Assembly: GCA_006503475.1 (NCBI GenBank)
Contig: RSEH01000155.1
Coordinates: forward strand, 49,954-113,953
Length of the DNA stretch: 64,000 nucleotides
Direction of reading: 5' to 3'
From: Stentor roeselii
Lineage: Eukaryota; Ciliophora; Heterotrichea; Heterotrichida; Stentoridae
The first letter of the stretch is position 1; each line of letters starts with the position of its first letter. The notes under the pieces are model-generated. The model was not told the origin of the DNA, searched no databases, and saw only the letters and a program-made list of their open reading frames with translations. This document shows positions 1 through 64,000 of this stretch, one piece after another. The position numbers and the translations under genes were made by a program.

Positions 1-394
1 TTGAAATAAGATTAATAATTCATCATTTCACCAAAAGATAAGAATGATGGTCTAGGTTTATAAATTTAATGCTTTTTACATAATATTGTTAAATGAAGCT
101 AATTCGAATCTATAGGACTTTTTAATAAAGAATAGGATCTTATACAAGAAGAAACTAAATTATTTCAGTTTTTAAAATTTTATATATCGAGATTGTAGCG
201 ATCTTTTAAAGTCTTACTTATTAATAAAAGTTAAAGAATTTCGAATTGATTAAAGAAAGATTCAAAAGTCTTTATGGTTAGATAAATGCAATGAGCGAAA
301 ACTTATTAGATATATATCACTTTTGTAAATACTTTAAGTATTTGAAGAATTATCTGATATAACTTTATCTTCTTAACCCTTTAACCCTGTAAAA
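1..394. other. AT-rich flank without a recognised gene
   Basis: No reading frame of convincing composition is seen here. The last 30 bases before the next ATG carry two TAACCCT-like words, resembling the C-rich leaders seen before other genes of this window. It is probably the 5' flank of the STPG-repeat gene. Confidence 0.5.
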
Positions 395-1075
395 ATGACA
401 TCAAATCCATCCTTCTCCAAAAGCAAGCCATTCCTAGACTCATCAACATCTCTACAACGTGACAATCCATCAATATGGTCCTTTCCAAAAGCCGAGCGAT
501 TCCGTAAAATTCCATCAAATTCAGTGCCTCTACTCGAACTACCTTCAACAATCTCAACACGTTTCACGACTCTAGGAAAAGGCAGCCGTTCAAATCCAAG
601 TCAAAACGCGAATCCAGGTCCAGACCTTTACAACCTTCCAAGCCAATTCGACCCACTTTCAAGAAAAGCAGGAATTTTTTTTGGGTCTGAGCCTCGTCGA
701 AAAATTCGAAAGCCAGAAATAAGACCAGGGCCAGCGACTTATGAAATAAACAGAAGTTTGATTAGAAGTAACAAAGGAGTTAAACTTAAGTCAAGGCATT
801 CTTCACTTAATTCAACTCTTGATAACCCTGGACCTAATGCTTATCAGGTTTCGGAAAAAAGTGTGAAAAAAAACAGGTTTAGTGGAATTAGTCTTGGAAG
901 AGGGAAAAGATATGAATTTTATCATAAACGTAAATTTTATGCAGATAATGTCGATGTTCCGGGACCTGGAAGTTATAATTTAGCCTCGAAGTTTGATTGC
1001 TTTTCTACACCGGTTTTAAGGAATAAACTTTGTTTGAGTCAGGTTCATAAACTTTCAGATTTTGAGATGTTTTAG
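395..1075 (+). CDS. STPG (sperm-tail PG-rich) repeat protein
   Basis: A 226-aa basic protein with at least four spaced PGP-x-Y motifs: NPGPDLYNL near residue 72, PGPATYEI near 113, NPGPNAYQV near 147 and VPGPGSYNL near 192. This spacing of PGPxxY units is the hallmark of STPG/ODF3 (CIMAP) family proteins, which bind axonemal or cortical microtubules in cilia and sperm tails. That role fits a ciliate but is inferred from the family. The ORF begins at the first ATG after a C-rich leader and ends in TAG. No intron is needed. I cannot say which family member it corresponds to, because the repeats rather than flanking domains carry the similarity. Confidence 0.8.
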   Translation: MTSNPSFSKSKPFLDSSTSLQRDNPSIWSFPKAERFRKIPSNSVPLLELPSTISTRFTTLGKGSRSNPSQNANPGPDLYNLPSQFDPLSRKAGIFFGSEPRRKIRKPEIRPGPATYEINRSLIRSNKGVKLKSRHSSLNSTLDNPGPNAYQVSEKSVKKNRFSGISLGRGKRYEFYHKRKFYADNVDVPGPGSYNLASKFDCFSTPVLRNKLCLSQVHKLSDFEMF

Positions 1076-1494
1076 ATAGATGAGAGATAATTTTTTAGGG
1101 TAGAGTATTTATCGAGTTTATATAAAGTGAACGTGGGATTATTAATATTGATTAAAAGGATTTAAAGTTGTAATAATTTTAATTTAAACTATAAGATAAT
1201 CAATAATTCATTAAATATCTTTATTTGATAAATTAACTTAATTTCTTCTTATTAATAACTTTTAAACATTTAATTAGTGCTTCCACTAATACTATTTAAA
1301 AATTTCAAATATATTTCTTTAGTTTTTCTCAAATTCTTAAAAATTTCAAAAATTATATTCATTCAGTGTTTTCCTCCAAATCTCTTACACTTACTAAATT
1401 CTCCTAACATCTTAAATATCAATCAATTATTTTCTCTTAATCACCATGATTTGAACAGATAAATGGCTAATACCTTTAAATCAATCTATTAATA
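1076..1494. other. Intergenic, AT-rich, no supported gene
   Basis: The only open stretch begins at a GTG and is rich in F, L, N and K, as expected from random AT-rich DNA. The segment just before 1495 ends in TTAATAATGG, the start context seen at several genes here. Confidence 0.5.
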
Positions 1495-1827
1495 ATGGTA
1501 GACCAAGTTATTTATGAATTTCCAAATCAAAACTCATTAACCAAGCCTTCCAATCATCCTCCAGAAGAAAAACTTCCAGTTTCAACACTCTATTTCATAG
1601 AAGACCAAGATTCAATCTTAGACTATCTTCCTTCTCTATTCAACGAAAGCACAACCCTGAACCTTTACATAGAAAACCAAGAATCATTATCAATCTTCCC
1701 ATCATCTCCCTTTCAAGGACTCAGAGGTACTTTATCTTCAATATCAACAGTCTGTTCCACAACAAACGGAACCAATCATGAGGCAAGTCCAGAACAAACA
1801 AGTCAATTTGATTCTTTTCTAAAATGA
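1495..1827 (+). CDS. Hypothetical acidic protein
   Basis: A 110-aa ORF with an ATG in the typical TTAATAATG context. It is rich in S, T, E and N with no domain that I recognise; a short SSPFQGLRGTL stretch lies in the last third. Base composition is more balanced than in the flanking spacer, which supports real coding. It lies 147 bp upstream of the Mei2-like gene in the same frame, but the spacer has several in-frame stops and no 15-nt intron that would join them. It could be an upstream exon of that gene if a longer intron exists. Confidence 0.45.
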   Translation: MVDQVIYEFPNQNSLTKPSNHPPEEKLPVSTLYFIEDQDSILDYLPSLFNESTTLNLYIENQESLSIFPSSPFQGLRGTLSSISTVCSTTNGTNHEASPEQTSQFDSFLK

Positions 1828-1974
1828 CTGAAACTAAATAACCATTTCCTTCAAATAATCCTCATCCTCTTCAAAGACCCAACATAATCCAAATTCAGCC
1901 ATTTATAAACTTAAGCATCCACAATCCCATATTAAATCCAGATCAAACTCAAAATATTCCAATCCAATAATTCA

Positions 1975-2859
1975 ATGTCAAGCGCTTTTAACCACCTCTC
2001 ATCTCATCACTCGCAGCATCGAACAATCTCTCCTCGAGAGTTCTCCAAGTCCTTCGACACCTCGATGTTCGAGTACCCAATCGACTTGAATTATCCGAAG
2101 TCTCTTGAAAAATCACCAAGTCCTGAAGTGGTTCCTCCGACTCACCTACTTCCAAGTTTCTTATCAAAGCCTGAAAAGCCTTCAATTTTTCCATCAGTCA
2201 GTTTAAAGCTGGGCAGTAAAGAAAGCTTAAGTAAAGTCGAAGGTAAACAAGTCTCAGAGATGAGTCGATCTTTACTGACAAGTACTTCGAGGCCACGTCA
2301 TTATCAGACGAATAGTTTTGATAGTAGTGATCATTATTCAAGTACAAGTTTTTCTATTAAATCGAGTACTGAAGACTCGAGTCGAGAAGAAAATGATAAA
2401 AGAAGGAAACCGAAAAAAAGACCTTTAGATGAAAGTGAGAAAAATTTTTATGTTATTCGACTTGAAATGATTCAGGGTGGTAAAGACTTGAGGACTACTG
2501 TGATGATCAAGAATATTCCTAATAAGTACACACAGAGGATCTTGCTTGGTGAAATTGATAAGAGGTTTGCGGGAACTTATGATTTTTTGTACTTGCCGAT
2601 TGATTTTAGGGTAAGGTTTAAGTAGAATCGGTGCAATGTTGGATATGCTTTTATCAATTTTGTCAGTCCTTTGGTTATTGTTAGTTTTTTCCAAGAGTTT
2701 AATGGTAAACGATGGCAAAAGTTCAATTCGGAGAAAGTTTGTCAACTGGCTTATGCTAGGATTCAAGGGTTGAATGAGCTGGTTAGTCATTTCCAGAACT
2801 CATCAGTGATAAACCAGGAAGACAATAAAATAAAACCAGTTATCTTATTCAAACATTAA
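1975..2859 (+). CDS. Mei2-like RNA-binding protein (C-terminal RRM), one 15-nt intron
   Basis: Removing a 15-nt intron (2611-2625) joins two frames into a 289-aa protein. The C-terminal 115 residues match the Mei2-type RNA-recognition motif: [14 protein letters not shown] (RNP-like), then [10 protein letters not shown], then across the splice junction [12 protein letters not shown], a [21 protein letters not shown] stretch and finally [10 protein letters not shown]. This order is specific to the third RRM of the Mei2/AML family, which controls meiosis and development by binding RNA. The N-terminal 150 residues are serine-rich and probably disordered. Mei2 proteins of fungi and plants are longer and have extra RRMs; only the C-terminal one is present here. 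The next gene starts 7 bp after the stop. Confidence 0.9.
2611..2625 (+). other. 15-nt intron in the Mei2-like gene
   Basis: The sequence is gtaaggtttaagtag: GT..AG, A at position 10, with an in-frame TAG at the acceptor. Removal restores the conserved LPIDF[10 protein letters not shown] block. Confidence 0.93.
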
Positions 2860-2866
2860 GATATAA

Positions 2867-3265
2867 ATGGCTTTACGACTAGTGAAAACCTTCAGAAAGT
2901 CCATCCCATCCCTTCCAATCCGAGGTCGTCCAGCAGCAAGTGAAGAAATAGTAGACGCTCCAAAAGACTACTACATAGTAAAAGACTACAAGAGGAACCC
3001 ATTCTACATGTCAATAATGATGGCAACACGTCCAGGGTACAAGCAAGACTACGACCCTTTCAAGAAATGGTCAGAAAGAAGAGAAGTAAACTGGGAGCCA
3101 AGATACAAGCATCAACAAATCGACATGTCCCTCGGTTGGTTTCAAATCTTCTTCTTCACCTTCATCGTCGTGGAATTCTTCTTCTGTTTCCACTTCGAAT
3201 CAAAGATCAACAGGCACAACGAAGACCCGTTGAACTACAACTTATCAAGACCTCATGAATATTAG
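2867..3265 (+). CDS. Small single-pass membrane protein, probably mitochondrial
   Basis: A 132-aa protein. The N-terminus (MALRLVKTFRKSIPSLPIRGR) is basic and free of acidic residues, like a mitochondrial targeting peptide. One hydrophobic segment (FQIFFFTFIVVEFFFCF, about residues 93-109) could span a membrane. The rest is polar, with several Y, R and D residues. The size and layout suit an accessory subunit of a respiratory complex, but I do not recognise the family. It starts 7 bp downstream of the Mei2-like stop codon (context TATAAATGG) and ends 35 bp before the next gene. Confidence 0.7.
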   Translation: MALRLVKTFRKSIPSLPIRGRPAASEEIVDAPKDYYIVKDYKRNPFYMSIMMATRPGYKQDYDPFKKWSERREVNWEPRYKHQQIDMSLGWFQIFFFTFIVVEFFFCFHFESKINRHNEDPLNYNLSRPHEY

Positions 3266-3300
3266 ACTTATAGGATAGTTCTAATCACTCTTAATAAACC

Positions 3301-5085
3301 ATGGCCAAATGCGCCTATTGTCACAAAAAAGCCGACTGGTGCTGCAATTGTCAAGAAGGTCAACTTCTTTGCAGGTTTCATACGAAAATGCATCAATCTC
3401 CTCAGTGTCGACTGTCGAAACCACAAGTCACTCGATTTTGCAAAGTGACTCAAAGTGTGGTTCAGATTATACTGAGAAAGCAACTTAATGAAGTCAATCA
3501 ATGTATCAAGGAAGTCACGGATAATACGAACAGATTATTACAGAATATTAAAGAGAAAAGTGAAAAGTTGTTGGAAAGTCTTCTTTTGATGAAGGGAAAA
3601 CTTGATGAAAAGATGAGGAAAGTCACTGAGTTTTGTATTTCTCTTGAAGAGGTTCAGAAGTTACTTTGTGAAGTTTTTATTAGGTGTGATAATTATGGAA
3701 CTGAAGAATTGAAAGTTGTTGATCGATACTTTGGACAACAGTTTTTTAAGGAAGAACCGAAAATGTGCTTGACTATTGCTCATATTGAACAGGCTAAGAA
3801 TTTTTTGAAAAATAACTATCGGCTGTTTGTTGAAGGGCATTTTGACTGTGTTGCTGGGACTTTGGTTTCTAGTGATAATAAACTGGTTGTGTCTGCTGGG
3901 GATGAAACTATTAGGATTTGGGACCTGGAAAAAATGACTCAAGAAGGAATGATTCAATGTCAAGAATCTTCAATCCTCTCAATAACCCTAACACGAAACC
4001 TTAAGTACATCATCGGTGGAGGCAGTGATTCAGTAGTTTACGTCTGGGACTTCAATGATCGTAAAGCAAAATGCGAACTTCGAGGTCACAGCAAGTCAGT
4101 CCTTTGTCTGGCAGTCGGCAAGTCAAACGAAATCGTGGTTTCTGGAGGAGGTGACGGAAAAGTCAAAGTTTGGAACTTCGTGCAAAAGTTTCTCATGGCG
4201 AACTTTGATGCACACTCTAATAGGGTCAAATCTCTTATTTTCACTAAAGACTCAAAATTTATAGTTTCTGGAGGTTGGGATGAAAATGTGAAAATTTGGA
4301 AGTTTAAAAAAAAGTCGCTTTTTATGAGTATTAACTTCAGGCCGGATTATGTTAATTCGGTTTGTCTTACTGAGAACTCCTTGCTTGTTGCAGGACATGG
4401 AAACAAAATTTCACTTTATAACTTAAACTTTAAAAAATTTGAAAAGACCATCAAGGCTCATGAATATCGTGTCAATTCTTTGTTTTTAGCAAAGACTGGA
4501 AAATATTTAGCATCCGCTGGACAAGATAAGATTTTAAAGCTCTGGTTTATGAATGAACTCACTTTATTTAAACAGTTTGATTTGAAAATTGATATAACTT
4601 CAATCTGCTTTTCAATTGATGGCTCCGCGATTATTGTTGGATGTGAGGATAAAACTTTAAAGCGAGTGACAATATCAAAAGAAGAAGTCTCAGACTTCCA
4701 AAGCCACACCGAAAGTGTAACCTGCATAAAAGGTACTCCAGAAAACCAATTCATAATAACAGGAGGAAACGACAACGACATCCGAATCTGGAGTTTAAAA
4801 GATCGAGTATCAATAGCAGTTCTTCACGGCCACTCCGACTGGGTGACTTCATTATTCGTGATCCCCAACAACAAATACCTGATAAGCGGCGGAAGTGACA
4901 AAATAGTGAGAATCTGGAACCTAAAGTCCTACAAATGTGAATACGAGCTAAAAGGCAGTAAATTCGAAATAACAAGTATCACTTACTCCCCGTTAACCAA
5001 CTTACTAGTCACAGGCACCGAAGCACTGGCTTTGGTCTGGAGGATAAAAGACGAAAAGTTGTCAAGCTTCGGGTTTAGTAGTTAA
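3301..5085 (+). CDS. B-box-like zinc finger, coiled coil and WD40-repeat protein
   Basis: A 594-aa protein. The first 36 residues hold a Cys/His array (C4, C7, C14/C15, C17, C24, H27, H31, C36) like a B-box zinc finger. A helical, probably coiled-coil, segment follows at about 55-125. From about 175 to the end there are around nine WD40 repeats; blades are recognisable by GH...V ... D..I.IWDL patterns, for example SAGDETIRIWDL, SGGDGKVKVWNF, SGGWDENVKIWKF, TGGNDNDIRIWSL and SGGSDKIVRIWNL. This is a scaffold-type beta-propeller; B-box plus propeller fusions are common in ciliates. Its partner is unknown. The stop lies only 15 bp from the stop of the convergent WD40 gene. Confidence 0.85.
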   Translation: MAKCAYCHKKADWCCNCQEGQLLCRFHTKMHQSPQCRLSKPQVTRFCKVTQSVVQIILRKQLNEVNQCIKEVTDNTNRLLQNIKEKSEKLLESLLLMKGKLDEKMRKVTEFCISLEEVQKLLCEVFIRCDNYGTEELKVVDRYFGQQFFKEEPKMCLTIAHIEQAKNFLKNNYRLFVEGHFDCVAGTLVSSDNKLVVSAGDETIRIWDLEKMTQEGMIQCQESSILSITLTRNLKYIIGGGSDSVVYVWDFNDRKAKCELRGHSKSVLCLAVGKSNEIVVSGGGDGKVKVWNFVQKFLMANFDAHSNRVKSLIFTKDSKFIVSGGWDENVKIWKFKKKSLFMSINFRPDYVNSVCLTENSLLVAGHGNKISLYNLNFKKFEKTIKAHEYRVNSLFLAKTGKYLASAGQDKILKLWFMNELTLFKQFDLKIDITSICFSIDGSAIIVGCEDKTLKRVTISKEEVSDFQSHTESVTCIKGTPENQFIITGGNDNDIRIWSLKDRVSIAVLHGHSDWVTSLFVIPNNKYLISGGSDKIVRIWNLKSYKCEYELKGSKFEITSITYSPLTNLLVTGTEALALVWRIKDEKLSSFGFSS

Positions 5086-5100
5086 TAGTCATTATTCTAT

Positions 5101-6156
5101 CTATACTGTCTTACTTATCGTGATCAGCCTGATGATCCCGTCAGCGCAGCCTAAAGCGGCCTGCCCCCCTTGATGAGAAAAGTCAACAGAAAACACAGGT
5201 CCAGGTAAATCCATCAACGCTCCAAAAGGTTTATTATAGTTCATCGTATCAAACCATCTCGCTTCATTACTTTTATTCCCCCCAGCCATGATCATCTCTC
5301 CATCATCATGTTTACTAAACTGCGCAGCATAGACATGGCAAGGTTCAGCCGATCTTTTAATCCCAACACCTCCATCCCATTCAAAAGTCACAATAGGTTC
5401 CGCATTTCTAATATCAAATATCTGTATCTGGTCCTTATCCCTCCAAGACCCTGCTAAAATATTATTGTTCTTAATATCCAAAGAATCTCCACAAACATGA
5501 GGTCCGAAAATAGCAGCAACTGAAGAACCTTCTCTTCGATCCCAGATTTGAATAGTATTGTCCCAGCCTCCACTTATCAAAATGTTAGGGTCGTGAGGGT
5601 TGTACTTGACTGAAAAAATTCTGTTGCTGTGACCTTGAGAACCTGCACCTCCTGGTTGAAATTCGCAGACTATTTGTTTGGTGGTCTCGTCGTACATTCG
5701 CACGATTAGGTCTCTTCCTGCAGTGGCGAAGGTCAGGCCGTCTGGAGAGAAATCAGCGCAGTAAAGCTGGTTTTGAGCTGAGAATAACTTGTGTAGACTT
5801 TTGCCTGAAGTCGTGTGCCAGTGCTGGATTGAACCGTCTGCATGCACGGATATTAGAACGTTTTTTGTACGGGCAGATGTCCCGGTCGGACGCCAACGGA
5901 TGCAGGTGCTTGGACGCTTTTGCTCTTCTTCTGATGTGTCGGAACGACGCTGGTTTAGAACGTAGACTAACTTGTTGTTGATTGCGTTGAAAATTTTTAT
6001 TGAACCGTCTTCGCATCCTACTGCTAGGTACTTGTCTTGAGGATCGAATCGAACTGACTGAACTGCACTTCTCCCATCCCCAATAGAGACCTTTGAAAAC
6101 AACTTGCGATTCACATTGTTCGGTTGTAAAAGATTAGACCCGTCGCTTTTTTCCAT
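5101..6156 (-). CDS. WD40-repeat protein
   Basis: A 351-aa protein consisting almost wholly of WD40 repeats: VGCEDGSIKIFN, SVHADGSIQHWHT, TAGRDLIVRMYDE, ISGGWDNTIQIWDRR, AGSWRDKDQIQIFDIR and a final ALGCADGIIRLI. About seven blades fit one propeller. One loop, EFQPGGAGSQGHSNRIFSVKYNP, is longer than usual. It has no other domain, so its role is open. Its ATG follows AATAATAA. It is convergent with the B-box/WD40 gene, and the next minus-strand gene ends 8 bp upstream of its start. Confidence 0.85.
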   Translation of the reverse strand: MEKSDGSNLLQPNNVNRKLFSKVSIGDGRSAVQSVRFDPQDKYLAVGCEDGSIKIFNAINNKLVYVLNQRRSDTSEEEQKRPSTCIRWRPTGTSARTKNVLISVHADGSIQHWHTTSGKSLHKLFSAQNQLYCADFSPDGLTFATAGRDLIVRMYDETTKQIVCEFQPGGAGSQGHSNRIFSVKYNPHDPNILISGGWDNTIQIWDRREGSSVAAIFGPHVCGDSLDIKNNNILAGSWRDKDQIQIFDIRNAEPIVTFEWDGGVGIKRSAEPCHVYAAQFSKHDDGEMIMAGGNKSNEARWFDTMNYNKPFGALMDLPGPVFSVDFSHQGGQAALGCADGIIRLITISKTV

Positions 6157-6164
6157 TTATTATT

Positions 6165-7538
6165 TCAGACTAGATATGAAAGCTTTGCCCGGATAGAAGC
6201 TGCAATGAAATCATTCAATTCTTCCTCATATTGAAGTACTGAGGCCGAGGTAATATCAGAATCTTTCAACTTTTGAATATTTTGATATAAAATCTTTTCC
6301 ATCTTCTGCAATTGTGAAATCGAAGAATGTCCTGAATCTCTCTCGAATTGCGAAACACTTGACAATGAAGGAATTGAAAAAGAAGAAGGACTTGCGGAGT
6401 CTCTTTCTTTCCGCTTTGATGCAAGATAGTCAAACACTGCGACTGGCTTTTTTATGTCTGGCGTTTTTGAGGACTTTGGATGAGGAGTTAAATGAAGTGC
6501 CTTAGTAGGACTTGATGATAATGGCAATTGATCTGGACTTTTTGATATGGAGACTTGGAAACTTCGGCTTTGAAGAGGATTTTCAGTTTTAGAGACTTTT
6601 GATGGCTTTAAAGGGGATTTTGAAGGTTCTTTTAAGGGCGAGTCTGAAGGCTTTGAATGGGATGATGGGTCTTTTAGTTCTACCCGTGGAGCGAAGATGT
6701 CTCTGACGACTTCTGAGTATCGCTTCATTTTTTCTTTCATGCTTTTCTTGTGCTTTTTGAAGTTTTCTGTCTCGAATTCTAACTCGCGTTTTGCCCTGTT
6801 GATGATATTTACTCGTTCAGTGGATTTTTCTTCGAGTTTCTTTATCCTCTTTTTTTCAGCATCTAAAGCAAGTTCCTTATACTTCTTCATATGTTCAAGC
6901 CAGTCCTGCCTCGAAAGTGGCTGATACAAATTCCTTTTTTTCGCAAGTTCATCTTTTCTCCTCTGCAGTTCAGGTACTTCGAAATTAGCCTTAAAAAACT
7001 CTTCCATTTCAACATACTTCGGTTTTCCCTTCACTGTAGATTCCTCTAAAACCGCTTTTTTTTTAATCAACTCTTCCTGCCTAGCCTTTCCTTTCAAAGC
7101 AAGTTCCTGAAGCATTTTCTTTTTTTTTTCATGATTCTGCTGCAACTCATCAAGTTTCTTAACTTTTTCTTCAACATCTTCTCGAAGTGCCTTGATTTGC
7201 ACTTCATCTTCATCAAGTCTTAAAATTTCTTTTCGCAGTTTTTTTTCAATTTTGTGTCTTTTGAGGGTTTCATTGAAATCTTTCGTGTCTGGCGCTGGAG
7301 GAAGTTTGATTTTCATTTTTTCTCTTTTGAGAGATTGGACCAGGTTTTCGATAAGCGTGAGATGCTTTAGGATGGTTCTATGGATGTTTTTCGTGGATGA
7401 TTTATTGACAGGAAAAGATTTTTTTACTTTTTGCAAGGAATTATCAGTGATTTTAAGAATTTTCTACTTTAAAATTACCTGTTTGACCTCTGGGTCGCCT
7501 TTAATTTTCTCGAGTTTAGCTTGCAAAAAAGCTTCCAT
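6165..7538 (-). CDS. Coiled-coil protein with Ser/Pro-rich tail, one 15-nt intron
   Basis: Removing a 15-nt intron (7464-7478) extends the frame upstream to an ATG at 7538, giving 452 aa that start MEAFLQAKLEKIKGDPEVKQ. Residues of about 75-290 are charged heptad-like sequence rich in K, E and L (for example KKLDELQQNHEKKKKMLQEL), so a long coiled coil is expected. About 300-390 is rich in S, P and K and probably disordered. A short helical C-terminus follows. I recognise no family; a cytoskeletal or basal-body protein is plausible but inferred. The gene is transcribed toward the WD40 gene, 8 bp away. Confidence 0.75.
7464..7478 (-). other. 15-nt intron in the coiled-coil gene
   Basis: The sense sequence is gtaattttaaagtag, with A at position 10 and TAG at the acceptor. 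Removal links an upstream ATG-led exon of 20 codons to the main frame. Confidence 0.85.
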
Positions 7539-7626
7539 TTTTAATGATATTGAGTAAATGAAAGACTTGGAAGTTATAACTGCTCAAAGGTAACTTTTAA
7601 ATATTATTACGACTAACCAAATGTTT

Positions 7627-10167
7627 CTAGCAACTTGCAAGACTCGACGCTTTTAACACCTTCCAAACCTTCTTCAAAACTCGATAAAAAATCCATTTCC
7701 ATCCAGTCATCGCTACTAATTTAGTGAGTTCTCTCGCTTTCCTGGCTCTAAACTTTAAAAGATATCCTTCCTTATCCCACCCAATTCTTCTACAAAATGA
7801 TTCCTCACTACTAAAAGAGCTTTTGCTACTTCTAATAGATTCAGAATAATCTCTTCTTCTTTCAACATTTTTTTTTGTTTCTTCTTCATCATTTCTAGTT
7901 TTTTTTATAGAGATCCCAGAAGGTCTCCAAGGCGGTTTTTCATTATTTTTCGATTTTTTCTCTTTTTTCGATTTGGGCTTGCATTTGAACTCGCGGTACC
8001 AAAGGAGGTACTTTTGGAAATCAGTTAGTTCAGATGAATTGTTTCTTTGATGTGAAAGGTTTCCACCGACTGGAAAGCTGAGAGTTGAACATTTGATTTG
8101 TGAGTCTTCTTCTTTGGCATTGAAGATTTTGATAGGACTTAACATGTCGATTTCATGTTCTATTGAGTTATCCAGGTAGTTTTTATGGAGAATCTCGTGA
8201 ATAGCTTCTTTTTTCCCTCGAAGTTCCATTGAAATAAAAGCTGATTGCAAAGCGAGTAGAACTGGAGAAATTAGTCTTGGAACAAGGGATGTTAAAGTCA
8301 AATACATCTGCCCGTTTAGAACATTTGTCAGTTTTGATATGAAAAAAAGACTTTTTATAAGATGGAAACTTTGACGTAATTGAGAAGTCTTCCAGCAGTG
8401 AACTCGAAAAGCCAGGGTGTTAACTGAAGTGTCTTTGTGAAGCTGGTAGACACTTTTATTCATCTCGACTAACCAGCTGTAGGACTTGATTGAACTAAAA
8501 GTCGTGTAAAGACTGCCGTAGACCTTTTTTTTCAAGCTGTTTACCAAAGCTGAACATGACCTCTGGTCTTGAAAATCTCTTTTCACCTGGAAAAAACCTT
8601 GTCCGAAAGCGAGTTTCACCCGCGGCGAGAGGACTTTTTTTAACTTCCATAAACGAAGGTCCACTTTTAACACCCTGAAAAAAAGGTTTTCTTTTTTCAT
8701 GGTTTTTGCTTCTAAAGTCGCTAACACCCTGGCTAACACCTGATTTTTTTTTTCAGTCAAAAGTGCCTCAAGTCCATGATAAAGTAACACCCTGGTCATT
8801 ATATCTTCCAACATTAAAACTCCACTTTTCATGCATTTTTCACGGAAAATCATTAATTCCACATTAATTTTCAACTTTTCTAAAGCTTTAGCTGTGAGTT
8901 GATGTTTGAATTTCAGGTAATTTTTATAAAACATTCCGAAAATTCCTCGGTTTTTAAAGGTCGCTTTGGACTTTTGCTGATAAGCAAAAACTTTCAACTC
9001 TGAGAAGAACTTTTTGAAGATGAAGTTGATGGAATAAACGATTTTTTCACAGCGAGGCAAGTCATTATTTTTCTGAGGTTTGAATACAGGAGAGTTTTCT
9101 AAACTACTTCTCATAAAATCAAGAGTTCCACTGATTCTCACAGATTCTCTTACCTTAGAAATAAGTTTCTTTCCAAATTCAGTTCTTTTATAAGGCAAAA
9201 TCCTTTCTGCCTTTTCTAAAATCGGTTTTGGTTTATCACTTAAAGCAAAACAAATCTGATCACCATTCCCAATAACCTGAAACTTTCCATTTTTCTGATA
9301 AGAAAATCCAGTAAAAGCATAAAGATTGCAATCTTTCTCATCTCTATCACAGTCCAAAGCCCATTCAATAATCCTTCCATCTTCACAACTTGCAATAATT
9401 TTCATATCAACTGCTTTAACACTTTCAATTTTCGAGCTACTTTGCATAGGAAGTTTGACGATTTCAAGACATCCATCAAATACAAAAGCTTCTTGAGAGT
9501 CATTAACAAAAGTGACGAATTTATACCCAGCTGATGAAGAAGTGACACACATTTTCTCGATATTTGGAGGGGCAAAGACTCCAACAGGTCCAGGTCGATG
9601 AGGAGCGCTGTGAGTGTATCCAAGACTGCCAATGATGTAAAGGTACCCGCCGGTAGTAGTGATTAGTGAATAGTTCTCTCCGCATTCAAAACGTTGAATT
9701 GTGAACAAATCAAAAGACTGTCGCGTAGGTGTCGCTGTTGATACCCCTGGGCATCGTCCCCAAAGGTAAAAAGTGCTGCTTAGGGATAAGGCTCCTGCGT
9801 GGGTACTGCCTAGAGATATTTGCTCAATGTTTCGCAACTCGGATATCAGGAAAGGAGTTTTTGACTCGTCGTTTGAATGGCCAAGAACTCCTGATTTTAA
9901 CTTGTCTACTCCTAGAGAAAAAACTTGACCTTCTGATGATAGCAGAAGGGAAGTAAGGCTGTTGCTTGATATGCATGTGATTCGGATTTTTAAAGGTAAC
10001 TGGATTGGAGAGGCCTCTGGGGATTGAGGAATTTTGAATATTGAACCGGATTTGCTCAGACCGAGCCAGGTGTTGTTTAAGGCCTGGATTGACTCGATTT
10101 CGTTCGTGTTCGGGGTTTGGTAGATAAAGGAGTTGAGACTTTTGAATACGAGGATGTATTCTGTCAT
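7627..10167 (-). CDS. RCC1-like propeller with helical repeat region
   Basis: An 846-aa protein. The first 270 residues carry RCC1-type blades: LSSEGQVFSLGVDKLKSGVLGHSNDE, then ISLGSTHAGALSLSSTFYLWGRCPG, then CGENYSLITTTGGYLYIIGSLG. The middle (about 370-670) is rich in K, L, F and R with recurring segments such as AFRVHCWKTSQLRQSFHLI and LEALLTEKKNQVLARVLATLEA, suggesting long helical repeats, perhaps centrin/calmodulin-binding (SFI1-like); that part is inference. The C-terminus is basic and low-complexity. The gene starts just inside a spacer with telomere-like repeats. Several TAACACCCTG words also occur inside its template strand near 8.66-8.79 kb. Confidence 0.75.
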   Translation of the reverse strand: MTEYILVFKSLNSFIYQTPNTNEIESIQALNNTWLGLSKSGSIFKIPQSPEASPIQLPLKIRITCISSNSLTSLLLSSEGQVFSLGVDKLKSGVLGHSNDESKTPFLISELRNIEQISLGSTHAGALSLSSTFYLWGRCPGVSTATPTRQSFDLFTIQRFECGENYSLITTTGGYLYIIGSLGYTHSAPHRPGPVGVFAPPNIEKMCVTSSSAGYKFVTFVNDSQEAFVFDGCLEIVKLPMQSSSKIESVKAVDMKIIASCEDGRIIEWALDCDRDEKDCNLYAFTGFSYQKNGKFQVIGNGDQICFALSDKPKPILEKAERILPYKRTEFGKKLISKVRESVRISGTLDFMRSSLENSPVFKPQKNNDLPRCEKIVYSINFIFKKFFSELKVFAYQQKSKATFKNRGIFGMFYKNYLKFKHQLTAKALEKLKINVELMIFREKCMKSGVLMLEDIMTRVLLYHGLEALLTEKKNQVLARVLATLEAKTMKKENLFFRVLKVDLRLWKLKKVLSPRVKLAFGQGFFQVKRDFQDQRSCSALVNSLKKKVYGSLYTTFSSIKSYSWLVEMNKSVYQLHKDTSVNTLAFRVHCWKTSQLRQSFHLIKSLFFISKLTNVLNGQMYLTLTSLVPRLISPVLLALQSAFISMELRGKKEAIHEILHKNYLDNSIEHEIDMLSPIKIFNAKEEDSQIKCSTLSFPVGGNLSHQRNNSSELTDFQKYLLWYREFKCKPKSKKEKKSKNNEKPPWRPSGISIKKTRNDEEETKKNVERRRDYSESIRSSKSSFSSEESFCRRIGWDKEGYLLKFRARKARELTKLVAMTGWKWIFYRVLKKVWKVLKASSLASC

Positions 10168-10201
10168 TGTTTATTAAGTATTATTTCAGGTTTGGTGATT
10201 T

Positions 10202-10229
10202 GTTAGGGTTCAGGGTGTTAGGGTGTTAA
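10202..10229 (-). repeat. Telomere-like repeat in a 64-bp spacer
   Basis: Read on the minus strand this is TAACACCCTAACACCCTG followed by AACCCTAACA, that is, imperfect CCCTAACA units. It sits in the leader of the RCC1-like gene, in the same sense as the array upstream of 19111. CCCTAACA is, from memory, the type of telomere repeat reported for heterotrich ciliates. Confidence 0.6.
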
Positions 10230-10231
10230 TA

Positions 10232-10510
10232 TTAAGAAATTAAACCTTTTCTCTTCATCTCAGCAATTCTATTCATATCATTTAACACATCACTAACACA
10301 TCTATCAAGTAGCTCTGGAGCTCTTTTACAAGATTCAACCTGTTGAGGAGTCCTGATTTTAACATCAAGACATCGATGAACAATAACAAAGAAAGATTTG
10401 CAATGTTTTTGTGCCTGAAACTTAAAACTTTCTTCATCCCATTTGACATTGACAGTATCAGGATGAATTGGAAGTATACGAGACATGGTTTTTTCGTAGT
10501 CTAAATTCAT
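10232..10510 (-). CDS. Twin CX9C (CHCH) protein
   Basis: A 92-aa protein with four cysteines in two exact CX9C pairs: C37-x9-C47 and C61-x9-C71, separated by 13 residues. This is the signature of CHCH-domain proteins, which fold with two disulphides in the mitochondrial intermembrane space through the MIA40/ERV1 pathway and act in respiratory-chain assembly. No subtype is evident. It lacks a presequence, as expected for MIA40 substrates. The start has the context TTATAATG. It ends 64 bp from the RCC1-like gene and begins 11 bp downstream of the VTT gene's stop, all on one strand. Confidence 0.8.
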   Translation of the reverse strand: MNLDYEKTMSRILPIHPDTVNVKWDEESFKFQAQKHCKSFFVIVHRCLDVKIRTPQQVESCKRAPELLDRCVSDVLNDMNRIAEMKRKGLIS

Positions 10511-10521
10511 TATAATACTAT

Positions 10522-11334
10522 CTACTCCCCTTCAATTATTGAGTTGTGTTCTTCATTGCCCAACAATGGGTGGGTCTCTTTTATTATCTTGTTGAACTCG
10601 CGCTTCGCTATTATTGTCAGGTATGTCGCTGCGATAATACCCAGAACTGCTCCGATTGAAAGAATTATTATCAATTGAGTCTTGTTTGATGATTCTTGTT
10701 TCACTGCTTCTTGTAAGGAACCCACTGAGACTGCAACATAAACGTAAAGAGCTTGCTTTGGAATTAGTCCGATACTTGCGAAGAGGTAGTCTTGAAGTTT
10801 TACACTACTCGCACCTAGCGCGTAGTTTAGAAGACTGAAAGGAAATATCGGGGCTAGGCGGAAAAGAAGGACTAGCTTAAAACCATTACTCTCTAATGCT
10901 TTAAGAATTGCTCGGGTTTTATACCAATTGGGCTTCACAGCCGATAAAATCGTTTCTTTTAGTAAGTATCGCGAAAATAAAAAGGCTAAGGTTGACCCAC
11001 TTGCTGCACAAAAATATACAAGGAACAGAGCGATGAAGTATCCTAAAGCTCCACCCAACAAGTTATAACATTGAAGACCCAACACAAATATAAACAAAGT
11101 AGTAGGTATCATAACCGTGATTCCTACAATAAAACAAATCATGATAAGCATAATACCAACAACCGGTCTTTCCTCAACCCAGAGTGTGAATTGATTAAGA
11201 AGTTCCACAATATCATCAAACATAACAAAGAAGGTGATGATCATAGCGATCTAAATTAATGTTACATGTGCAAGAATAATGATAACAGCGACAGCTACCT
11301 TGATATTCCTGCTAGTCCTGTTCGGTCCTTCCAT
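10522..11334 (-). CDS. VTT-domain (TVP38/TMEM64-like) membrane protein, one 15-nt intron
   Basis: Removing a 15-nt intron (11251-11265) extends the protein to an ATG at 11334, 265 aa in all. It has a first hydrophobic segment (VAVAVIIILA), further membrane helices, and the core VTT (DedA/SNARE-associated) motif: GSTLAFLFSRYL, then NGFKLVLLFRLAPIFPFSLLNYALGASSVKLQDYLFASIGLIPKQALYVYVAVSVGSL. Family members are lipid scramblases or transporters of the endomembrane system. The C-terminus is polar and acidic and probably cytosolic. The start codon lies 57 bp from that of the divergent CCDC81-like gene, so the two share a very short promoter region. Confidence 0.88.
11251..11265 (-). other. 15-nt intron in the VTT gene
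   Basis: The sense sequence is gtaacattaatttag, with A at position 10 and TAG at the acceptor. It joins a 23-codon first exon to the main frame. Confidence 0.85.
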
Positions 11335-11391
11335 TCAGTTAATAATATCTATTCACTCAATTTATAAGAAACCTGCAAGACAGTTATAAAA
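11335..11391. promoter_or_regulatory. 57-bp bidirectional promoter region
   Basis: Only 57 bp lie between the ATGs of the divergent VTT and CCDC81-like genes. On the plus side the ATG is preceded by TTATAAAAATG. Both promoters and any 5' UTRs must fit here or overlap the coding regions. Confidence 0.6.
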
Positions 11392-12234
11392 ATGGACATC
11401 GAAGCCATCATCACCTGGATTCTTTCTCATCCTAGTAACTATCCTGGTCTTCATCTTACACCACAGCCTAGAACTAGTCAATCTAATAAGCCACTTGAAC
11501 CCAACTCACAGCTTCAGATTGTTTGGAAAGCGACTATTGAGTATATTAATGAAAACTTACTTATGGGAAGAGGGGTCAATGTCCCTGGGTTTGGAGCTTT
11601 TACATTTGATATTGAAACTGACCAGCCAAGAATAGGAAACATAAACCCAATCCAAGGTGAAATCCACGACCAAAGACTGGAACGAAAGCATCTCCACAAG
11701 AACCGTCCAGTATTCATTCCAGACTCAGGTCTAGAGTACCTTCTCCAAAGATACCACCGCAAAGACCAAGTAAACAAGCCATCCAGTCAAAGATCAGTCT
11801 ACCAAAAAGGTTTCCAAATGATTTTCTGCAATCCAGTCCCAATCGCCCAAGCTTGTTCTTTAGACAAAAACGTGATCCGCGACTCTCACAAAGCCCTCTT
11901 CTCAGCAATAAAAGACTTAACAAAACTAGGCAGAACAATGCATATTCAGTTCAACTTCGCAGTGATCGTCATAAGCAACATGAGCCTCACCGCTCAATTC
12001 AACAAGAACTTTCATGTCACTGTTAATGATAAAGGCTACGAAGCCAAAATGCGCAAGTCAGACGATCCTTGCACTAAGTTCTGGACAACCACTAATCAAG
12101 ACAAGTGGCGAGGTTCAGCACTTTCTAAACTTTACCAAGAACCTGATTCACGAAATGTTAGCCAGATGAATGAAAAGACTCTGGCTTTGAAGATTTTAAG
12201 TCTTGACCTTGCCAGCACATTCAAGCAAAATTAA
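11392..12234 (+). CDS. CCDC81-like protein with two HU-type domains
   Basis: A 280-aa protein. Residues of about 40-80 (IVWKATIEYINENLLMGRGV then NVPGFGAFTFDIE) match the eukaryotic HU-like fold of CCDC81: an IW...I..YI helix, a G+GV strand and a PG(F/L)G(A/T)F turn. A second region at about 140-215 (QACSLDKNVIRDSHKALFSAIKDLTKLGRTMHIQFNFAVIVISN) has the layout of a second HU-like unit, as in CCDC81, a centrosome/cilium-associated protein. DNA binding is not implied. The C-terminal 65 residues are not recognised. It is divergent from the VTT gene, and a 19-bp tandem repeat lies just downstream. Confidence 0.78.
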   Translation: MDIEAIITWILSHPSNYPGLHLTPQPRTSQSNKPLEPNSQLQIVWKATIEYINENLLMGRGVNVPGFGAFTFDIETDQPRIGNINPIQGEIHDQRLERKHLHKNRPVFIPDSGLEYLLQRYHRKDQVNKPSSQRSVYQKGFQMIFCNPVPIAQACSLDKNVIRDSHKALFSAIKDLTKLGRTMHIQFNFAVIVISNMSLTAQFNKNFHVTVNDKGYEAKMRKSDDPCTKFWTTTNQDKWRGSALSKLYQEPDSRNVSQMNEKTLALKILSLDLASTFKQN

Positions 12235-12263
12235 TAGTTTTAGATTTTTTTTTATAGAATTTC

Positions 12264-12357
12264 AGGATTTTTAAGATTTTTTAAGATTTTTGAGGATTTT
12301 TAAGATTTTTGAGGATTTTTAAGATTTTTGAGGATTTTTAAGATTTTTGAGGATTTT
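12264..12357 (+). repeat. 19-bp tandem repeat in a 3' flank
   Basis: Four contiguous copies of AAGATTTTTGAGGATTTTT run from 12283 to 12357, the last one base short, preceded by degenerate related units from about 12264. The plus strand here is T/G-rich with almost no C. It lies between the CCDC81-like stop and the UNC119 start. Confidence 0.9.
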
Positions 12358-12418
12358 GCAAGGTTTAAGTTTTTTTCAATTTTTTGGAATTTAGTGATTT
12401 TTAGAGTGGTGCTTATAA

Positions 12419-12961
12419 ATGGAAGAAATAACCCCGGACTATGTGACAAGGCTCAGTGAAGCTACAGATAGATTTTTATGTCCTTTATCTGCCAACGTCT
12501 ATGGCATTGAGTTCGTTTATTTTAAAGTCAGGGACTTGGAAAGTGGCACTGTTTTGTTTGAAGTTGTGAATGATGAAGACGAAGCTCCTGCGGAGCTTGT
12601 TGAAGATGACTCTTTAAGGACTATCAAGTATCATTTGGGACCTGACTTCTTGAATCTCACTGCTCTAGGGTCTACCATTGGCTTTAAAGTTGGAGGAAAG
12701 GAAGTCAGAAACTTTAGGATGATTGAAAGACATTATTTCAGAAATACTTTACTTAAAAGTTTCGACTTTAACCTTGAGTTCTGCATTCCTGGAACACGGA
12801 ATACTTGGGAAGTGATTTATGAAATACCAAGTCTGCCTGAAAGCTTGAAAAATGAGATGATCAACGCGCCTTGGGAAACGAAATCTGATAGCTTTTATTT
12901 CGTAGAGAATAAAATTATTATGCACAATAAGGCCGAATACAACTACTCACCGTTAAGCTAA
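12419..12961 (+). CDS. UNC119: UNC119 lipid-binding chaperone
   Basis: A 180-aa protein close to UNC119 along most of its length: ITPDYVTRLSE, YGIEFVYFKVRDLESGTVLFEV, LRTIKYHLGPDFL, the diagnostic VRNFRMIERHYFRNTLLKSFDF, EFCIPGTRNTWEVIYEIP and the C-terminal SDSFYFVENKIIMHNKAEYNYS. UNC119 forms a PDE6-delta-like beta sandwich that binds N-myristoylated cargo, which ARL3-GTP releases in cilia; this is family knowledge. Compared with human UNC119 the protein lacks a long disordered N-terminus. The ATG has the context TTATAAATGG. The insert DDSLRTIKY replaces the vertebrate loop before the first strand pair. Confidence 0.95.
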   Translation: MEEITPDYVTRLSEATDRFLCPLSANVYGIEFVYFKVRDLESGTVLFEVVNDEDEAPAELVEDDSLRTIKYHLGPDFLNLTALGSTIGFKVGGKEVRNFRMIERHYFRNTLLKSFDFNLEFCIPGTRNTWEVIYEIPSLPESLKNEMINAPWETKSDSFYFVENKIIMHNKAEYNYSPLS

Positions 12962-13418
12962 GTAGAAGTTAGGTTTATTTGGGTTGAAGGTCTTGGGGTT
13001 GGAGTGAGGATGGACTGAAGATTGACGTGGGATTTGAATTGGATTGATGAGGATTTTATTATGATTGAAATATTTTTTCAAACTGTCTCAAATCTCATCT
13101 AATTAAAATCTTCTAATAATTACTAAGATCTTTCATCACCAGTACCAAATAACAATAAAGATTACTAAACATCACCAAATTATCCCTACTTCAATCACCG
13201 AAATCCAAACCTTTAAAAAACAACACAAAACAATCAACCATTCCCTAAACCTCTAAAAAATCCAAAAAATTTCAATAAATCCTAAAAAAAAATCCAAAAC
13301 CCATTCAACCAAAAATCGAAATCTCCCAAACCAAAAAATTTCCAAAAAAAATTCCCTAAAATTCCCTCATCATGAAAAAAATTCCCAAATTCTCCATAAT
13401 AAACCCAGAGAATTAATA
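12962..13418. other. Spacer with a sharp switch of strand composition
   Basis: No gene is seen. From 12962 to about 13075 the plus strand is rich in G and T (3' flank of UNC119). From about 13078 to 13418 it becomes rich in A and C with almost no G (5' flank of the Rab gene), ending in TTAATAATGG. Both halves follow a pattern seen across the window. Confidence 0.7.
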
Positions 13419-14033
13419 ATGGACCAAGACATCCTTTTCCGAGTTATAATTGTCGGCGATACAGGTGTAGGAAAATCTTGCATTCTTCTCAGATTCAGCG
13501 AAGGCACATTCAACGAGCAACACAACGTGACAATTGGTGTAGAATTCGGAAGCAAGAACATTGAAATTGGCACCACAAGTGTAAAACTACAAATTTGGGA
13601 CACTGCTGGTCAAGAGAGCTTTCGAAGCATCACGAGAAGCTTTTATAGAAGGGCTGATGGAGTTTTGCTTGTTTATGATGCCACTGCTCGCCATACTTTT
13701 GAGAATTGTAAGTTTTGGCTTGATGAGATCAGGCAAAATGCTGCTTCGGATGTTGTTATTTATTTGGTGGGCAATCAGATTGACCTTATTAACTCTGGAG
13801 GAGATAATCGAGAGGTATCGATTGAAGAAGCTGCGGAGTTTAGCAAGAGTAATAATTTGGCTGGGTTTAAGGAAACTTCGGCGAGGCATGGCACTGGGGT
13901 CCACGAATCCTTCACAGAATTTTGCAGTATTCTCTTCGGCAGGTGGAAAGAGCATAAAGACGTGCAAGTAATCGAAAGACCTAAAATCGACTTAAGACCG
14001 GAGCCGAAGCCCAAGAAAAAGCGGAGATGTTAG
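13419..14033 (+). CDS. Rab-family small GTPase with altered G4 motif
   Basis: A 204-aa Rab. G1 is GDTGVGKS (13-20), the switch I region is TIGVEFGSK, G3 is WDTAGQE (60-66), followed by the Rab2/Rab4/Rab14-like SFRSITRSFYRRADGVLLVYD. The G4 motif, normally NKxD, reads NQID (119-122), so the guanine-contacting lysine is missing; G5 is ETSAR instead of ETSAK. The C-terminus KKKRRC ends in a single cysteine rather than a CC or CXC pair, so one prenyl group at most is expected. It may bind nucleotide atypically. Exact Rab subgroup not assigned. Confidence 0.9.
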   Translation: MDQDILFRVIIVGDTGVGKSCILLRFSEGTFNEQHNVTIGVEFGSKNIEIGTTSVKLQIWDTAGQESFRSITRSFYRRADGVLLVYDATARHTFENCKFWLDEIRQNAASDVVIYLVGNQIDLINSGGDNREVSIEEAAEFSKSNNLAGFKETSARHGTGVHESFTEFCSILFGRWKEHKDVQVIERPKIDLRPEPKPKKKRRC

Positions 14034-14129
14034 CTAGACTCTTAATTCTTCGGATAACTAAACCTTCACCAACAAGTCTAAAATTTTTCATTAAGATTTT
14101 CTTACTTTGAATTCTTTTCATAAACTTAA

Positions 14130-14564
14130 ATGGATGAGTTTAATGTCGAAGTCAGCAGCTTAAAGCACAATTTTTGGCAAATCCTTAACTTGTCAAAACA
14201 ACTTCTCGCTAGAAATGAAGTCCTTAAAGCCAAGTTGAAAGAACAGGAAAAATGCTTTGAATGGAAACTAACTGAAATGCAAAAAAGCATTGATGACTTG
14301 AAAAGAAAGAATAACTTGCTACAGAAACGATTGGCAAATGATGAAGATGGGGTCAGTGTTGTCAGCAAGGACTATGAAGATGTGGTTAAAGGGTCTTTGT
14401 CGCAGGTAAGTCCCCGGGAATCGTATGATGCTTATAAGAATAGTGAACAGAATACTAAGGGCAGGGAAAACCGCTCGAATGAAGTTGATGAAGAGGAACA
14501 GGATGAAGAGGAGGATGAGGAGAATAGTCAAGAATCTGATAAAAATTCAGTTAATTCTGTATAG
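14130..14564 (+). CDS. Coiled-coil protein with acidic tail
   Basis: A 144-aa protein. Residues of about 8-72 form a predicted coiled coil (heptads rich in L, K and E, for example LARNEVLKAKLKEQEKCFEWKL), followed by a low-complexity acidic tail with VDEEEQDEEEDEEN. I recognise no family. The composition and a clear ATG after TTAAATGG support coding. It lies 96 bp downstream of the Rab gene on the same strand. Confidence 0.65.
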   Translation: MDEFNVEVSSLKHNFWQILNLSKQLLARNEVLKAKLKEQEKCFEWKLTEMQKSIDDLKRKNNLLQKRLANDEDGVSVVSKDYEDVVKGSLSQVSPRESYDAYKNSEQNTKGRENRSNEVDEEEQDEEEDEENSQESDKNSVNSV

Positions 14565-15725
14565 GCAGATTATAATTTAGATCAACAGGTTTATTTATGG
14601 TGGTTGAAGTGAGTTACATTTTGAAATGTTTGGATTGCTTTAATCATTAGATTAAAATTTGTCTATTCAACAACCAAAAAACTTTACTTAGGTTACTTAA
14701 TTTTCTGAAATCCTTCAATTGTATTTTTTTACAAGGATCTTATTCTCTAATAACCATAAAATCCTGAGATTCTTTCCAATATAATTTTAATCTTTATACA
14801 GAGATTAGTTCTTGAGTACAATCGACAAGTTTATATGATTATTAAATTATCATTATTCATCGAAGAAGCGCAAATTGATACAACTACAATATATTAAATA
14901 ATTAAGTATTAAAATATTTTTACCACAAAAGCTGGTTTTCGTTATATACTTCGTACTTTTTCTTCCAAATGAATCCATTTTCATCATGAACAGAAATTGA
15001 ATATTTCGTTTTATATTTCCCAGTTTCATAATCAAATATTTTTGAGGTTGAATTGGTAGATACATCCTTCACGTTCGATTCGATAACTAGATCTCGATGT
15101 GTTTTTATGCAACTCCCCATTTATATATTTATCTACGTAGTTCATTTTTAACAAAATAATTTATTTGAGTCTGATATGTATAAATATTATCATTATATGT
15201 AATCATATGATAAAAACAATTGTTATTTACAGGTTTATGCAATTTTTCTTGAAAGTAAAAAATTGAAATCCATTTCTGATTTTTTGTTTCTAGACGTTTC
15301 AAAATTGATAAAGTTTGATACTATTTTTTATTATTAAATCACTGAACGATTAAATCCTTAACTATCTTTCAAGTTTTACTAACCTCTATAAAACTCCAAT
15401 AAATCAGTCCTCTATTCCAATTTTAATCCATTTCTAAACCCTAAAATCCTCACTAACACTAAACTAACTCCCAACATCCTAAATACTCCAAATCATAAAT
15501 AATCCCCTTTTCACATCCAAACATTAAATCTCTTTTTCCTATTATCAATTCAATCCTTATAACCTTCACATAAACCATCCAAAAAATCCTAATCCCAAAA
15601 CCACTTCAACTCCAAAAAACATCTCAAATCACAAAAATTCCAAAATTTTAAAACATTCTTCAATCCAAACAAATCTTTCCATTCATCTAAAACTCATAAA
15701 TCTTCAATCATCATCTAAAAACAAG
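14565..15725. other. Long AT-rich spacer
   Basis: It contains one small minus-strand ORF (14920-15120), described separately. From about 15360 to 15725 the plus strand is rich in A and C with very little G, the typical 5' flank of a plus-strand gene. No RNA gene or other feature is recognised. Confidence 0.5.
14920..15120 (-). CDS. Possible small protein with MGSC N-terminus
   Basis: A 66-aa ORF starting MGSCIKTHRD and ending NENQLLW. MG at the start followed by Cys at position 4 is the classic signal for N-myristoylation plus palmitoylation. The rest contains a Y, K and D-rich stretch (FDYETGKYKTKYS) without a known domain. It is isolated in AT-rich DNA and could be a chance ORF, or the remaining end of a decayed gene. 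A second small ORF with the same first four residues occurs at 39812. Confidence 0.35.
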   Translation of the reverse strand: MGSCIKTHRDLVIESNVKDVSTNSTSKIFDYETGKYKTKYSISVHDENGFIWKKKYEVYNENQLLW

Positions 15726-16535
15726 ATGTCCCAAAGAACAGTTAACAACCCAAGAGCCCGATCCTCATCCCGCAAGCCTCAAAGGGCAGTTTCAGCAGCA
15801 GACTCTCCGAAATACAGTTCAATCTCTCGAAGCCGAGTTCCAGTCTCTGTAAAAATCGAAGAACGACTGATGAATCAACAAATTACTTATAAAAGACGAC
15901 TGGAGCATTTGAAAAAAACTTATGAAGAGGAAGAGTTGAAAGAAGTCCAAAGTAAACCGAAGATCTCGAGTAAGTCGCGAAGTCTTGCTCAGAAAGCTGA
16001 ACAAAGAATGTTGGAACAGTACCACTACCTGAAAAATCCGGTTATAGAACCAGAGAGGCCAGTTCAGGTCCAGCCTGAGTACACAGCTAGAAGTGCCTCA
16101 GCTTCGAAACCGGCTAAGGTCTTGAACCAGAACTTGAATCAAAGTCATCTTTTTGCAGTTCCTGCTGAAAAGACCGAAAAAGTAAGAACCAAAAGTCTTC
16201 TAAACCTTTCAGTTCTAGAACGAAACCAGACCTGGCTGGAAGAAAAAGAAACAAAAATCGGTTTAAAACGAAAAGAAATCGAAGAAAAAGACCTAGCCGA
16301 ATGCACATTTTCCCCAAAGACACAAAACAAGATAAGACACTCACGAAGCATGCGCGAAAATGGCAACACAAGTTACATCTCATCTCCAGGCACAGTAGAC
16401 ATAAGCGAGTTAAACGAAATCTACTCAAGAGGCAGACCTCATCATTTCGGGTACCGTCCAATCGCGCCTTATCAAGTGAAAGTCGCATTTAAATGTGGAA
16501 TCGATTTGAATAGTTTTCTAAGAAGAGCTAAATAA
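15726..16535 (+). CDS. Ser/Arg-rich coiled-coil protein, probably cytoskeletal
   Basis: A 269-aa basic protein. The first 40 residues are rich in R and S. A charged helical segment (about 45-75, RRLEHLKKTYEEEELKEVQ) leads into KPKISSKSRSLA. A similar helix-plus-motif occurs later, EEKDLAECTFSPKTQNK. A pattern of E-rich helix, then CTF(x)PK or KPKI(x)S recurs in many ciliate and apicomplexan cytoskeletal proteins, but I cannot name the family. The C-terminal 45 residues, including GYRPIAPYQVKVAFKCGIDL, may be a small conserved tail. Convergent with the next gene, 27 bp between stops. Confidence 0.65.
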   Translation: MSQRTVNNPRARSSSRKPQRAVSAADSPKYSSISRSRVPVSVKIEERLMNQQITYKRRLEHLKKTYEEEELKEVQSKPKISSKSRSLAQKAEQRMLEQYHYLKNPVIEPERPVQVQPEYTARSASASKPAKVLNQNLNQSHLFAVPAEKTEKVRTKSLLNLSVLERNQTWLEEKETKIGLKRKEIEEKDLAECTFSPKTQNKIRHSRSMRENGNTSYISSPGTVDISELNEIYSRGRPHHFGYRPIAPYQVKVAFKCGIDLNSFLRRAK

Positions 16536-16562
16536 TGTGTTTTTAGAATTTTTAATTTAAAA

Positions 16563-16970
16563 CTAACTGTCGTGGATTTGTTTAAAAGCTCGGAAAAGAT
16601 GAACTTCGAATAATTTTGTGTCGTTTTCGATGTCTGTTCCGTTTACGTAGATTTTAGGATTTTTTAGATTTTTTGATAGGGTTGAATGTTTTTTTCGTGA
16701 TTTTTCACCTTTTAGAACTTGGCAAGCGTTATAAATTTCCCAGTCACTGTAGGCGATGGTTTCTTTCCGATGAAACTTGGAAGTGGATTTTGTTGATTTT
16801 AATAAGGGCCTGATTGATGACGGGGACGTATTGGTTGACTTTGGACAGAACATTGATGAGGCTGATGCTGTCAGAAGTTTGGATCTTGGAATTGGGGTGA
16901 ATGGCTTTAGTGAATAGTCAGTGTTTAGGTGAAGACGGGGTCTTGAGTGGGTTTTTTCCATATTTTGCAC
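16563..16970 (-). CDS. Hypothetical basic protein
   Basis: A 135-aa protein rich in S, K, T and P, with no domain that I recognise. A C-terminal stretch (IYVNGTDIENDTKLFEVHLFRAFKQI) looks folded and could be a small helical or beta module. The upstream plus-strand sequence is rich in G and T, which fits the 5' flank of a minus-strand gene here. Function is unknown. Confidence 0.55.
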   Translation of the reverse strand: MQNMEKTHSRPRLHLNTDYSLKPFTPIPRSKLLTASASSMFCPKSTNTSPSSIRPLLKSTKSTSKFHRKETIAYSDWEIYNACQVLKGEKSRKKHSTLSKNLKNPKIYVNGTDIENDTKLFEVHLFRAFKQIHDS

Positions 16971-17363
16971 TTTAATGGAATTTTAGAGGATTTTAAATGG
17001 AATTGTTTAAAGGTTGTTGAATTAGGATTAAATTGATTTTTTATTATTTTGGAATTTTTAGTTTTTTTATGGATTGATTTTATTTTGATTGGATTTTTAG
17101 AGGTTGAATTTTTAATTATTTTATTGATGGAATGATTGAGTTTCCTGTTTTTTCGTAATTGAAATATTTGGTGTTATTCAATTTTTTGAATATTTTAACT
17201 TTGAGGCTGTTTGGATTTATTTATGGTATTTAGGGTTTGCACAGGGAGTGTTTGAGAATTTTTAATTGATTAATTATGTGAAAGTTTAATAATTAATGAG
17301 ACTATTAGATAAGTTTGCCTTGGGAGTGTTTGAGAATTTTTAATTGATTAATTATGTGAAAGT
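16971..17363. other. Spacer rich in G and T on the plus strand
   Basis: It is the 5' flank of the 16563-16970 gene and the 3' flank of the 17364-17789 gene. No gene is seen. It contains the first copy of a 64-bp direct repeat. Confidence 0.6.
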
Positions 17364-17385
17364 TTAATAATTAATGAGACTATTA
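17244..17385 (+). repeat. Two identical 64-bp direct repeats, 78-bp period
   Basis: Positions 17244-17307 and 17322-17385 are identical, beginning GGGAGTGTTTGAG and ending GAGACTATTA. The sequence just before each copy (GTTTGC...GGGAG) is also similar. The second copy covers the stop and last codons of the minus-strand gene at 17364; the first copy is a downstream duplicate. Confidence 0.93.
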
Positions 17386-17789
17386 AATTTTAGTTTGCTT
17401 AGAACTTTTTTAGAAAAAGCACTTCCTTTGTATATAATTCCTCGTTTTTCAATCCTTGAACTTGAAGACCTACAAGAATTTTCTTTCACAAAACCAGTTA
17501 ATGACTTATTTTTACTAAAAACCAAGGGTTTTGAAAGGATCGATTTAACTTTAATAAAAGACTCAGGCTGCATAGGTCTGAATAATTGAACAGGATTGGG
17601 ATATATTCTTGAATGTTCATTAGTTATTTTTTGCCTAATAGAGACTTTTAAAACAGGCATTTCATCCACAGTCTCTTCGGACTGGCATCCCTGATTGACA
17701 AATGATTTGTTCACATTTTCATTTCTCTTCAAATCTCTGAGCAGAGAGTTTCTTCTATTATATCCTCTCGGCTTTACAGAAATATTCAT
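17364..17789 (-). CDS. Hypothetical basic protein
   Basis: A 141-aa protein rich in R, K, S and N (MNISVKPRGYNRRNSLLRDLKRNENVNKSF at the start). No domain is recognised. The start is in ATTAATGAATA context. The last seven codons and stop lie within a duplicated 64-bp segment, so the present C-terminus may date from that duplication. It lies 28 bp downstream of the neighbouring four-exon gene on the same strand. Confidence 0.55.
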   Translation of the reverse strand: MNISVKPRGYNRRNSLLRDLKRNENVNKSFVNQGCQSEETVDEMPVLKVSIRQKITNEHSRIYPNPVQLFRPMQPESFIKVKSILSKPLVFSKNKSLTGFVKENSCRSSSSRIEKRGIIYKGSAFSKKVLSKLKFNSLINY

Positions 17790-17817
17790 TAATAATAAAC
17801 ATTTGAAAATCCCTAAC

Positions 17818-18736
17818 TCAAATCTTCTTACTTTTTTTCTTTACCTCCTCTACAAGTGCGTTTTGTAGATCAGACAATTCATTTTCATTGATTTTTACGA
17901 TTTCTTCAACCAGGCTCCTCTCAGCATCATTCAAATCACACCTAAGAAGACAAAACAACACCTCAGTCCTAAAGTCTTTAAACCTATCCTCAAGATTTTT
18001 TTCTTTCAAAACTTCTCTAATAATAAACAAAGCACAAAACCTCGAATCTAATTCCTCGACTGCCTTAACCAAAGCCATCAACTGTACAAAACAAGCACTA
18101 GTTCTAATAATGGAAGAAAAAACCTCAAAAGCCTTTTTCCCCGTAAAACATCTGCAAAGAGTTCTAGTGACTTGTTCAGTCCAGATGACAAAGGGAAGCT
18201 GAACGATGCGTGACAAGAACAAAAAGACAGAAAGTTTATAATTTTCCTAAATAAATTCAACTTTTTCAGAGTTTTCGCAGGTTTGACAGATCATTTCAAC
18301 AAGTTCATTGATTTCAGTATTGTCAAAGAAAGTAAGACTGAGTAGGTTTTACTTGTTTGAAATTACTTCGAGGACTAGAGATATAAATCGCTTTTTAGAC
18401 ATGTACTTGTAGCGCCATTCGAGAAGGATTTCTAATAACTTGGGGCTTATCTTGGTGGAAGAGACTAAGGATTGGAAGATCTGAAGTAAGATTTACGTTT
18501 GCTTTCTCGGAAAAGGGAACTTTTTCACTTAGTAATACTTGGAAGTGACGTTTTTCTACGGATTTCATGCTTTGACGAGGGGGCTTCTGGCTTCCTACTA
18601 ATATGTTTTCTAGTGCGATCACTCGGGCTAAGCTGCTTTCGATAGAAGAAAATGAAGGAACTTCGCTACTGCTACGACATGCTGGTGTTTGAGATCCTTT
18701 TATTTCAGTATCTTTCTTTTTACGAAAGATAAACAT
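17818..18736 (-). CDS. Helical-repeat protein, four exons joined by three tiny introns
   Basis: Three short open frames are joined by removing introns at 18481-18496 (16 nt), 18338-18352 and 18247-18261 (15 nt each). The result is one frame of 290 codons from MFIFRKKKDTEIKG to EEVKKKSKKI. The N-terminal 75 residues are rich in S and charged. From about 75 onward the protein is alternating amphipathic helices (LLEILLEWRYKYMSKKRF, SLVLEVISNN, LVEMICQTCENSEKV, VLFCLLRCDLNDAERSLVEEI), suggesting an armadillo/HEAT-like solenoid. The family is not identified. The exact codon arithmetic and GT..AG ends make the structure firm, while function is open. A telomere-like repeat array lies directly upstream. 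Confidence 0.8.
18247..18261 (-). other. 15-nt intron
   Basis: The sense sequence is gttgaatttatttag, with a GTT donor, A at position 10 and a TAG acceptor. It is the third intron of the helical-repeat gene. Confidence 0.85.
18338..18352 (-). other. 15-nt intron
   Basis: The sense sequence is gtaaaacctactcag, with A at position 10. It is the second intron of the helical-repeat gene and interrupts an Asn codon. Confidence 0.85.
18481..18496 (-). other. 16-nt intron
   Basis: The sense sequence is gtaaatcttacttcag, with A at position 10. The 16-nt length is needed for the observed frame change in the helical-repeat gene. Confidence 0.85.
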
Positions 18737-18744
18737 TAATTATA

Positions 18745-19012
18745 AAGTCAGATTTACACCTTAACACCCAAATTAACACCCTACTTAACGCCCTAATGAA
18801 AAATCATAAAGTCAGAGTTAACACCCTACTTAACACTCTAATAAAAGTTCGAAAGCCAGATTAACACCCTAATGAAAAATCATAAAGTCAGATTTATACT
18901 TTAACACCCTAGTAACACCCTAGTTAACACCCTAGTTAACACCCTAATGAAAAATCATAAAGTCAGAGTTAACACCCTACTTAAAAGTTCATAGTTAACA
19001 CCCTAACACCCT
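18745..19012 (+). repeat. Interstitial telomere-like minisatellite
   Basis: About a dozen TTAACACCCTA-type words are spaced by a recurring linker (AATGAAAAATCATAAAGTCAG, three clear copies and two degraded ones). The end of the array contains back-to-back CCCTAACA CCCT. It fills the 374-bp spacer between the divergent helical-repeat and Rab-like genes, with the C-rich strand in sense with the Rab-like gene. Confidence 0.88.
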
Positions 19013-19110
19013 GAATATTTTCAAATCAAAAAATCTCTCAATCACTAAATTCACTAACCTAAAAATTCGCCTTATTCCTTCACCTATATTCAAAAATCCA
19101 AACAATAAAG

Positions 19111-19725
19111 ATGAACTTTCACAAAATTCTAGTAATCGGCGATGTAGCCGTGGGAAAAACCTCTCTAGTAAACCGAGTAGTCTACAACTCCTTCAGCGAA
19201 AAGTACAAAGCGACAATCGGTTGCGAGTTCGGCATAAAAATCATGAAAATAGACGGAGAAGAAGTAAGAATTCAGCTTTGGGACCTTGCAGGTCAAGACC
19301 GTCTCGGAGGAATTTCACGTTTGTACTGCCGAGACGCTCACGGGGCTTTAGTCGTGACAGACATAACAAGAGAAGACACTCTAGAAAAGGCGATTGGCTG
19401 GAAAAGTATCGTCGATGAACAAACAGCAAGCAACACAGGAGAACCTATTCCAATGATTTTATGTGTCAATAAATACGACCTCGCAGATAGTTCTGTTCAG
19501 ATCAATGAAGAGAAACTTGAACAGTTCGCTAAGGAAAAGAATTTTCATTCAGCTTTTTTCACTAGTGCTAAAACTGGAATGAATTCGGAAATCGCTGTGG
19601 AAACACTTGTTAGACAGGTCTTGAAGAAAATTGCACCGAATACGAAAACGCTTGAAGAAAACTTGGCTAGTGGAGCCAGTAAGATAATTCAGGCAAAGCA
19701 TGTTAAGAAAAAGAGTTGTTGTTAG
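19111..19725 (+). CDS. Rab32/Rab38-like small GTPase
   Basis: A 204-aa Rab. G1 is GDVAVGKT (10-17), switch I contains KATIGCEFGIK, G3 is WDLAGQD (57-63), G4 is NKYD (120-123), G5 is TSAK, and the C-terminus VKKKSCC carries the double prenylation cysteines. The run IQLWDLAGQDRLGGISRLYCRDAHGALVV resembles Rab32/38 (vesicle traffic to lysosome-related organelles), though ciliates have their own divergent groups. Position 63 is D in place of the usual E after GQ. It has a telomere-like array upstream and is the last ordinary gene before the inverted repeat. Confidence 0.9.
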   Translation: MNFHKILVIGDVAVGKTSLVNRVVYNSFSEKYKATIGCEFGIKIMKIDGEEVRIQLWDLAGQDRLGGISRLYCRDAHGALVVTDITREDTLEKAIGWKSIVDEQTASNTGEPIPMILCVNKYDLADSSVQINEEKLEQFAKEKNFHSAFFTSAKTGMNSEIAVETLVRQVLKKIAPNTKTLEENLASGASKIIQAKHVKKKSCC

Positions 19726-19828
19726 TGTTATATGAGTTTTGGATAGGTTTTGTTAGATTTGGTCAGATGAGTGAATTTTTTGTTGTTGGTTATTGTTTTA
19801 AGTATATAATTATGTTGGAATTATGCAT

Positions 19829-19993
19829 AAAAATTGAATATATTATTTGGCTTGATATCTTTATTGATCATTTCTTTGTTGTACTATGAAATTATCATAT
19901 TATCATATTTTATTTTGTTAAAATTAGTTATAAACTATTTAAATTAATACAGGTATATTTAGGCTGGTCCAAAATCTAAAAGAATCCTTTTTC
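19829..19993 (+). repeat. Left copy of a long inverted repeat
   Basis: This segment matches the reverse complement of 63835-64000. The first 77 bases are identical, and by eye there are seven substitutions and one indel over about 166 bp. It ends inside at AAAATCTAAAAGAATCCTTTTTC, after which similarity stops. The outer limit cannot be seen because the right copy reaches the window end; the gene-like 3' flank of the Rab gene suggests it starts not before about 19800. Confidence 0.93.
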
Positions 19994-20858
19994 AAGATAA
20001 AGGTGCATGGATTACAAAGAGATCCATTATTACAGACCGAAAATAGTGAAGATTCTACTGATTTAAGTATTTATCATAAGATAAGTAAAATTGTGTATAT
20101 TCACCTAAATAATCTATGGTGTATTGTGGTGTGTTAGGTCATGATGAAGGTTTGGTCATTTCAAGTATCGAAAATACCAAGTTATTTCTGGAGTATTGAG
20201 TCTAGTCAATAAAAAAAAAATAAAAATGGTATTTTTTTTTCTTTGTATGAGTTGACTTCAACGACAAAATTTTTTTAAAAGCGTAATTTAATGATTACTT
20301 AAACCTCTTTATGAAATTAATAAATTTATGAATTGGGGCTGCTCTAGATATTAATATTCAACTTTATTCAATCATTCAATATATTAACGAAGAATCCCAT
20401 CAATTAATATATAAAGTGAAATAATTGATTTTTGTTCTATTAGCATATATACAACTTTATAATATCCCAAGTTTTCAATAAAACATCGCAATCTCAATAC
20501 TTAAAGGTTTTTATACAAATATTTTTTTCAAAATCAATTTTGATGATTACACAAATCAGAGGCTGAATGAATTTGGATATTTTAATTGAGTTTAAATAAT
20601 ATACTATTTTTTATCTTAGAAAGATTATATGACTCGATTTAGGATATAATTTATGCTTAGTAATCAAGATATTAATAATCTAATATAATTTCAATACATT
20701 TCAAGATTAAAATAAAAAAAATGTAAGAATCATATACAATAGCTAAAATAAGTGCATAAAATAAGTATATATATTATTCTAGCCATGCTTTAAGTTTTAT
20801 CATAAAAAGAATCTTAAAAAAAATATAGACATATTGGATTTTATTTAAATTGTAATAA
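19994..20858. other. AT-rich 5' flank of the first giant gene
   Basis: No convincing gene is seen. The region has poly-A and poly-T tracts and ends in GTAATAAATG, the usual start context. It is about 865 bp long, against 280 bp for the corresponding interval before the second giant gene. Confidence 0.5.
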
Positions 20859-23800
20859 ATGAGACGATTTGATAATAAAAAACTTTGGCAGCAAGGTCAA
20901 GAAAAAATAAATAGCAATAAAGAAAAATTATATAGACTAAATGAAGAACAAAGTAAAGAAAAAATATATTTAGGAAACCAAATAGAAAAAGAAGAAGAAT
21001 TCCAAGAATATATTCATTATAAAGAAAAAAACCAACTGAACCAACAAGGCTATTATAAAGATGTTTCTTGCGAAAAGCAAAACCCTCAAGTTCCTTATCT
21101 ATCGGGAGTAGCGGACTCTCTGAATTTAAAAAAAAGTTCGCAAACGAGCTCTAAAATTAAATCAGATAATTTAAAAGATCAAAAAGTGGAGCTATTGCCA
21201 TTATCACTTGGCTCAATCATACCGATTAGATCAAATCAATTAAGTTCTAACCCAATTCAAAACCAAATTGATGTTAAACCTAAAAACCTGAGTGAATCAA
21301 ATACTGATCAAACATTATTAAATACAATTAATCTAGCTGATTTCAAAGAAAAATATCATAAAATTTTGTTTTGTGCTAAACACTCATCATACTATAATAT
21401 AATTTTCTATTATAGACAAGTAATCGAGTTTTGGGCTCAAGATGTTTTCGAGTTCACAGATTACCTTTAACTATATTATTTGATGTTTATCACGAATCAG
21501 CTATGGAAGAATGTAAAATCGATGATTATTTTATTTATGCTATAAATCATAAAATCGTTGAAAGAGAATCAAAATATTCAATAGATGCAATTTATTTTCA
21601 TGAATACTATAATCAATATGAAAGGGTTTTTCTACAAAAGTTTATATATCGAGAAAGGAAAGAGCATCGAAAAATTAACCAAGATAATGAAATCAGTTTT
21701 ATTTTTGACATAAATTTTGATAATATACACTTAAACCATACAATACTTCCAAATAATCTTACTTCATTCATTTGCTTCTCAAAATATCTTTTGAAAATCG
21801 ATAGAATTGATAAAATGAATTATTTATTAAATAGCTTCAAGAAAATATATATACCACCAAATGATATATATAGCCAATATGAAGAAAAAAATAAAATATT
21901 TAATCTAATCAAATTTCTTTACGCTGATGAATTTTCGATGACAAATCATATTACTCAAATACTCGATTTACTATCATTCATATCAAATAAAAAGGCTGAG
22001 ATATCACATATAGAGATTATTATTATCTTATTAAAGATAATAGATAAAAATTTGCAAGATATTAAGATTGATAAATCAAATTCTGACATTATTTTAAATC
22101 TTATGCTAAATGAAATTGATCAATCAGATACTGAATATTGGTTCAGCATTCTAACTCATATTGATAACAGAGATGACATAATTTTTCCTTTAATAAAATT
22201 AATGAATAAAGAAAAACCTTTAATAGGATTGATTAATAAAGAAAAATCTTCAAGTCTCTATAAAAAATTTAAAATTCTATTTTTATTAAAGACAAGTAAA
22301 CTTGATTTAAAACATGCAAATAAAATTTTATCATTAAATTTAGATTTGGAGGATAAACTTCAGATCCTAGAGCGTATCTTCGATGAAAATGAAAAAAAAT
22401 TAAATAAAAATGAAGGTTATCCAGATAGAATACTAGGAATTTCCAATCCTCATGGAAAACTATTATCTGAAGAAAATATTGGATTAAAAAATACAATAGA
22501 AGGTTTCCAATCAATATGTAAAACCGAAGAAAATTTAGAAAATAAAGATTCCCAAATTGAAATAATTTCTCTATCAAAAAGTATCATTTCGAAAGCATTT
22601 ACTTGTTATTATAGCCTTGATAAATTCTGTCATTATGTCAATAGTGTCTATAAACTTGAGAATAATATTTTTAAAAGTTTCATCTATCGAAAATACTTTA
22701 GAACACATTTTAAAGCTTTAGTAAACACAATTATGTATTTTCATGAATTAATTCAATTGGCAATTATTATTAACTTAAAGATCGATGAATTAATGAAGGA
22801 TTATAATTTGGAGATAATTATAAATAAGCTAAAAGAGAGATTTGAGGAAAGAATTTTATATAAAATTCTGAAGATAAGTTCAGCTAAGATACTTGAGATT
22901 AAAAAACATGATTTCGAAAAAATCCAATTAAAATATCCTTTGGAAGCTTTAGAAATTTTTGAGGATGAGATTCAATCTATTGAAGAAATTTATTCAAAAG
23001 AAGAATTAATGATATGGGCTCTGCATCTTTACTTCAATAAAATAAAAAATATATCAATCAAAGAATTTTATAATAATTTGGATAATATAAAAACCGAAGG
23101 AATTTCAGAAAGATTTTGTATTATGTACTTTGAATACAAAATTAATATCAATCAAGGTTTTAAGGGATTAATTGAAATAAAAAATCTGATAAACACAGTA
23201 AAAGGGAGATATTCCAAAAGCTTAAAATTACTTTTTGAGCAATTTTCCCAAGGTTACAGCTCTGAGGATTATAGAAAATTTATACTCAAATCTCCAGATA
23301 AATCCTCAAAATGGTTTTTTATACTAGCAAACCATAAAATTTTATACAAAATAAATCAGGAACTCTTGACAGCTATTCATCAAACAATAATAAAAATTTA
23401 CCATGATATTCAAAATCAAACTCTTTCTGTAGAAGAAGCTACTTCTATTATTCATCATGATGAAATTTCCAGAAAAGAGTTCATCAAATATTTAACTCTT
23501 GCATTATTGATAGATTTTAACAAGGTATTAGAAGACTATAGAGATAAGGAAAAATATAAAGAAGAAATTGAACAACATATATATGCTCTTACTGTTAAAT
23601 TTGAAGCCATTGAATATGAAAAACATCAACTAAACTCCTTTTTCTGTAATATTTTAGAAAAATACTGCGAAAACTATGATTCTGAAAATAAACAACTTTG
23701 GGAAAAATATAAAAATGAATATTCAAGCGGAATATTAAAATTCATGACTCCTGGTGAAAAAATCAGTAATCTTAAAGAAATTGCCCTCCAAGTTATCCAA

Positions 23801-26800
23801 GTGAGATCCTCAAAAGTCTTCATGAAATGTTTTTTTAAGCCAAAGTTGATTAAAAAAACATATCCACTCGAAGACCTAACATCAATTCTTAAAACCTCCT
23901 ATGACGAAATGAAAGTCTATTTATCCTCAACCTTTTCAAACCTTAACAAAACACGAGTTGTCGAACTAAGGCCAATCCTTTCGTCAATAGCCCACGCAGA
24001 AACAGAGATAACCCACATGAAGAAATTCATTAACATCACTCAAGAACATCAAACATTATTCATCGAGCTTCAAAAATTTCTGGGAATAGAGTCAAGCATG
24101 GGAAAATTCTGCGAATGTGTAAAACTGCAATGCGATTATTTCGAATTTTCCGAAGCGGTCAAAGATGCAGTTCCCAAAAGTATAGAATTCATTGAAAAAT
24201 GCATTAACCAGATCGATTCAATCACTTGCGAAGACTACTTAGAAATCACTAAAAGGACTTATCTATTACTAGTCAAAGATCTAGACGATGAAAAGATCTT
24301 TAATTTCATTAAAATCACTGAAGCCTTCGCTGACTCTTATGAATACCGGGAATTTTGCCTCAAAATCACTGGCGAAGAACTTGAAAACCTGAAAGAATCA
24401 GTAATTGACTTCGAAGATGTCCTGGTAATGACTAAAGACATTATTGACTTCCAAATGATTGTGGGTTTCGTTCAAAAAGTAAACAAAAAAAGAAACTTTA
24501 ATGCGCTTCTAAAAGTTTATGAAGACTACCTCGACCATAAAGACCAGAACTTCTCCCAAAAAGTTGAAATTTCTGTGAAAAAATTTCAGTTAAAAGAACT
24601 TCAACTGCCCTTGAAAGATCAGGCGAAAAGGCTTCAAATAATCCAAATTTACGAAAACTCACGAGTTAAGCTGATTCAAGAACATAACTCAGTCGAGTTC
24701 ATCTTGGAATACGACATGGTGAGAAACAACACCATTGTTAATACCTTTCGTTACAACTCTGAAAGTCTAAGCGATTTAAAAGACCTAGCGGCCTTAATGG
24801 AGAACAATAATGAAAAGGTTGATGAAATGAAAATCATGATTCAGTTCATTGAGTTTGTTAATGTTTTGTTCAGTGTTTTGGATACAATCAATAAATTAAA
24901 GTCACTGGGATATCCCAATATCGTCATTCCTCAAAATTTTATAATTATAAGCGCTGGAAATTTTGAGGAACTGTTGAGGATTTTAGATGAATTCAGTGGA
25001 TATTTGGATAATTGGGAAAAAAGCATCAACTCTGCTTATGAGAGTTCATATTTACTTACTAATTGTCATGGAAATCAGTTTTGGCTACTTGAAAATTACT
25101 TTAGAGGAGAACCTTGTGATCAGTCAAAGGCGCTGACTTTGTTGAAATTCTTGCAGAAAGAAGAAAGAGATCCCTGCTATTATTTTAATCCGAGCTGGTC
25201 AGTTGAGGAAAGACTAAAAGGCTTAGGCACTTATTTAGAAAATCTTGCTAACTGCAGGTCTATATCGATACTCGATTCAAACCTCGAACGAAAATTTGGA
25301 GGATTTATAACCCATGAGAATGGCATGGTGCTTTTCGTGAAGTACTCCAACCTTTTAAAAGGAATTCTTTCAATATTTCTGCTTTCAGGGAACAAGTTTC
25401 CATCATCAAGGCAAATTCTTTATTGTTCGAAAAACACCACATCAGTTGAGGTGAGAAGTTTTGTTTACAGATGCTTCCAAGATACGAGAAAGCGGCTTTA
25501 CATTCTTGTGAATAACGAAAACTTAAGTCCTGAGATTCAAACTGTCTTTTGTTACTATTTCCAGAAACTCATCGACGATGATTTCAATAAAAGTGCATGT
25601 TTTGGACTGTTGTCATTAGAGGACAAAAGCGTCATATATAATTTCTTCAAGTATCATAAATCTCTTAGATTCCAGCAGGTCAAGGATAGAGAGATGAGGA
25701 TTATGGATGATCACTTGGTAAGAAAATTGATCAATAGTATTGACGATAAAACTACTGTCATCACTTCGGCTGAAGCTGGATTTGGAAAAACTTTCAGAGC
25801 TCATTCGCTGGCAAAACAAAGTTCCAAAGAAATAATCGACTACTCCATCTCAGGTGAAATCAATTTAAGTTCAATAGTAAAAGACCTACTCGAGATCAAC
25901 CTAAAAGAAAACAAAATTTTGCTGCTAAACATTGGAGAAAACAACAACATTGGTTTAGTAAATGAGGTGATAATGAACCTCTCAATGTTCCGCACATTGA
26001 GCTCAGACACAGAAGTCTTCATTCTTCCGGACAACCTGACATTTTTTATCGAAGTGGCAAATACTTTCGATAACCTTCTGTATCAGTCCCTGGAATACTT
26101 GCATTACCTCCGCAACGAGCATATTTCCTCCTTCGACCTGGGCAATTTTCAGATACTTGAGATCGACTATAAAGAAATAAACCATGTTTGTAATTACCTG
26201 AAACTTTACAAAGAAGGGAATCTGGACCAAGAAGAAGTAAATTTTCACGAGCCTTCCTCGCAGATAATGCTAAATCAACAAGCAATCGTCTATCACCTCG
26301 AAAGCATAATCAAAGAAACAGGGAAAAAAATTAATAACTTCATACTTCTCAAGATTTTCATTCGAATCCTCAGTAAACTTCTCATCGGCTTCGAGAACTC
26401 GCCCTTTAGTATTTTTATAATTCAAGAAATGAAGATGTTCTTCAGGGAAAACAACATCGAATTTGTCGCTTTCGAGTTCTCGAAAGTAAGGTCTACTATT
26501 TTTAAAGCCCTTTTTGAAACCACTAACGAATTTACCAATGTTTCAGCTCAGAATGTTAAAAGTGAACAGCAAGATGCTTCTTGTGCCAAGATAACTGGAA
26601 ACAAGCAAATTCATGAATTGAACTTTAAGATGAAATCGAACTTTTCTAATCATTTTTTACTTCTTTTCACTGAGGATGGAGGAATTTCTTTTTACTATCG
26701 AGACCTGAATAAAGTGCCTAATGAGATCAAAAGGCTCATTTTTAGTCAGATAAACTTCAAGGAAGATGGAATTCGACTTGAGGGTTTTATAAAAAGTGAA

Positions 26801-29800
26801 AATTATCAGATTGAAGACTTTCAAACATTAACTCATGAGTCGTTTGTTCAAAAGCTCAATGGTTTTCGAAAATTTGTGGATATCCAATCAGGAAATATAA
26901 AGAAAGAAGACCAATCTAAAGAAGAGAAGACCAAAGAAGATAAAGCCAAGAGAGAAGGAAAAAATGAAGAAAAAACTGCGCCTCCGGCGCAGTTGGATGA
27001 GGAAGAAGAGAAGGTCGAAAAGAAGGAGAAAAGAAAATGGTCGAATTACTCAAATTACATGATTATAGCAGATAACTACCTGAAAATGTGCTCTATTTAC
27101 ATCAGGGCACAATTCTTGATCCCAATTATAATCATAGGAGAGACTGGAGTTGGAAAGACTTCATTGTTAAGGTTCTTTGTTAATGAAATCTTAAAAGAAA
27201 TTATTGACATTTTCTATGTTCATGCAGGACTGAGCAAGGCTCAGCTGATTCAACATATTCTACAAATCAATGAAAAAGCTCAGAGCTCTGCAAAACATGT
27301 CTGGATTTTACTTGACGAGTTTAACACCAATGAAAATGTTGGAGTTCTTTGTGAAATTATGATAAATCGTGTTGTGAATCGCATCAAACTCAGTGATAAA
27401 CTAATTTTTGTGGCTGCTTGCAACCAATATAGGCTTCGCTCGTTTAAGATCAAGTTTGATAATAATGTTGGGATTAAGAAAAAACAGAAAAATTTCAGTG
27501 AAACTCATGTGGTTTATCCTCTGCCAGACCGCATCATTCAACACACATGGGAATTCGGATCACTCTCTTTAGAAGATATGAAAAAGTACATAATAAGCAT
27601 GCTAGGAAGAGACTTGCTTTACTACAAAGAAAAATTTTGTGAACTTATAATGCTCGCGCACGAGACAGTAGCCCAAAGCGAAGACATGAGCAGTGTGAGC
27701 CTGCGAGATGTGACTCGTTTCATTCGGCTATTCAAGTGGTTTTTGCTCTCAAAACTAACACGCGAATCACTGGACAAAGGAGTCGAATACGAAGTGCCAA
27801 CAGACTCAAACGAAGTAATTCCTCGTTCCAAGTCACTAGAACTCGAATGCTCAGTATTGGCCTACTGCCACTGCTACTACCTTCGAATCAATTCTGACAT
27901 TGATAGAAGAAAATTCCTTGTAAGCGTTCAGTCCAGAAGCAAAATCTTGAAAGAAAATCAAATCCTTGAAATCCTTGACAGAGAACAAATGGACTACTTG
28001 AATAGAATGAAACTCACAAAAGAAGTCGCTAAGAATAAAGCACTTAAAGAAAATGTCTTCGCCATTATTCCTTGCATACTTGAAAGAATCCCGGTTTTCA
28101 TTTGTGGAAAAACTGGGTGTTCAAAGTCTTTATCAATTTCTCTCGTTTTTTCTAACTTGAAAGGACTAAAGTCTGAAGACCCATATTTTAAGACTCTCCC
28201 TGAATTAATTCAGGTCTATTATCAGGGATCTGAAATTTGCACTTCTGAAGAAATTCAGAAAATTTTTGATAAAGCTAAAAAGTTCTTGTTTAAGGAAAAT
28301 ACTACCTTGCTGCCTGTTATTATTTTTGATGAAATCGGAATTGCGGAAATTTCTGAAAATAATCCTTTGAAGGTTTTGCATAGTTTATTGGAACTGGAAA
28401 ATAATGATGTAGGGTTTGTTGCTATTTCCAATTGGAGACTTGATGCTTCCAAAATGAACAGATTTTTATACATCTCCCGATCAGAACCCAGCATAGAAGA
28501 ACTGATTCTGACAGGGAGCAATATCTTCGAGTCAATAGGTATCTCACACAAAGAAAACAAAGAACTAATCAATTCCCTTGCAATGAGCTACCAGGACTTA
28601 AAAGACTATCTAATCAGGCTAAAGTCACCCGGGCCCACTTTTCTAGACAAAGAAACCGAGTTGAGCATCTACAACAAAGACGTATACGGTTTACGTGATT
28701 ATTACTTCCTGCTTAAAAATATCTGCTTCAAAATGCGAGATAAAAAAGTGACCCAAAAAGAAGATATTTTCATTATAGCGAAAAGATCAATCGAAAGAAA
28801 CTTCGGAGGGTGGATTGATGCTTCTTCTTACATGCTTGAAAGATTCGCTGAACTCTATGAAATGACAAGTTACTTCAGACCTGAAGATGTCACTCCTGCT
28901 AACTCTTTAATCTCTGAAAGCTTCAAAGATAATAATTCAAGGTATCTGATGATTGTTGGGGATAGTGAAGTTACTACTTTTTTACTTGATAGGCAGATTA
29001 AACAAGAAATGAAAAATCATAAACTTATTGTTGGAAGTCTTTTGAAAGATGATATGAGTAGAGATTATGCTTTTAAAAAATTGAGTCTTCTTGTCCGTGA
29101 TATGGAAGCTGGAAATGCTATTACTTTGTGTAACCTTGATAGGATTTATAGCTCGCTTTATGACTTGTTTGATCAGAACTTGTCGGGAACTAGTAGGAAG
29201 TATTGTAGAGTCGCTCTTGGAGCTTTTTTTAATTCAAGATGCTACTTGCATCCTAATTTCAGAGTAGTTATTTTCATGGACAATGACCAAGAAAAAATCT
29301 CGAAACTCGACCCTCCATTCCTAAACAGATTCGAAAAGCACTACTTAACAATCGACGAGTTCCTAACAACAAAACAAAAAAAATCCTCTCAATCAATCCA
29401 AGACTGGGTCTTCAGCATAATCGGTGGAAACCCATTAAAAAACCCAAAAAAAGACAACTTCATCAATTTTTTCCCCTGTTTTTCAGAACAAGCAGTAAAA
29501 CTTCTACTCCTTCACATTACAGAGACAACTAAAGCCGAAATCAAAGTCGAAGACGAAGAATTCCAAAAAGAAGTCGAAAGACGTTGCAAGTCCCAATTGA
29601 TAAAAATTGCTTCAGTCGAAATAAAAATCATTGCCAGTAACTCAGACCTTGAAAAAGCCGAAAAAGATTTCATTAATTCTGAATGGAATCGATTTCACAA
29701 GAAGCAATTTCATGAAATTATCTTTAAACTACTTGAAAATAAGCAAAACTTTAAAAGGTTGATGATTGTGACTTACCAAAACGAACCTTTAACGCGAATC

Positions 29801-32800
29801 TTTGGGGATAATCATGATGACATGGTCATGCAGTACAAACTTATCAGTTTTAAAGCTGAAAAAGACCTGGATAAATCAATTATTGACTTTTTAAAGTCAG
29901 GAAGTCATAAAGTCTTGATATTCAACCTCGAGTACAGTCTTGAGTTCGAACATTTACTTTACCTGAAGGAAAAAATTGATAATTATGAGTGTGACATGGA
30001 AAAAATCTCTGGAAAACACTTTGTCATCATTATTTCTATTCCAAGAAATGATATCTTGCCTAGACCAATTCCCATTTTTTTTAATTGGAAACAAATGATG
30101 ATCGATATGCTTGCTCCCAGGGTTTCGACTGAGACTTTACTGGAAATTAATGATAATTTGTTGAGGATGTCTACGAAAGAACTGATTATCAAAACAAAAA
30201 TCTTTAGTTTAGCAGAAAATATAGTTGAAATGACTGAAAACGCGCTTAATAAGCTCAATCCGAAGATGGATAATAAAGAATATTTGAAGTATAAGTACCA
30301 GATTAAAAGTCACATTAAGAATGAAGCAAAGTTAATTGAATTGTTTGAAAAAACTATTAGTGAATACCTGAAAAACCTTGAAGAAAGCAGCTTTAAAGAC
30401 TGGAAAGTTCAGATTTTCTCTAAAAGTGTCTCTGATCAGTCTAAACATACAAAAAATGCCATCATGCGATGTGTGAGAGAGGAGATTGAATTTTTTTATT
30501 TTCAAATCGTACACTTTTTAGAAAAAAACCAGACTTTTATTAGTTATTTTACTGAATTACCTAAAGAAGAGAGTGGTCTTTTGAAAGAAATCTGGACAAC
30601 AAACTTTGAAAATCATGAAGTGGTAAACAGCCAAGTAAAACTTCAAAATTTCGACTTATCAATCGAAGTAGAAAAGCTCGACTTTCCCCTTCTATTCCCA
30701 TTCATAAAGTTCGAATTTGACGAAATCACTAAAATTTTCACAAAAACAAACGAAGACGATTTGAACTGGGGATTTAAATTAAAGTTATTTTCAGACCTAT
30801 TCGAGAAAGAAAGCATAATAAAAGATTCAATAGACGAGGTGAATAAACATCTCAAACTTCAAGAAATTTACTTAATGGACCTCATCCGTCTTCTCCTCAA
30901 TTCTCAGAATCAAAAAACAGATCTTGACCTTTTAGTCTTCAGTCTTTTAAAGCTCACCTTCGAACATGACCATCAAATCCAGGTGAAAGTCTTTAAAACA
31001 CTTCAAAACTTCTCAAAAGTCCTGTTTTTAATCCAAGCCTTTCAAGTTGTTTCCACTTTTAACAACCTCAACAGCGACTCTCTCTTTAAAGTCTTCGAAA
31101 ACTTTCTTAAAAAACAAGAAGAAAACAATGAAAAAAGACAAAAAATCGAAAATAAACGAAAAGAAAAAGAAGAAAAAGAAGAAAGTGAAGAAAGTGAATT
31201 TGAAGACAGTGAAGAATTCGAAGGTCTTGAACAATTCGATGAAATCAACCAAAAAGCAATGAAACAATTTTTATCATCTTTGAAAGCATTAGGCGACGAC
31301 ATGATTTTAAATTTTTTAGAATCCGAGACATATGTCGAGCCTGCTGAACTTCTTTCAGCGAGTTGCAGTCTTTTGACAATTATTTCATCTTTAAAACTTT
31401 CAAGCATCTCTTTTTCCCATTCAGATTCTTTAGAGTTTTTCCAAAGATTTTTAGAATTTTCAGTATCTGCAGGACTTTCATCGTCGACTGTCGCTCTGAT
31501 CAAATCTCTTCTGTTTAAAGAACAGACTATTGACCTGGCAGGAGCCAAGGACATGGTTTTAGGTTTTGTTGATGAGCAGATCGCTTTGAAAGGAGAGAAA
31601 ATTTCGTTTTTGAGCTTCAAGTTTTTTTATTTGATGTCACTTTCTCTTGACCAAATCGAGACTTATGAGATGATTATTCAGTTAATTGATGAAACTGGAC
31701 TTTGGAAGGTCTCAAGTGAGTTTCTTTCACTTGTTCTTAGTGATATCAAATTTGATGAGTTTTCTAAAAGTTTTGACTTTAAAATAGTGAATCGGGAAAT
31801 GGAAGAACTTTTTGTGTTGCAAGATGTGCAGGAAGTTGAGGTTATAAATCGGGTACTAGAAAAGACTGGGATTCAGAGCAGGTTTGGAATTTTGTTAAAT
31901 GATTTGATGGAGAGGACTATTATTAATCAGACACTTGATGAGAACTTTAATGATGCGTTTGCGTTTCATTCACTTAAATCTGCTACTGAACGGTTTTGGA
32001 AGTTAAGTCAGGCGAATGAGAACAGTCTCCTCCAATTAATCTGTATATCCATAATAAAGCGAAGTCTAAAAATCTACTCAAACAACATAGCAGTCCAAAA
32101 TTCCGACGCAGACCTGAAAGACAACTTCGACGAATTTTTGATGAGTGAAAAGCCTCTGACAGGAACCCTTCAACTATTCAGCTTAAAGCAGATCTGCTCG
32201 AACCTTGAGATGGTCTACAAAGACGTAAATCAATATCTCGGCGCTTACGACCTTCGCTGGGTGGAGTTTTTCGACACAATCGACGAGATTCGTTTAAGTC
32301 ACATGGTTGTCTGTCACAATCAACTCGAAGCTTATTCCAACATCGTGCAAGTGATTCGATTATGTCTGTCATCAGGTAACTCTTTAAAAGCACTAAACAA
32401 TTATTTATCAAATTTTGAATTCATCATGCCCATCGGTACAGCCTTTATTAATGAAGTTTATCCTCAGTTTTACTTTGGAAATACTGATATTCCTGAAACT
32501 TGCTTGGAATGGGTCAAAGGGCAGAAGGCAAGTATTAGAAAAGTTTTTGGAGATGATATGTTTTTATTGCTTTCTAATATTTGTACTAATTTTCATGCCA
32601 AGTCTTGCTTTAGACTTAAGAATATGGCGGAATTTCAAGAGGGAGAGGAGAAGGAGTGTGAAAATAAAACTTTGCATTTGTCGGTTGCTGTTGTTTATCA
32701 GTTTTTAGTTTGCTTGGCTTCCTCGAAAAATAATGAGTCTATTGGAAGATTGTTTTTTGGAAAGGATGGAAAGGTCCTGCCCAATCTCGACAAAATCTTC

Positions 32801-35206
32801 AACTCAAAATTCATCCCAGGTGAGCTGTTTTCCTCAAAAGCTCAAGACCTAAAAGAAACTCTTGAAAACTTTTCCCTAATCGAAAAATATGGTTTTCAGC
32901 AATGTTCCGAGACATGTTCCCACATATTCTGCAAAAAAGAGTTCGGAATAGTAGCCGACAAGCACGGAGGACGTTTAATTTGTCCAAAATGCAGTCAAGA
33001 GTACTTAGACAATGCAAAAGACATCGACGGTCCAACTGCGAAGTCTCTTCTAGTCCAAAACCTAGATCACCTTCTTGAAGCAAGTCACAAAGGCCTTCAA
33101 CTATTCCACCTTCCCGATCGAAAAACATTAAAAATCCAGTCATTTCTAGACCCAGTTTCTTTCAACCTTCTAAACTTTTCATTAAAATCAACTCTTCTCG
33201 TTCTCATGGAAATCGGGTCTTATGAGTCAGTCAGTTCAAAAGCATATCTTTTTAAATTCGACCCTTCATTTAAAGAAGAAGAAGCTGAAAACATCCTCAA
33301 TAATCAACTCAATTCGTTTTTATTTGACTTCTGTAAAAAATCTTTAAATCAACTGAAAGAAGAAGTTGAAAAAATCGGTTGTCAAGAGTCTTTAAGATGG
33401 TTTTACTTTGTATTGTCACAAATTGGAAATTTTACATTTTCTGGTTTGAATACAGCGAAAGATAGAGAAAACTTCGAGAAAAATATTGAAAAAAATCTTG
33501 TTCGGCCTGCTTTGAAAGACCCGGCGAAGGTCATTTTGAGTTATCAGAACTCTTTTGAAGTGGAAACAAAGGAAAAGTTCGTGACTGAGACCTTGAAAGA
33601 CGACAGGGCTTATCCTTTTGTTAGTCTATTCAGAAGGGTTTCAAGGATTACTATAGACAACATCATCGGCATGTTTAACAATCAGATCTCTGAAGATGAG
33701 AAAGACTCGAAGTACTTCTTGGTAAAAGTTTACTTTGAAAACAGTGAAAAAGTGAAAATCCTTCAAAACCTTTACCCAGTGATCAGATTTTCTAATACTT
33801 TAATTCAAAAGTACAATCATAAAATCTCCAGGGACCAGGGCAAACGAATGACTATCAAAGAGGCCTTGGAAACTGATGAAGAAAGAAGTCAACTTGAAGA
33901 TTTCAAGTCCGCCTGGGAAAAAATCCCTGAAAATTTCTTTATTTACAAAAATAAACCTACTGGTAAGCAAGTCTTCACTGATGACTCTTCTCTAGCCTCG
34001 TTTTTAATCGATAATAAAGAAGACCGAGCAGGAGGACAGCAAATCGCGGCAGTGATAATAAACTTGTCAAGTCTTCAAAACTCTTTTCTTCAGATGATGC
34101 TGGAAAAAACTTCGTTGAAGACTGACATGAAGCGACTTCCACCACATTCAGTGATGAAGGAAAATATTTTAGGAAATTCTTATATTGAAGAAAATGATTT
34201 AGCACCTTATTCGATTTGCAACCCGGAATACGGAAAAGGGACAAACTTGTTGTTTGACTTTGAAAATCTGCAAATTAACCTTTTAAATGAACTGCATAAG
34301 AAAAGGTTTATTAACACTGACAAGTTAAACGGTATTCAATATCAATTCGAGATCTTTACAAGTTTCGACTCAGAAGCCAACCCGGTAGACTACATCAGAA
34401 AACACTTTAAACAGTCAGAACTTTCTCAAAAAGACGAAAACGACATAAAAAATTACCTAAACCAGTTAGAAACTGAGTCAAATCTAGCAGCTCATACTGT
34501 TATTAAAGAACTTTATGCAACTTCTGCATCGGTTTTACATGAACTGAAATTTTTATATGCGGAAAAAAGTGAAAATATTGAAAACTTTTGTAATCGACTT
34601 AAAGACTCTGGACATTCCATAAGTGAGAAGTTTTTACATGATTCAATCTACAAAAAATCACTGAGGTTCATCTTGTCCATTCACAGTCTCATCGAGCAGT
34701 TTTATTTCAAGTACTACTCCGAAAAGCTCCTCAAAGCAGAGTTCAAAGATATCAGTCAAGAAAAAGATATAAAAGATCTCATCAGTTACATGAAAAGAAA
34801 TCAAAATACCTTTCCAGGAAGTGAAATTTTAAAGAGTGCTCTTTGTCGATTCATGATCAGATGTGGAGCTGGAGAACTTGACTATTCACTTTTACTTGTT
34901 AATTACTTGTTTAGGGATGACTTCTGGCCTGAAGGGAAAATTGAAAATCAAAAGAAAAATCTGAAAGAGATTTTGAAGGAAAGTGAAGAGGAGAATAAGG
35001 AAGGGGAGAAAAGTAAGAAGTTTCCTTTGAGAATTTCTAGCGCTTTTGAGTTTTTTAGTCAGTTGTCTGGAGAGGCTAGGGCGGGAAATAATGAAGCGGG
35101 TAGTGGAAGTCTTACTGTTGAAGTAAAGCCTGTGAGTGCTAGACCCAAAAGAATTTTACCGCCTAAGGGGCAGGGGTTGAAGACTGTTACGAATATGAAG
35201 AAGTAA
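20859..35206 (+). CDS. Giant RNF213 (mysterin)-like multi-AAA+ protein, copy 1
   Basis: Two open frames, 20859-21470 and one ending at 35206, join into about 4,768 aa if a 41-nt insert (21441-21481) is left out. Features (joined numbering): AAA2-like P-loop AEAGFGKT at 1624 with degenerate Walker B (LLLNIGENN); AAA3 P-loop GETGVGKT at 2080 and Walker B LLDEFNTNENVG (D2139, E2140), then VAACNQYR; AAA4 P-loop GKTGCSKS at 2403, Walker B IIFDEIGIAE (D2477, E2478) and VGFVAISNWRLDASKMNR; then LNRFEKHYL at 2808. The order and motifs are those of RNF213, whose AAA3 and AAA4 are the hydrolytic units. No RING is seen. A Cys/His cluster at 4002-4031 (C, C, H, C, CPKC) sits where RNF213 has its RZ finger. 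RNF213 coats intracellular bacteria and lipid droplets in animals; here the role is unknown. The first 2.8 kb are much more AT-rich than the rest. Confidence 0.9.
21441..21488 (+). other. 41-nt frame-breaking insert between GATGTTT direct repeats
   Basis: GATGTTT occurs at 21441 and again at 21482. Deleting 41 nt between equivalent points joins codon 194 (WAQ) to GAT GTT TAT CAC GAA, giving WAQDVYHESAMEE. This aligns with WHQDIYHEIAKP of the second giant gene. There is no GT..AG option of normal length, and 41 nt is unlike the 15-16-nt introns here. It resembles an unexcised internal eliminated sequence (IES). Confidence 0.7.
26974..26994 (+). repeat. GC-rich perfect 9-bp inverted repeat inside coding sequence
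   Basis: AACTGCGCC TCC GGCGCAGTT has perfect arms with a 3-nt loop. It lies in the linker between the AAA2-like and AAA3 modules and encodes TAPPAQL within a K/E-rich low-complexity stretch. It is strikingly GC-rich for this DNA. Confidence 0.9.
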
Positions 35207-36801
35207 GTTTTTAGATAAGAGATTTTATTATTTGGATTTTTAGATGGGTGAAGATTTTGATTAAGCTTTTTTGGGTTAGAAATTATTTCAAGTTTTATGT
35301 TTTTAGGAAATTTAGAATTTTTTATAGTTTGGAAAATTTTAGGATAAGAATAGATGTTGGATTATCATTAGCTGGGAAAATTAAGGTTATCTTCTTATTG
35401 GATCTTTAGAAAGATAATTATTTTATAAGGTTGATATTGAAAACAACTAATTTTTATCATTTTAGGAATCAAAGAAATCAATTAGAATTTTATTCATTTA
35501 GCTTGATAGTTAAGAAATAACTTCTTAAAGTAAATTAAATTTCTTATCTGAATATTTCAAGAAATCAACAAGCTCATTATTTTTGTATTTTAAGGAGGTT
35601 AATGATCTTAAGTTGAATATGTCGAAGGAGATTTTTAAGAATTTCTAATTCGACGAAATAAAATCAACAGTTTAAAATTAAATCTTTTTTTAAAATATTA
35701 ATAGAGACTTGTGTATTAGTATCCTATAAATATAAATGAATCTGAAACTCAATAAGTGGTTTGAAAATTACTATGCTAAATCATTGGAACCAGTTGAATA
35801 TTGATTAAGATTCATGATCATATTACTATAAAGTCCTTTTATTTCAATGAATACTCAGATATGAAAAAAAAATTACGACGAACCTGCTCAAATACCAATT
35901 AAACTGAGAAAGACTCGCTTAGAAAACCTCGGCTACCTTTGATATGCAAACCTGACCCAGGAGGATATTGAGATGCGATATCCGAACTGGACCATGTATT
36001 AGCATGAATTTCAGCAGTACTATCAATAGTTCTTTATTTGAAATATTCGCTGAAATCTTGAGTTGTGCTTTTAAGAGTGCAAGAAATTTAAGGTTATAAC
36101 CAGGACCAAGATAGCGGAAAGTGAAATAATTTCTATTAATATGAGACTAGATTGATTAATCAAAAATCATGAACAGTAGGTATTGACACATTTCAAAAAA
36201 AATTTATTGAAAAAGTTATAAATTTTTGAAGGTTTACCAATAGTCCTCATTGTAAGTTCCTATTAATTGAATCCAAGCATTCACACCGATACTAATTTAA
36301 AGAATTTATATTCATCTCATTTGAAATTCCTGAAAAAGTTCCTTGAAAATAGGATTAACTCAATCCAAGACCTAAATATATAAAGAGATGTAAACTCTTA
36401 ACCCAGGGCAAGTACAATTCGAATTGAGAAACAAATTATAAAGACAAGAAAAATAGTAATCTCTTTAACTAATGATTCAGTCTGGTATCGAACCTCATAC
36501 CAGATACCTGAACAGGCCTGAGACCAGAGCTAAATCATCAATATAATCTGAATTGGAACTAAATAATGATTTTTCTATTTCTGAAGGGTAAATGCCTGTT
36601 ATCATCAATGAAAAAAATTTGGAATCATAAAAAGATACGAATAGACTCATTTTTAAAATCCAAGTAAAAGATAAAGTTGAAGAGATAATTTAATAATTAA
36701 CACTTCCTATTCTAACACTAAAATTAAAAATTATTTCTACACCACTCTCTCTTTTCCTTATATTCAAATTCACAATTTCTAACTATATATTCAATAAAAA
36801 T
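35207..36801. other. Gene-poor spacer with a possible relic or structured island
   Basis: The first 500 bp are T/G-rich 3' flank. From about 35880 to 36140 and near 36400-36560 the GC content rises locally. One frame there reads protein-like (KLRKTRLENLGYL, then YANLTQEDIEMRYPNWTMY, then HEFQQYYQ) but is cut by TGA and TAG codons, and the stop density over the whole 850 bp is what random AT-rich DNA would give. Hairpins occur at 35963-35983 (GGATAT/ATATCC) and 36481-36504 (TCTGGTAT/ATACCAGA). It may be a decayed gene or an RNA gene. I cannot decide. Confidence 0.35.
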
Positions 36802-37539
36802 ATGTTGGCAGTGTATGCTATCAGTTTTGAAATCACAATATATGTTCTACTTATCTCGATTCTGAAATTTTTTTGTTCTTCAGGGTCTTTGAGAAACAGA
36901 TCAAGCAGCATGATTCCTAAAGAATCTCCAAACATAACAACATTAAACTCAAACCAAAATATAATGCCATCCTACAAAAAGCGAAACCTAACAATAGAGA
37001 TCCCAAACGAATCCTCTCATCCAGAAGAAAACTCAGACTTCCTTCAAAACTACTTCAAAGTAATCCCCAGTCAGTACCAATGTTTTCCAGTCCTTCTCTT
37101 CAGTGAGCCTCAAAGCGAGTTAAACAAGATTGAAAGACTAACGATTTGGTTTACAGTATTTTGTTTGGAAACCTTTGTAAACTCTTTGATTTTCATTGAA
37201 GAATCGATGCTTGTCAGTTCTTTAGTGGCTTGCTTGATGTGTTCCCCGGTTTCAGCTGTATTAACCCTTGTCTTCGGCCTGACTCTACCGAAAAGTCAGT
37301 CTTTTGAGATGAAACAGTTGATTCCTTTGTTTTTATGCGGATTTTTAATGACTACTTCAGCGGTTTTCGCGATGTTTATCGATGTTCATGGAGAGTTCAA
37401 GATTTTTTTTTTCAGTTGTTTGAGCTTGATTTTCATTGAGGTCTTCCTGATGGAACCTTTGAAAACTCTGGTCAAGGCTATTGGTCTGATGATTTTTAAA
37501 GATTTGGGACTTTTTCATAAGTTTTGTGATAAGATCTAA
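36802..37539 (+). CDS. Multi-pass membrane protein, weakly polycystin-1-like
   Basis: A 245-aa protein with a hydrophobic N-terminus (about residues 3-25), a polar loop of about 80 residues rich in S, N and P, and then four or five hydrophobic segments. The stretch ELNKIERLTIWFTVFCLETFVNSLIFIEE, followed by LVSSLVACLMCSPVSAVLTLVFGL, resembles the pattern around TM2-TM3 of polycystin-1/PKD-REJ proteins (RV/LxRL...NAxF...PxS). It is far shorter than a polycystin, so it may be a fragment family or an independent protein. It is convergent with the MOK gene, 51 bp apart. Confidence 0.6.
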   Translation: MLAVYAISFEITIYVLLISILKFFCSSGSLRNRSSSMIPKESPNITTLNSNQNIMPSYKKRNLTIEIPNESSHPEENSDFLQNYFKVIPSQYQCFPVLLFSEPQSELNKIERLTIWFTVFCLETFVNSLIFIEESMLVSSLVACLMCSPVSAVLTLVFGLTLPKSQSFEMKQLIPLFLCGFLMTTSAVFAMFIDVHGEFKIFFFSCLSLIFIEVFLMEPLKTLVKAIGLMIFKDLGLFHKFCDKI

Positions 37540-37590
37540 AAGTGCATTCAACTAAATATACTAATCAAAATTCAACAATTAGATTATTTA

Positions 37591-38709
37591 TCAATAAAAA
37601 CTTTTAAAAAAGTACTTTTTTGTACTAGGAGACCTCCAAACCGTTTGTTTTTTAACAGTTTTGTCATTATCATCAATACTCAGCGATTTCTTCGAGTAAA
37701 ACTTTTTCTTAACCCCGGGGACTATTTTCCTTCTCAAAGGTGGAAAAGCGATAGTTTTTTTGCTGCTATTTCGAGTAGACCTAAGTCCAGGCAAGAACCT
37801 AAAAGTATTTTCAGCTTTTCCAAAATAAGCATGGTTCAAAGCCTGTTGCGCTGAAAACCTTTCATGTTCATTATATCTGAGTAACTTCGTGATAAGGTCT
37901 TTCGCTAAAGGCGACGCATGTGAAATCATTTTTTCAAATCCTGTTCCTTGTTTTGGAGGATAACTGATTTCCATGTGAGTGGCTTTTGACTGAAAGGCTT
38001 TTTGAATGGCTTCAGAAGGTGTTCCTAGGATGTTGTGGATTTTGTTGATTTGGTCTAGTTCGTTTTTCCCTGGGAATAAAGGGAAAAGTGCAAGAATTTC
38101 GAAAAAAACGCAACCAACACCCCAGAGGTCCATTTTGAAACTGTAGTAACCGTCTGTCATCAGACATTCGGGTGAACGGTACCATCTCGTTGAGATGTAT
38201 TCAGTGTAGGGTTGCTTGGAATACATTCCTTTGCAGCTCCCGAAGTCTGCGATTTTCAAAGTTTCGTCACTGATCAGGATGTTTTCAGGCTTGATGTCTC
38301 GGTGGAAGATACCGTTTTTATGCATGTGGTCTAGACCAACCAATAACGCCCTGATATGCTCCTTGACTTCACTTTCAGGAGGAGGGACTCGTCTACCCCT
38401 AGTCCATTCATACAAGTTCTTATCCATAAGTTCAAAAACAAGTGCGAGCCGACCAGTGGGCTCGTCGCTAAATAACACCTACAACAGCACTTCAAGCAAC
38501 TTAATAACTTGAGGATGAGGCGAAAGTCTTCTAAGCGCCTGAACTTCTCTTAAATTATTGACTTGTTCCAAAGACGTGAAAGTAGACTTCATACATTTAA
38601 TCGCAACGAACTGTCCTGTGTTGATACTCTGCGCTTTTAAAACTTCACTGAAAGTTCCTTCGCCTTTTTTCGAGATAAGGTGATACTCTAGATAGGACTT
38701 ACTGTGCAT
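37591..38709 (-). CDS. MOK: MOK/RCK-family protein kinase, one 15-nt intron
   Basis: Removing a 15-nt intron (38468-38482) gives a 367-aa kinase starting MHSKSYLEYHLISKKGEGTFSEV. It has the glycine loop GEGTFS, lysine K38 in VAIK, the MOK-typical EQVNNLREVQALRRLSPHP, catalytic HRDIKPEN, DFGSC in place of DFG-L, the TEY activation motif in KQPYTEYISTRWYR(S)PE, and GTP-like FPLFPGKNELDQINKIHNILGTP. This matches MOK (MAPK/MAK/MRK overlapping kinase), a regulator of ciliary length and transport. The C-terminal 70 residues are basic and unique. Its start is only 8 bp from that of the divergent AcpS gene. Confidence 0.95.
38468..38482 (-). other. 15-nt intron in the MOK gene
   Basis: The sense sequence is gtaggtgttatttag, with A at position 10. 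Removal restores the conserved KLLEVLFDEPTGRLALVFELMD. Confidence 0.93.
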
Positions 38710-38717
38710 TGGATATA
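38710..38717. promoter_or_regulatory. 8-bp gap between divergent start codons
   Basis: Only TGGATATA separates the MOK ATG (minus strand) from the AcpS ATG (plus strand, reading TATAATG). Transcription start sites must lie within these few bases or inside the neighbouring coding region. Confidence 0.65.
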
Positions 38718-39068
38718 ATGAAAATTACTGGAATTGGAATTGATTTGTGCAGAGTTGATAGGATTGGATTGATTAGACAGAAAAAATATTGGAATAGGTT
38801 CTTGAGAAGAGTTTTACATTTTGAGGAAAGGACTGAAGCCGTCAGTGATCAGTTTGTTGCTTCTAGATGGGCTGCTAAAGAAGCTCTTGTTAAGGCATCT
38901 GGGTTTAGGGATATTCGATTTGATTTGGTTCGAGTTGTTAAAGAAAATTCGGGAAGGCCTGGGTTTTGTTTTAGTGATTTGAGACTTCAGGGATTTGAGA
39001 TATTTTTAAGTATTTCTCATGAGGATGGAATCGCTGCTGCTGTTGTTGTTGTTAGTGGAAAGGATTGA
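38718..39068 (+). CDS. Holo-[acyl-carrier-protein] synthase (AcpS type)
   Basis: A 116-aa protein with MKITGIGIDLCRVDRI (Mg-binding D9), FVASRWAAKEALVKASG (Mg-binding E55), a GRPGF segment and ISHEDGIAAAVVVV. These are the three signature blocks of AcpS-type phosphopantetheinyl transferases, which move 4'-phosphopantetheine from CoA to the serine of acyl carrier protein, here probably mitochondrial. The length is typical of the family (about 120 aa). I chose ATG 38718 over the TTG at 38709 because the motif MK(I)xGIGID normally starts the protein. It ends in TGA, showing that TGA is a stop codon. Confidence 0.92.
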   Translation: MKITGIGIDLCRVDRIGLIRQKKYWNRFLRRVLHFEERTEAVSDQFVASRWAAKEALVKASGFRDIRFDLVRVVKENSGRPGFCFSDLRLQGFEIFLSISHEDGIAAAVVVVSGKD

Positions 39069-39135
39069 GAGGATCGGTGGAGAGGTTGAGTTGGGGAGGA
39101 TTATTGATTTAAAATTTTAGGATAAACAATTAATA

Positions 39136-39780
39136 ATGTTTCAAAGCCGAGTAGGTCTAACTCGAGAAGAAACAAATAAATCAATGAACCTTCTAAAGAT
39201 CCTAGAGCGTCACAGTGATTCATACGAGTTTCGTCATCCAGTAGACTACATCGGTTTAGGTCTTCCAGACTACCCAGACATCATAAAAGTTCCGATGGAC
39301 TTATCAACAGTAAAGAACTCATTAAAAAGTGGTGAATATCAATCAATGAGTGACTTTTTACTCGACATCCAATTGATATGGGACAACTGCAAGTTATACA
39401 ACCCTGAAGAGTCAGTAATACCTTCATAGTTCATCTACCAACAAGCCGTTCGTCTACAAGAATCAGTCATTTCTTACTGTTTAACCAACTCAATTCCAAT
39501 CCCCACCGGAAAGCGAAGACCGAAGGAGCCGTCAGTTTCTCTTCAAGAGAAAAAAGAAGCTTCTCTTCAGGTGAAGCAAGCAAGTCTTAACACCCTGGCC
39601 CATATCTGCACCTTGGTTGAAGCTGAATGTCCTGAAGCTTATTCGAATATTGATAAGAATCGAGTAGTGATTGACGTTGAAAAAATTAATTACTCGACTT
39701 TCGTCAAGGTTAAAGAGTAAGAGTTAAAAAGGATTCTTAATGAAGACACTGGGTGTTATTTGAAAGTTGAAGAACAATGA
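39136..39780 (+). CDS. Bromodomain protein, two 15-nt introns
   Basis: Removing a 15-nt intron at 39415-39429 restores a bromodomain: PVDYIGLGLPDYPDIIKVPMDLSTVKNSLKSGEYQSMSDFLLDIQLIWDNCKLYN (acetyl-lysine-binding N89) then PEESFIYQQAVRLQE across the junction. After it come QEKKEASLQVKQASLNTLAHICTLVEAECPEAY, then NRVVIDVEKINYSTF, like the short ET-like region after single bromodomains. The frame meets TAA at 39718; a second 15-nt intron candidate (39709-39723) would extend it to TGA at 39780 as LKRILNEDTGCYLKVEEQ, 204 aa total. The longer form is likelier but not certain. Bromodomains read acetylated histones; the paired-bromodomain BET layout is absent. Confidence 0.88.
39415..39429 (+). other. 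15-nt intron in the bromodomain gene
   Basis: The sequence is gtaataccttcatag. It lacks the usual A at position 10 and has A at 12. Removal restores YNPEESFIYQQAV. Confidence 0.88.
39709..39723 (+). other. Tentative 15-nt intron in the bromodomain gene
   Basis: The sequence is gttaaagagtaagag. It contains an in-frame TAA, ends in GAG and has no A at position 10, so it is weaker than the others. It is supported only by the protein-like sequence beyond it. Confidence 0.4.
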
Positions 39781-39811
39781 TCGTAAGGATTTCGTTAATA
39801 TTTGAATATAA

Positions 39812-39985
39812 ATGGGATCTTGCACTAGTCATTCTATTATTGAAGTCAAAATGAGGTCTGTACTTGTACCTGTCAAGGTACCACTGTTGAAAGCTGTTGG
39901 ATCTAGTAGTATTCATGTGAGGAGACGGAAGGATAAAAGGAAAAATTGCCAGAAAAGAGGAATTTTAAGTGAGAAAAACTGGTAA
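39812..39985 (+). CDS. Small basic protein with MGSC N-terminus
   Basis: A 57-aa ORF with ATG in TATAAATGG context, as at confirmed genes. It starts MGSCTSHSIIEVK (a myristoylation/palmitoylation-type signal) and ends with a basic tail (HVRRRKDKRKNCQKRG). Composition is richer in G and C than the spacer. It is immediately downstream of the bromodomain gene (31 bp after 39780). No family is recognised, and the basic tail plus lipid signal suggest membrane attachment. Confidence 0.5.
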   Translation: MGSCTSHSIIEVKMRSVLVPVKVPLLKAVGSSSIHVRRRKDKRKNCQKRGILSEKNW

Positions 39986-40284
39986 GGGATTTATTTAATA
40001 AAGAGGTTTAGTGGTTAAGCGTGGGTCGATGGATTCAATGGTTTTGAGATGTGAGGAATGATGAGAAAATGGATGGGGTTGAGACTTAAGGAATTTAGTT
40101 TAATCAGTATAGCTTGATTATTGATTAGATATTTTATCAGTTAATATCAAGTCAAAAACAGAGAAGACATTTTTTTAAAACTTCAGAATCCTTCCAATCC
40201 TAAACCAAATCCTTTCAATCACAAAACAAAAACCTTTCAATAACAAACCCATTTAAACTCATTAAAAATATACCCAAATAACCA

Positions 40285-40863
40285 TTAAAAAAATTCGTCA
40301 ATCGATGAATACTTCGACTTAGGCTGATTAGACAAAATCGAAATTCGACTTTCCCTAATAACCAAAGGACTTTTATTCTTCGGTAATTTTTTAACTTCTC
40401 CAGAAAAATCATGAACCCAGTTGATCTCAGTGTTTCTATTCCATGTGGTTCGAGTCGATTTCGAAGGGTTAAAATTTTCTTTTTCATCTGTTTGATTCCA
40501 GAAGTCAACCTTTTTGACCATTTTTTTGTTTTCAACTTTTCTCAAATCACAACAAAAGGGAGTCATTTCAGTTGACTTGTCAACACCTTTCGTCTTACAA
40601 AGAGTCATTTCGAATTGAAAGATGTTATTTTGAAGTTTTTTTATAGTTTCTTGAAGTTTTTCAACATTTTCTTCAGTTCTTCCGATGATCTCACTTGAAT
40701 AGACAAGTTTTTTTAAACCTGAAATGCTGAGTTTTGGGTATTTTTTCAATGTTTTGATTGAAAGCTCTAGTAAAACATTTAATAAAGATTCGTGCTCGCT
40801 TCTGGGAAAAGAACTAAAAAAGTTTCGAATTTCTTCAGATGACTTGTTCAAATTAAATAACAT
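40285..40863 (-). CDS. Coiled-coil-containing hypothetical protein
   Basis: A 192-aa protein. The first 100 residues look helical, with a coiled-coil segment (EENVEKLQETIKKLQNNIFQFEMTL), and the last 90 are basic and probably disordered. It contains CC at about residue 109. No family is recognised. It is the last of four minus-strand genes in tandem (43719 to 40285) with spacers of 43, 39 and 124 bp. Confidence 0.6.
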   Translation of the reverse strand: MLFNLNKSSEEIRNFFSSFPRSEHESLLNVLLELSIKTLKKYPKLSISGLKKLVYSSEIIGRTEENVEKLQETIKKLQNNIFQFEMTLCKTKGVDKSTEMTPFCCDLRKVENKKMVKKVDFWNQTDEKENFNPSKSTRTTWNRNTEINWVHDFSGEVKKLPKNKSPLVIRESRISILSNQPKSKYSSIDEFF

Positions 40864-40906
40864 CCGTTAAAGTTTAAATTATTAATGTTGAAGATCATTT
40901 CAAGAA

Positions 40907-41359
40907 TTACGTCTTTAGGGAATTTGACTTTATTTTTAATGTACGAGCTGGAGTTATCGGGATTAATTTCGGAAGACCTGTTTTTGAAGAAGACTTTGTG
41001 TTTTCGAAAACTGATGGAAGAGGAGAATTACGCAATTGAGTTTTTGGAGTAAAAGGATGGATTATTGGCGTCTGAATGCATCTCTCATTATCCTGATTCG
41101 AAAAAGAACTACTAAAAGAATCCCTATTGATTATCATAGTTTTGTGACTAGGGACTCCAGGAAGTTCCATAGTGTTAATCTTAGGAGATAAATTAATATC
41201 TCTTTTGTCTTGAATAGTCAAATTCGGAATATACCTGATTTTAGTAAGACCAAGATTTTCTCCTGCTTCTTCTCTTTGAGTGTCTGCATGAATTTTCGTT
41301 TTCTTTTTAAAAATATTCACTAAGCAGCTGCAGCACTTTTTAGTTTGCCTTATTTCCAT
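40907..41359 (-). CDS. Hypothetical protein with N-terminal CCSC
   Basis: A 150-aa basic, S/T/P-rich protein. The start MEIRQTKKCCSCLVNIFKKKTK has a cysteine cluster beside basic residues, which could be palmitoylated. The rest has several TP and SP pairs (FTPKTQLRNSPLPS, ITPARTLKIKSNSLKT), typical of disordered, phosphorylated regions. No family is recognised. Confidence 0.55.
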   Translation of the reverse strand: MEIRQTKKCCSCLVNIFKKKTKIHADTQREEAGENLGLTKIRYIPNLTIQDKRDINLSPKINTMELPGVPSHKTMIINRDSFSSSFSNQDNERCIQTPIIHPFTPKTQLRNSPLPSVFENTKSSSKTGLPKLIPITPARTLKIKSNSLKT

Positions 41360-41398
41360 AAATAATAACTACATTAGAACATTATTAGTTTACAACAT

Positions 41399-42163
41399 CT
41401 ATTGAGTTATGTGTTTGTTAATAGTGGAATGGCCGAAACTATTACGTTCTGAAGGAACTTTGCTAACTTTTTTTGAGCAAGCTGAAGTTTTGTAGCAGCT
41501 GTGCTTTTTGTGTTTGCGTGATTTATCCTTGATGTAATTTAACAGCTCTTCATTGATTTGTGCAATTTCATTCACAAATTTTCCTGATTTCATTTGTTCC
41601 TCAACAACGAACTGTTTGTCTTTTTCCATATCTTCTACTTTCTTTTTATACCCAGCGACCTGTTTCTTCAAATTCTGGATTTCTATTAAAAATTCTGAGT
41701 TTACTTGCTTAAGTCTTTTATTTTCTTGAAGTAATTCCGAGTTTTCCAAGTGTTTCTGTTTACTCATTCCGATTTTTTCTACATTTTTCTGCTTCTCAGC
41801 AAGCAAATCATACATTTCTTTAACCTGGTTGTATCTTTCATGAAGATCTGAGTTAATCTGAGTCATTTCTTTTACTTTTTTTTTTAGGCCTTCATTTTTT
41901 TCTTTGATTTTTTTGAGTTTCGCTGCAGTTTCTATGCCAGTTTCTTTCGCTTTTAACTCTTCAACACTTTTCGTTAATGATTGTTTCTCTTTCAGAAGGT
42001 TTTCAATTGTGGAGTTTAAACCTCTGATGCAGTTAGCAACAGCAAATGAATTCTCTGAAGATCTGGGAAGCTGAGGATGACTTCTCGATTTAGTATAGGT
42101 CTCTTGTACAGTCTGGCCTGTTGACTGCTTCTCTGATTTATAGCTAGGATGATAATAAGACAT
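41399..42163 (-). CDS. Long coiled-coil protein
   Basis: A 254-aa protein. Residues of about 45-205 are continuous charged heptads (LLKEKQSLTKSVEELKAKE, then KLKKIKEKNEGLKKKVKEM, then LLQENKRLKQVNSEFLIEIQNLKKQV), predicting a long coiled coil. The N-terminus is rich in S, Q and T and the C-terminus is basic with a KHKKHSCYK patch. It is probably cytoskeletal, but the family is not identified. Confidence 0.65.
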   Translation of the reverse strand: MSYYHPSYKSEKQSTGQTVQETYTKSRSHPQLPRSSENSFAVANCIRGLNSTIENLLKEKQSLTKSVEELKAKETGIETAAKLKKIKEKNEGLKKKVKEMTQINSDLHERYNQVKEMYDLLAEKQKNVEKIGMSKQKHLENSELLQENKRLKQVNSEFLIEIQNLKKQVAGYKKKVEDMEKDKQFVVEEQMKSGKFVNEIAQINEELLNYIKDKSRKHKKHSCYKTSACSKKVSKVPSERNSFGHSTINKHITQ

Positions 42164-42287
42164 CAGTTCTGTAATTATGGATGAATTAATTGGACTGCTT
42201 TACAAAATCCAAGATTTAAGGTAAATTCAGTTAGAATGATAATAAAACTCAATACATCAACTCAAAAATTTAAATATCAGAAAACAT

Positions 42288-42833
42288 TTATTTAAAACAT
42301 TTAAAAACCTCATATTTCACCTTCAAATGGCCTATTTTCTTCAACATGTGACTAGATAAAACTTTAGATTCCCTAAAATCCTTAAAACTCTTGAACTCTT
42401 TTTTCCCATCTAAAAGATTCACAGTCCTCAAGCCAATATTTTTATTTCTTTCAGTAGAACATTCCCCAGGCCATCTATTTTTTACCCAGATGTCGCTTTT
42501 CTCTTCTTTAGTCTTAACATGAAGATGTCTTCCTTGACAACTAAGTTGAATCTCTTGTTTTTTACACTTTTCACCATTATTTACATCAATTTTAAGTCTT
42601 TCCAAGAGATTCGACTTGAACCTTCCCGTCATTTGTGAATATTTTTTCTTTTCAAGGCTAAAAGTCATGATTTTCTGAATCCTCATCTTCTCAACATGAA
42701 CATTTTTTATTTTCAGAGACTTTTCCGATAGTGCCGTTCTTTTTGTACTACGAGAATGAGACTTAAAGCGAGGACTTGGACAGATTGAATCAGAATCGAG
42801 ATTAGCTTGAACCGAGACTTCTTTTCTTTCCAT
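42288..42833 (-). CDS. Hypothetical basic protein
   Basis: A 181-aa protein from the ATG at 42833 (MERKEVSVQANLDSDSICPS). An upstream in-frame start would run into the neighbouring GPCR's 3' end and lacks the usual start context. It is rich in K, R and S. A WPGECSTERN segment near the middle is similar in flavour to KKWPLCKSISIKN of the 43781-44329 protein, but the likeness is weak. No domain is recognised. It starts 19 bp downstream of the GPCR stop. Confidence 0.5.
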   Translation of the reverse strand: MERKEVSVQANLDSDSICPSPRFKSHSRSTKRTALSEKSLKIKNVHVEKMRIQKIMTFSLEKKKYSQMTGRFKSNLLERLKIDVNNGEKCKKQEIQLSCQGRHLHVKTKEEKSDIWVKNRWPGECSTERNKNIGLRTVNLLDGKKEFKSFKDFRESKVLSSHMLKKIGHLKVKYEVFKCFK

Positions 42834-42852
42834 TCTTATCTCCAAACTATTA

Positions 42853-43719
42853 TTAATTAGTAGAACTGTCAAGTTCATTCAAAATCTCAGACTTTTTGCT
42901 CTTTTTAAAGAACTTTTTTATTTTGTTTCTCACGTCTTGTGTCACTCCGTAAACTAATGCGTTCAGCATTCCATTAATGGAAAGACCGGCACCTGCTATT
43001 GCTGCAAACTGCCAAGGTGGCTGAGTCCAGATTGCAAAGATTCTGATCAGCATACAAGGGATCTGGCAGATGAATAGTACAAAAGGGTAAAGTCGCATTT
43101 TTAGGATTATTTTTCTTTTCAGATCATCTTGAAATGTTGACAGTCCAGAATTCACAAAAAAGTGCCTCTTAATGATGAAATAAAGATAAAAAATATAAGC
43201 CTGAATAATCAAAAGAGGCAAATAATAAGTAATAATCCTATAAGACAACTGAAGTATCCACTTTTCCTGATCCTTCTGATCACTATAAATCCAACAAAAA
43301 CCGTAAGTCATATGATAGCTGTTAATATCAGTAAGAATCAGCAAACTAAGCAACGGTACTACAAACCCACAAAAAAAGTACCTTTTTTCATACTGCTGCA
43401 AGTCAAAGTTGTATTTAATTACTTTCACCATCGCATGAGAGATGATAGCGCACCAGAAAAGTGAAGAGAGCATAAAATAACTCAATAAACCTCCCTGAAG
43501 ATTGCACAGCCAGAAGTCATCAGCTGGTAAGCAAAACGCGATCGCTGTGCCCATGTCAGAGATGGTTAAGTAAATGATCAGACGATAGGGCAACTTACGG
43601 ATCTTCTTGTGCACGATAAAAACTGAGAAAATGAATAAAGATCCTAGAATACTGAGCAAAGAACAGATTAAATTGATTAAATAAATCTGGCGATTTTCAT
43701 CATCAGAGTATTCTTTCAT
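42853..43719 (-). CDS. Seven-transmembrane receptor, cAMP receptor (cAR/CRL)-like
   Basis: A 288-aa protein with seven hydrophobic segments. Segments 1-3 have the cAR/CRL pattern: LLSILGSLFIFSVFIVHKKIRKLPYRLIIYLTISDMGTAIAF, CNLQGGLLSYFMLSSLFWCAIISHAMVKVIKY with the conserved Cys before TM3. Then FVVPLLSLLIL, the loop YGFCWI with the partner cysteine, a long TM5, and TM6-TM7 MRLYPFVLFICQIPCMLIRI ... GLSINGMLNALVYGVTQDVR. These match class E/Dictyostelium cAMP-receptor-like GPCRs; the ligand is unknown. The C-terminal tail is basic and short. Confidence 0.85.
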   Translation of the reverse strand: MKEYSDDENRQIYLINLICSLLSILGSLFIFSVFIVHKKIRKLPYRLIIYLTISDMGTAIAFCLPADDFWLCNLQGGLLSYFMLSSLFWCAIISHAMVKVIKYNFDLQQYEKRYFFCGFVVPLLSLLILTDINSYHMTYGFCWIYSDQKDQEKWILQLSYRIITYYLPLLIIQAYIFYLYFIIKRHFFVNSGLSTFQDDLKRKIILKMRLYPFVLFICQIPCMLIRIFAIWTQPPWQFAAIAGAGLSINGMLNALVYGVTQDVRNKIKKFFKKSKKSEILNELDSSTN

Positions 43720-43780
43720 TGTTTTATTAAATATTTCCTTGGAATAGATTATTTGAGATTTGAGTGTTTTTAAGGTTTTG

Positions 43781-44329
43781 ATGAATTATGTTCTGATGTT
43801 TATAAGATCATTGGTAATGAATTTAAAACTCAAATCGATTTTAAAGATTCAGGATAAAAGACCGAGTTCTCCTCTTGAACGATCTCTTAGAAGATCTGCT
43901 TATATTCCTAAGTCTAAAAGCCCGGCGGAGATTGAAAGTATCTTAAAACGGTATCTTAAGTTAGATCTGTCGCCTTGTCCTTTGAAAGAATGTGAAAGCT
44001 TTAGGTATGGAGCAATCCGGGACTCTTCTTATAATGAGAAATGTAAAGAAATAAAAAAAATCAAGAGCTTGACATTGAGTAAAAAGACTAAAACTACTTC
44101 AAAGTCACTTTTCTTTAAAGCTAGACGGTCACACATAAGAAACAGCGAGGGTCAAAACAACACATCTCTCATAGTAAAAAAGTGGCCTCTTTGCAAATCA
44201 ATTTCAATAAAAAACAAAAAACAACGAGGCAGCCATCGTTTCAAACATTCAAACTACACAAGCTATTCTGATATCTATAATGTCCTAGTTGAAAAGATTC
44301 CTCTTAATTCTAAATTTAACTTGCAATAA
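43781..44329 (+). CDS. Hypothetical basic protein
   Basis: A protein of about 182 aa, rich in K, S and R, with no recognised domain (SPLERSLRRSAYIPKSKSPAEIESILKRYLKLDL is the most ordered part). The start is uncertain: the frame opens earlier at a TTG, and ATGs lie at 43781 and downstream. It is divergent from the GPCR gene and ends 22 bp before the PP2C gene. Confidence 0.5.
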   Translation: MNYVLMFIRSLVMNLKLKSILKIQDKRPSSPLERSLRRSAYIPKSKSPAEIESILKRYLKLDLSPCPLKECESFRYGAIRDSSYNEKCKEIKKIKSLTLSKKTKTTSKSLFFKARRSHIRNSEGQNNTSLIVKKWPLCKSISIKNKKQRGSHRFKHSNYTSYSDIYNVLVEKIPLNSKFNLQ

Positions 44330-44351
44330 TGAATTCAATTCGCATTAAATA

Positions 44352-45656
44352 ATGGAAAGTAAAACTGTGAGGTCCAAGTCTACAACAAATTTTATTAAAC
44401 CTGAGAAGCTGCTGAAAAGAATCGATTTATTTACTGTAAATCATAAAACAAGAAAAAGACCTGCAACTTCTCAAAATAAGCTGCCACGACCCTCATCTGA
44501 GCATCAGTTAAAAAGGCGGGTAGAGACTCCAAAGTCAGTATACATCCCATCCTATCTGCGAACCCCTTCAACCCATTCCTCATCTTCCCTGCGAATCCTA
44601 TCAAAAGAGCGAATATTCGGTGAAAAGTCAAGAATTCTATCAAAAGTTCAAAGTACTTCAAAGCCGCAAAAAAAAAGCCTGATTGTAAAGCTGCATCAAT
44701 CATCACCATCAAAGTTGCCTCTTAAAAACCTAGTCAAAAGCATCTCATTTCGAACAAGAACTGGTTCAAGTCAAGGAAAGACAAAAGCCTTCAACCAAGA
44801 CGACTTTTTTATAAGCCCAAGCTTTTGCGACATTCAAGCCCAGACCCTTCTGGCGGTGCTTGATGGGCACGGGATGTACGGACACGAAGTCTCCGCCTAC
44901 GTAAAAAAGCATCTACCAATCGAAATAGAAAATCTCCTACCAATAGAAGGTAAAAATTAATCAGCTGGTTCCTGCAAACCTTCTCCCATGATGTTGGAAG
45001 AACTACGGTCTTCTTTTTCTAGAAGTTTTTTAAACATTCAAAAGAGTTTAACTGCTCGAAAACAAGTTGATGTGACTTTTTCAGGAACAACTGTTAATCT
45101 TGTTTATATTCATTCAAATGTTGTGATTTGCGCTAATCTTGGAGACTCAAGGGCTGTCATTGGAAGGAAGTCTCCTGATTCACAGTGGAATGCTGTTGAA
45201 ATCTCCAAGGACCATAAACCTGATGATGATGAGGAACTTAAAAGGATTCGCGCAAGAGGAGGACGCGTTGAACCTGTTCAGGATGCTCAGGGAAAACCTG
45301 TTGGACCTCCAAGGGTTTGGCTTAAAAATGAACCATTGCCTGGACTTGCTATGTCAAGGTCTATTGGAGATTTTATTGCTTCTACTGTAGGAGTTATTGC
45401 TGAACCTGATATCAGAACTTTTACTCTAACTGAAGATGACAAGTTTTTGATCATGGCTACTGATGGAGTTTGGGAATTTGTGAATAGTAACGCCTGTGTC
45501 AGAATAGTCGCCCAAGGATTTGAAAAAGGAAACTCTGAAAAAGCTGCTGAAGATTTGTTGAAATTCGCTGTTGAGATGTGGACTAATAACGAGAAATCTG
45601 TTGATGATATCACAATTATTATTGTTTTTTTCGATCTAGTTAACCATTCTAATTAG
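44352..45656 (+). CDS. PP2C-type protein phosphatase, one 15-nt intron
   Basis: Removing a 15-nt intron (44950-44964) yields a 429-aa metal-dependent Ser/Thr phosphatase. The first 135 residues are a basic, S/P-rich extension. The catalytic domain follows: FNQDDFF (motif 1), LLAVLDGHGMYGHEVS (metal-binding DGHG at 171-174), SGTTVNLVYI, CANLGDSRAVIGR, SKDHKPDDDEELKRIRARGGRVE, GLAMSRSIGDF, DKFLIMATDGVWEF and SVDDITIIIVFF. All metal-binding aspartates expected of PP2C are visible. PP2Cs reverse stress and cell-cycle kinase signalling; the specific substrate is unknown. Confidence 0.95.
44950..44964 (+). other. 15-nt intron in the PP2C gene
   Basis: The sequence is gtaaaaattaatcag, with A at position 10. 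It joins the DGHG half to the GDSR half of the phosphatase. Confidence 0.92.
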
Positions 45657-45919
45657 TAAATCATTATTTAGAATCTAATTTATCTTAAAATTTTCTAAAA
45701 ACTGTGATTCTTGATTCTGATCCCATTAAAGTTGAAAAGTCATGATACATCCTTAGATACAACAATATTCTCATCCAACCTTCAATTAAAAGCCCTTTAA
45801 TTTTCCATCCTCAACCCAATCAACCCCCCACTAAAACATCACAAGCCTAAACCCAATCCACCAACCCAATATTCTCTTTTTTCAAAAAATTCAGTAAAAT
45901 TAATAAACTTCTTTAAAAA

Positions 45920-46882
45920 ATGAACAAAACCATCGACTCCCGTCCAATAATCCTGCGTCTAAAGCTTCTAGAGGCGATCCTAACAAAAAACGTTGCAAAA
46001 TACGGTTCAATGAGTCCATTCGTAGAAGCGACATGGAACAAAGAAATCTGGTCAAGCAAAATATCAAAAGACGGTCACCAAAGGCCAAAGTGGGACGATT
46101 ACCACATATTCGACTCGCCAGAAGCATCGCCTTTACAATTAAAACTATTTCACAGCAGTTTATTCTTCGCCCCTCAAGAAATCGGCTGTTGTGTGGTCCC
46201 AATCGACGATCTTTACAAAGGCCTGTCAAAAGAATGGCTTGACCTGCTACACGAAGGCAAAGTCACAGGCAAGCTGAGGGTGACTTTAAACATGTACGAA
46301 GAAAAACGATCAGAACAAAGCACTTTAAACACCAGTTACGCTGTTGTTGACCTTAAAGAAGAGTACCTCAGGAAGTCCAACGAACTAGAACTGGAAAAGG
46401 AAGAACTCGAGTTTTATAAAAGAAAATATAAGAAAAAGAAACAAAAACTCTTTCAAGAAGTAAAAAACTATAAAAATACTTTGAAAAAGTACCTTAAACA
46501 AACTACTGTCACTGAGGAAAGTCTTGATGATGATTCAAGGTTTTTTAATCATGATTTGAGTCACCCGGAACTGTTGAAGAGTCAAGTTTCGATTGACTTG
46601 CATGAGTTTAAGACTCGTAGAAATGTGGTGGATAAGAAAAGGATTTTCAAGTATTCTACTCTTGCTGACTCGAAATTTGAGGATTTTGGGTTTGGATGTA
46701 GAAAAGTGGAAAGTGATTTGGAAACTTGTCAAGGGTCTAGTGCTGGACAAAGTGATACTTTGGAACTTAGGTTTGAACATTCTAATCAGTTTAGCTCGCC
46801 GAGGAGGGTTGTTACACCTAATAGTGTTGAATCTTGTCAGAGCGCTAAGGTTAAAACTCTTGGGTATTTTGATAAGTTGTAA
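45920..46882 (+). CDS. C2-like domain and coiled-coil protein
   Basis: A 320-aa protein. The first 130 residues have C2-domain layout (ILRLKLLEAILTKNVAKYGSMSPFVEATWNKEIWSSKISKDGHQRPKWDDYHIF, then LQLKLFHSS, then IGCCVVPIDDLY, then GKLRVTLNMYE), with the SPFVE and PxWxxxxxF hallmarks. A charged coiled coil follows at about 142-195, and the last 125 residues are probably disordered. C2 domains target membranes, often with calcium; the calcium aspartates are not clearly all present. The 5' flank is strongly depleted of G. Confidence 0.75.
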   Translation: MNKTIDSRPIILRLKLLEAILTKNVAKYGSMSPFVEATWNKEIWSSKISKDGHQRPKWDDYHIFDSPEASPLQLKLFHSSLFFAPQEIGCCVVPIDDLYKGLSKEWLDLLHEGKVTGKLRVTLNMYEEKRSEQSTLNTSYAVVDLKEEYLRKSNELELEKEELEFYKRKYKKKKQKLFQEVKNYKNTLKKYLKQTTVTEESLDDDSRFFNHDLSHPELLKSQVSIDLHEFKTRRNVVDKKRIFKYSTLADSKFEDFGFGCRKVESDLETCQGSSAGQSDTLELRFEHSNQFSSPRRVVTPNSVESCQSAKVKTLGYFDKL

Positions 46883-47064
46883 GTAGAATGGTTTTATAGT
46901 GAAGAGTGTGGGAAGTCAGTTAAGTTGTCTATTCAAATGATATCTAAAAACAAATCCTAAATCAAACCCATTCAATAAAAAATCCCCAAAATAAATCCAT
47001 TCTCAAACCAACTAACACCTAATTCAACATCTATAATAAAAATATCATTAATCCAGGTCAACTT

Positions 47065-47790
47065 TTAAATAGCATCAAACAACATCCCTTCATACTCTTC
47101 CAAAACCTGAACTACATCATAGTCATTAAGACTAATATCACTAATATGACTCTCCGAAAAAGTACTCATTTTCCTTCTCGGTATCGGCATAAGTTCTTCA
47201 ACCATAGACTCATAATCCTTTTCCCTTTTCTCAGCAAAATTCCTCAATTCCCTAAACCTCGAGTTAACTTCCTTAATATTAACATCACTGGGTAAATCAC
47301 AAACCAATTGCCAGTTGCTAAAGTCCATCTTAAAGTTGACATAAAGTGTGTTCAAATAAGCTTCAAAAGGCAAAATCTCTGAATTCAAAGTCGACTTCGT
47401 CAGATACCCGGCAAAAAGAGCAGACCTTTGATACTCAGCAATGAAAGCGACAGTGTTTTTAAGTAAGACACTCCAAAACAGGACTTCAAACTCGTTGAAA
47501 AGAAAAAGATTCGCCACGAAGACCAGCTTTGAAAAGATAAGCTTTTGGTTTGTGTTTAGAACTTTTTTTAGCTGAAGAGCGAGACCGAAGAGAAGTTTTT
47601 GTCTTGTGTATTGAACTCCTTCTTTGAAAAATAAAGAACTTAGCTCCTCGTATCGCTTTAAATGAACAAGGTCTGTTGTTGGGCTGAAGAGGGTTGAATC
47701 TGGTGTGAAGTCTAGAGGTGTTATTAGGGAATCGTCGAAGATTTTTGAAATATCCACTCGGAGTGGGTTTTTTGGTAGATATTCTTTCAT
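47065..47790 (-). CDS. Hypothetical helical protein
   Basis: A 241-aa protein. The middle (about 45-165) is hydrophobic-rich helical sequence (LLFGLALQLKKVLNTNQKLIFSKLVFVANLFLFNEFEVLFWSVLLKN) that reads as a soluble helical bundle or a weak membrane region. The C-terminus has two acidic D/E-rich patches. No family is recognised. It starts with MKEYLPKNPLRVDIS; its 5' flank on the plus strand is G/T-rich, as expected for a minus-strand gene here. It is the last ordinary gene before the second giant gene. Confidence 0.6.
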   Translation of the reverse strand: MKEYLPKNPLRVDISKIFDDSLITPLDFTPDSTLFSPTTDLVHLKRYEELSSLFFKEGVQYTRQKLLFGLALQLKKVLNTNQKLIFSKLVFVANLFLFNEFEVLFWSVLLKNTVAFIAEYQRSALFAGYLTKSTLNSEILPFEAYLNTLYVNFKMDFSNWQLVCDLPSDVNIKEVNSRFRELRNFAEKREKDYESMVEELMPIPRRKMSTFSESHISDISLNDYDVVQVLEEYEGMLFDAI

Positions 47791-49545
47791 TTTGGATTAT
47801 TTGAATGGGGAGGATAGATTTTCTATTGAGGGATTAGGAAGAGTGTTTAATGGGAGAGGAATTTTTATTTGGGTTGATGAGAAGTTAGTAGAAAAGATTT
47901 GGAGACATTATTTAGAAGAATATATATAATTATGATATGGGTCTTTTAATGTCTGAATATTAGATTTGAAAAATGTTAGTTGGTTGTTTAGTATTGGTTA
48001 GAATTCTGCATTTTTCACATGAATGACAATTAAACTTAAGCTCCAAAGATATGCTTCTTAGTATGGATACAACATTTTTGAAACATGCTTGTTTGGGATC
48101 TCTAAAAGTTATTCACTATTATTTGAGTTTCTATCAGCTAATATAAAGATTTTTAAAATAAAAATCAAAAAAATATCCGCTGGATTTTTTTTTAATAATT
48201 TGAGTTTAGAGATAAAAATTTCTATAATCGAAATAATTAACTTCTAATATCACGAAAATTTATTTTTTGAACAAATAGTTAAACACTTGAGTTTTTCACA
48301 TGTGCAGCCTCTCAACAAGAATGATATTAAATGTCTTATCCAGGATTTAAATAAAACAATTAACAAAAACTATAAAAACATGTTAAAAGCTTAAAACTAA
48401 CTTTATAATTATTTATGATTGTTCTTAAATTTTAAAGGCTATTTTTTAGATCGAATTGATCGTGAGTGGTTTGATGAAATTTATGACTCATACACTTTCG
48501 GTTATCTTGATTACTGTTGAAAAACGTTTTGTAAATTATTGTCTAATATTTTATATATTCTATGTGCATTAATAGTTTATTATTAGATATTCCTGATTAA
48601 GACTTTAATAATTTAAGGAAGATCGCTGTGACTAACATACTTTATCAACTTGGTTTTTTAAGAACAATTTTATATAGATAAACAAGAATATAAATATTAT
48701 TCCTGATTATGTTCAACTGTTGATACAAATTGTAGAGATTCTTATTAACGGATTAGTACTATGAAACGAACTAACATATAGAGAAACAGCTAAGACTTTT
48801 TATCAAAATCTCTATCTATTTACATACAATCTAGCGTAAATGAAATCTTTAATTTAACCTAATATTTGATTAATTCCTATTTGAAGAATTCTATTTACCT
48901 CATTTATTAGTTAAGCCTTTAATATTTCACCTTTCTTTATGATTAAGCAATTTCAATTAAGAATCATTTTAAATATAGAAAATTTATTGATAGATTTTCT
49001 GGTTTATCTGCAGGTAAACTCGAGTAGTTGATAATTTAGTTTTGTAGTTTTATAATCAAATCATTACAGAGGTTTTAAAAGTGCTGGATATCGTCAATTG
49101 GAGGGTAATAAATTATAACTCAGAGAGAATCTTTAAAAAAAAGAATAAGATCAAGATTCATGAGATTTAATCTTTGAGGTAGATAGATTTTATATCAAAG
49201 AATAGAGTGTTACAACTACATAAGGGAAACCAGTTTAAGAAATTATGATGAAATTCTAGTAATTCAGAGAATCAATAAAATACTTCTACCATCATTTCTA
49301 AAATAATCATATGATAGCACCATAGATAAGTTAATAAATTTTTAAATAATTAATCCTACGATAATTTTAAAATGTAAGTATATAAAAACTTGGCAATTCC
49401 TACTTCTGGAATTAGTTTAATACTTCATTAAATTTCCTTTCCTCTCAAAAATTTCTGATAAATTTAATAAAATTTGCTAAAGAAATCAATAAATATCTCA
49501 TTTCATAAAAAGCTAACTAACTAATCTCAATTAAATTCTATCAAA
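47791..49545. other. Gene-poor AT-rich spacer
   Basis: No intact gene is seen. It contains short coding-like relics between about 48.25 and 48.84 kb, described separately. The remainder is AT-rich with no repeats that I could align to the matching spacer after the first giant gene. Confidence 0.5.
48248..48836 (+). pseudogene. Possible decayed coding relics (transposase-like HTH fragment)
   Basis: Three open runs in different frames look protein-like: 48248-48391 (YHENLFFEQIVKHL then SFSHVQPLNKNDIKCLIQDL), 48419-48517 (KGYFLDRIDREWFDEIYDS then YTFGYLDYC) and 48678-48836 (IPDYVQLLIQIVEILINGLVL, stop, NELTYRETAKTFYQNLY). The last resembles helix-turn-helix heads of transposases (xLTYREIAKxF). 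Stops and frame changes break them. The evidence is composition and flavour only. Confidence 0.3.
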
Positions 49546-52500
49546 TTAAGCTGCCAAATCTCTCTCTAGTACTTTCAGAGTTTCAGATTTAACATCAGTC
49601 CAACTCTCTCTCGAGAGTTGACTAAAAAGTTCAAAAGCACTCGAAACTTTCAAAGAAAACCTTTTCTTACTTTTTCGTTCCTTGTTCTCATCATTCATCA
49701 AAAGTCTCTTCAAATTTTCCTTTTCACTTAAAAATTTTTCAAAAGGCCAAAAGTCGTCTCTAAACAAATAATTTTCAAGTAAAACAGAAAAATCAATTTC
49801 ATCTCCACATCGAATCATGAGCCTACAAAGTGCATCCTTGAAAACATCGCATGCAGGAAACTCGTCTTTATTATTTCTAATAAATTTGATAAGATCTTTA
49901 ATTTCGCTTTCCTGGCTCATGTCTTTAAATTCTTCTTTCATCAGAGATTCTGAGTAGTACTTGAAGTAAAACCTTTCAATAAGACAATGAATAGATAAAA
50001 TACAACTGATTGTCTTTTTCGATATATTTTCATGCAAGTATTTCTCGTTTATCTTGAAACCTGAAAGTTTGAGTCGATTGCAGAATTTTTCAATGTTTTC
50101 ACTGTTTTCTGCATGGAAATATTTTAGCTGGTGGAGGACAAAAGCTGAGGTACAGTGAAGTTCCTTGATCACTGAAAAATCATCAAAACTTGACTGTGCT
50201 TCTAAATGTTTTAGATATTTTTTTAAGTTTTGTTCATCTTCCAGAGATAATTCTGATTGTTTTAAGTGTTTTCTGATAAAATCCACAGGGTTGACTGAAG
50301 GATTATTGAAAATATCTGACTTGAATTGAATTGTTTTTAACTTATCGACGTTAATAAACTTCTTTTTTTCCAGTTCATCTAAAAGACTATTCTGAAAACT
50401 TTCAAAATCAAAAAAGAATTCATTTCCTTTTCCATATTCTGGATTGTAGACAATAAAACGCGTTAGATTTTTATCTTGAATGCAAGATGAGCTGATAATG
50501 TTTTCTTCGGTCAAAAAATGTGGAGGTAGGCTGGATTTTTCAAAATTTAATGAAGTCTTTTCTAGAGCTGTCTTAAGCAAAGAGTTGTGAAGATTTGATA
50601 AATTTTTTATCACCTCTGATATTTGATATGCTCCTTCACTGTCTTCGTTGCTTATAAATAAGGAGGATAGGGTGGAAGTTTCATTGATATTTTGCTTTTT
50701 TGATGATTTTTTTAATTTTAGAATTTTTTCAGGGATTTTTTCCCAAGATGACTTGAAACTTTGGAATTGGGTTTTTTCTTCGTTGTTTTCTAAGGATTGA
50801 AAAATTGTTATATTTTTGATTTGGTCTCTGGAAATCATATGGTTGTATTTTTTAAGAATTGTTGATGAGAACTTGATTAAGGGAAACAGGTTTTCAAGAA
50901 TCTTCAGTTTTTTTATGGAATCGAAATAAAAATTGATTAGGAAATATTTTGAGTCACCATTGAATTGTTTGTTGAAAGTTTCGATTATGATATCTAAAGA
51001 TATTTTCGATATAATTCTGAACATATCTAAATAAGGATAACTCCGATCATCCTTAAAAGTCTCATCAATAATATTTTCTGTAATTTTTACTCCATCTTCT
51101 TCCTGATATCCTAAAACAACATTTTCCGGATGATTTAAAGCCGGCCTAACCAGCAGTTCTTCAACATTTTTTTCGAATTGTTCTCTATCCTTTGCTGTGT
51201 CTAAGCCAGAATCATATCGAAATTTCCCAACTTGATATAAAACAAAGTAAACCCATTGAAAAAACTCTTTACATCCAATTTTCTTTACTCCATCTTGAAT
51301 AATATTTAAACAATCTTTACAAAAGTCAAATAAAAATAAACTGAGATTATTTTCAATAATCTTTTGAGATTCTTCTGCAATAGAATGATGAAACTTGAGT
51401 AAAGAAGAATTTGAAAGACCTAACTCATTCGACCCGATTTCAAAAATTACTAAAAGAGTTGATTTTATCGAAAAGTTCAAAATGCTGAATGAAACTAGCT
51501 CGAGGAATGAAAAGTTTTTTATTGTTTCAGGTTCAGAAAGACGGAAAAGATGAAGGCCTTTCGGACTTTCTTCGAGAATATTTCGTAATTTCTGTATTAG
51601 GAAGCATTTCGCTGTTTCACTATCGATGTCTTTCAAATCTTCATGATACTCTTTTTTGCATATAGGGCAAATTAATGGAATATTTTGGTTTTCTTTTACT
51701 ATTTCGAGATTGGGCTTTAAAAAAATGTGAGAGCAGGACTCAGAGCATTGTTTAAAATGATAGCTTTGAAGTTGTTGAAAGTTTTCAAGTGTTTCTTTTA
51801 GTGATTGGGCATTGGGTGGAAGAAGTTCACCTGGAATAAATTTTGAGTTGAAAAGTTTTTCTAGTCCTTGCAGGACCTTACCATTCTTATCAAAGAATAA
51901 ACTTCCAATTGTATTCTGATTCTTACTCGAAGCCAAATTAACTAAAAACTGATAAAAAATAGCCATCGACGGATACAACTGATTTCTTTCATAATCCCTC
52001 AAATCTTTTCCCATAATTTTCATCTTAGAAACACTAATGAGCCTAAAGCACGAATTTTTTCTAAAATTCGAGCAAAGGTTGGAAAGTAAGTAAAACATTT
52101 CATCTCCAAATACTTTCCTGATATTCCCCTTCTGTCTCTTAACCCATAATAAACAAATTTCAGAAATTCCTTTGTTTCCAAGGTAAAAATTCATATAAAC
52201 CTCATTGATAATAGCAGCACCAATAGGCATTATAAAATCAAACTCAGTTAAATATTTATTTAAAGCTTCTATCGAGTTATCTGAAGATTTACACAGACGA
52301 ATAATTTGAGTGATTTTTGAAAATGATTCAAGGTTTCCTGGAGAGATAAATATTTGACTGAGACACAAATCGCCTTTTGAGTTAAAAAATTCAAGCCATG
52401 GAAGATTCAATGTTTTTAAATCTTGGATTATAGTTTTGGAGCTTATTTCGAGGGGATAACAGAGATGTTTTAATATGTAGAGTTTTAATGTTGAGTTTAG

Positions 52501-55500
52501 AGAGTTTTTGAAAGAGAAGTAGTTTTGGAACTGATTTTTTATATGTTCGTTGGAGTTATGACTTGATAGGTTTTTTATGTAGATTAGGAGACTTCTTTTT
52601 ATTAGGGATAAACAAATCAGCTGGAGAAGACTGTTTTCATTCAAATGGCTTAGCTGCAAAAATCTATCAGTAGCCGGTAAAAGCGTATTAAAAGCAAACC
52701 AATCATTCAAATATTCCTCAAGAGTAAAATTAAAAATACTTCTCTCCATCAAATCATTCAATAAAATTCCAAACCTGCTCTGTATTCCCGTCTTCCTTAA
52801 AACTTTATTAATAACTCTTATTTCTTCATTTTCATGAATTTCAAAAAGTCCTTCCAAATCCTGATTCACAATTTTTAAGTCAAAACATTTAGTAAACTGT
52901 TTAAATTTAATATCCTCTAGCACCAGCATTAAAAAATCACTTGAAACCTTCCAAACTTCAGTCTTATCAATCATTTCAATAATAAGTTCATAAGTTGAAA
53001 CATCATCAATAGACAAGAACATTAAATAAAACATTTTAAACCTTAAAAAAGATTTTTCTTCACTTTTTTTAATAATCTGCTCATCTATTAATGCGATAAC
53101 AGTGTCCTTAGAACCTGACAAATCAAGAGACTTGTTTTTGAAGAAAATAGATTTGAGTGAAAAAAGAGTCGAACATGAAATATTCGCTGATACTGAAAAT
53201 TCAAGAAACTTTTGGAAGAATAATAAAGAGTCCAAATGGGTAAATGAAAATTTACTTGAAGGGTTGAATTTTGAGATAATTGTTAATAGACTGCAACTTG
53301 CTGAAAGTAACTCGGTTGGTTCGGCATTAGTTTTGGATTCTAGAAAATTTGAAAGGAGCTCGTCAATTAAGATTTTTAAGACTTTTTGATATCTTTCTAT
53401 CAGCTTTTGATTGGATTGGTCAAACTCCTGTATGCCTTGAAATTCTTCATTCACTTTAAGTTCCCTAGAATCATTTTCCTCTTTCTCGTCTTGGTCTAGA
53501 GAATGATCATCTTTTTCTTCATTTTTTATAAACTTGCTATTTTCTCTTTCTTTATAATTTTCTTCCTCTTTCTTCAGAAAATCTTCAAAGACTTTAATTA
53601 AATTATTTTGCGTGAATGAGGTAAATTTCTTGACTATATTAAAAATTTGAACCAATAATAAGACTTCAGAGATATTCTTTAAAATCTTAAAAATTTTCAA
53701 ATGAATTAGGTCTTCTTCATTAAAAGTCAATTTAAAAAGAATGAAAACAATTGTATCTAGTTCAATGCTTTTATTTTGAGGTTGAGAAATCATCAGAAGT
53801 CGGATGAAGTCTTGTAAGTAAATCTCTTGTAATTTTGGTAATTTATTGAATTTTTTTAGGAATTCTTTCAAAATACTCTCTTTTTCAAATCGTTTTGAAA
53901 AAGACTGTAAATCCCTGTTGAAGTTGAATTCTTTTGTTTCTGAGAATATTTTCAGAATTTTTTGATATTCCATTATGATAAAAGGGAAAACTAGTGAAAA
54001 GTTCAACTTTTCTATTTGGATAGAAAAATCAATTTCAAGATTTTTTAGGTTGACCACAAAATAATTCTCAAAGTTGTTTTTCCAAACCTCTTTTAAAACA
54101 TCACTCTCATCTTCAGGTAGCTCCGTAAAGTAACTTAAAAATGTCTGATTTTTTTCTAGAAAGTGCACAATTAAAAGGTATATATTTTCATAGTGAAACC
54201 CCAAAAATCGAGAAATAGCACTTTTTATATCTTTTGAATTTTTAGCTACTTTTCTAGAGAAAATCTGTATTCTCCAATCCTTAAATTCGCTTTCATGAAT
54301 TTCTTTCAGATATCCTTCAATAATCCTTTTGAAATATAGAATCAAATTTTCTTCATTTCTAACATATTGTCTAATCATTTGCTTATAATTCAAGTACTCC
54401 TTGAAATCCATCTGAAATTTAAGTTTACAGAAAATTTTTTCAGTCATCCTATCAATATTTTCCCCAAAATTGAAAAATATCTCATCAATTATCATATCTT
54501 TGGTTGACTTTGCTAATAAATCATCATTAATCTCTTGAATAGAAAAATTTCTCTTACAATTCAGCTCGTCAAGCATGATTTGTTGCCAATTGAAAAAAAT
54601 TGGAACAGGTTTAGTCAACGGTTCATTTCTAGGAATGGAAATAATGATAACAAAAGATTTTCTATTTGAATATTCTGAATCATATAAAAAATTATCAATT
54701 GTATCAGTTAAAAAAAGCAAATTATTCGATTCCAAGTTAAAATCAACACAAAATATTAAGACTTTATGATGAGAGATAAGGAAATCATCAATTGACTTGC
54801 AGAGTTCTTTGCTTGTTTTAAAACTGGCTAACTTGTAATTAACAATAAAATCATCATTTTCATCTCCAAATATGCAGAATAAAGGCTCAGTTTGATAAGT
54901 TAAAATCATTAGTTTAATTGTCCTTTCTGTAATGATTAACTTGAAGATGATTTCATGGAATTGCTTGCTGTGGGATCGATTCCAATTAGATATGATGAAG
55001 TCTCGGTCAGATTTTTCAATGTGTGAGCTCCAGGCGATTATTTTTAAGTTGATTGGACTTATTTTGATTAATATCGACTTGCATATCTTTTCGACTTCTT
55101 CATTGTCGTAGTTGGATGTTAATTTTTCTAATTCTGTTATGTGGATTATTAGAAGTTTCACTGCTTGTTCGGAAAAACACGGGAAAAAATGTAGAAAATT
55201 TTCTTTGTTTTTCAGTTTTAATTGACTTGGTCCTAATATGCTGAAGACCCAGTCTTGGATTGATCTTGAAGCATCGAGTTGATTGGAAGTCAAAAAATCG
55301 TCTATATTAAAGTAATGCTTTTCGAATCTGCTTAGCAATGAAGGGTGAAGATTGAAAATTTTTTCTGGGTTGTTGTCTACTGAAAGTACTACTCGAAAAT
55401 CTTGATTAACAAAACATCGCTGGTTCGAAAACATTCCACGAGAGACTCCACAATACTTCCTAACACTTCTATAAAATTTCTTATCAAATAATGTATAAAG

Positions 55501-58500
55501 AGAACTATAAATACAATCAAGATTACTCAAAAGTGTAATACTCCCAGTTTCCATGAAATTTACAATAGAACTCAATTTTGTAAAAGCATAATCATCTTGA
55601 CTAATGTCATCTTTTAAAAGACTTCCACGTATAAACATATAATTTTTATTTTCTTTTTTAATCAGTTTATCTATGAATGATGTTGAATAATCACTTTCCC
55701 CAACAATCATAAGAAACCTTGAGTTTGAATTCTTTAAACTTTGTGTAATTAGAGATGATATTGGACTGGAATGATTTGTGCTAAAATATTCCTTCATAGA
55801 ATAATGTTCAGAGAATCTTTCAATCATATAAAAAGAAGCACCTTGCCATCCTCCTATATTTATTTCAATACATATTTTCGTGATAAAGAAAATATCTTCT
55901 TTTACGGTATAATAAAGATCTTTCATTTTACAGCATATATTGTTTAGCAGTGAAAAAAAGTCTCGTATACCATAAACTTCTTTATTGTAAATAGTTTCTG
56001 GGTATCGGAGGTCTTCATTGATATTATTTTTATCAAGAGAAGTGGGCTTGCCAAGGTAATTGAGTAAATCTTGGTAACTCTTAACCAGACATTTGATAAA
56101 CAGTATGTATTCTTCAGATGAGATGTTGTGTATCTTGAAGATTTCCTCAGCTATCTGAATCAAATCTTCAATATTATACTCAACCAAGCATAGCGATAAA
56201 ACTCTGTTCATCTTCGAAGCATCGAGTTTACAATTCGAAGTAGCCACAAACCCCACATCATTATTCTCAATCTCCAAAAAGCAATCAAGTACATTCAAAG
56301 GATCATCCTCTGAAAGCACTGCAAGTTCAACAGAATCAAAAATAACAACTGGCAGTAAAGTCGTATTTTCTCTATAAGAGAATTTTTTGGCTTTTTCAAC
56401 AATTTCTAACATCCCTTTTGAGCCACAATTTTGATAAGTCTGAAAAGGCAAGCGATACAATTCAGGAAGTACTTGAAAATAAGGGTCATCAGATTTATTT
56501 CCTTTACAACTATTCAAGACCAGTTCAATTGATAAAGTCTTAGAATATCCAGATTTTCCACAAATAAAAACAGGGATCCTTTCAAAAATGCAAGGAATTA
56601 CAATAAAAATACATTCTTTTAATGCTCTAGTCTTGATAATATCATTTGGAATTTTTATTTTTCTTAAGAAGTCCATTTGTTCTTTTTCCAAGATTTCAAG
56701 AATTTCCTGCATTTTCAAGAATTTACTTCTGGACTCAATGTTTATTAATAATTTTTTTCTTTCTATATCTGAGCTGATTCTGAGATAGTAACAATGGCAA
56801 AAAGAAAGTACGCCACATTCGAGTTCTAACGATTTTTCTCGAGGAATTATTTTGTTTGAGTATTCAGGAGCTACAAAAGGCTTCCCTGAGTCTAAAGAAT
56901 TACGGGTTTGTTTTGAGATAATAAACCATTTTAATAGTCGAATGAATCTTTTCACATCTCTTAGACTTGTACTGCTTGTGTCTTGGCTTTCGGATAATGT
57001 TAAGTGAGAAATTAAGATAATATCGCAGAAGTCTTCTTTGTAGTAAAGCATCTCTCTTTCTAGAATCCTGTCTATGTACCTTCTTAGATCTTGAGTTGAT
57101 AAGGAGCCATAGTCCCATACATATGGAATTATGTTCTTTGGCAGAGGATAAACAACATAATTTAAATAATTGGTTTCATTATATTTCTTTTGTTGTTTTC
57201 TATACCAAACATATTGATCAGCCTGCATTTTATGAGAAAGCAACCTTAATGGGTTACAAGCGGCAACAAAAATAAGTTTTTCACTGAGAATTTTTTGATT
57301 TACAACGCGATTAACCATGATATCCGAAAGTACTCCAACATTTTCATTAGTATTGAATCCATCTAGTAATACCCAAATACGTGCAGAAGATTTCTCCGCA
57401 TTTTCATTGATCCGTAAAATGTTTTGAATAAGGGAAGCTTTAGTGATCTCAGGATAAACATACACGATTTCAATACTTTCTTTTAAAATCTCCTTAACAA
57501 AGTACCTGATTAAACAAGTTTTACCAACTCCTGTTTCGCTCATAATGACAACTGGGACTAAAGATAAAGCTCTTATATAAACACAGCACATTTTCAAGTA
57601 ATTATCAGTAGTTATCACATAATTCAAGTAAATATCCCATGTTTTCTTTTTATTATCATATTCCTTAACTTTTTCATTTTCAACATCGTAATTTTCGCCT
57701 TTATTTGTTTTGACTAAATTTTTTATTTCCACTGCCTTTGAAAATTCTTGCAACTTCTGAACAAAAGATTCTTGAGACAATGTCCGCAGGTCCTCAACTA
57801 AATAATTTTCATTTTTAATAACATCCGAAATTTGATAAAAGTCTTGTTTAAAGATATTCTGAATAATCATAAGTTTTTTAATATCACTTGGAATTTGACT
57901 AGGGTCACTATAAAGAAAGGTCAATTTTCCATCTTCAGTAAAAAAAAGAAAAAAATTATTTGAAAAGTTATTTTTTTTCTTTATGCCTAAATCAATAAAT
58001 TGCTGTGATTCAGTCATTTTGGACTGAAGAGTATCTTGTTCAATACTCACACTTTGGACTGAGTAAGTTGTTAACTCATAAGAGGTACTAAGAAGAGTTC
58101 TGAAAATAAATGACCTTAAATCACAAAATTCTGAAGATATTGATTCCAAGTTGTTTTCTCTTAAGTTGGCCTTAATTTCTTCTAAGCTCTGGACATTAAA
58201 AGGCGAATTTTCGAAGCCGATTAGAAATTTGCTCAGGGTATCAATGAAAAGACGAAGTAAGATAAAATTTTTTATTTTGTTGCAGGTTGTCTTGATTAAG
58301 TCTTCCAGATGAGAAACTATTTCTTTTTGGTTAAGTTTTTTGAGGGAAAAAGGGTCAAAAAAGTTGATTTCTGTTTTGTGAAGATGACCTTTTTTGTACT
58401 GTTTGAGATAGTTGCATACATGGTTTGTTTTCTTGTAGAAGGTTTTATTTAATTGGATGTTCGACAGGTTAAAGGTTGCAATGTGTTCACATCTAAGGTA

Positions 58501-61500
58501 TTTAAGATAGTTCAGAGATTCATAGAGAAGGTTATTGAAAGTGTTGGCTATTTCAATGAAAATTATTAGATTTTCGGGTATTATAAAGATTTTTGTGTCA
58601 GAGATCAATGTCTTAAATAATGATAGAGTTATAATTAACTCGTTTACTAGTGAATTGTTGTTGTTTACTCCGATGTTTAGGAGCAAAATTTGAGATTCTT
58701 TTAAGTTCATTTGACTTAGTTCTTGTACTATAGTATTTAGGTTGACTTCACCAGATATTGAATAGTTTATCATAGATTTACAGCTCTCTTTTGCCAGCTG
58801 ATGAGCCCTGAAAGTTTTTCCGAATCCGACTTCACTCGAAGTAATAACAATTGTTGTACTATCAATAAAACTTATTATTTTTCTCGTTAGTTGATCATCC
58901 ATGATTCTGCAATCTTTTTTCTTAATCTTAACCAATCTGAGAAATTTATGATACTTAAAAAAATCGTAAATAGAACTTTTATCTTTTAATGACAAAAGAC
59001 CAAATCGATGGTTTTCATTGAAATTGTAATGAATGAGTTTTTGAAAATAGAAACAAAAGACTTTTTGGATTTCATTAGTCAAGTTTTCACTGTTGACTAA
59101 AATATATAGTCTTGATTTTGTATCTTTGAAACATCGATATATAAAACTTCTGATTTCCCATGATGTTGTATTGTTATTGCAGAATAAAATTTGAAATAAA
59201 GAAGGAAAATTGTAACCAGAGAGAAGATAGATTGAAAAGAGTCCTTTTATTAGGCTTGTGTACTTCAGGAATAGAATAGTGTTGTTTTCATGATATATAC
59301 ATGGTTGGATTTTTTCGTTTTTGAATAATTGTGACTTTTTTTTAGGTTTTTTGTTTGGAAGAGAGTCTAAAAAAGTACCTAAACTTTTCAGTTTCTCTTG
59401 AACTGACCAATTAAAATCAAAGTGAAATCCAGTACTTTTATCTACTTTCTTCATGTAATCCAGCAGAGTCCTTGCTATAATCTGATCACAAGGTTCTCCC
59501 TTAAAATAATTTTCAAGTGTCCAAAACTGAAATCCATGTAAAAAAGTAATTAAAAAAGAGCTCTCATATGCTGACTCAACGCTTTTATCCCAGTTATCCA
59601 AGGAAATTTTATAATCATTGACTAAATCTTTAATTTTACCATCTTTTAAATTTATAAAATCTTCAGGAATCTCAACAATATCATAGCCAATAGATTTAAA
59701 TTTCCTTAAAAACTCAATAACATCTAGTAAATCATCGACTAAAGTAACAAACCCATTTAAAATTATCATTTCTTCTGAATCTTTATCTAATAACATCTTA
59801 AGTTTCAAAGCCGTTTGAAATTTCAACTTCCTCAACATTTCAGAACTGACTTTTATGGTCTTTGTTGCAATGTTATTTCTTATTGTTTTAAATTTCAAAT
59901 AAAATTCGACTGAATTATTTCCTTGGATAATCTTGACAAGTGAACTTTTGGTTATTTCATAAATATCATTTCGAATTGATAAACATGCCAAGTGCTCAGC
60001 AAAGTTAAGCTCTTTTAAATCGGGTAATTTTTTTACTGAAATTTCGAGTTTCTGGCAGAATTCAAAGTCGCTTTGGTCAAGGCACTCGCTGAATATTGAT
60101 AGTAGGGTGTTAAAGTTATTATTATTGTTTATTTTTTTTAGGAAATTCACAATTATCTTTAAGTCAAGGATATCTTGGGTGGTTAAAAGAATTTCTTCAA
60201 AGTTGTTGACTGATTCTTCTAATTTTTCAAGATCTTCAGAAGTAAGTTTTAGGCAAAATTCAATGTATTCTAATTGATATTCAAAGGCTTCAGTTACTTT
60301 TATGAAGTTAGAAATCGTTTTTTCATTTGAATTTCCTATAAGAATAGAGCAAGTTTTATTGAAAGTTTCGAAATATTCTTTGCACTTTATTGTTTTAATA
60401 CATTTTATGCACTTTTCTATGAACAAGGCGCTTTTTGATATTGTCAGATTTTTAATATCACTGAAATTGAAAAGTTTTGGAAGTAATAAGACACATTCAC
60501 AGAATTTTTCCATGTTTGAATATTTTCTTATTATTTTGTGGAGCCCAATAAATAATTCTTTCTCTGTTTGACCTATTTTTATAAGATTGCTAATGTTGTC
60601 AAGTTCTGTTTCAGCATAAACTACTGATAACATAATCGACTTTATTTCGATTACAGGAGTTTCAGCAAGATTAGAAAAGGTTTTTATTATAAATGTCTTC
60701 ATCTCTAAAAATGAATCTTTGAGTAAAGCTATTAATCGATCTGTAGAATATTTTTTATCAGGAATCATTTTTGGTTTGAAAAAGCAATTCATGAAAATTT
60801 CTGAAGATTTTATTTTAATTACATCATTTAACTTGTTTTTTAACTCTTCGATTTTTTCATTGAGTTTCAAATCTCTTAAAGGTTTTTTCAAATATTCATT
60901 TTTATATGTTTCCCAAAGTATTTTAAATTCAGAGTCATAGTTTTTGCAGTATTTTTCCATGATATTCGAAAAAAATAAACTAAGTTGAATTTTTTCTGTT
61001 TCTATAGATTTTATTTTTTCTTTAAAGATATTAGTCAAGGTTTCTACTTCCTGATAACATAATTCTTTTTCGTTATTTCCTTTTTCAATGGTTAGAGCTA
61101 AACTTAAGTACTCCTTGAAGGCTTTTGCTTGTTTTTCATCGTGATGAATGATATGAATACCTTCATCTACAGTTAATGAATTATCTTTAATGTTATTGTA
61201 TATCTTAATTAATGTTTTTTGTATAGAATTGAAAAGATCTTCATTTATTTTAGTAGACTTTTGGAATCTGCTGAGAATTATAAACCATTTGGATTTTTTA
61301 CTAGGGGTATAAATAATAGCTTTTCTTTCATCTGAGTTGAAATCTTTTGCAGTGATTTTCTCTAAATATATATCGAACATAAATAATAGAAATTTACTAC
61401 TGCCTGATTTTTCTAATAGTTTAGAAATTTTAGTTATTTCATTAATAAAGTTTTTATTTTTTGAATATTTCATGCAAAATCGTTGTATTATTCCTTCAGT

Positions 61501-63554
61501 TTCAATTTGATCTTGATATTTATAAATTTCGCTTATTTTTTTTGTTATTATTTTTTCTGCATAGAGATCAACAGCATTTTTCATTAACTTTAACTTAACT
61601 TTATTTTCTTCAATAAATTGAATTTCCTTCTCAAATTTCACCAAAGATTCAACTGTTTCATTCTCTAGCGATTTTTTAAACTCCTTCAATTTTTGTTCAA
61701 ATAGTTGCTGACTGTTAAATAATAGCAAACTATAAACTTTCTGATGATCAAACTTTAATTTTAAGTTGCATATTAAATTTTCAATAGTATTATCTTCCAT
61801 AATCTCAGTAATATTTAATTTAACAACAGATGCGAAAAGTTCTAAATCATCAAGACTATTAATTTTATAGCAAAGTTCATCAAAACTTTCTTTAAAATAA
61901 TTTTTTAAAATAAAGTCCTTGAAATCTAAATTTTTAACATCTTTTATAATTTTAACATATCTACAGAAGTCAAACAGAGTTAAGCGATTAAATTCAAAAT
62001 GAAGTGAAATAAGATCTTTAAATTGAGACAATGTAAATTCTAAGCAACTTTTTCTCTTGTAAGAATTTCAGAACTTATTGAGTGTGAAAATGATTCAGCT
62101 ATATTCTCTATAAATATTTTTTCTACTATTTTTAATTTTTCTTCAAATTTTAAAGATAAAGATAAAATTAAACTTGCTTGATGCAAGTTCAGTTTATCAT
62201 TAATCAATAAAAAAAGTATCTTAAAATTTTCGGAAAGCTCATTTATCCTTCCGAAAAAATTGGAATCTTTGACTATTGGCAATAATAAAAATATGAGATT
62301 TTTTCTGTTTTGATAGTGAGTTAGGAATTGAAGCCAAGCTTGTGATCTTCCATATTTTATTTCTTTTATCATCAAATCAATTATTTTTGATGAATTTTCA
62401 GGGTTTTCAAGGGAAATTTGAGCAATTGATTTATTTATCATTGTATTCATCTCTGAAGTTACCATGTGATATAATTTATTGGTCGTTTTTGTAATAAATA
62501 AGGAGAGAAAGTCGAAGATTACTGGTATATAATTTATAGAAATCATGCTATTTTGATGTAATGCATCAATTAAATTAGAAATTACGTTGATATCAACCAT
62601 ATCTCTTTGAATACTTCGAGAAAAATTTGAAGTTTGTTTATAATTCGAAATTAAATTTTTTATATCATTTATGTTTTTCTTCTTGATAAAAAATTTGGCA
62701 AAGTAGATGAGTGAAGTAAGCTCATCAACTGGGTTTATATCATCACATCCAAAATCATCAAATTTCAGATTAAATAAGTATATTTCTTCAGCATTATTTT
62801 TTATATTTCTTTTGTTTAATTCTTTATATATTTTTTCATCTTTGTGATTACTTTGAAAAACTTTTGCATCTATAGAAAAAATTGAATCTGGCAGTTGATA
62901 TTTATGACAAACTAAGTAAATACTGAATCCATCGATTTCATCAATTGGTTTTGCAATCTCATGATAGATATCCTGATGCCAAGTTCGTATTTCTTTGTAT
63001 ATAAATTGAATTTCTCTATTTTTATCTGTTTTCGCACAAAAATAAATTTTAGTTTCCTTTTCATTTTGTATAAATTGTGTTGGATTCGAACTATTTCTCT
63101 TGTTTGAAGAGTCATTTATTACTTCCTCATCATTTTTTTCCAATACTTGAGGACTTTTAACATCTAAATGCATAGATGATAATTCTTGATATTCTTGATT
63201 TTTATTTAATTTTGTTTCTTCGTAATTATCGATTTTTTTTTCATTTTTTAAAGCTTCTGATGAGGTTTTCAATTGAAATGATACATTTGAAAGAGTATCA
63301 TCCTCAATTGATTCTGAATTATTTATCTGAAAGTCATCTTTTATGATACTCTGAGTAAACATTGACTGATCTGAATGCTGAGGTGAAATAATACATTCAT
63401 ATAACTTTTTAATCATTTTAAATTTTGCTTTTTGTGCTTTTATTATTGATGAGTCAATAATATGATCATCTTCTATTGTTTTTAAATGGTTTTCTTGATG
63501 CATAGCTCTAGATTTGTTCTGCTTCCTTGATTTTATCTTAAGGATATCACACAT
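49546..63554 (-). CDS. Giant RNF213 (mysterin)-like multi-AAA+ protein, copy 2, lacking Walker B glutamates
   Basis: Two frames (63554-62040 and 62031-49546) join into about 4,660 aa if a 26-nt insert (62032-62057) is left out. It aligns with copy 1 along its length, strongly in the AAA region (for example both have GFGKTFRAH, YSISGE, LIGFENSPF, SETGVGKT versus GETGVGKT, LSRFEKHYF versus LNRFEKHYL). Joined numbering: AAA2-like SEVGFGKT at 1565; AAA3 P-loop SETGVGKT at 1997, with Walker B LLDGFNTNENVG, where the catalytic Glu is Gly2057; AAA4 P-loop GKSGYSKT at 2324, with Walker B VIFDSVELAV, where Glu is Ser2399. The RZ-position cluster (3928-3957) keeps C, C, H, C, C but has lost the Cys after HIF. 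Together these suggest ATP binding without hydrolysis. The gene is AT-rich throughout, unlike the later two thirds of copy 1. The start TATATAAATG is in the usual context. Confidence 0.88.
62032..62062 (-). other. 26-nt frame-breaking insert between TTACA direct repeats
   Basis: On the sense strand TTACA occurs at 62062-62058 and 62036-62032. Removing 26 nt joins GAA ATT CTT ACA to TTG TCT CAA, giving EILTLSQFKDLISLHFEF. This aligns with EIISLSKSIISKAFTCYY of copy 1. The segment carries an in-frame TAG and has no GT..AG borders. It looks like a second IES-like insert. Confidence 0.62.
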
Positions 63555-63834
63555 TTATATATAGGAATAATTAATGATATTAAATTATTGTTAAATTGTA
63601 GATCTTAATTTTAGGATAAAATGTAGACACTTATTTTTAATATTATTTCTTTTGAGTTTTTTTGGAAATTATTAATTTATACAATTTTTTGATAAAATTT
63701 GACTGAAATAAACCTATCTATAACATGATTATAGTCAATTTTTCAATAATTATAAAAAATTGAATGCAAGCTAATTTTGTTTAATATTTCCGATTTATTT
63801 TAAATCAGTTCAATCTTTGGTCTATTTTCATTTC

Positions 63835-64000
63835 GAAAAAGGATTCTTTTAGATTTTGGATCAGCCTAAAATATACCTGGATTAATTTAAAAATTTGGTA
63901 ACTAATTTTAACAAAATAAAATTTGATAATATGATAATTTCATAGTACAACAAAGAAATGATCAATAAAGATATCAAGCCAAATAATATATTCAATTTTT
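63835..64000 (-). repeat. Right copy of the long inverted repeat (cut by the window end)
   Basis: It is the reverse complement of 19829-19993 with about eight differences. Its inner end is 280 bp upstream of the second giant gene's ATG. The repeat continues to the last base of the window, so its full length is unknown. Confidence 0.93.

What the first reader, a model, noticed from the sequence alone, without database searches (positions are those of the whole stretch)
19829..64000. A 44-kb segment bounded by a long, nearly identical inverted repeat
Positions 19829-19993 and 63835-64000 are inverted copies about 95% identical by eye, far more alike than the giant genes they flank. The segment carries one RNF213-like giant gene at each end pointing inward, gene-poor spacers, and a normal gene block in the middle. 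It could be a large terminal-inverted-repeat element that captured genes, a palindromic duplication whose ends are kept alike by gene conversion, or a shared upstream control element of an RNF213-like family. None of these has, to my knowledge, been described for a heterotrich.
Basis: partly seen in the sequence, partly recalled or inferred. Interest (0 to 1): 0.85.

Follow-up and report, generated by a model that had tools for sequence, protein, structure and literature searches.

The report
Inverted gene pair at contig end
The "44-kb element with inverted ends" is most likely an old inverted pair of giant RNF213-like genes in a ciliate, sharing a short, unusually similar stretch of DNA upstream, and its apparent outer edge is simply where the assembled sequence stops.

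Summary
The inverted repeat is real: 174 columns, 93.7% identical, found at two places in the 44.4-Mb assembly. Its outer edge is not biological: window base 64000 is the last base of contig C65. The last 77 bases match the internal copy exactly, then differences begin. Exactly 77 is this assembly's graph overlap; at least 7 of 19 non-telomeric contig ends searched show it. The outer 77 bases are thus identical by construction; the inner 97 columns (about 89%) are the unbiased measure. No second outer end or target-site duplication can be inspected.

The arms are two diverged RNF213-like giant genes, tail to tail (51-53% protein identity, near-saturated four-fold sites), in a family of 17 long open frames on 15 contigs. 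Of 10 ORFs scanned between them, 4 match ordinary families (kinase, PP2C, C2, GPCR-like), 6 nothing, none a mobile-element family. The closest other paralogue lacks the block, so it is not a family-wide control element.

Best reading: an old inverted duplication whose upstream block was later copied or gene-converted between the copies. A pair-specific conserved promoter is the main rival. A mobile element is unlikely.

The parts
19829..20001 (+). Left copy of the inverted block; between the Ras/Rab-type GTPase gene and giant gene L. Its outer edge (19829) is set by the contig end, not by sequence.
63827..64000 (-). Right copy of the block, cut by the end of contig C65; the outer 77 bp are exactly identical to 19829-19905.
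63924..64000 (-). 77-bp exact terminal overlap, read as a k=77 assembly-graph vertex
   Evidence: same length at 6 other contig ends
20859..35206 (+). Giant RNF213-like gene L: first exon 20859-21470 (inferred), main open frame 21416-35206 (4596 codons)
49546..63554 (-). Giant RNF213-like gene R: first exon 63554-62040 (inferred), main open frame 62193-49546 (4215 codons with TGA as Trp; 4173 by the standard code, because of three TGA near its 5' end)
23306..35074 (+). Left arm that aligns, in three pieces, at 65-71% DNA identity with the right arm 61293-49606
49606..61293 (-). Right arm, the inverted counterpart of 23306-35074
35207..49545 (.). Middle block (protein kinase 37588-38478 -, GPCR-like 42853-43785 -, PP2C 44961-45656 +, C2 domain 45917-46882 +; six further scanned ORFs without a Pfam match)
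19063..19725 (+). Ras-superfamily GTPase gene immediately outside the left block (Rab-like by its C-terminal Cys-Cys, recalled)

Best explanation
Shown: the 44-kb segment is an inverted pair of paralogous RNF213-like genes (L and R, tail to tail) around a gene block whose recognisable members are ordinary. A block of at least 174 bp, apparently noncoding, lies upstream of both genes. The contig ends exactly 77 identical bases into a part shared with the left copy, the overlap length seen at other contig ends of this assembly. Inferred: one gene arose from the other by an old local inverted duplication. Later the short upstream block was copied between the two inverted copies (gene conversion or a small local inverted re-duplication), so it is far younger than the genes. 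The tract probably runs on outward beyond the contig end. No mobile element is needed.
For: Contig end equals window end, with no telomere there. Exactly 77 bp of terminal identity here and at 6 more of 19 genome-searched ends. L and R group together with 100/99 support in a 10-row tree. L/R four-fold sites are 48% identical against 30% expected from composition, i.e. near saturation, whereas the block is 88.7% in its inner part and 100% in its outer part. Similarity inward of the block drops sharply at 20001/63827. The block has two places genome-wide and no similarity in the 3.2-kb stretch around the start of the C310 paralogue. The C65 locus has seen other local events: a stretch at C65:49040-49362 matches part of R's first exon at 76%.
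Against: The inner 97 columns already differ by about 11%, so any copying is not very recent there. The outer perfect identity is expected from how the contig ended and is not independent support. Strong constraint on a regulatory element would give the same picture. The inner edge is not perfectly clean: a looser alignment extends to about 20103 (79.5% over 283 columns), and 13 of 300 shuffles reach the score of 20002-20150, so weak residual similarity there is borderline. No contig was found that shows where the right copy leaves the shared path, so outward extension is inferred only.
Confidence: 0.6

Rival explanations
1. The block is a pair-specific upstream regulatory element kept alike by purifying selection since the L/R duplication.
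For: It lies upstream of both genes (about 860 bp from L's and 270 bp from R's inferred first exon), looks noncoding, has a fairly sharp inner edge and a 32-bp core with one difference.
Against: Not found upstream of the closest other paralogue or elsewhere in the assembly. No RNA fold beyond shuffles (6 of 6 z-scores between 0.10 and 1.07, i.e. slightly less stable than shuffles) and no Rfam family at gathering threshold in the window; a permissive scan of 19700-20200 gave one weak hit outside the block, snoZ165 at 20108-20197, 19.7 bits against a cut-off of 90.
Confidence: 0.25
2. Invertible segment or fold-back chromosome: in the polyploid somatic nucleus the left flank is joined to either arm because the inverted blocks recombine.
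For: The shared 77-mer at the right end leads only into C65's own left flank: the block was found nowhere else, and no exit contig with an exact 77-mer was found in window 1-20200.
Against: A collapsed short repeat with lost or filtered small contigs gives the same pattern; C118 and C150 starts show the same internal pattern. The DNA search skips simple repeats and very common words. No reads are available.
Confidence: 0.07
3. A large terminal-inverted-repeat mobile element that captured host genes.
For: Inverted near-identical ends about 44 kb apart.
Against: The outer edge is the contig end. Only two places with the repeat. No transposase, integrase or polymerase family among the 10 ORFs scanned. 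The inner arms are diverged paralogous genes.
Confidence: 0.03
4. The right block is an assembly misjoin at a contig tip.
For: It sits at the very end of a graph contig.
Against: Its inner 97 columns are a distinct sequence seen nowhere else in the assembly, with 10 substitutions and 1 indel, so it is not a plain copy of the left block.
Confidence: 0.05

Closest known systems
RNF213 (giant AAA+ E3 ligase family) and its heterotrich paralogues (best hit SteCoe_6230, Stentor coeruleus, 46% over the searched region)
   Same: AAA core aligned over about 800-900 residues to solved RNF213 (best E 2e-75 for L, 6e-54 for R). 17 long frames in this genome and six Blepharisma stoltei proteins among the 120 listed hits.
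   Different: No RZ-type or RING domain found by Pfam in the main open frames of L or R; R has lost both Walker B glutamates.
Inverted paralogue pairs with local gene conversion (known in many genomes; recalled)
   Same: Old inverted pair with a short tract more alike than its surroundings.
   Different: Only the upstream block is alike; the outer end is unseen.
Contig ends of de Bruijn assemblies overlapping by k (SPAdes; [quoted passage not shown]
   Same: Exact terminal identity of fixed length, 77 bp, at several ends.
   Different: Here the shared 77-mer lies inside the same contig, inverted.

Membership tests
Terminal-inverted-repeat mobile element | Two defined outer ends | tested here: inconclusive
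   The right outer end is the contig end; 77-bp graph overlap
Terminal-inverted-repeat mobile element | Target-site duplication | not testable with these tools
   No sequence beyond window 64000
Terminal-inverted-repeat mobile element | Mobility gene inside | tested here: not met
   Pfam scan of 10 of 12 ORFs of 200 codons or more in 36697-47796: 4 host-type domains, 6 without a match. Two long ORFs and all smaller ones not scanned.
Terminal-inverted-repeat mobile element | Dispersed copies in the genome | tested here: not met
   Two places only
RNF213 family | RNF213-type AAA+ core | tested here: met
RNF213 family | RING and RZ finger | tested here: not met
   No such Pfam hit in the main frames of L and R; no RING-like spacing found by a simple pattern
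Family-wide upstream control element | Block upstream of other family members | tested here: not met
   Two places genome-wide; the C310 start region has no similarity. Upstream stretches of the other 14 long family members were covered only by the genome-wide searches.
Gene conversion tract | Identity far above neutral divergence | tested here: met
   88.7% (inner 97 columns) against 48% at four-fold sites
Gene conversion tract | Sharp edges on both sides | tested here: inconclusive
   Inner edge sharp but with borderline residual similarity; the outer edge is unseen
Gene conversion tract | Shared variants between copies within strains or reads | not testable with these tools
   No reads or strains held

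The most novel reading that the evidence does not exclude
The inverted blocks recombine in the polyploid somatic nucleus, so the 44-kb segment exists in both orientations, or as a fold-back chromosome, and swaps which RNF213-like gene, the intact one or the ATPase-degenerate one, sits beside the GTPase-side flank.
Probability: 0.07. Interest if true: 0.6.

Novelty: new member of a known kind. Interest (0 to 1): 0.25.

Why it matters
Mainly as a caution. Near-identical inverted ends at a contig end can be produced by the graph overlap of the assembler, and the percentage identity measured there is then biased upward. What remains is a heterotrich-type RNF213-like gene pair in which one copy keeps and the other has lost the ATPase motifs, sharing one unusually similar upstream block. 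That is a modest but testable case of local exchange between inverted paralogues.

Tried and rejected
TIR element, dispersed repeat, family-wide control element, structured RNA, tRNA and coding exon were each tested and dropped. I first thought that L was closer to C310 (68% identity) than to R (56%). The tree groups L with R, with a long R branch (0.87 against 0.17; midpoint root; 5 of the 17 long family members of this genome and 5 database proteins), so that idea was dropped. I looked for a contig that leaves the shared path in the left flank: no exact 77-mer match is listed for window 1-20200, nor for C65:39960-49953 (where 7 of 8 candidates were scored and the self-match was not listed, so that call is weak). 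C65:1-39959 was not searched. The organism was not identified: the rRNA search did not complete. Genetic code: L's main frame holds 0 TGA and 26 TGG when TGA is allowed, and 3 of 22 long standard-code frames of C65 end in TGA, which suggests the standard code; but 35 TGA stand against 167 TGG in frames delimited by TAA and TAG alone, so this is not settled.

Contig-end count: 20 ends of other contigs were fetched. Two were telomeric (C153, C85 starts) and dropped. The other 18 plus C65's end were searched genome-wide (one search scored only 40 of 59 candidates). Of these 19, at least 7 have an exact terminal run of exactly 77: C65 end, C118, C47, C470, C197, C73 and C150 starts. The other 12 did not show it: C11 start runs 124, C23 start 58, C118 end 49; C5, C9 and the C302 end have exact stretches of 64, 68 and 44 that begin inside the end; for C302 start, C390 and C205 I did not fetch or test all partners; C13, C56 end and C453 had no partner of their own listed. 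C65's own start was compared only with fetched pieces (run 21).

Full report
What is there. The window is C65:49954-113953 of a 44.4-Mb, 522-contig assembly, and window base 64000 is the last base of C65. Copies of (CCCTAACA)n lie at contig ends here (for example C5, C9, C11 and C13; 547 matches to three units in all, the first places listed), and this is the telomere repeat reported for the heterotrich Blepharisma stoltei (passages of PMC9942806). C65 has no such repeat at its right end nor at its left end. A 174-column inverted match joins 19829-20001 with 64000-63827 at 93.7%. The block was found at these two places only: BLAST with 165 bp gave 2 places, and a 32-base core allowing 3 mismatches gave 2, with 0 for the reversed control.

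The outer edge is an assembly edge. Counting from the last base, exactly 77 bases are identical, then 10 substitutions and one indel follow in the inner 97 columns. I searched 18 other non-telomeric contig ends genome-wide. Six of them have an exact terminal duplicate of exactly 77 bases: C47 start with C266 end, C470 start with C276 end, C197 start with C468 start, C73 start with C62 end, and C118 and C150 starts with internal sites of C229 and C218. With C65's end this is 7 of 19, a lower bound because one search scored 40 of 59 candidates and not every partner was fetched. One end has a longer exact run (C11, 124) and others shorter or none. I read this as a k=77 de Bruijn graph; 77 as a SPAdes default is recalled, and that SPAdes creates overlapping sequences at contig ends is said in a passage of PMC5481147. 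Two things follow. First, 19829 and 64000 are not element ends. Second, the identity of the outer 77 bases is a condition of the contig having ended there, so only the inner 97 columns (86 of 97 identical, 88.7%) measure divergence.

The arms. Outside the block, 23306-35074 aligns with 61293-49606 at 65-71% DNA identity. This is the body of two giant genes with main open frames of 4596 and 4215 codons (R's is 4173 by the standard code), 51-53% identical in protein. Both match solved RNF213 over its AAA core. The family has 17 open frames of 3700 codons or more on 15 contigs here, and shorter pieces. In a tree of 10 rows L and R group together (100/99), with C310 next under a midpoint root, and R's branch is five times L's. 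Four-fold degenerate sites of L and R are 48% identical (278 of 582) against 30% expected from composition, so neutral sequence of this age should be nearly unrecognisable, as the spacers are (134 of 300 and 35 of 300 shuffles reach the scores of two spacer pairs). The block is therefore either constrained or younger than the genes.

Which of the two. All three forward frames of both copies, and the three reverse frames of the left copy, have stops inside the block (reverse frames of the right copy not examined). One forward frame is open for 38 codons from the cut edge in both copies, but all four of its changed codons change the amino acid, so it does not look coding. There is no Rfam match at gathering threshold and no fold beyond shuffles. 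Nothing similar stands in the 3.2 kb around the start of C310's gene (one paralogue; the others are covered only by the genome-wide searches). Inward of the block, 25-column windows fall from 80-100% to 52-64% of a gapped alignment; 13 of 300 shuffles reach the score of the next stretch, and a looser alignment runs on to about 20103, so the inner edge is sharp but perhaps not perfectly clean. I favour copying between the inverted copies, because the similarity is confined to this locus and to nothing else found in the family. Pair-specific constraint on a promoter explains the same facts and is kept at 0.25. The locus has seen other local events: a stretch just left of the window, C65:49040-49362, matches part of R's first exon at 76% in the same orientation as R.

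Element reading. Between the arms lie a protein kinase, a GPCR-like protein, a PP2C phosphatase and a C2 protein; 6 other scanned ORFs match nothing (10 of 12 ORFs of 200 codons or more). No mobility family was found there. With two copies, no visible second outer end and diverged arms, a mobile element is not supported.

Limits. C65:1-39959 was not searched for exits of a collapsed repeat, and the DNA search skips simple repeats and very common words. Exon joins are inferred. Literature: the searches 'RNF213 + ciliate' (10 of 15 papers listed), 'Stentor + macronuclear genome + gene conversion' (2 listed) and 'inverted repeat + gene conversion + ciliate + paralog + macronuclear' (5 listed) gave no title or shown abstract that describes such a pair. 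I saw listings only, so this says little.

Noticed in passing
window 57346-57369 and 56323-56346 (-): Gene R has lost the Walker B glutamate in both RNF213-type AAA modules (DE to DG and DE to DS), while all 9 other rows compared keep DE; its main frame stays open over more than 4100 codons and its branch is long. It looks like an ATPase-degenerate paralogue.
   Followed up: partly
C65:49040-49362 (just left of window base 1): A stretch that matches part of R's first exon (340 columns, 76% DNA identity), same orientation as R; perhaps a relic.
   Followed up: partly
window 18738-19036: Tandem copies of a TTAACACCC-type unit resembling this genome's telomere repeat lie inside the contig, just before the GTPase gene.
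   Followed up: no
window 12239-12367: Tandem array of a 9-10 base unit, TTTTTGAGGA/TTTTTAAGA type.
   Followed up: no
   Followed up: no
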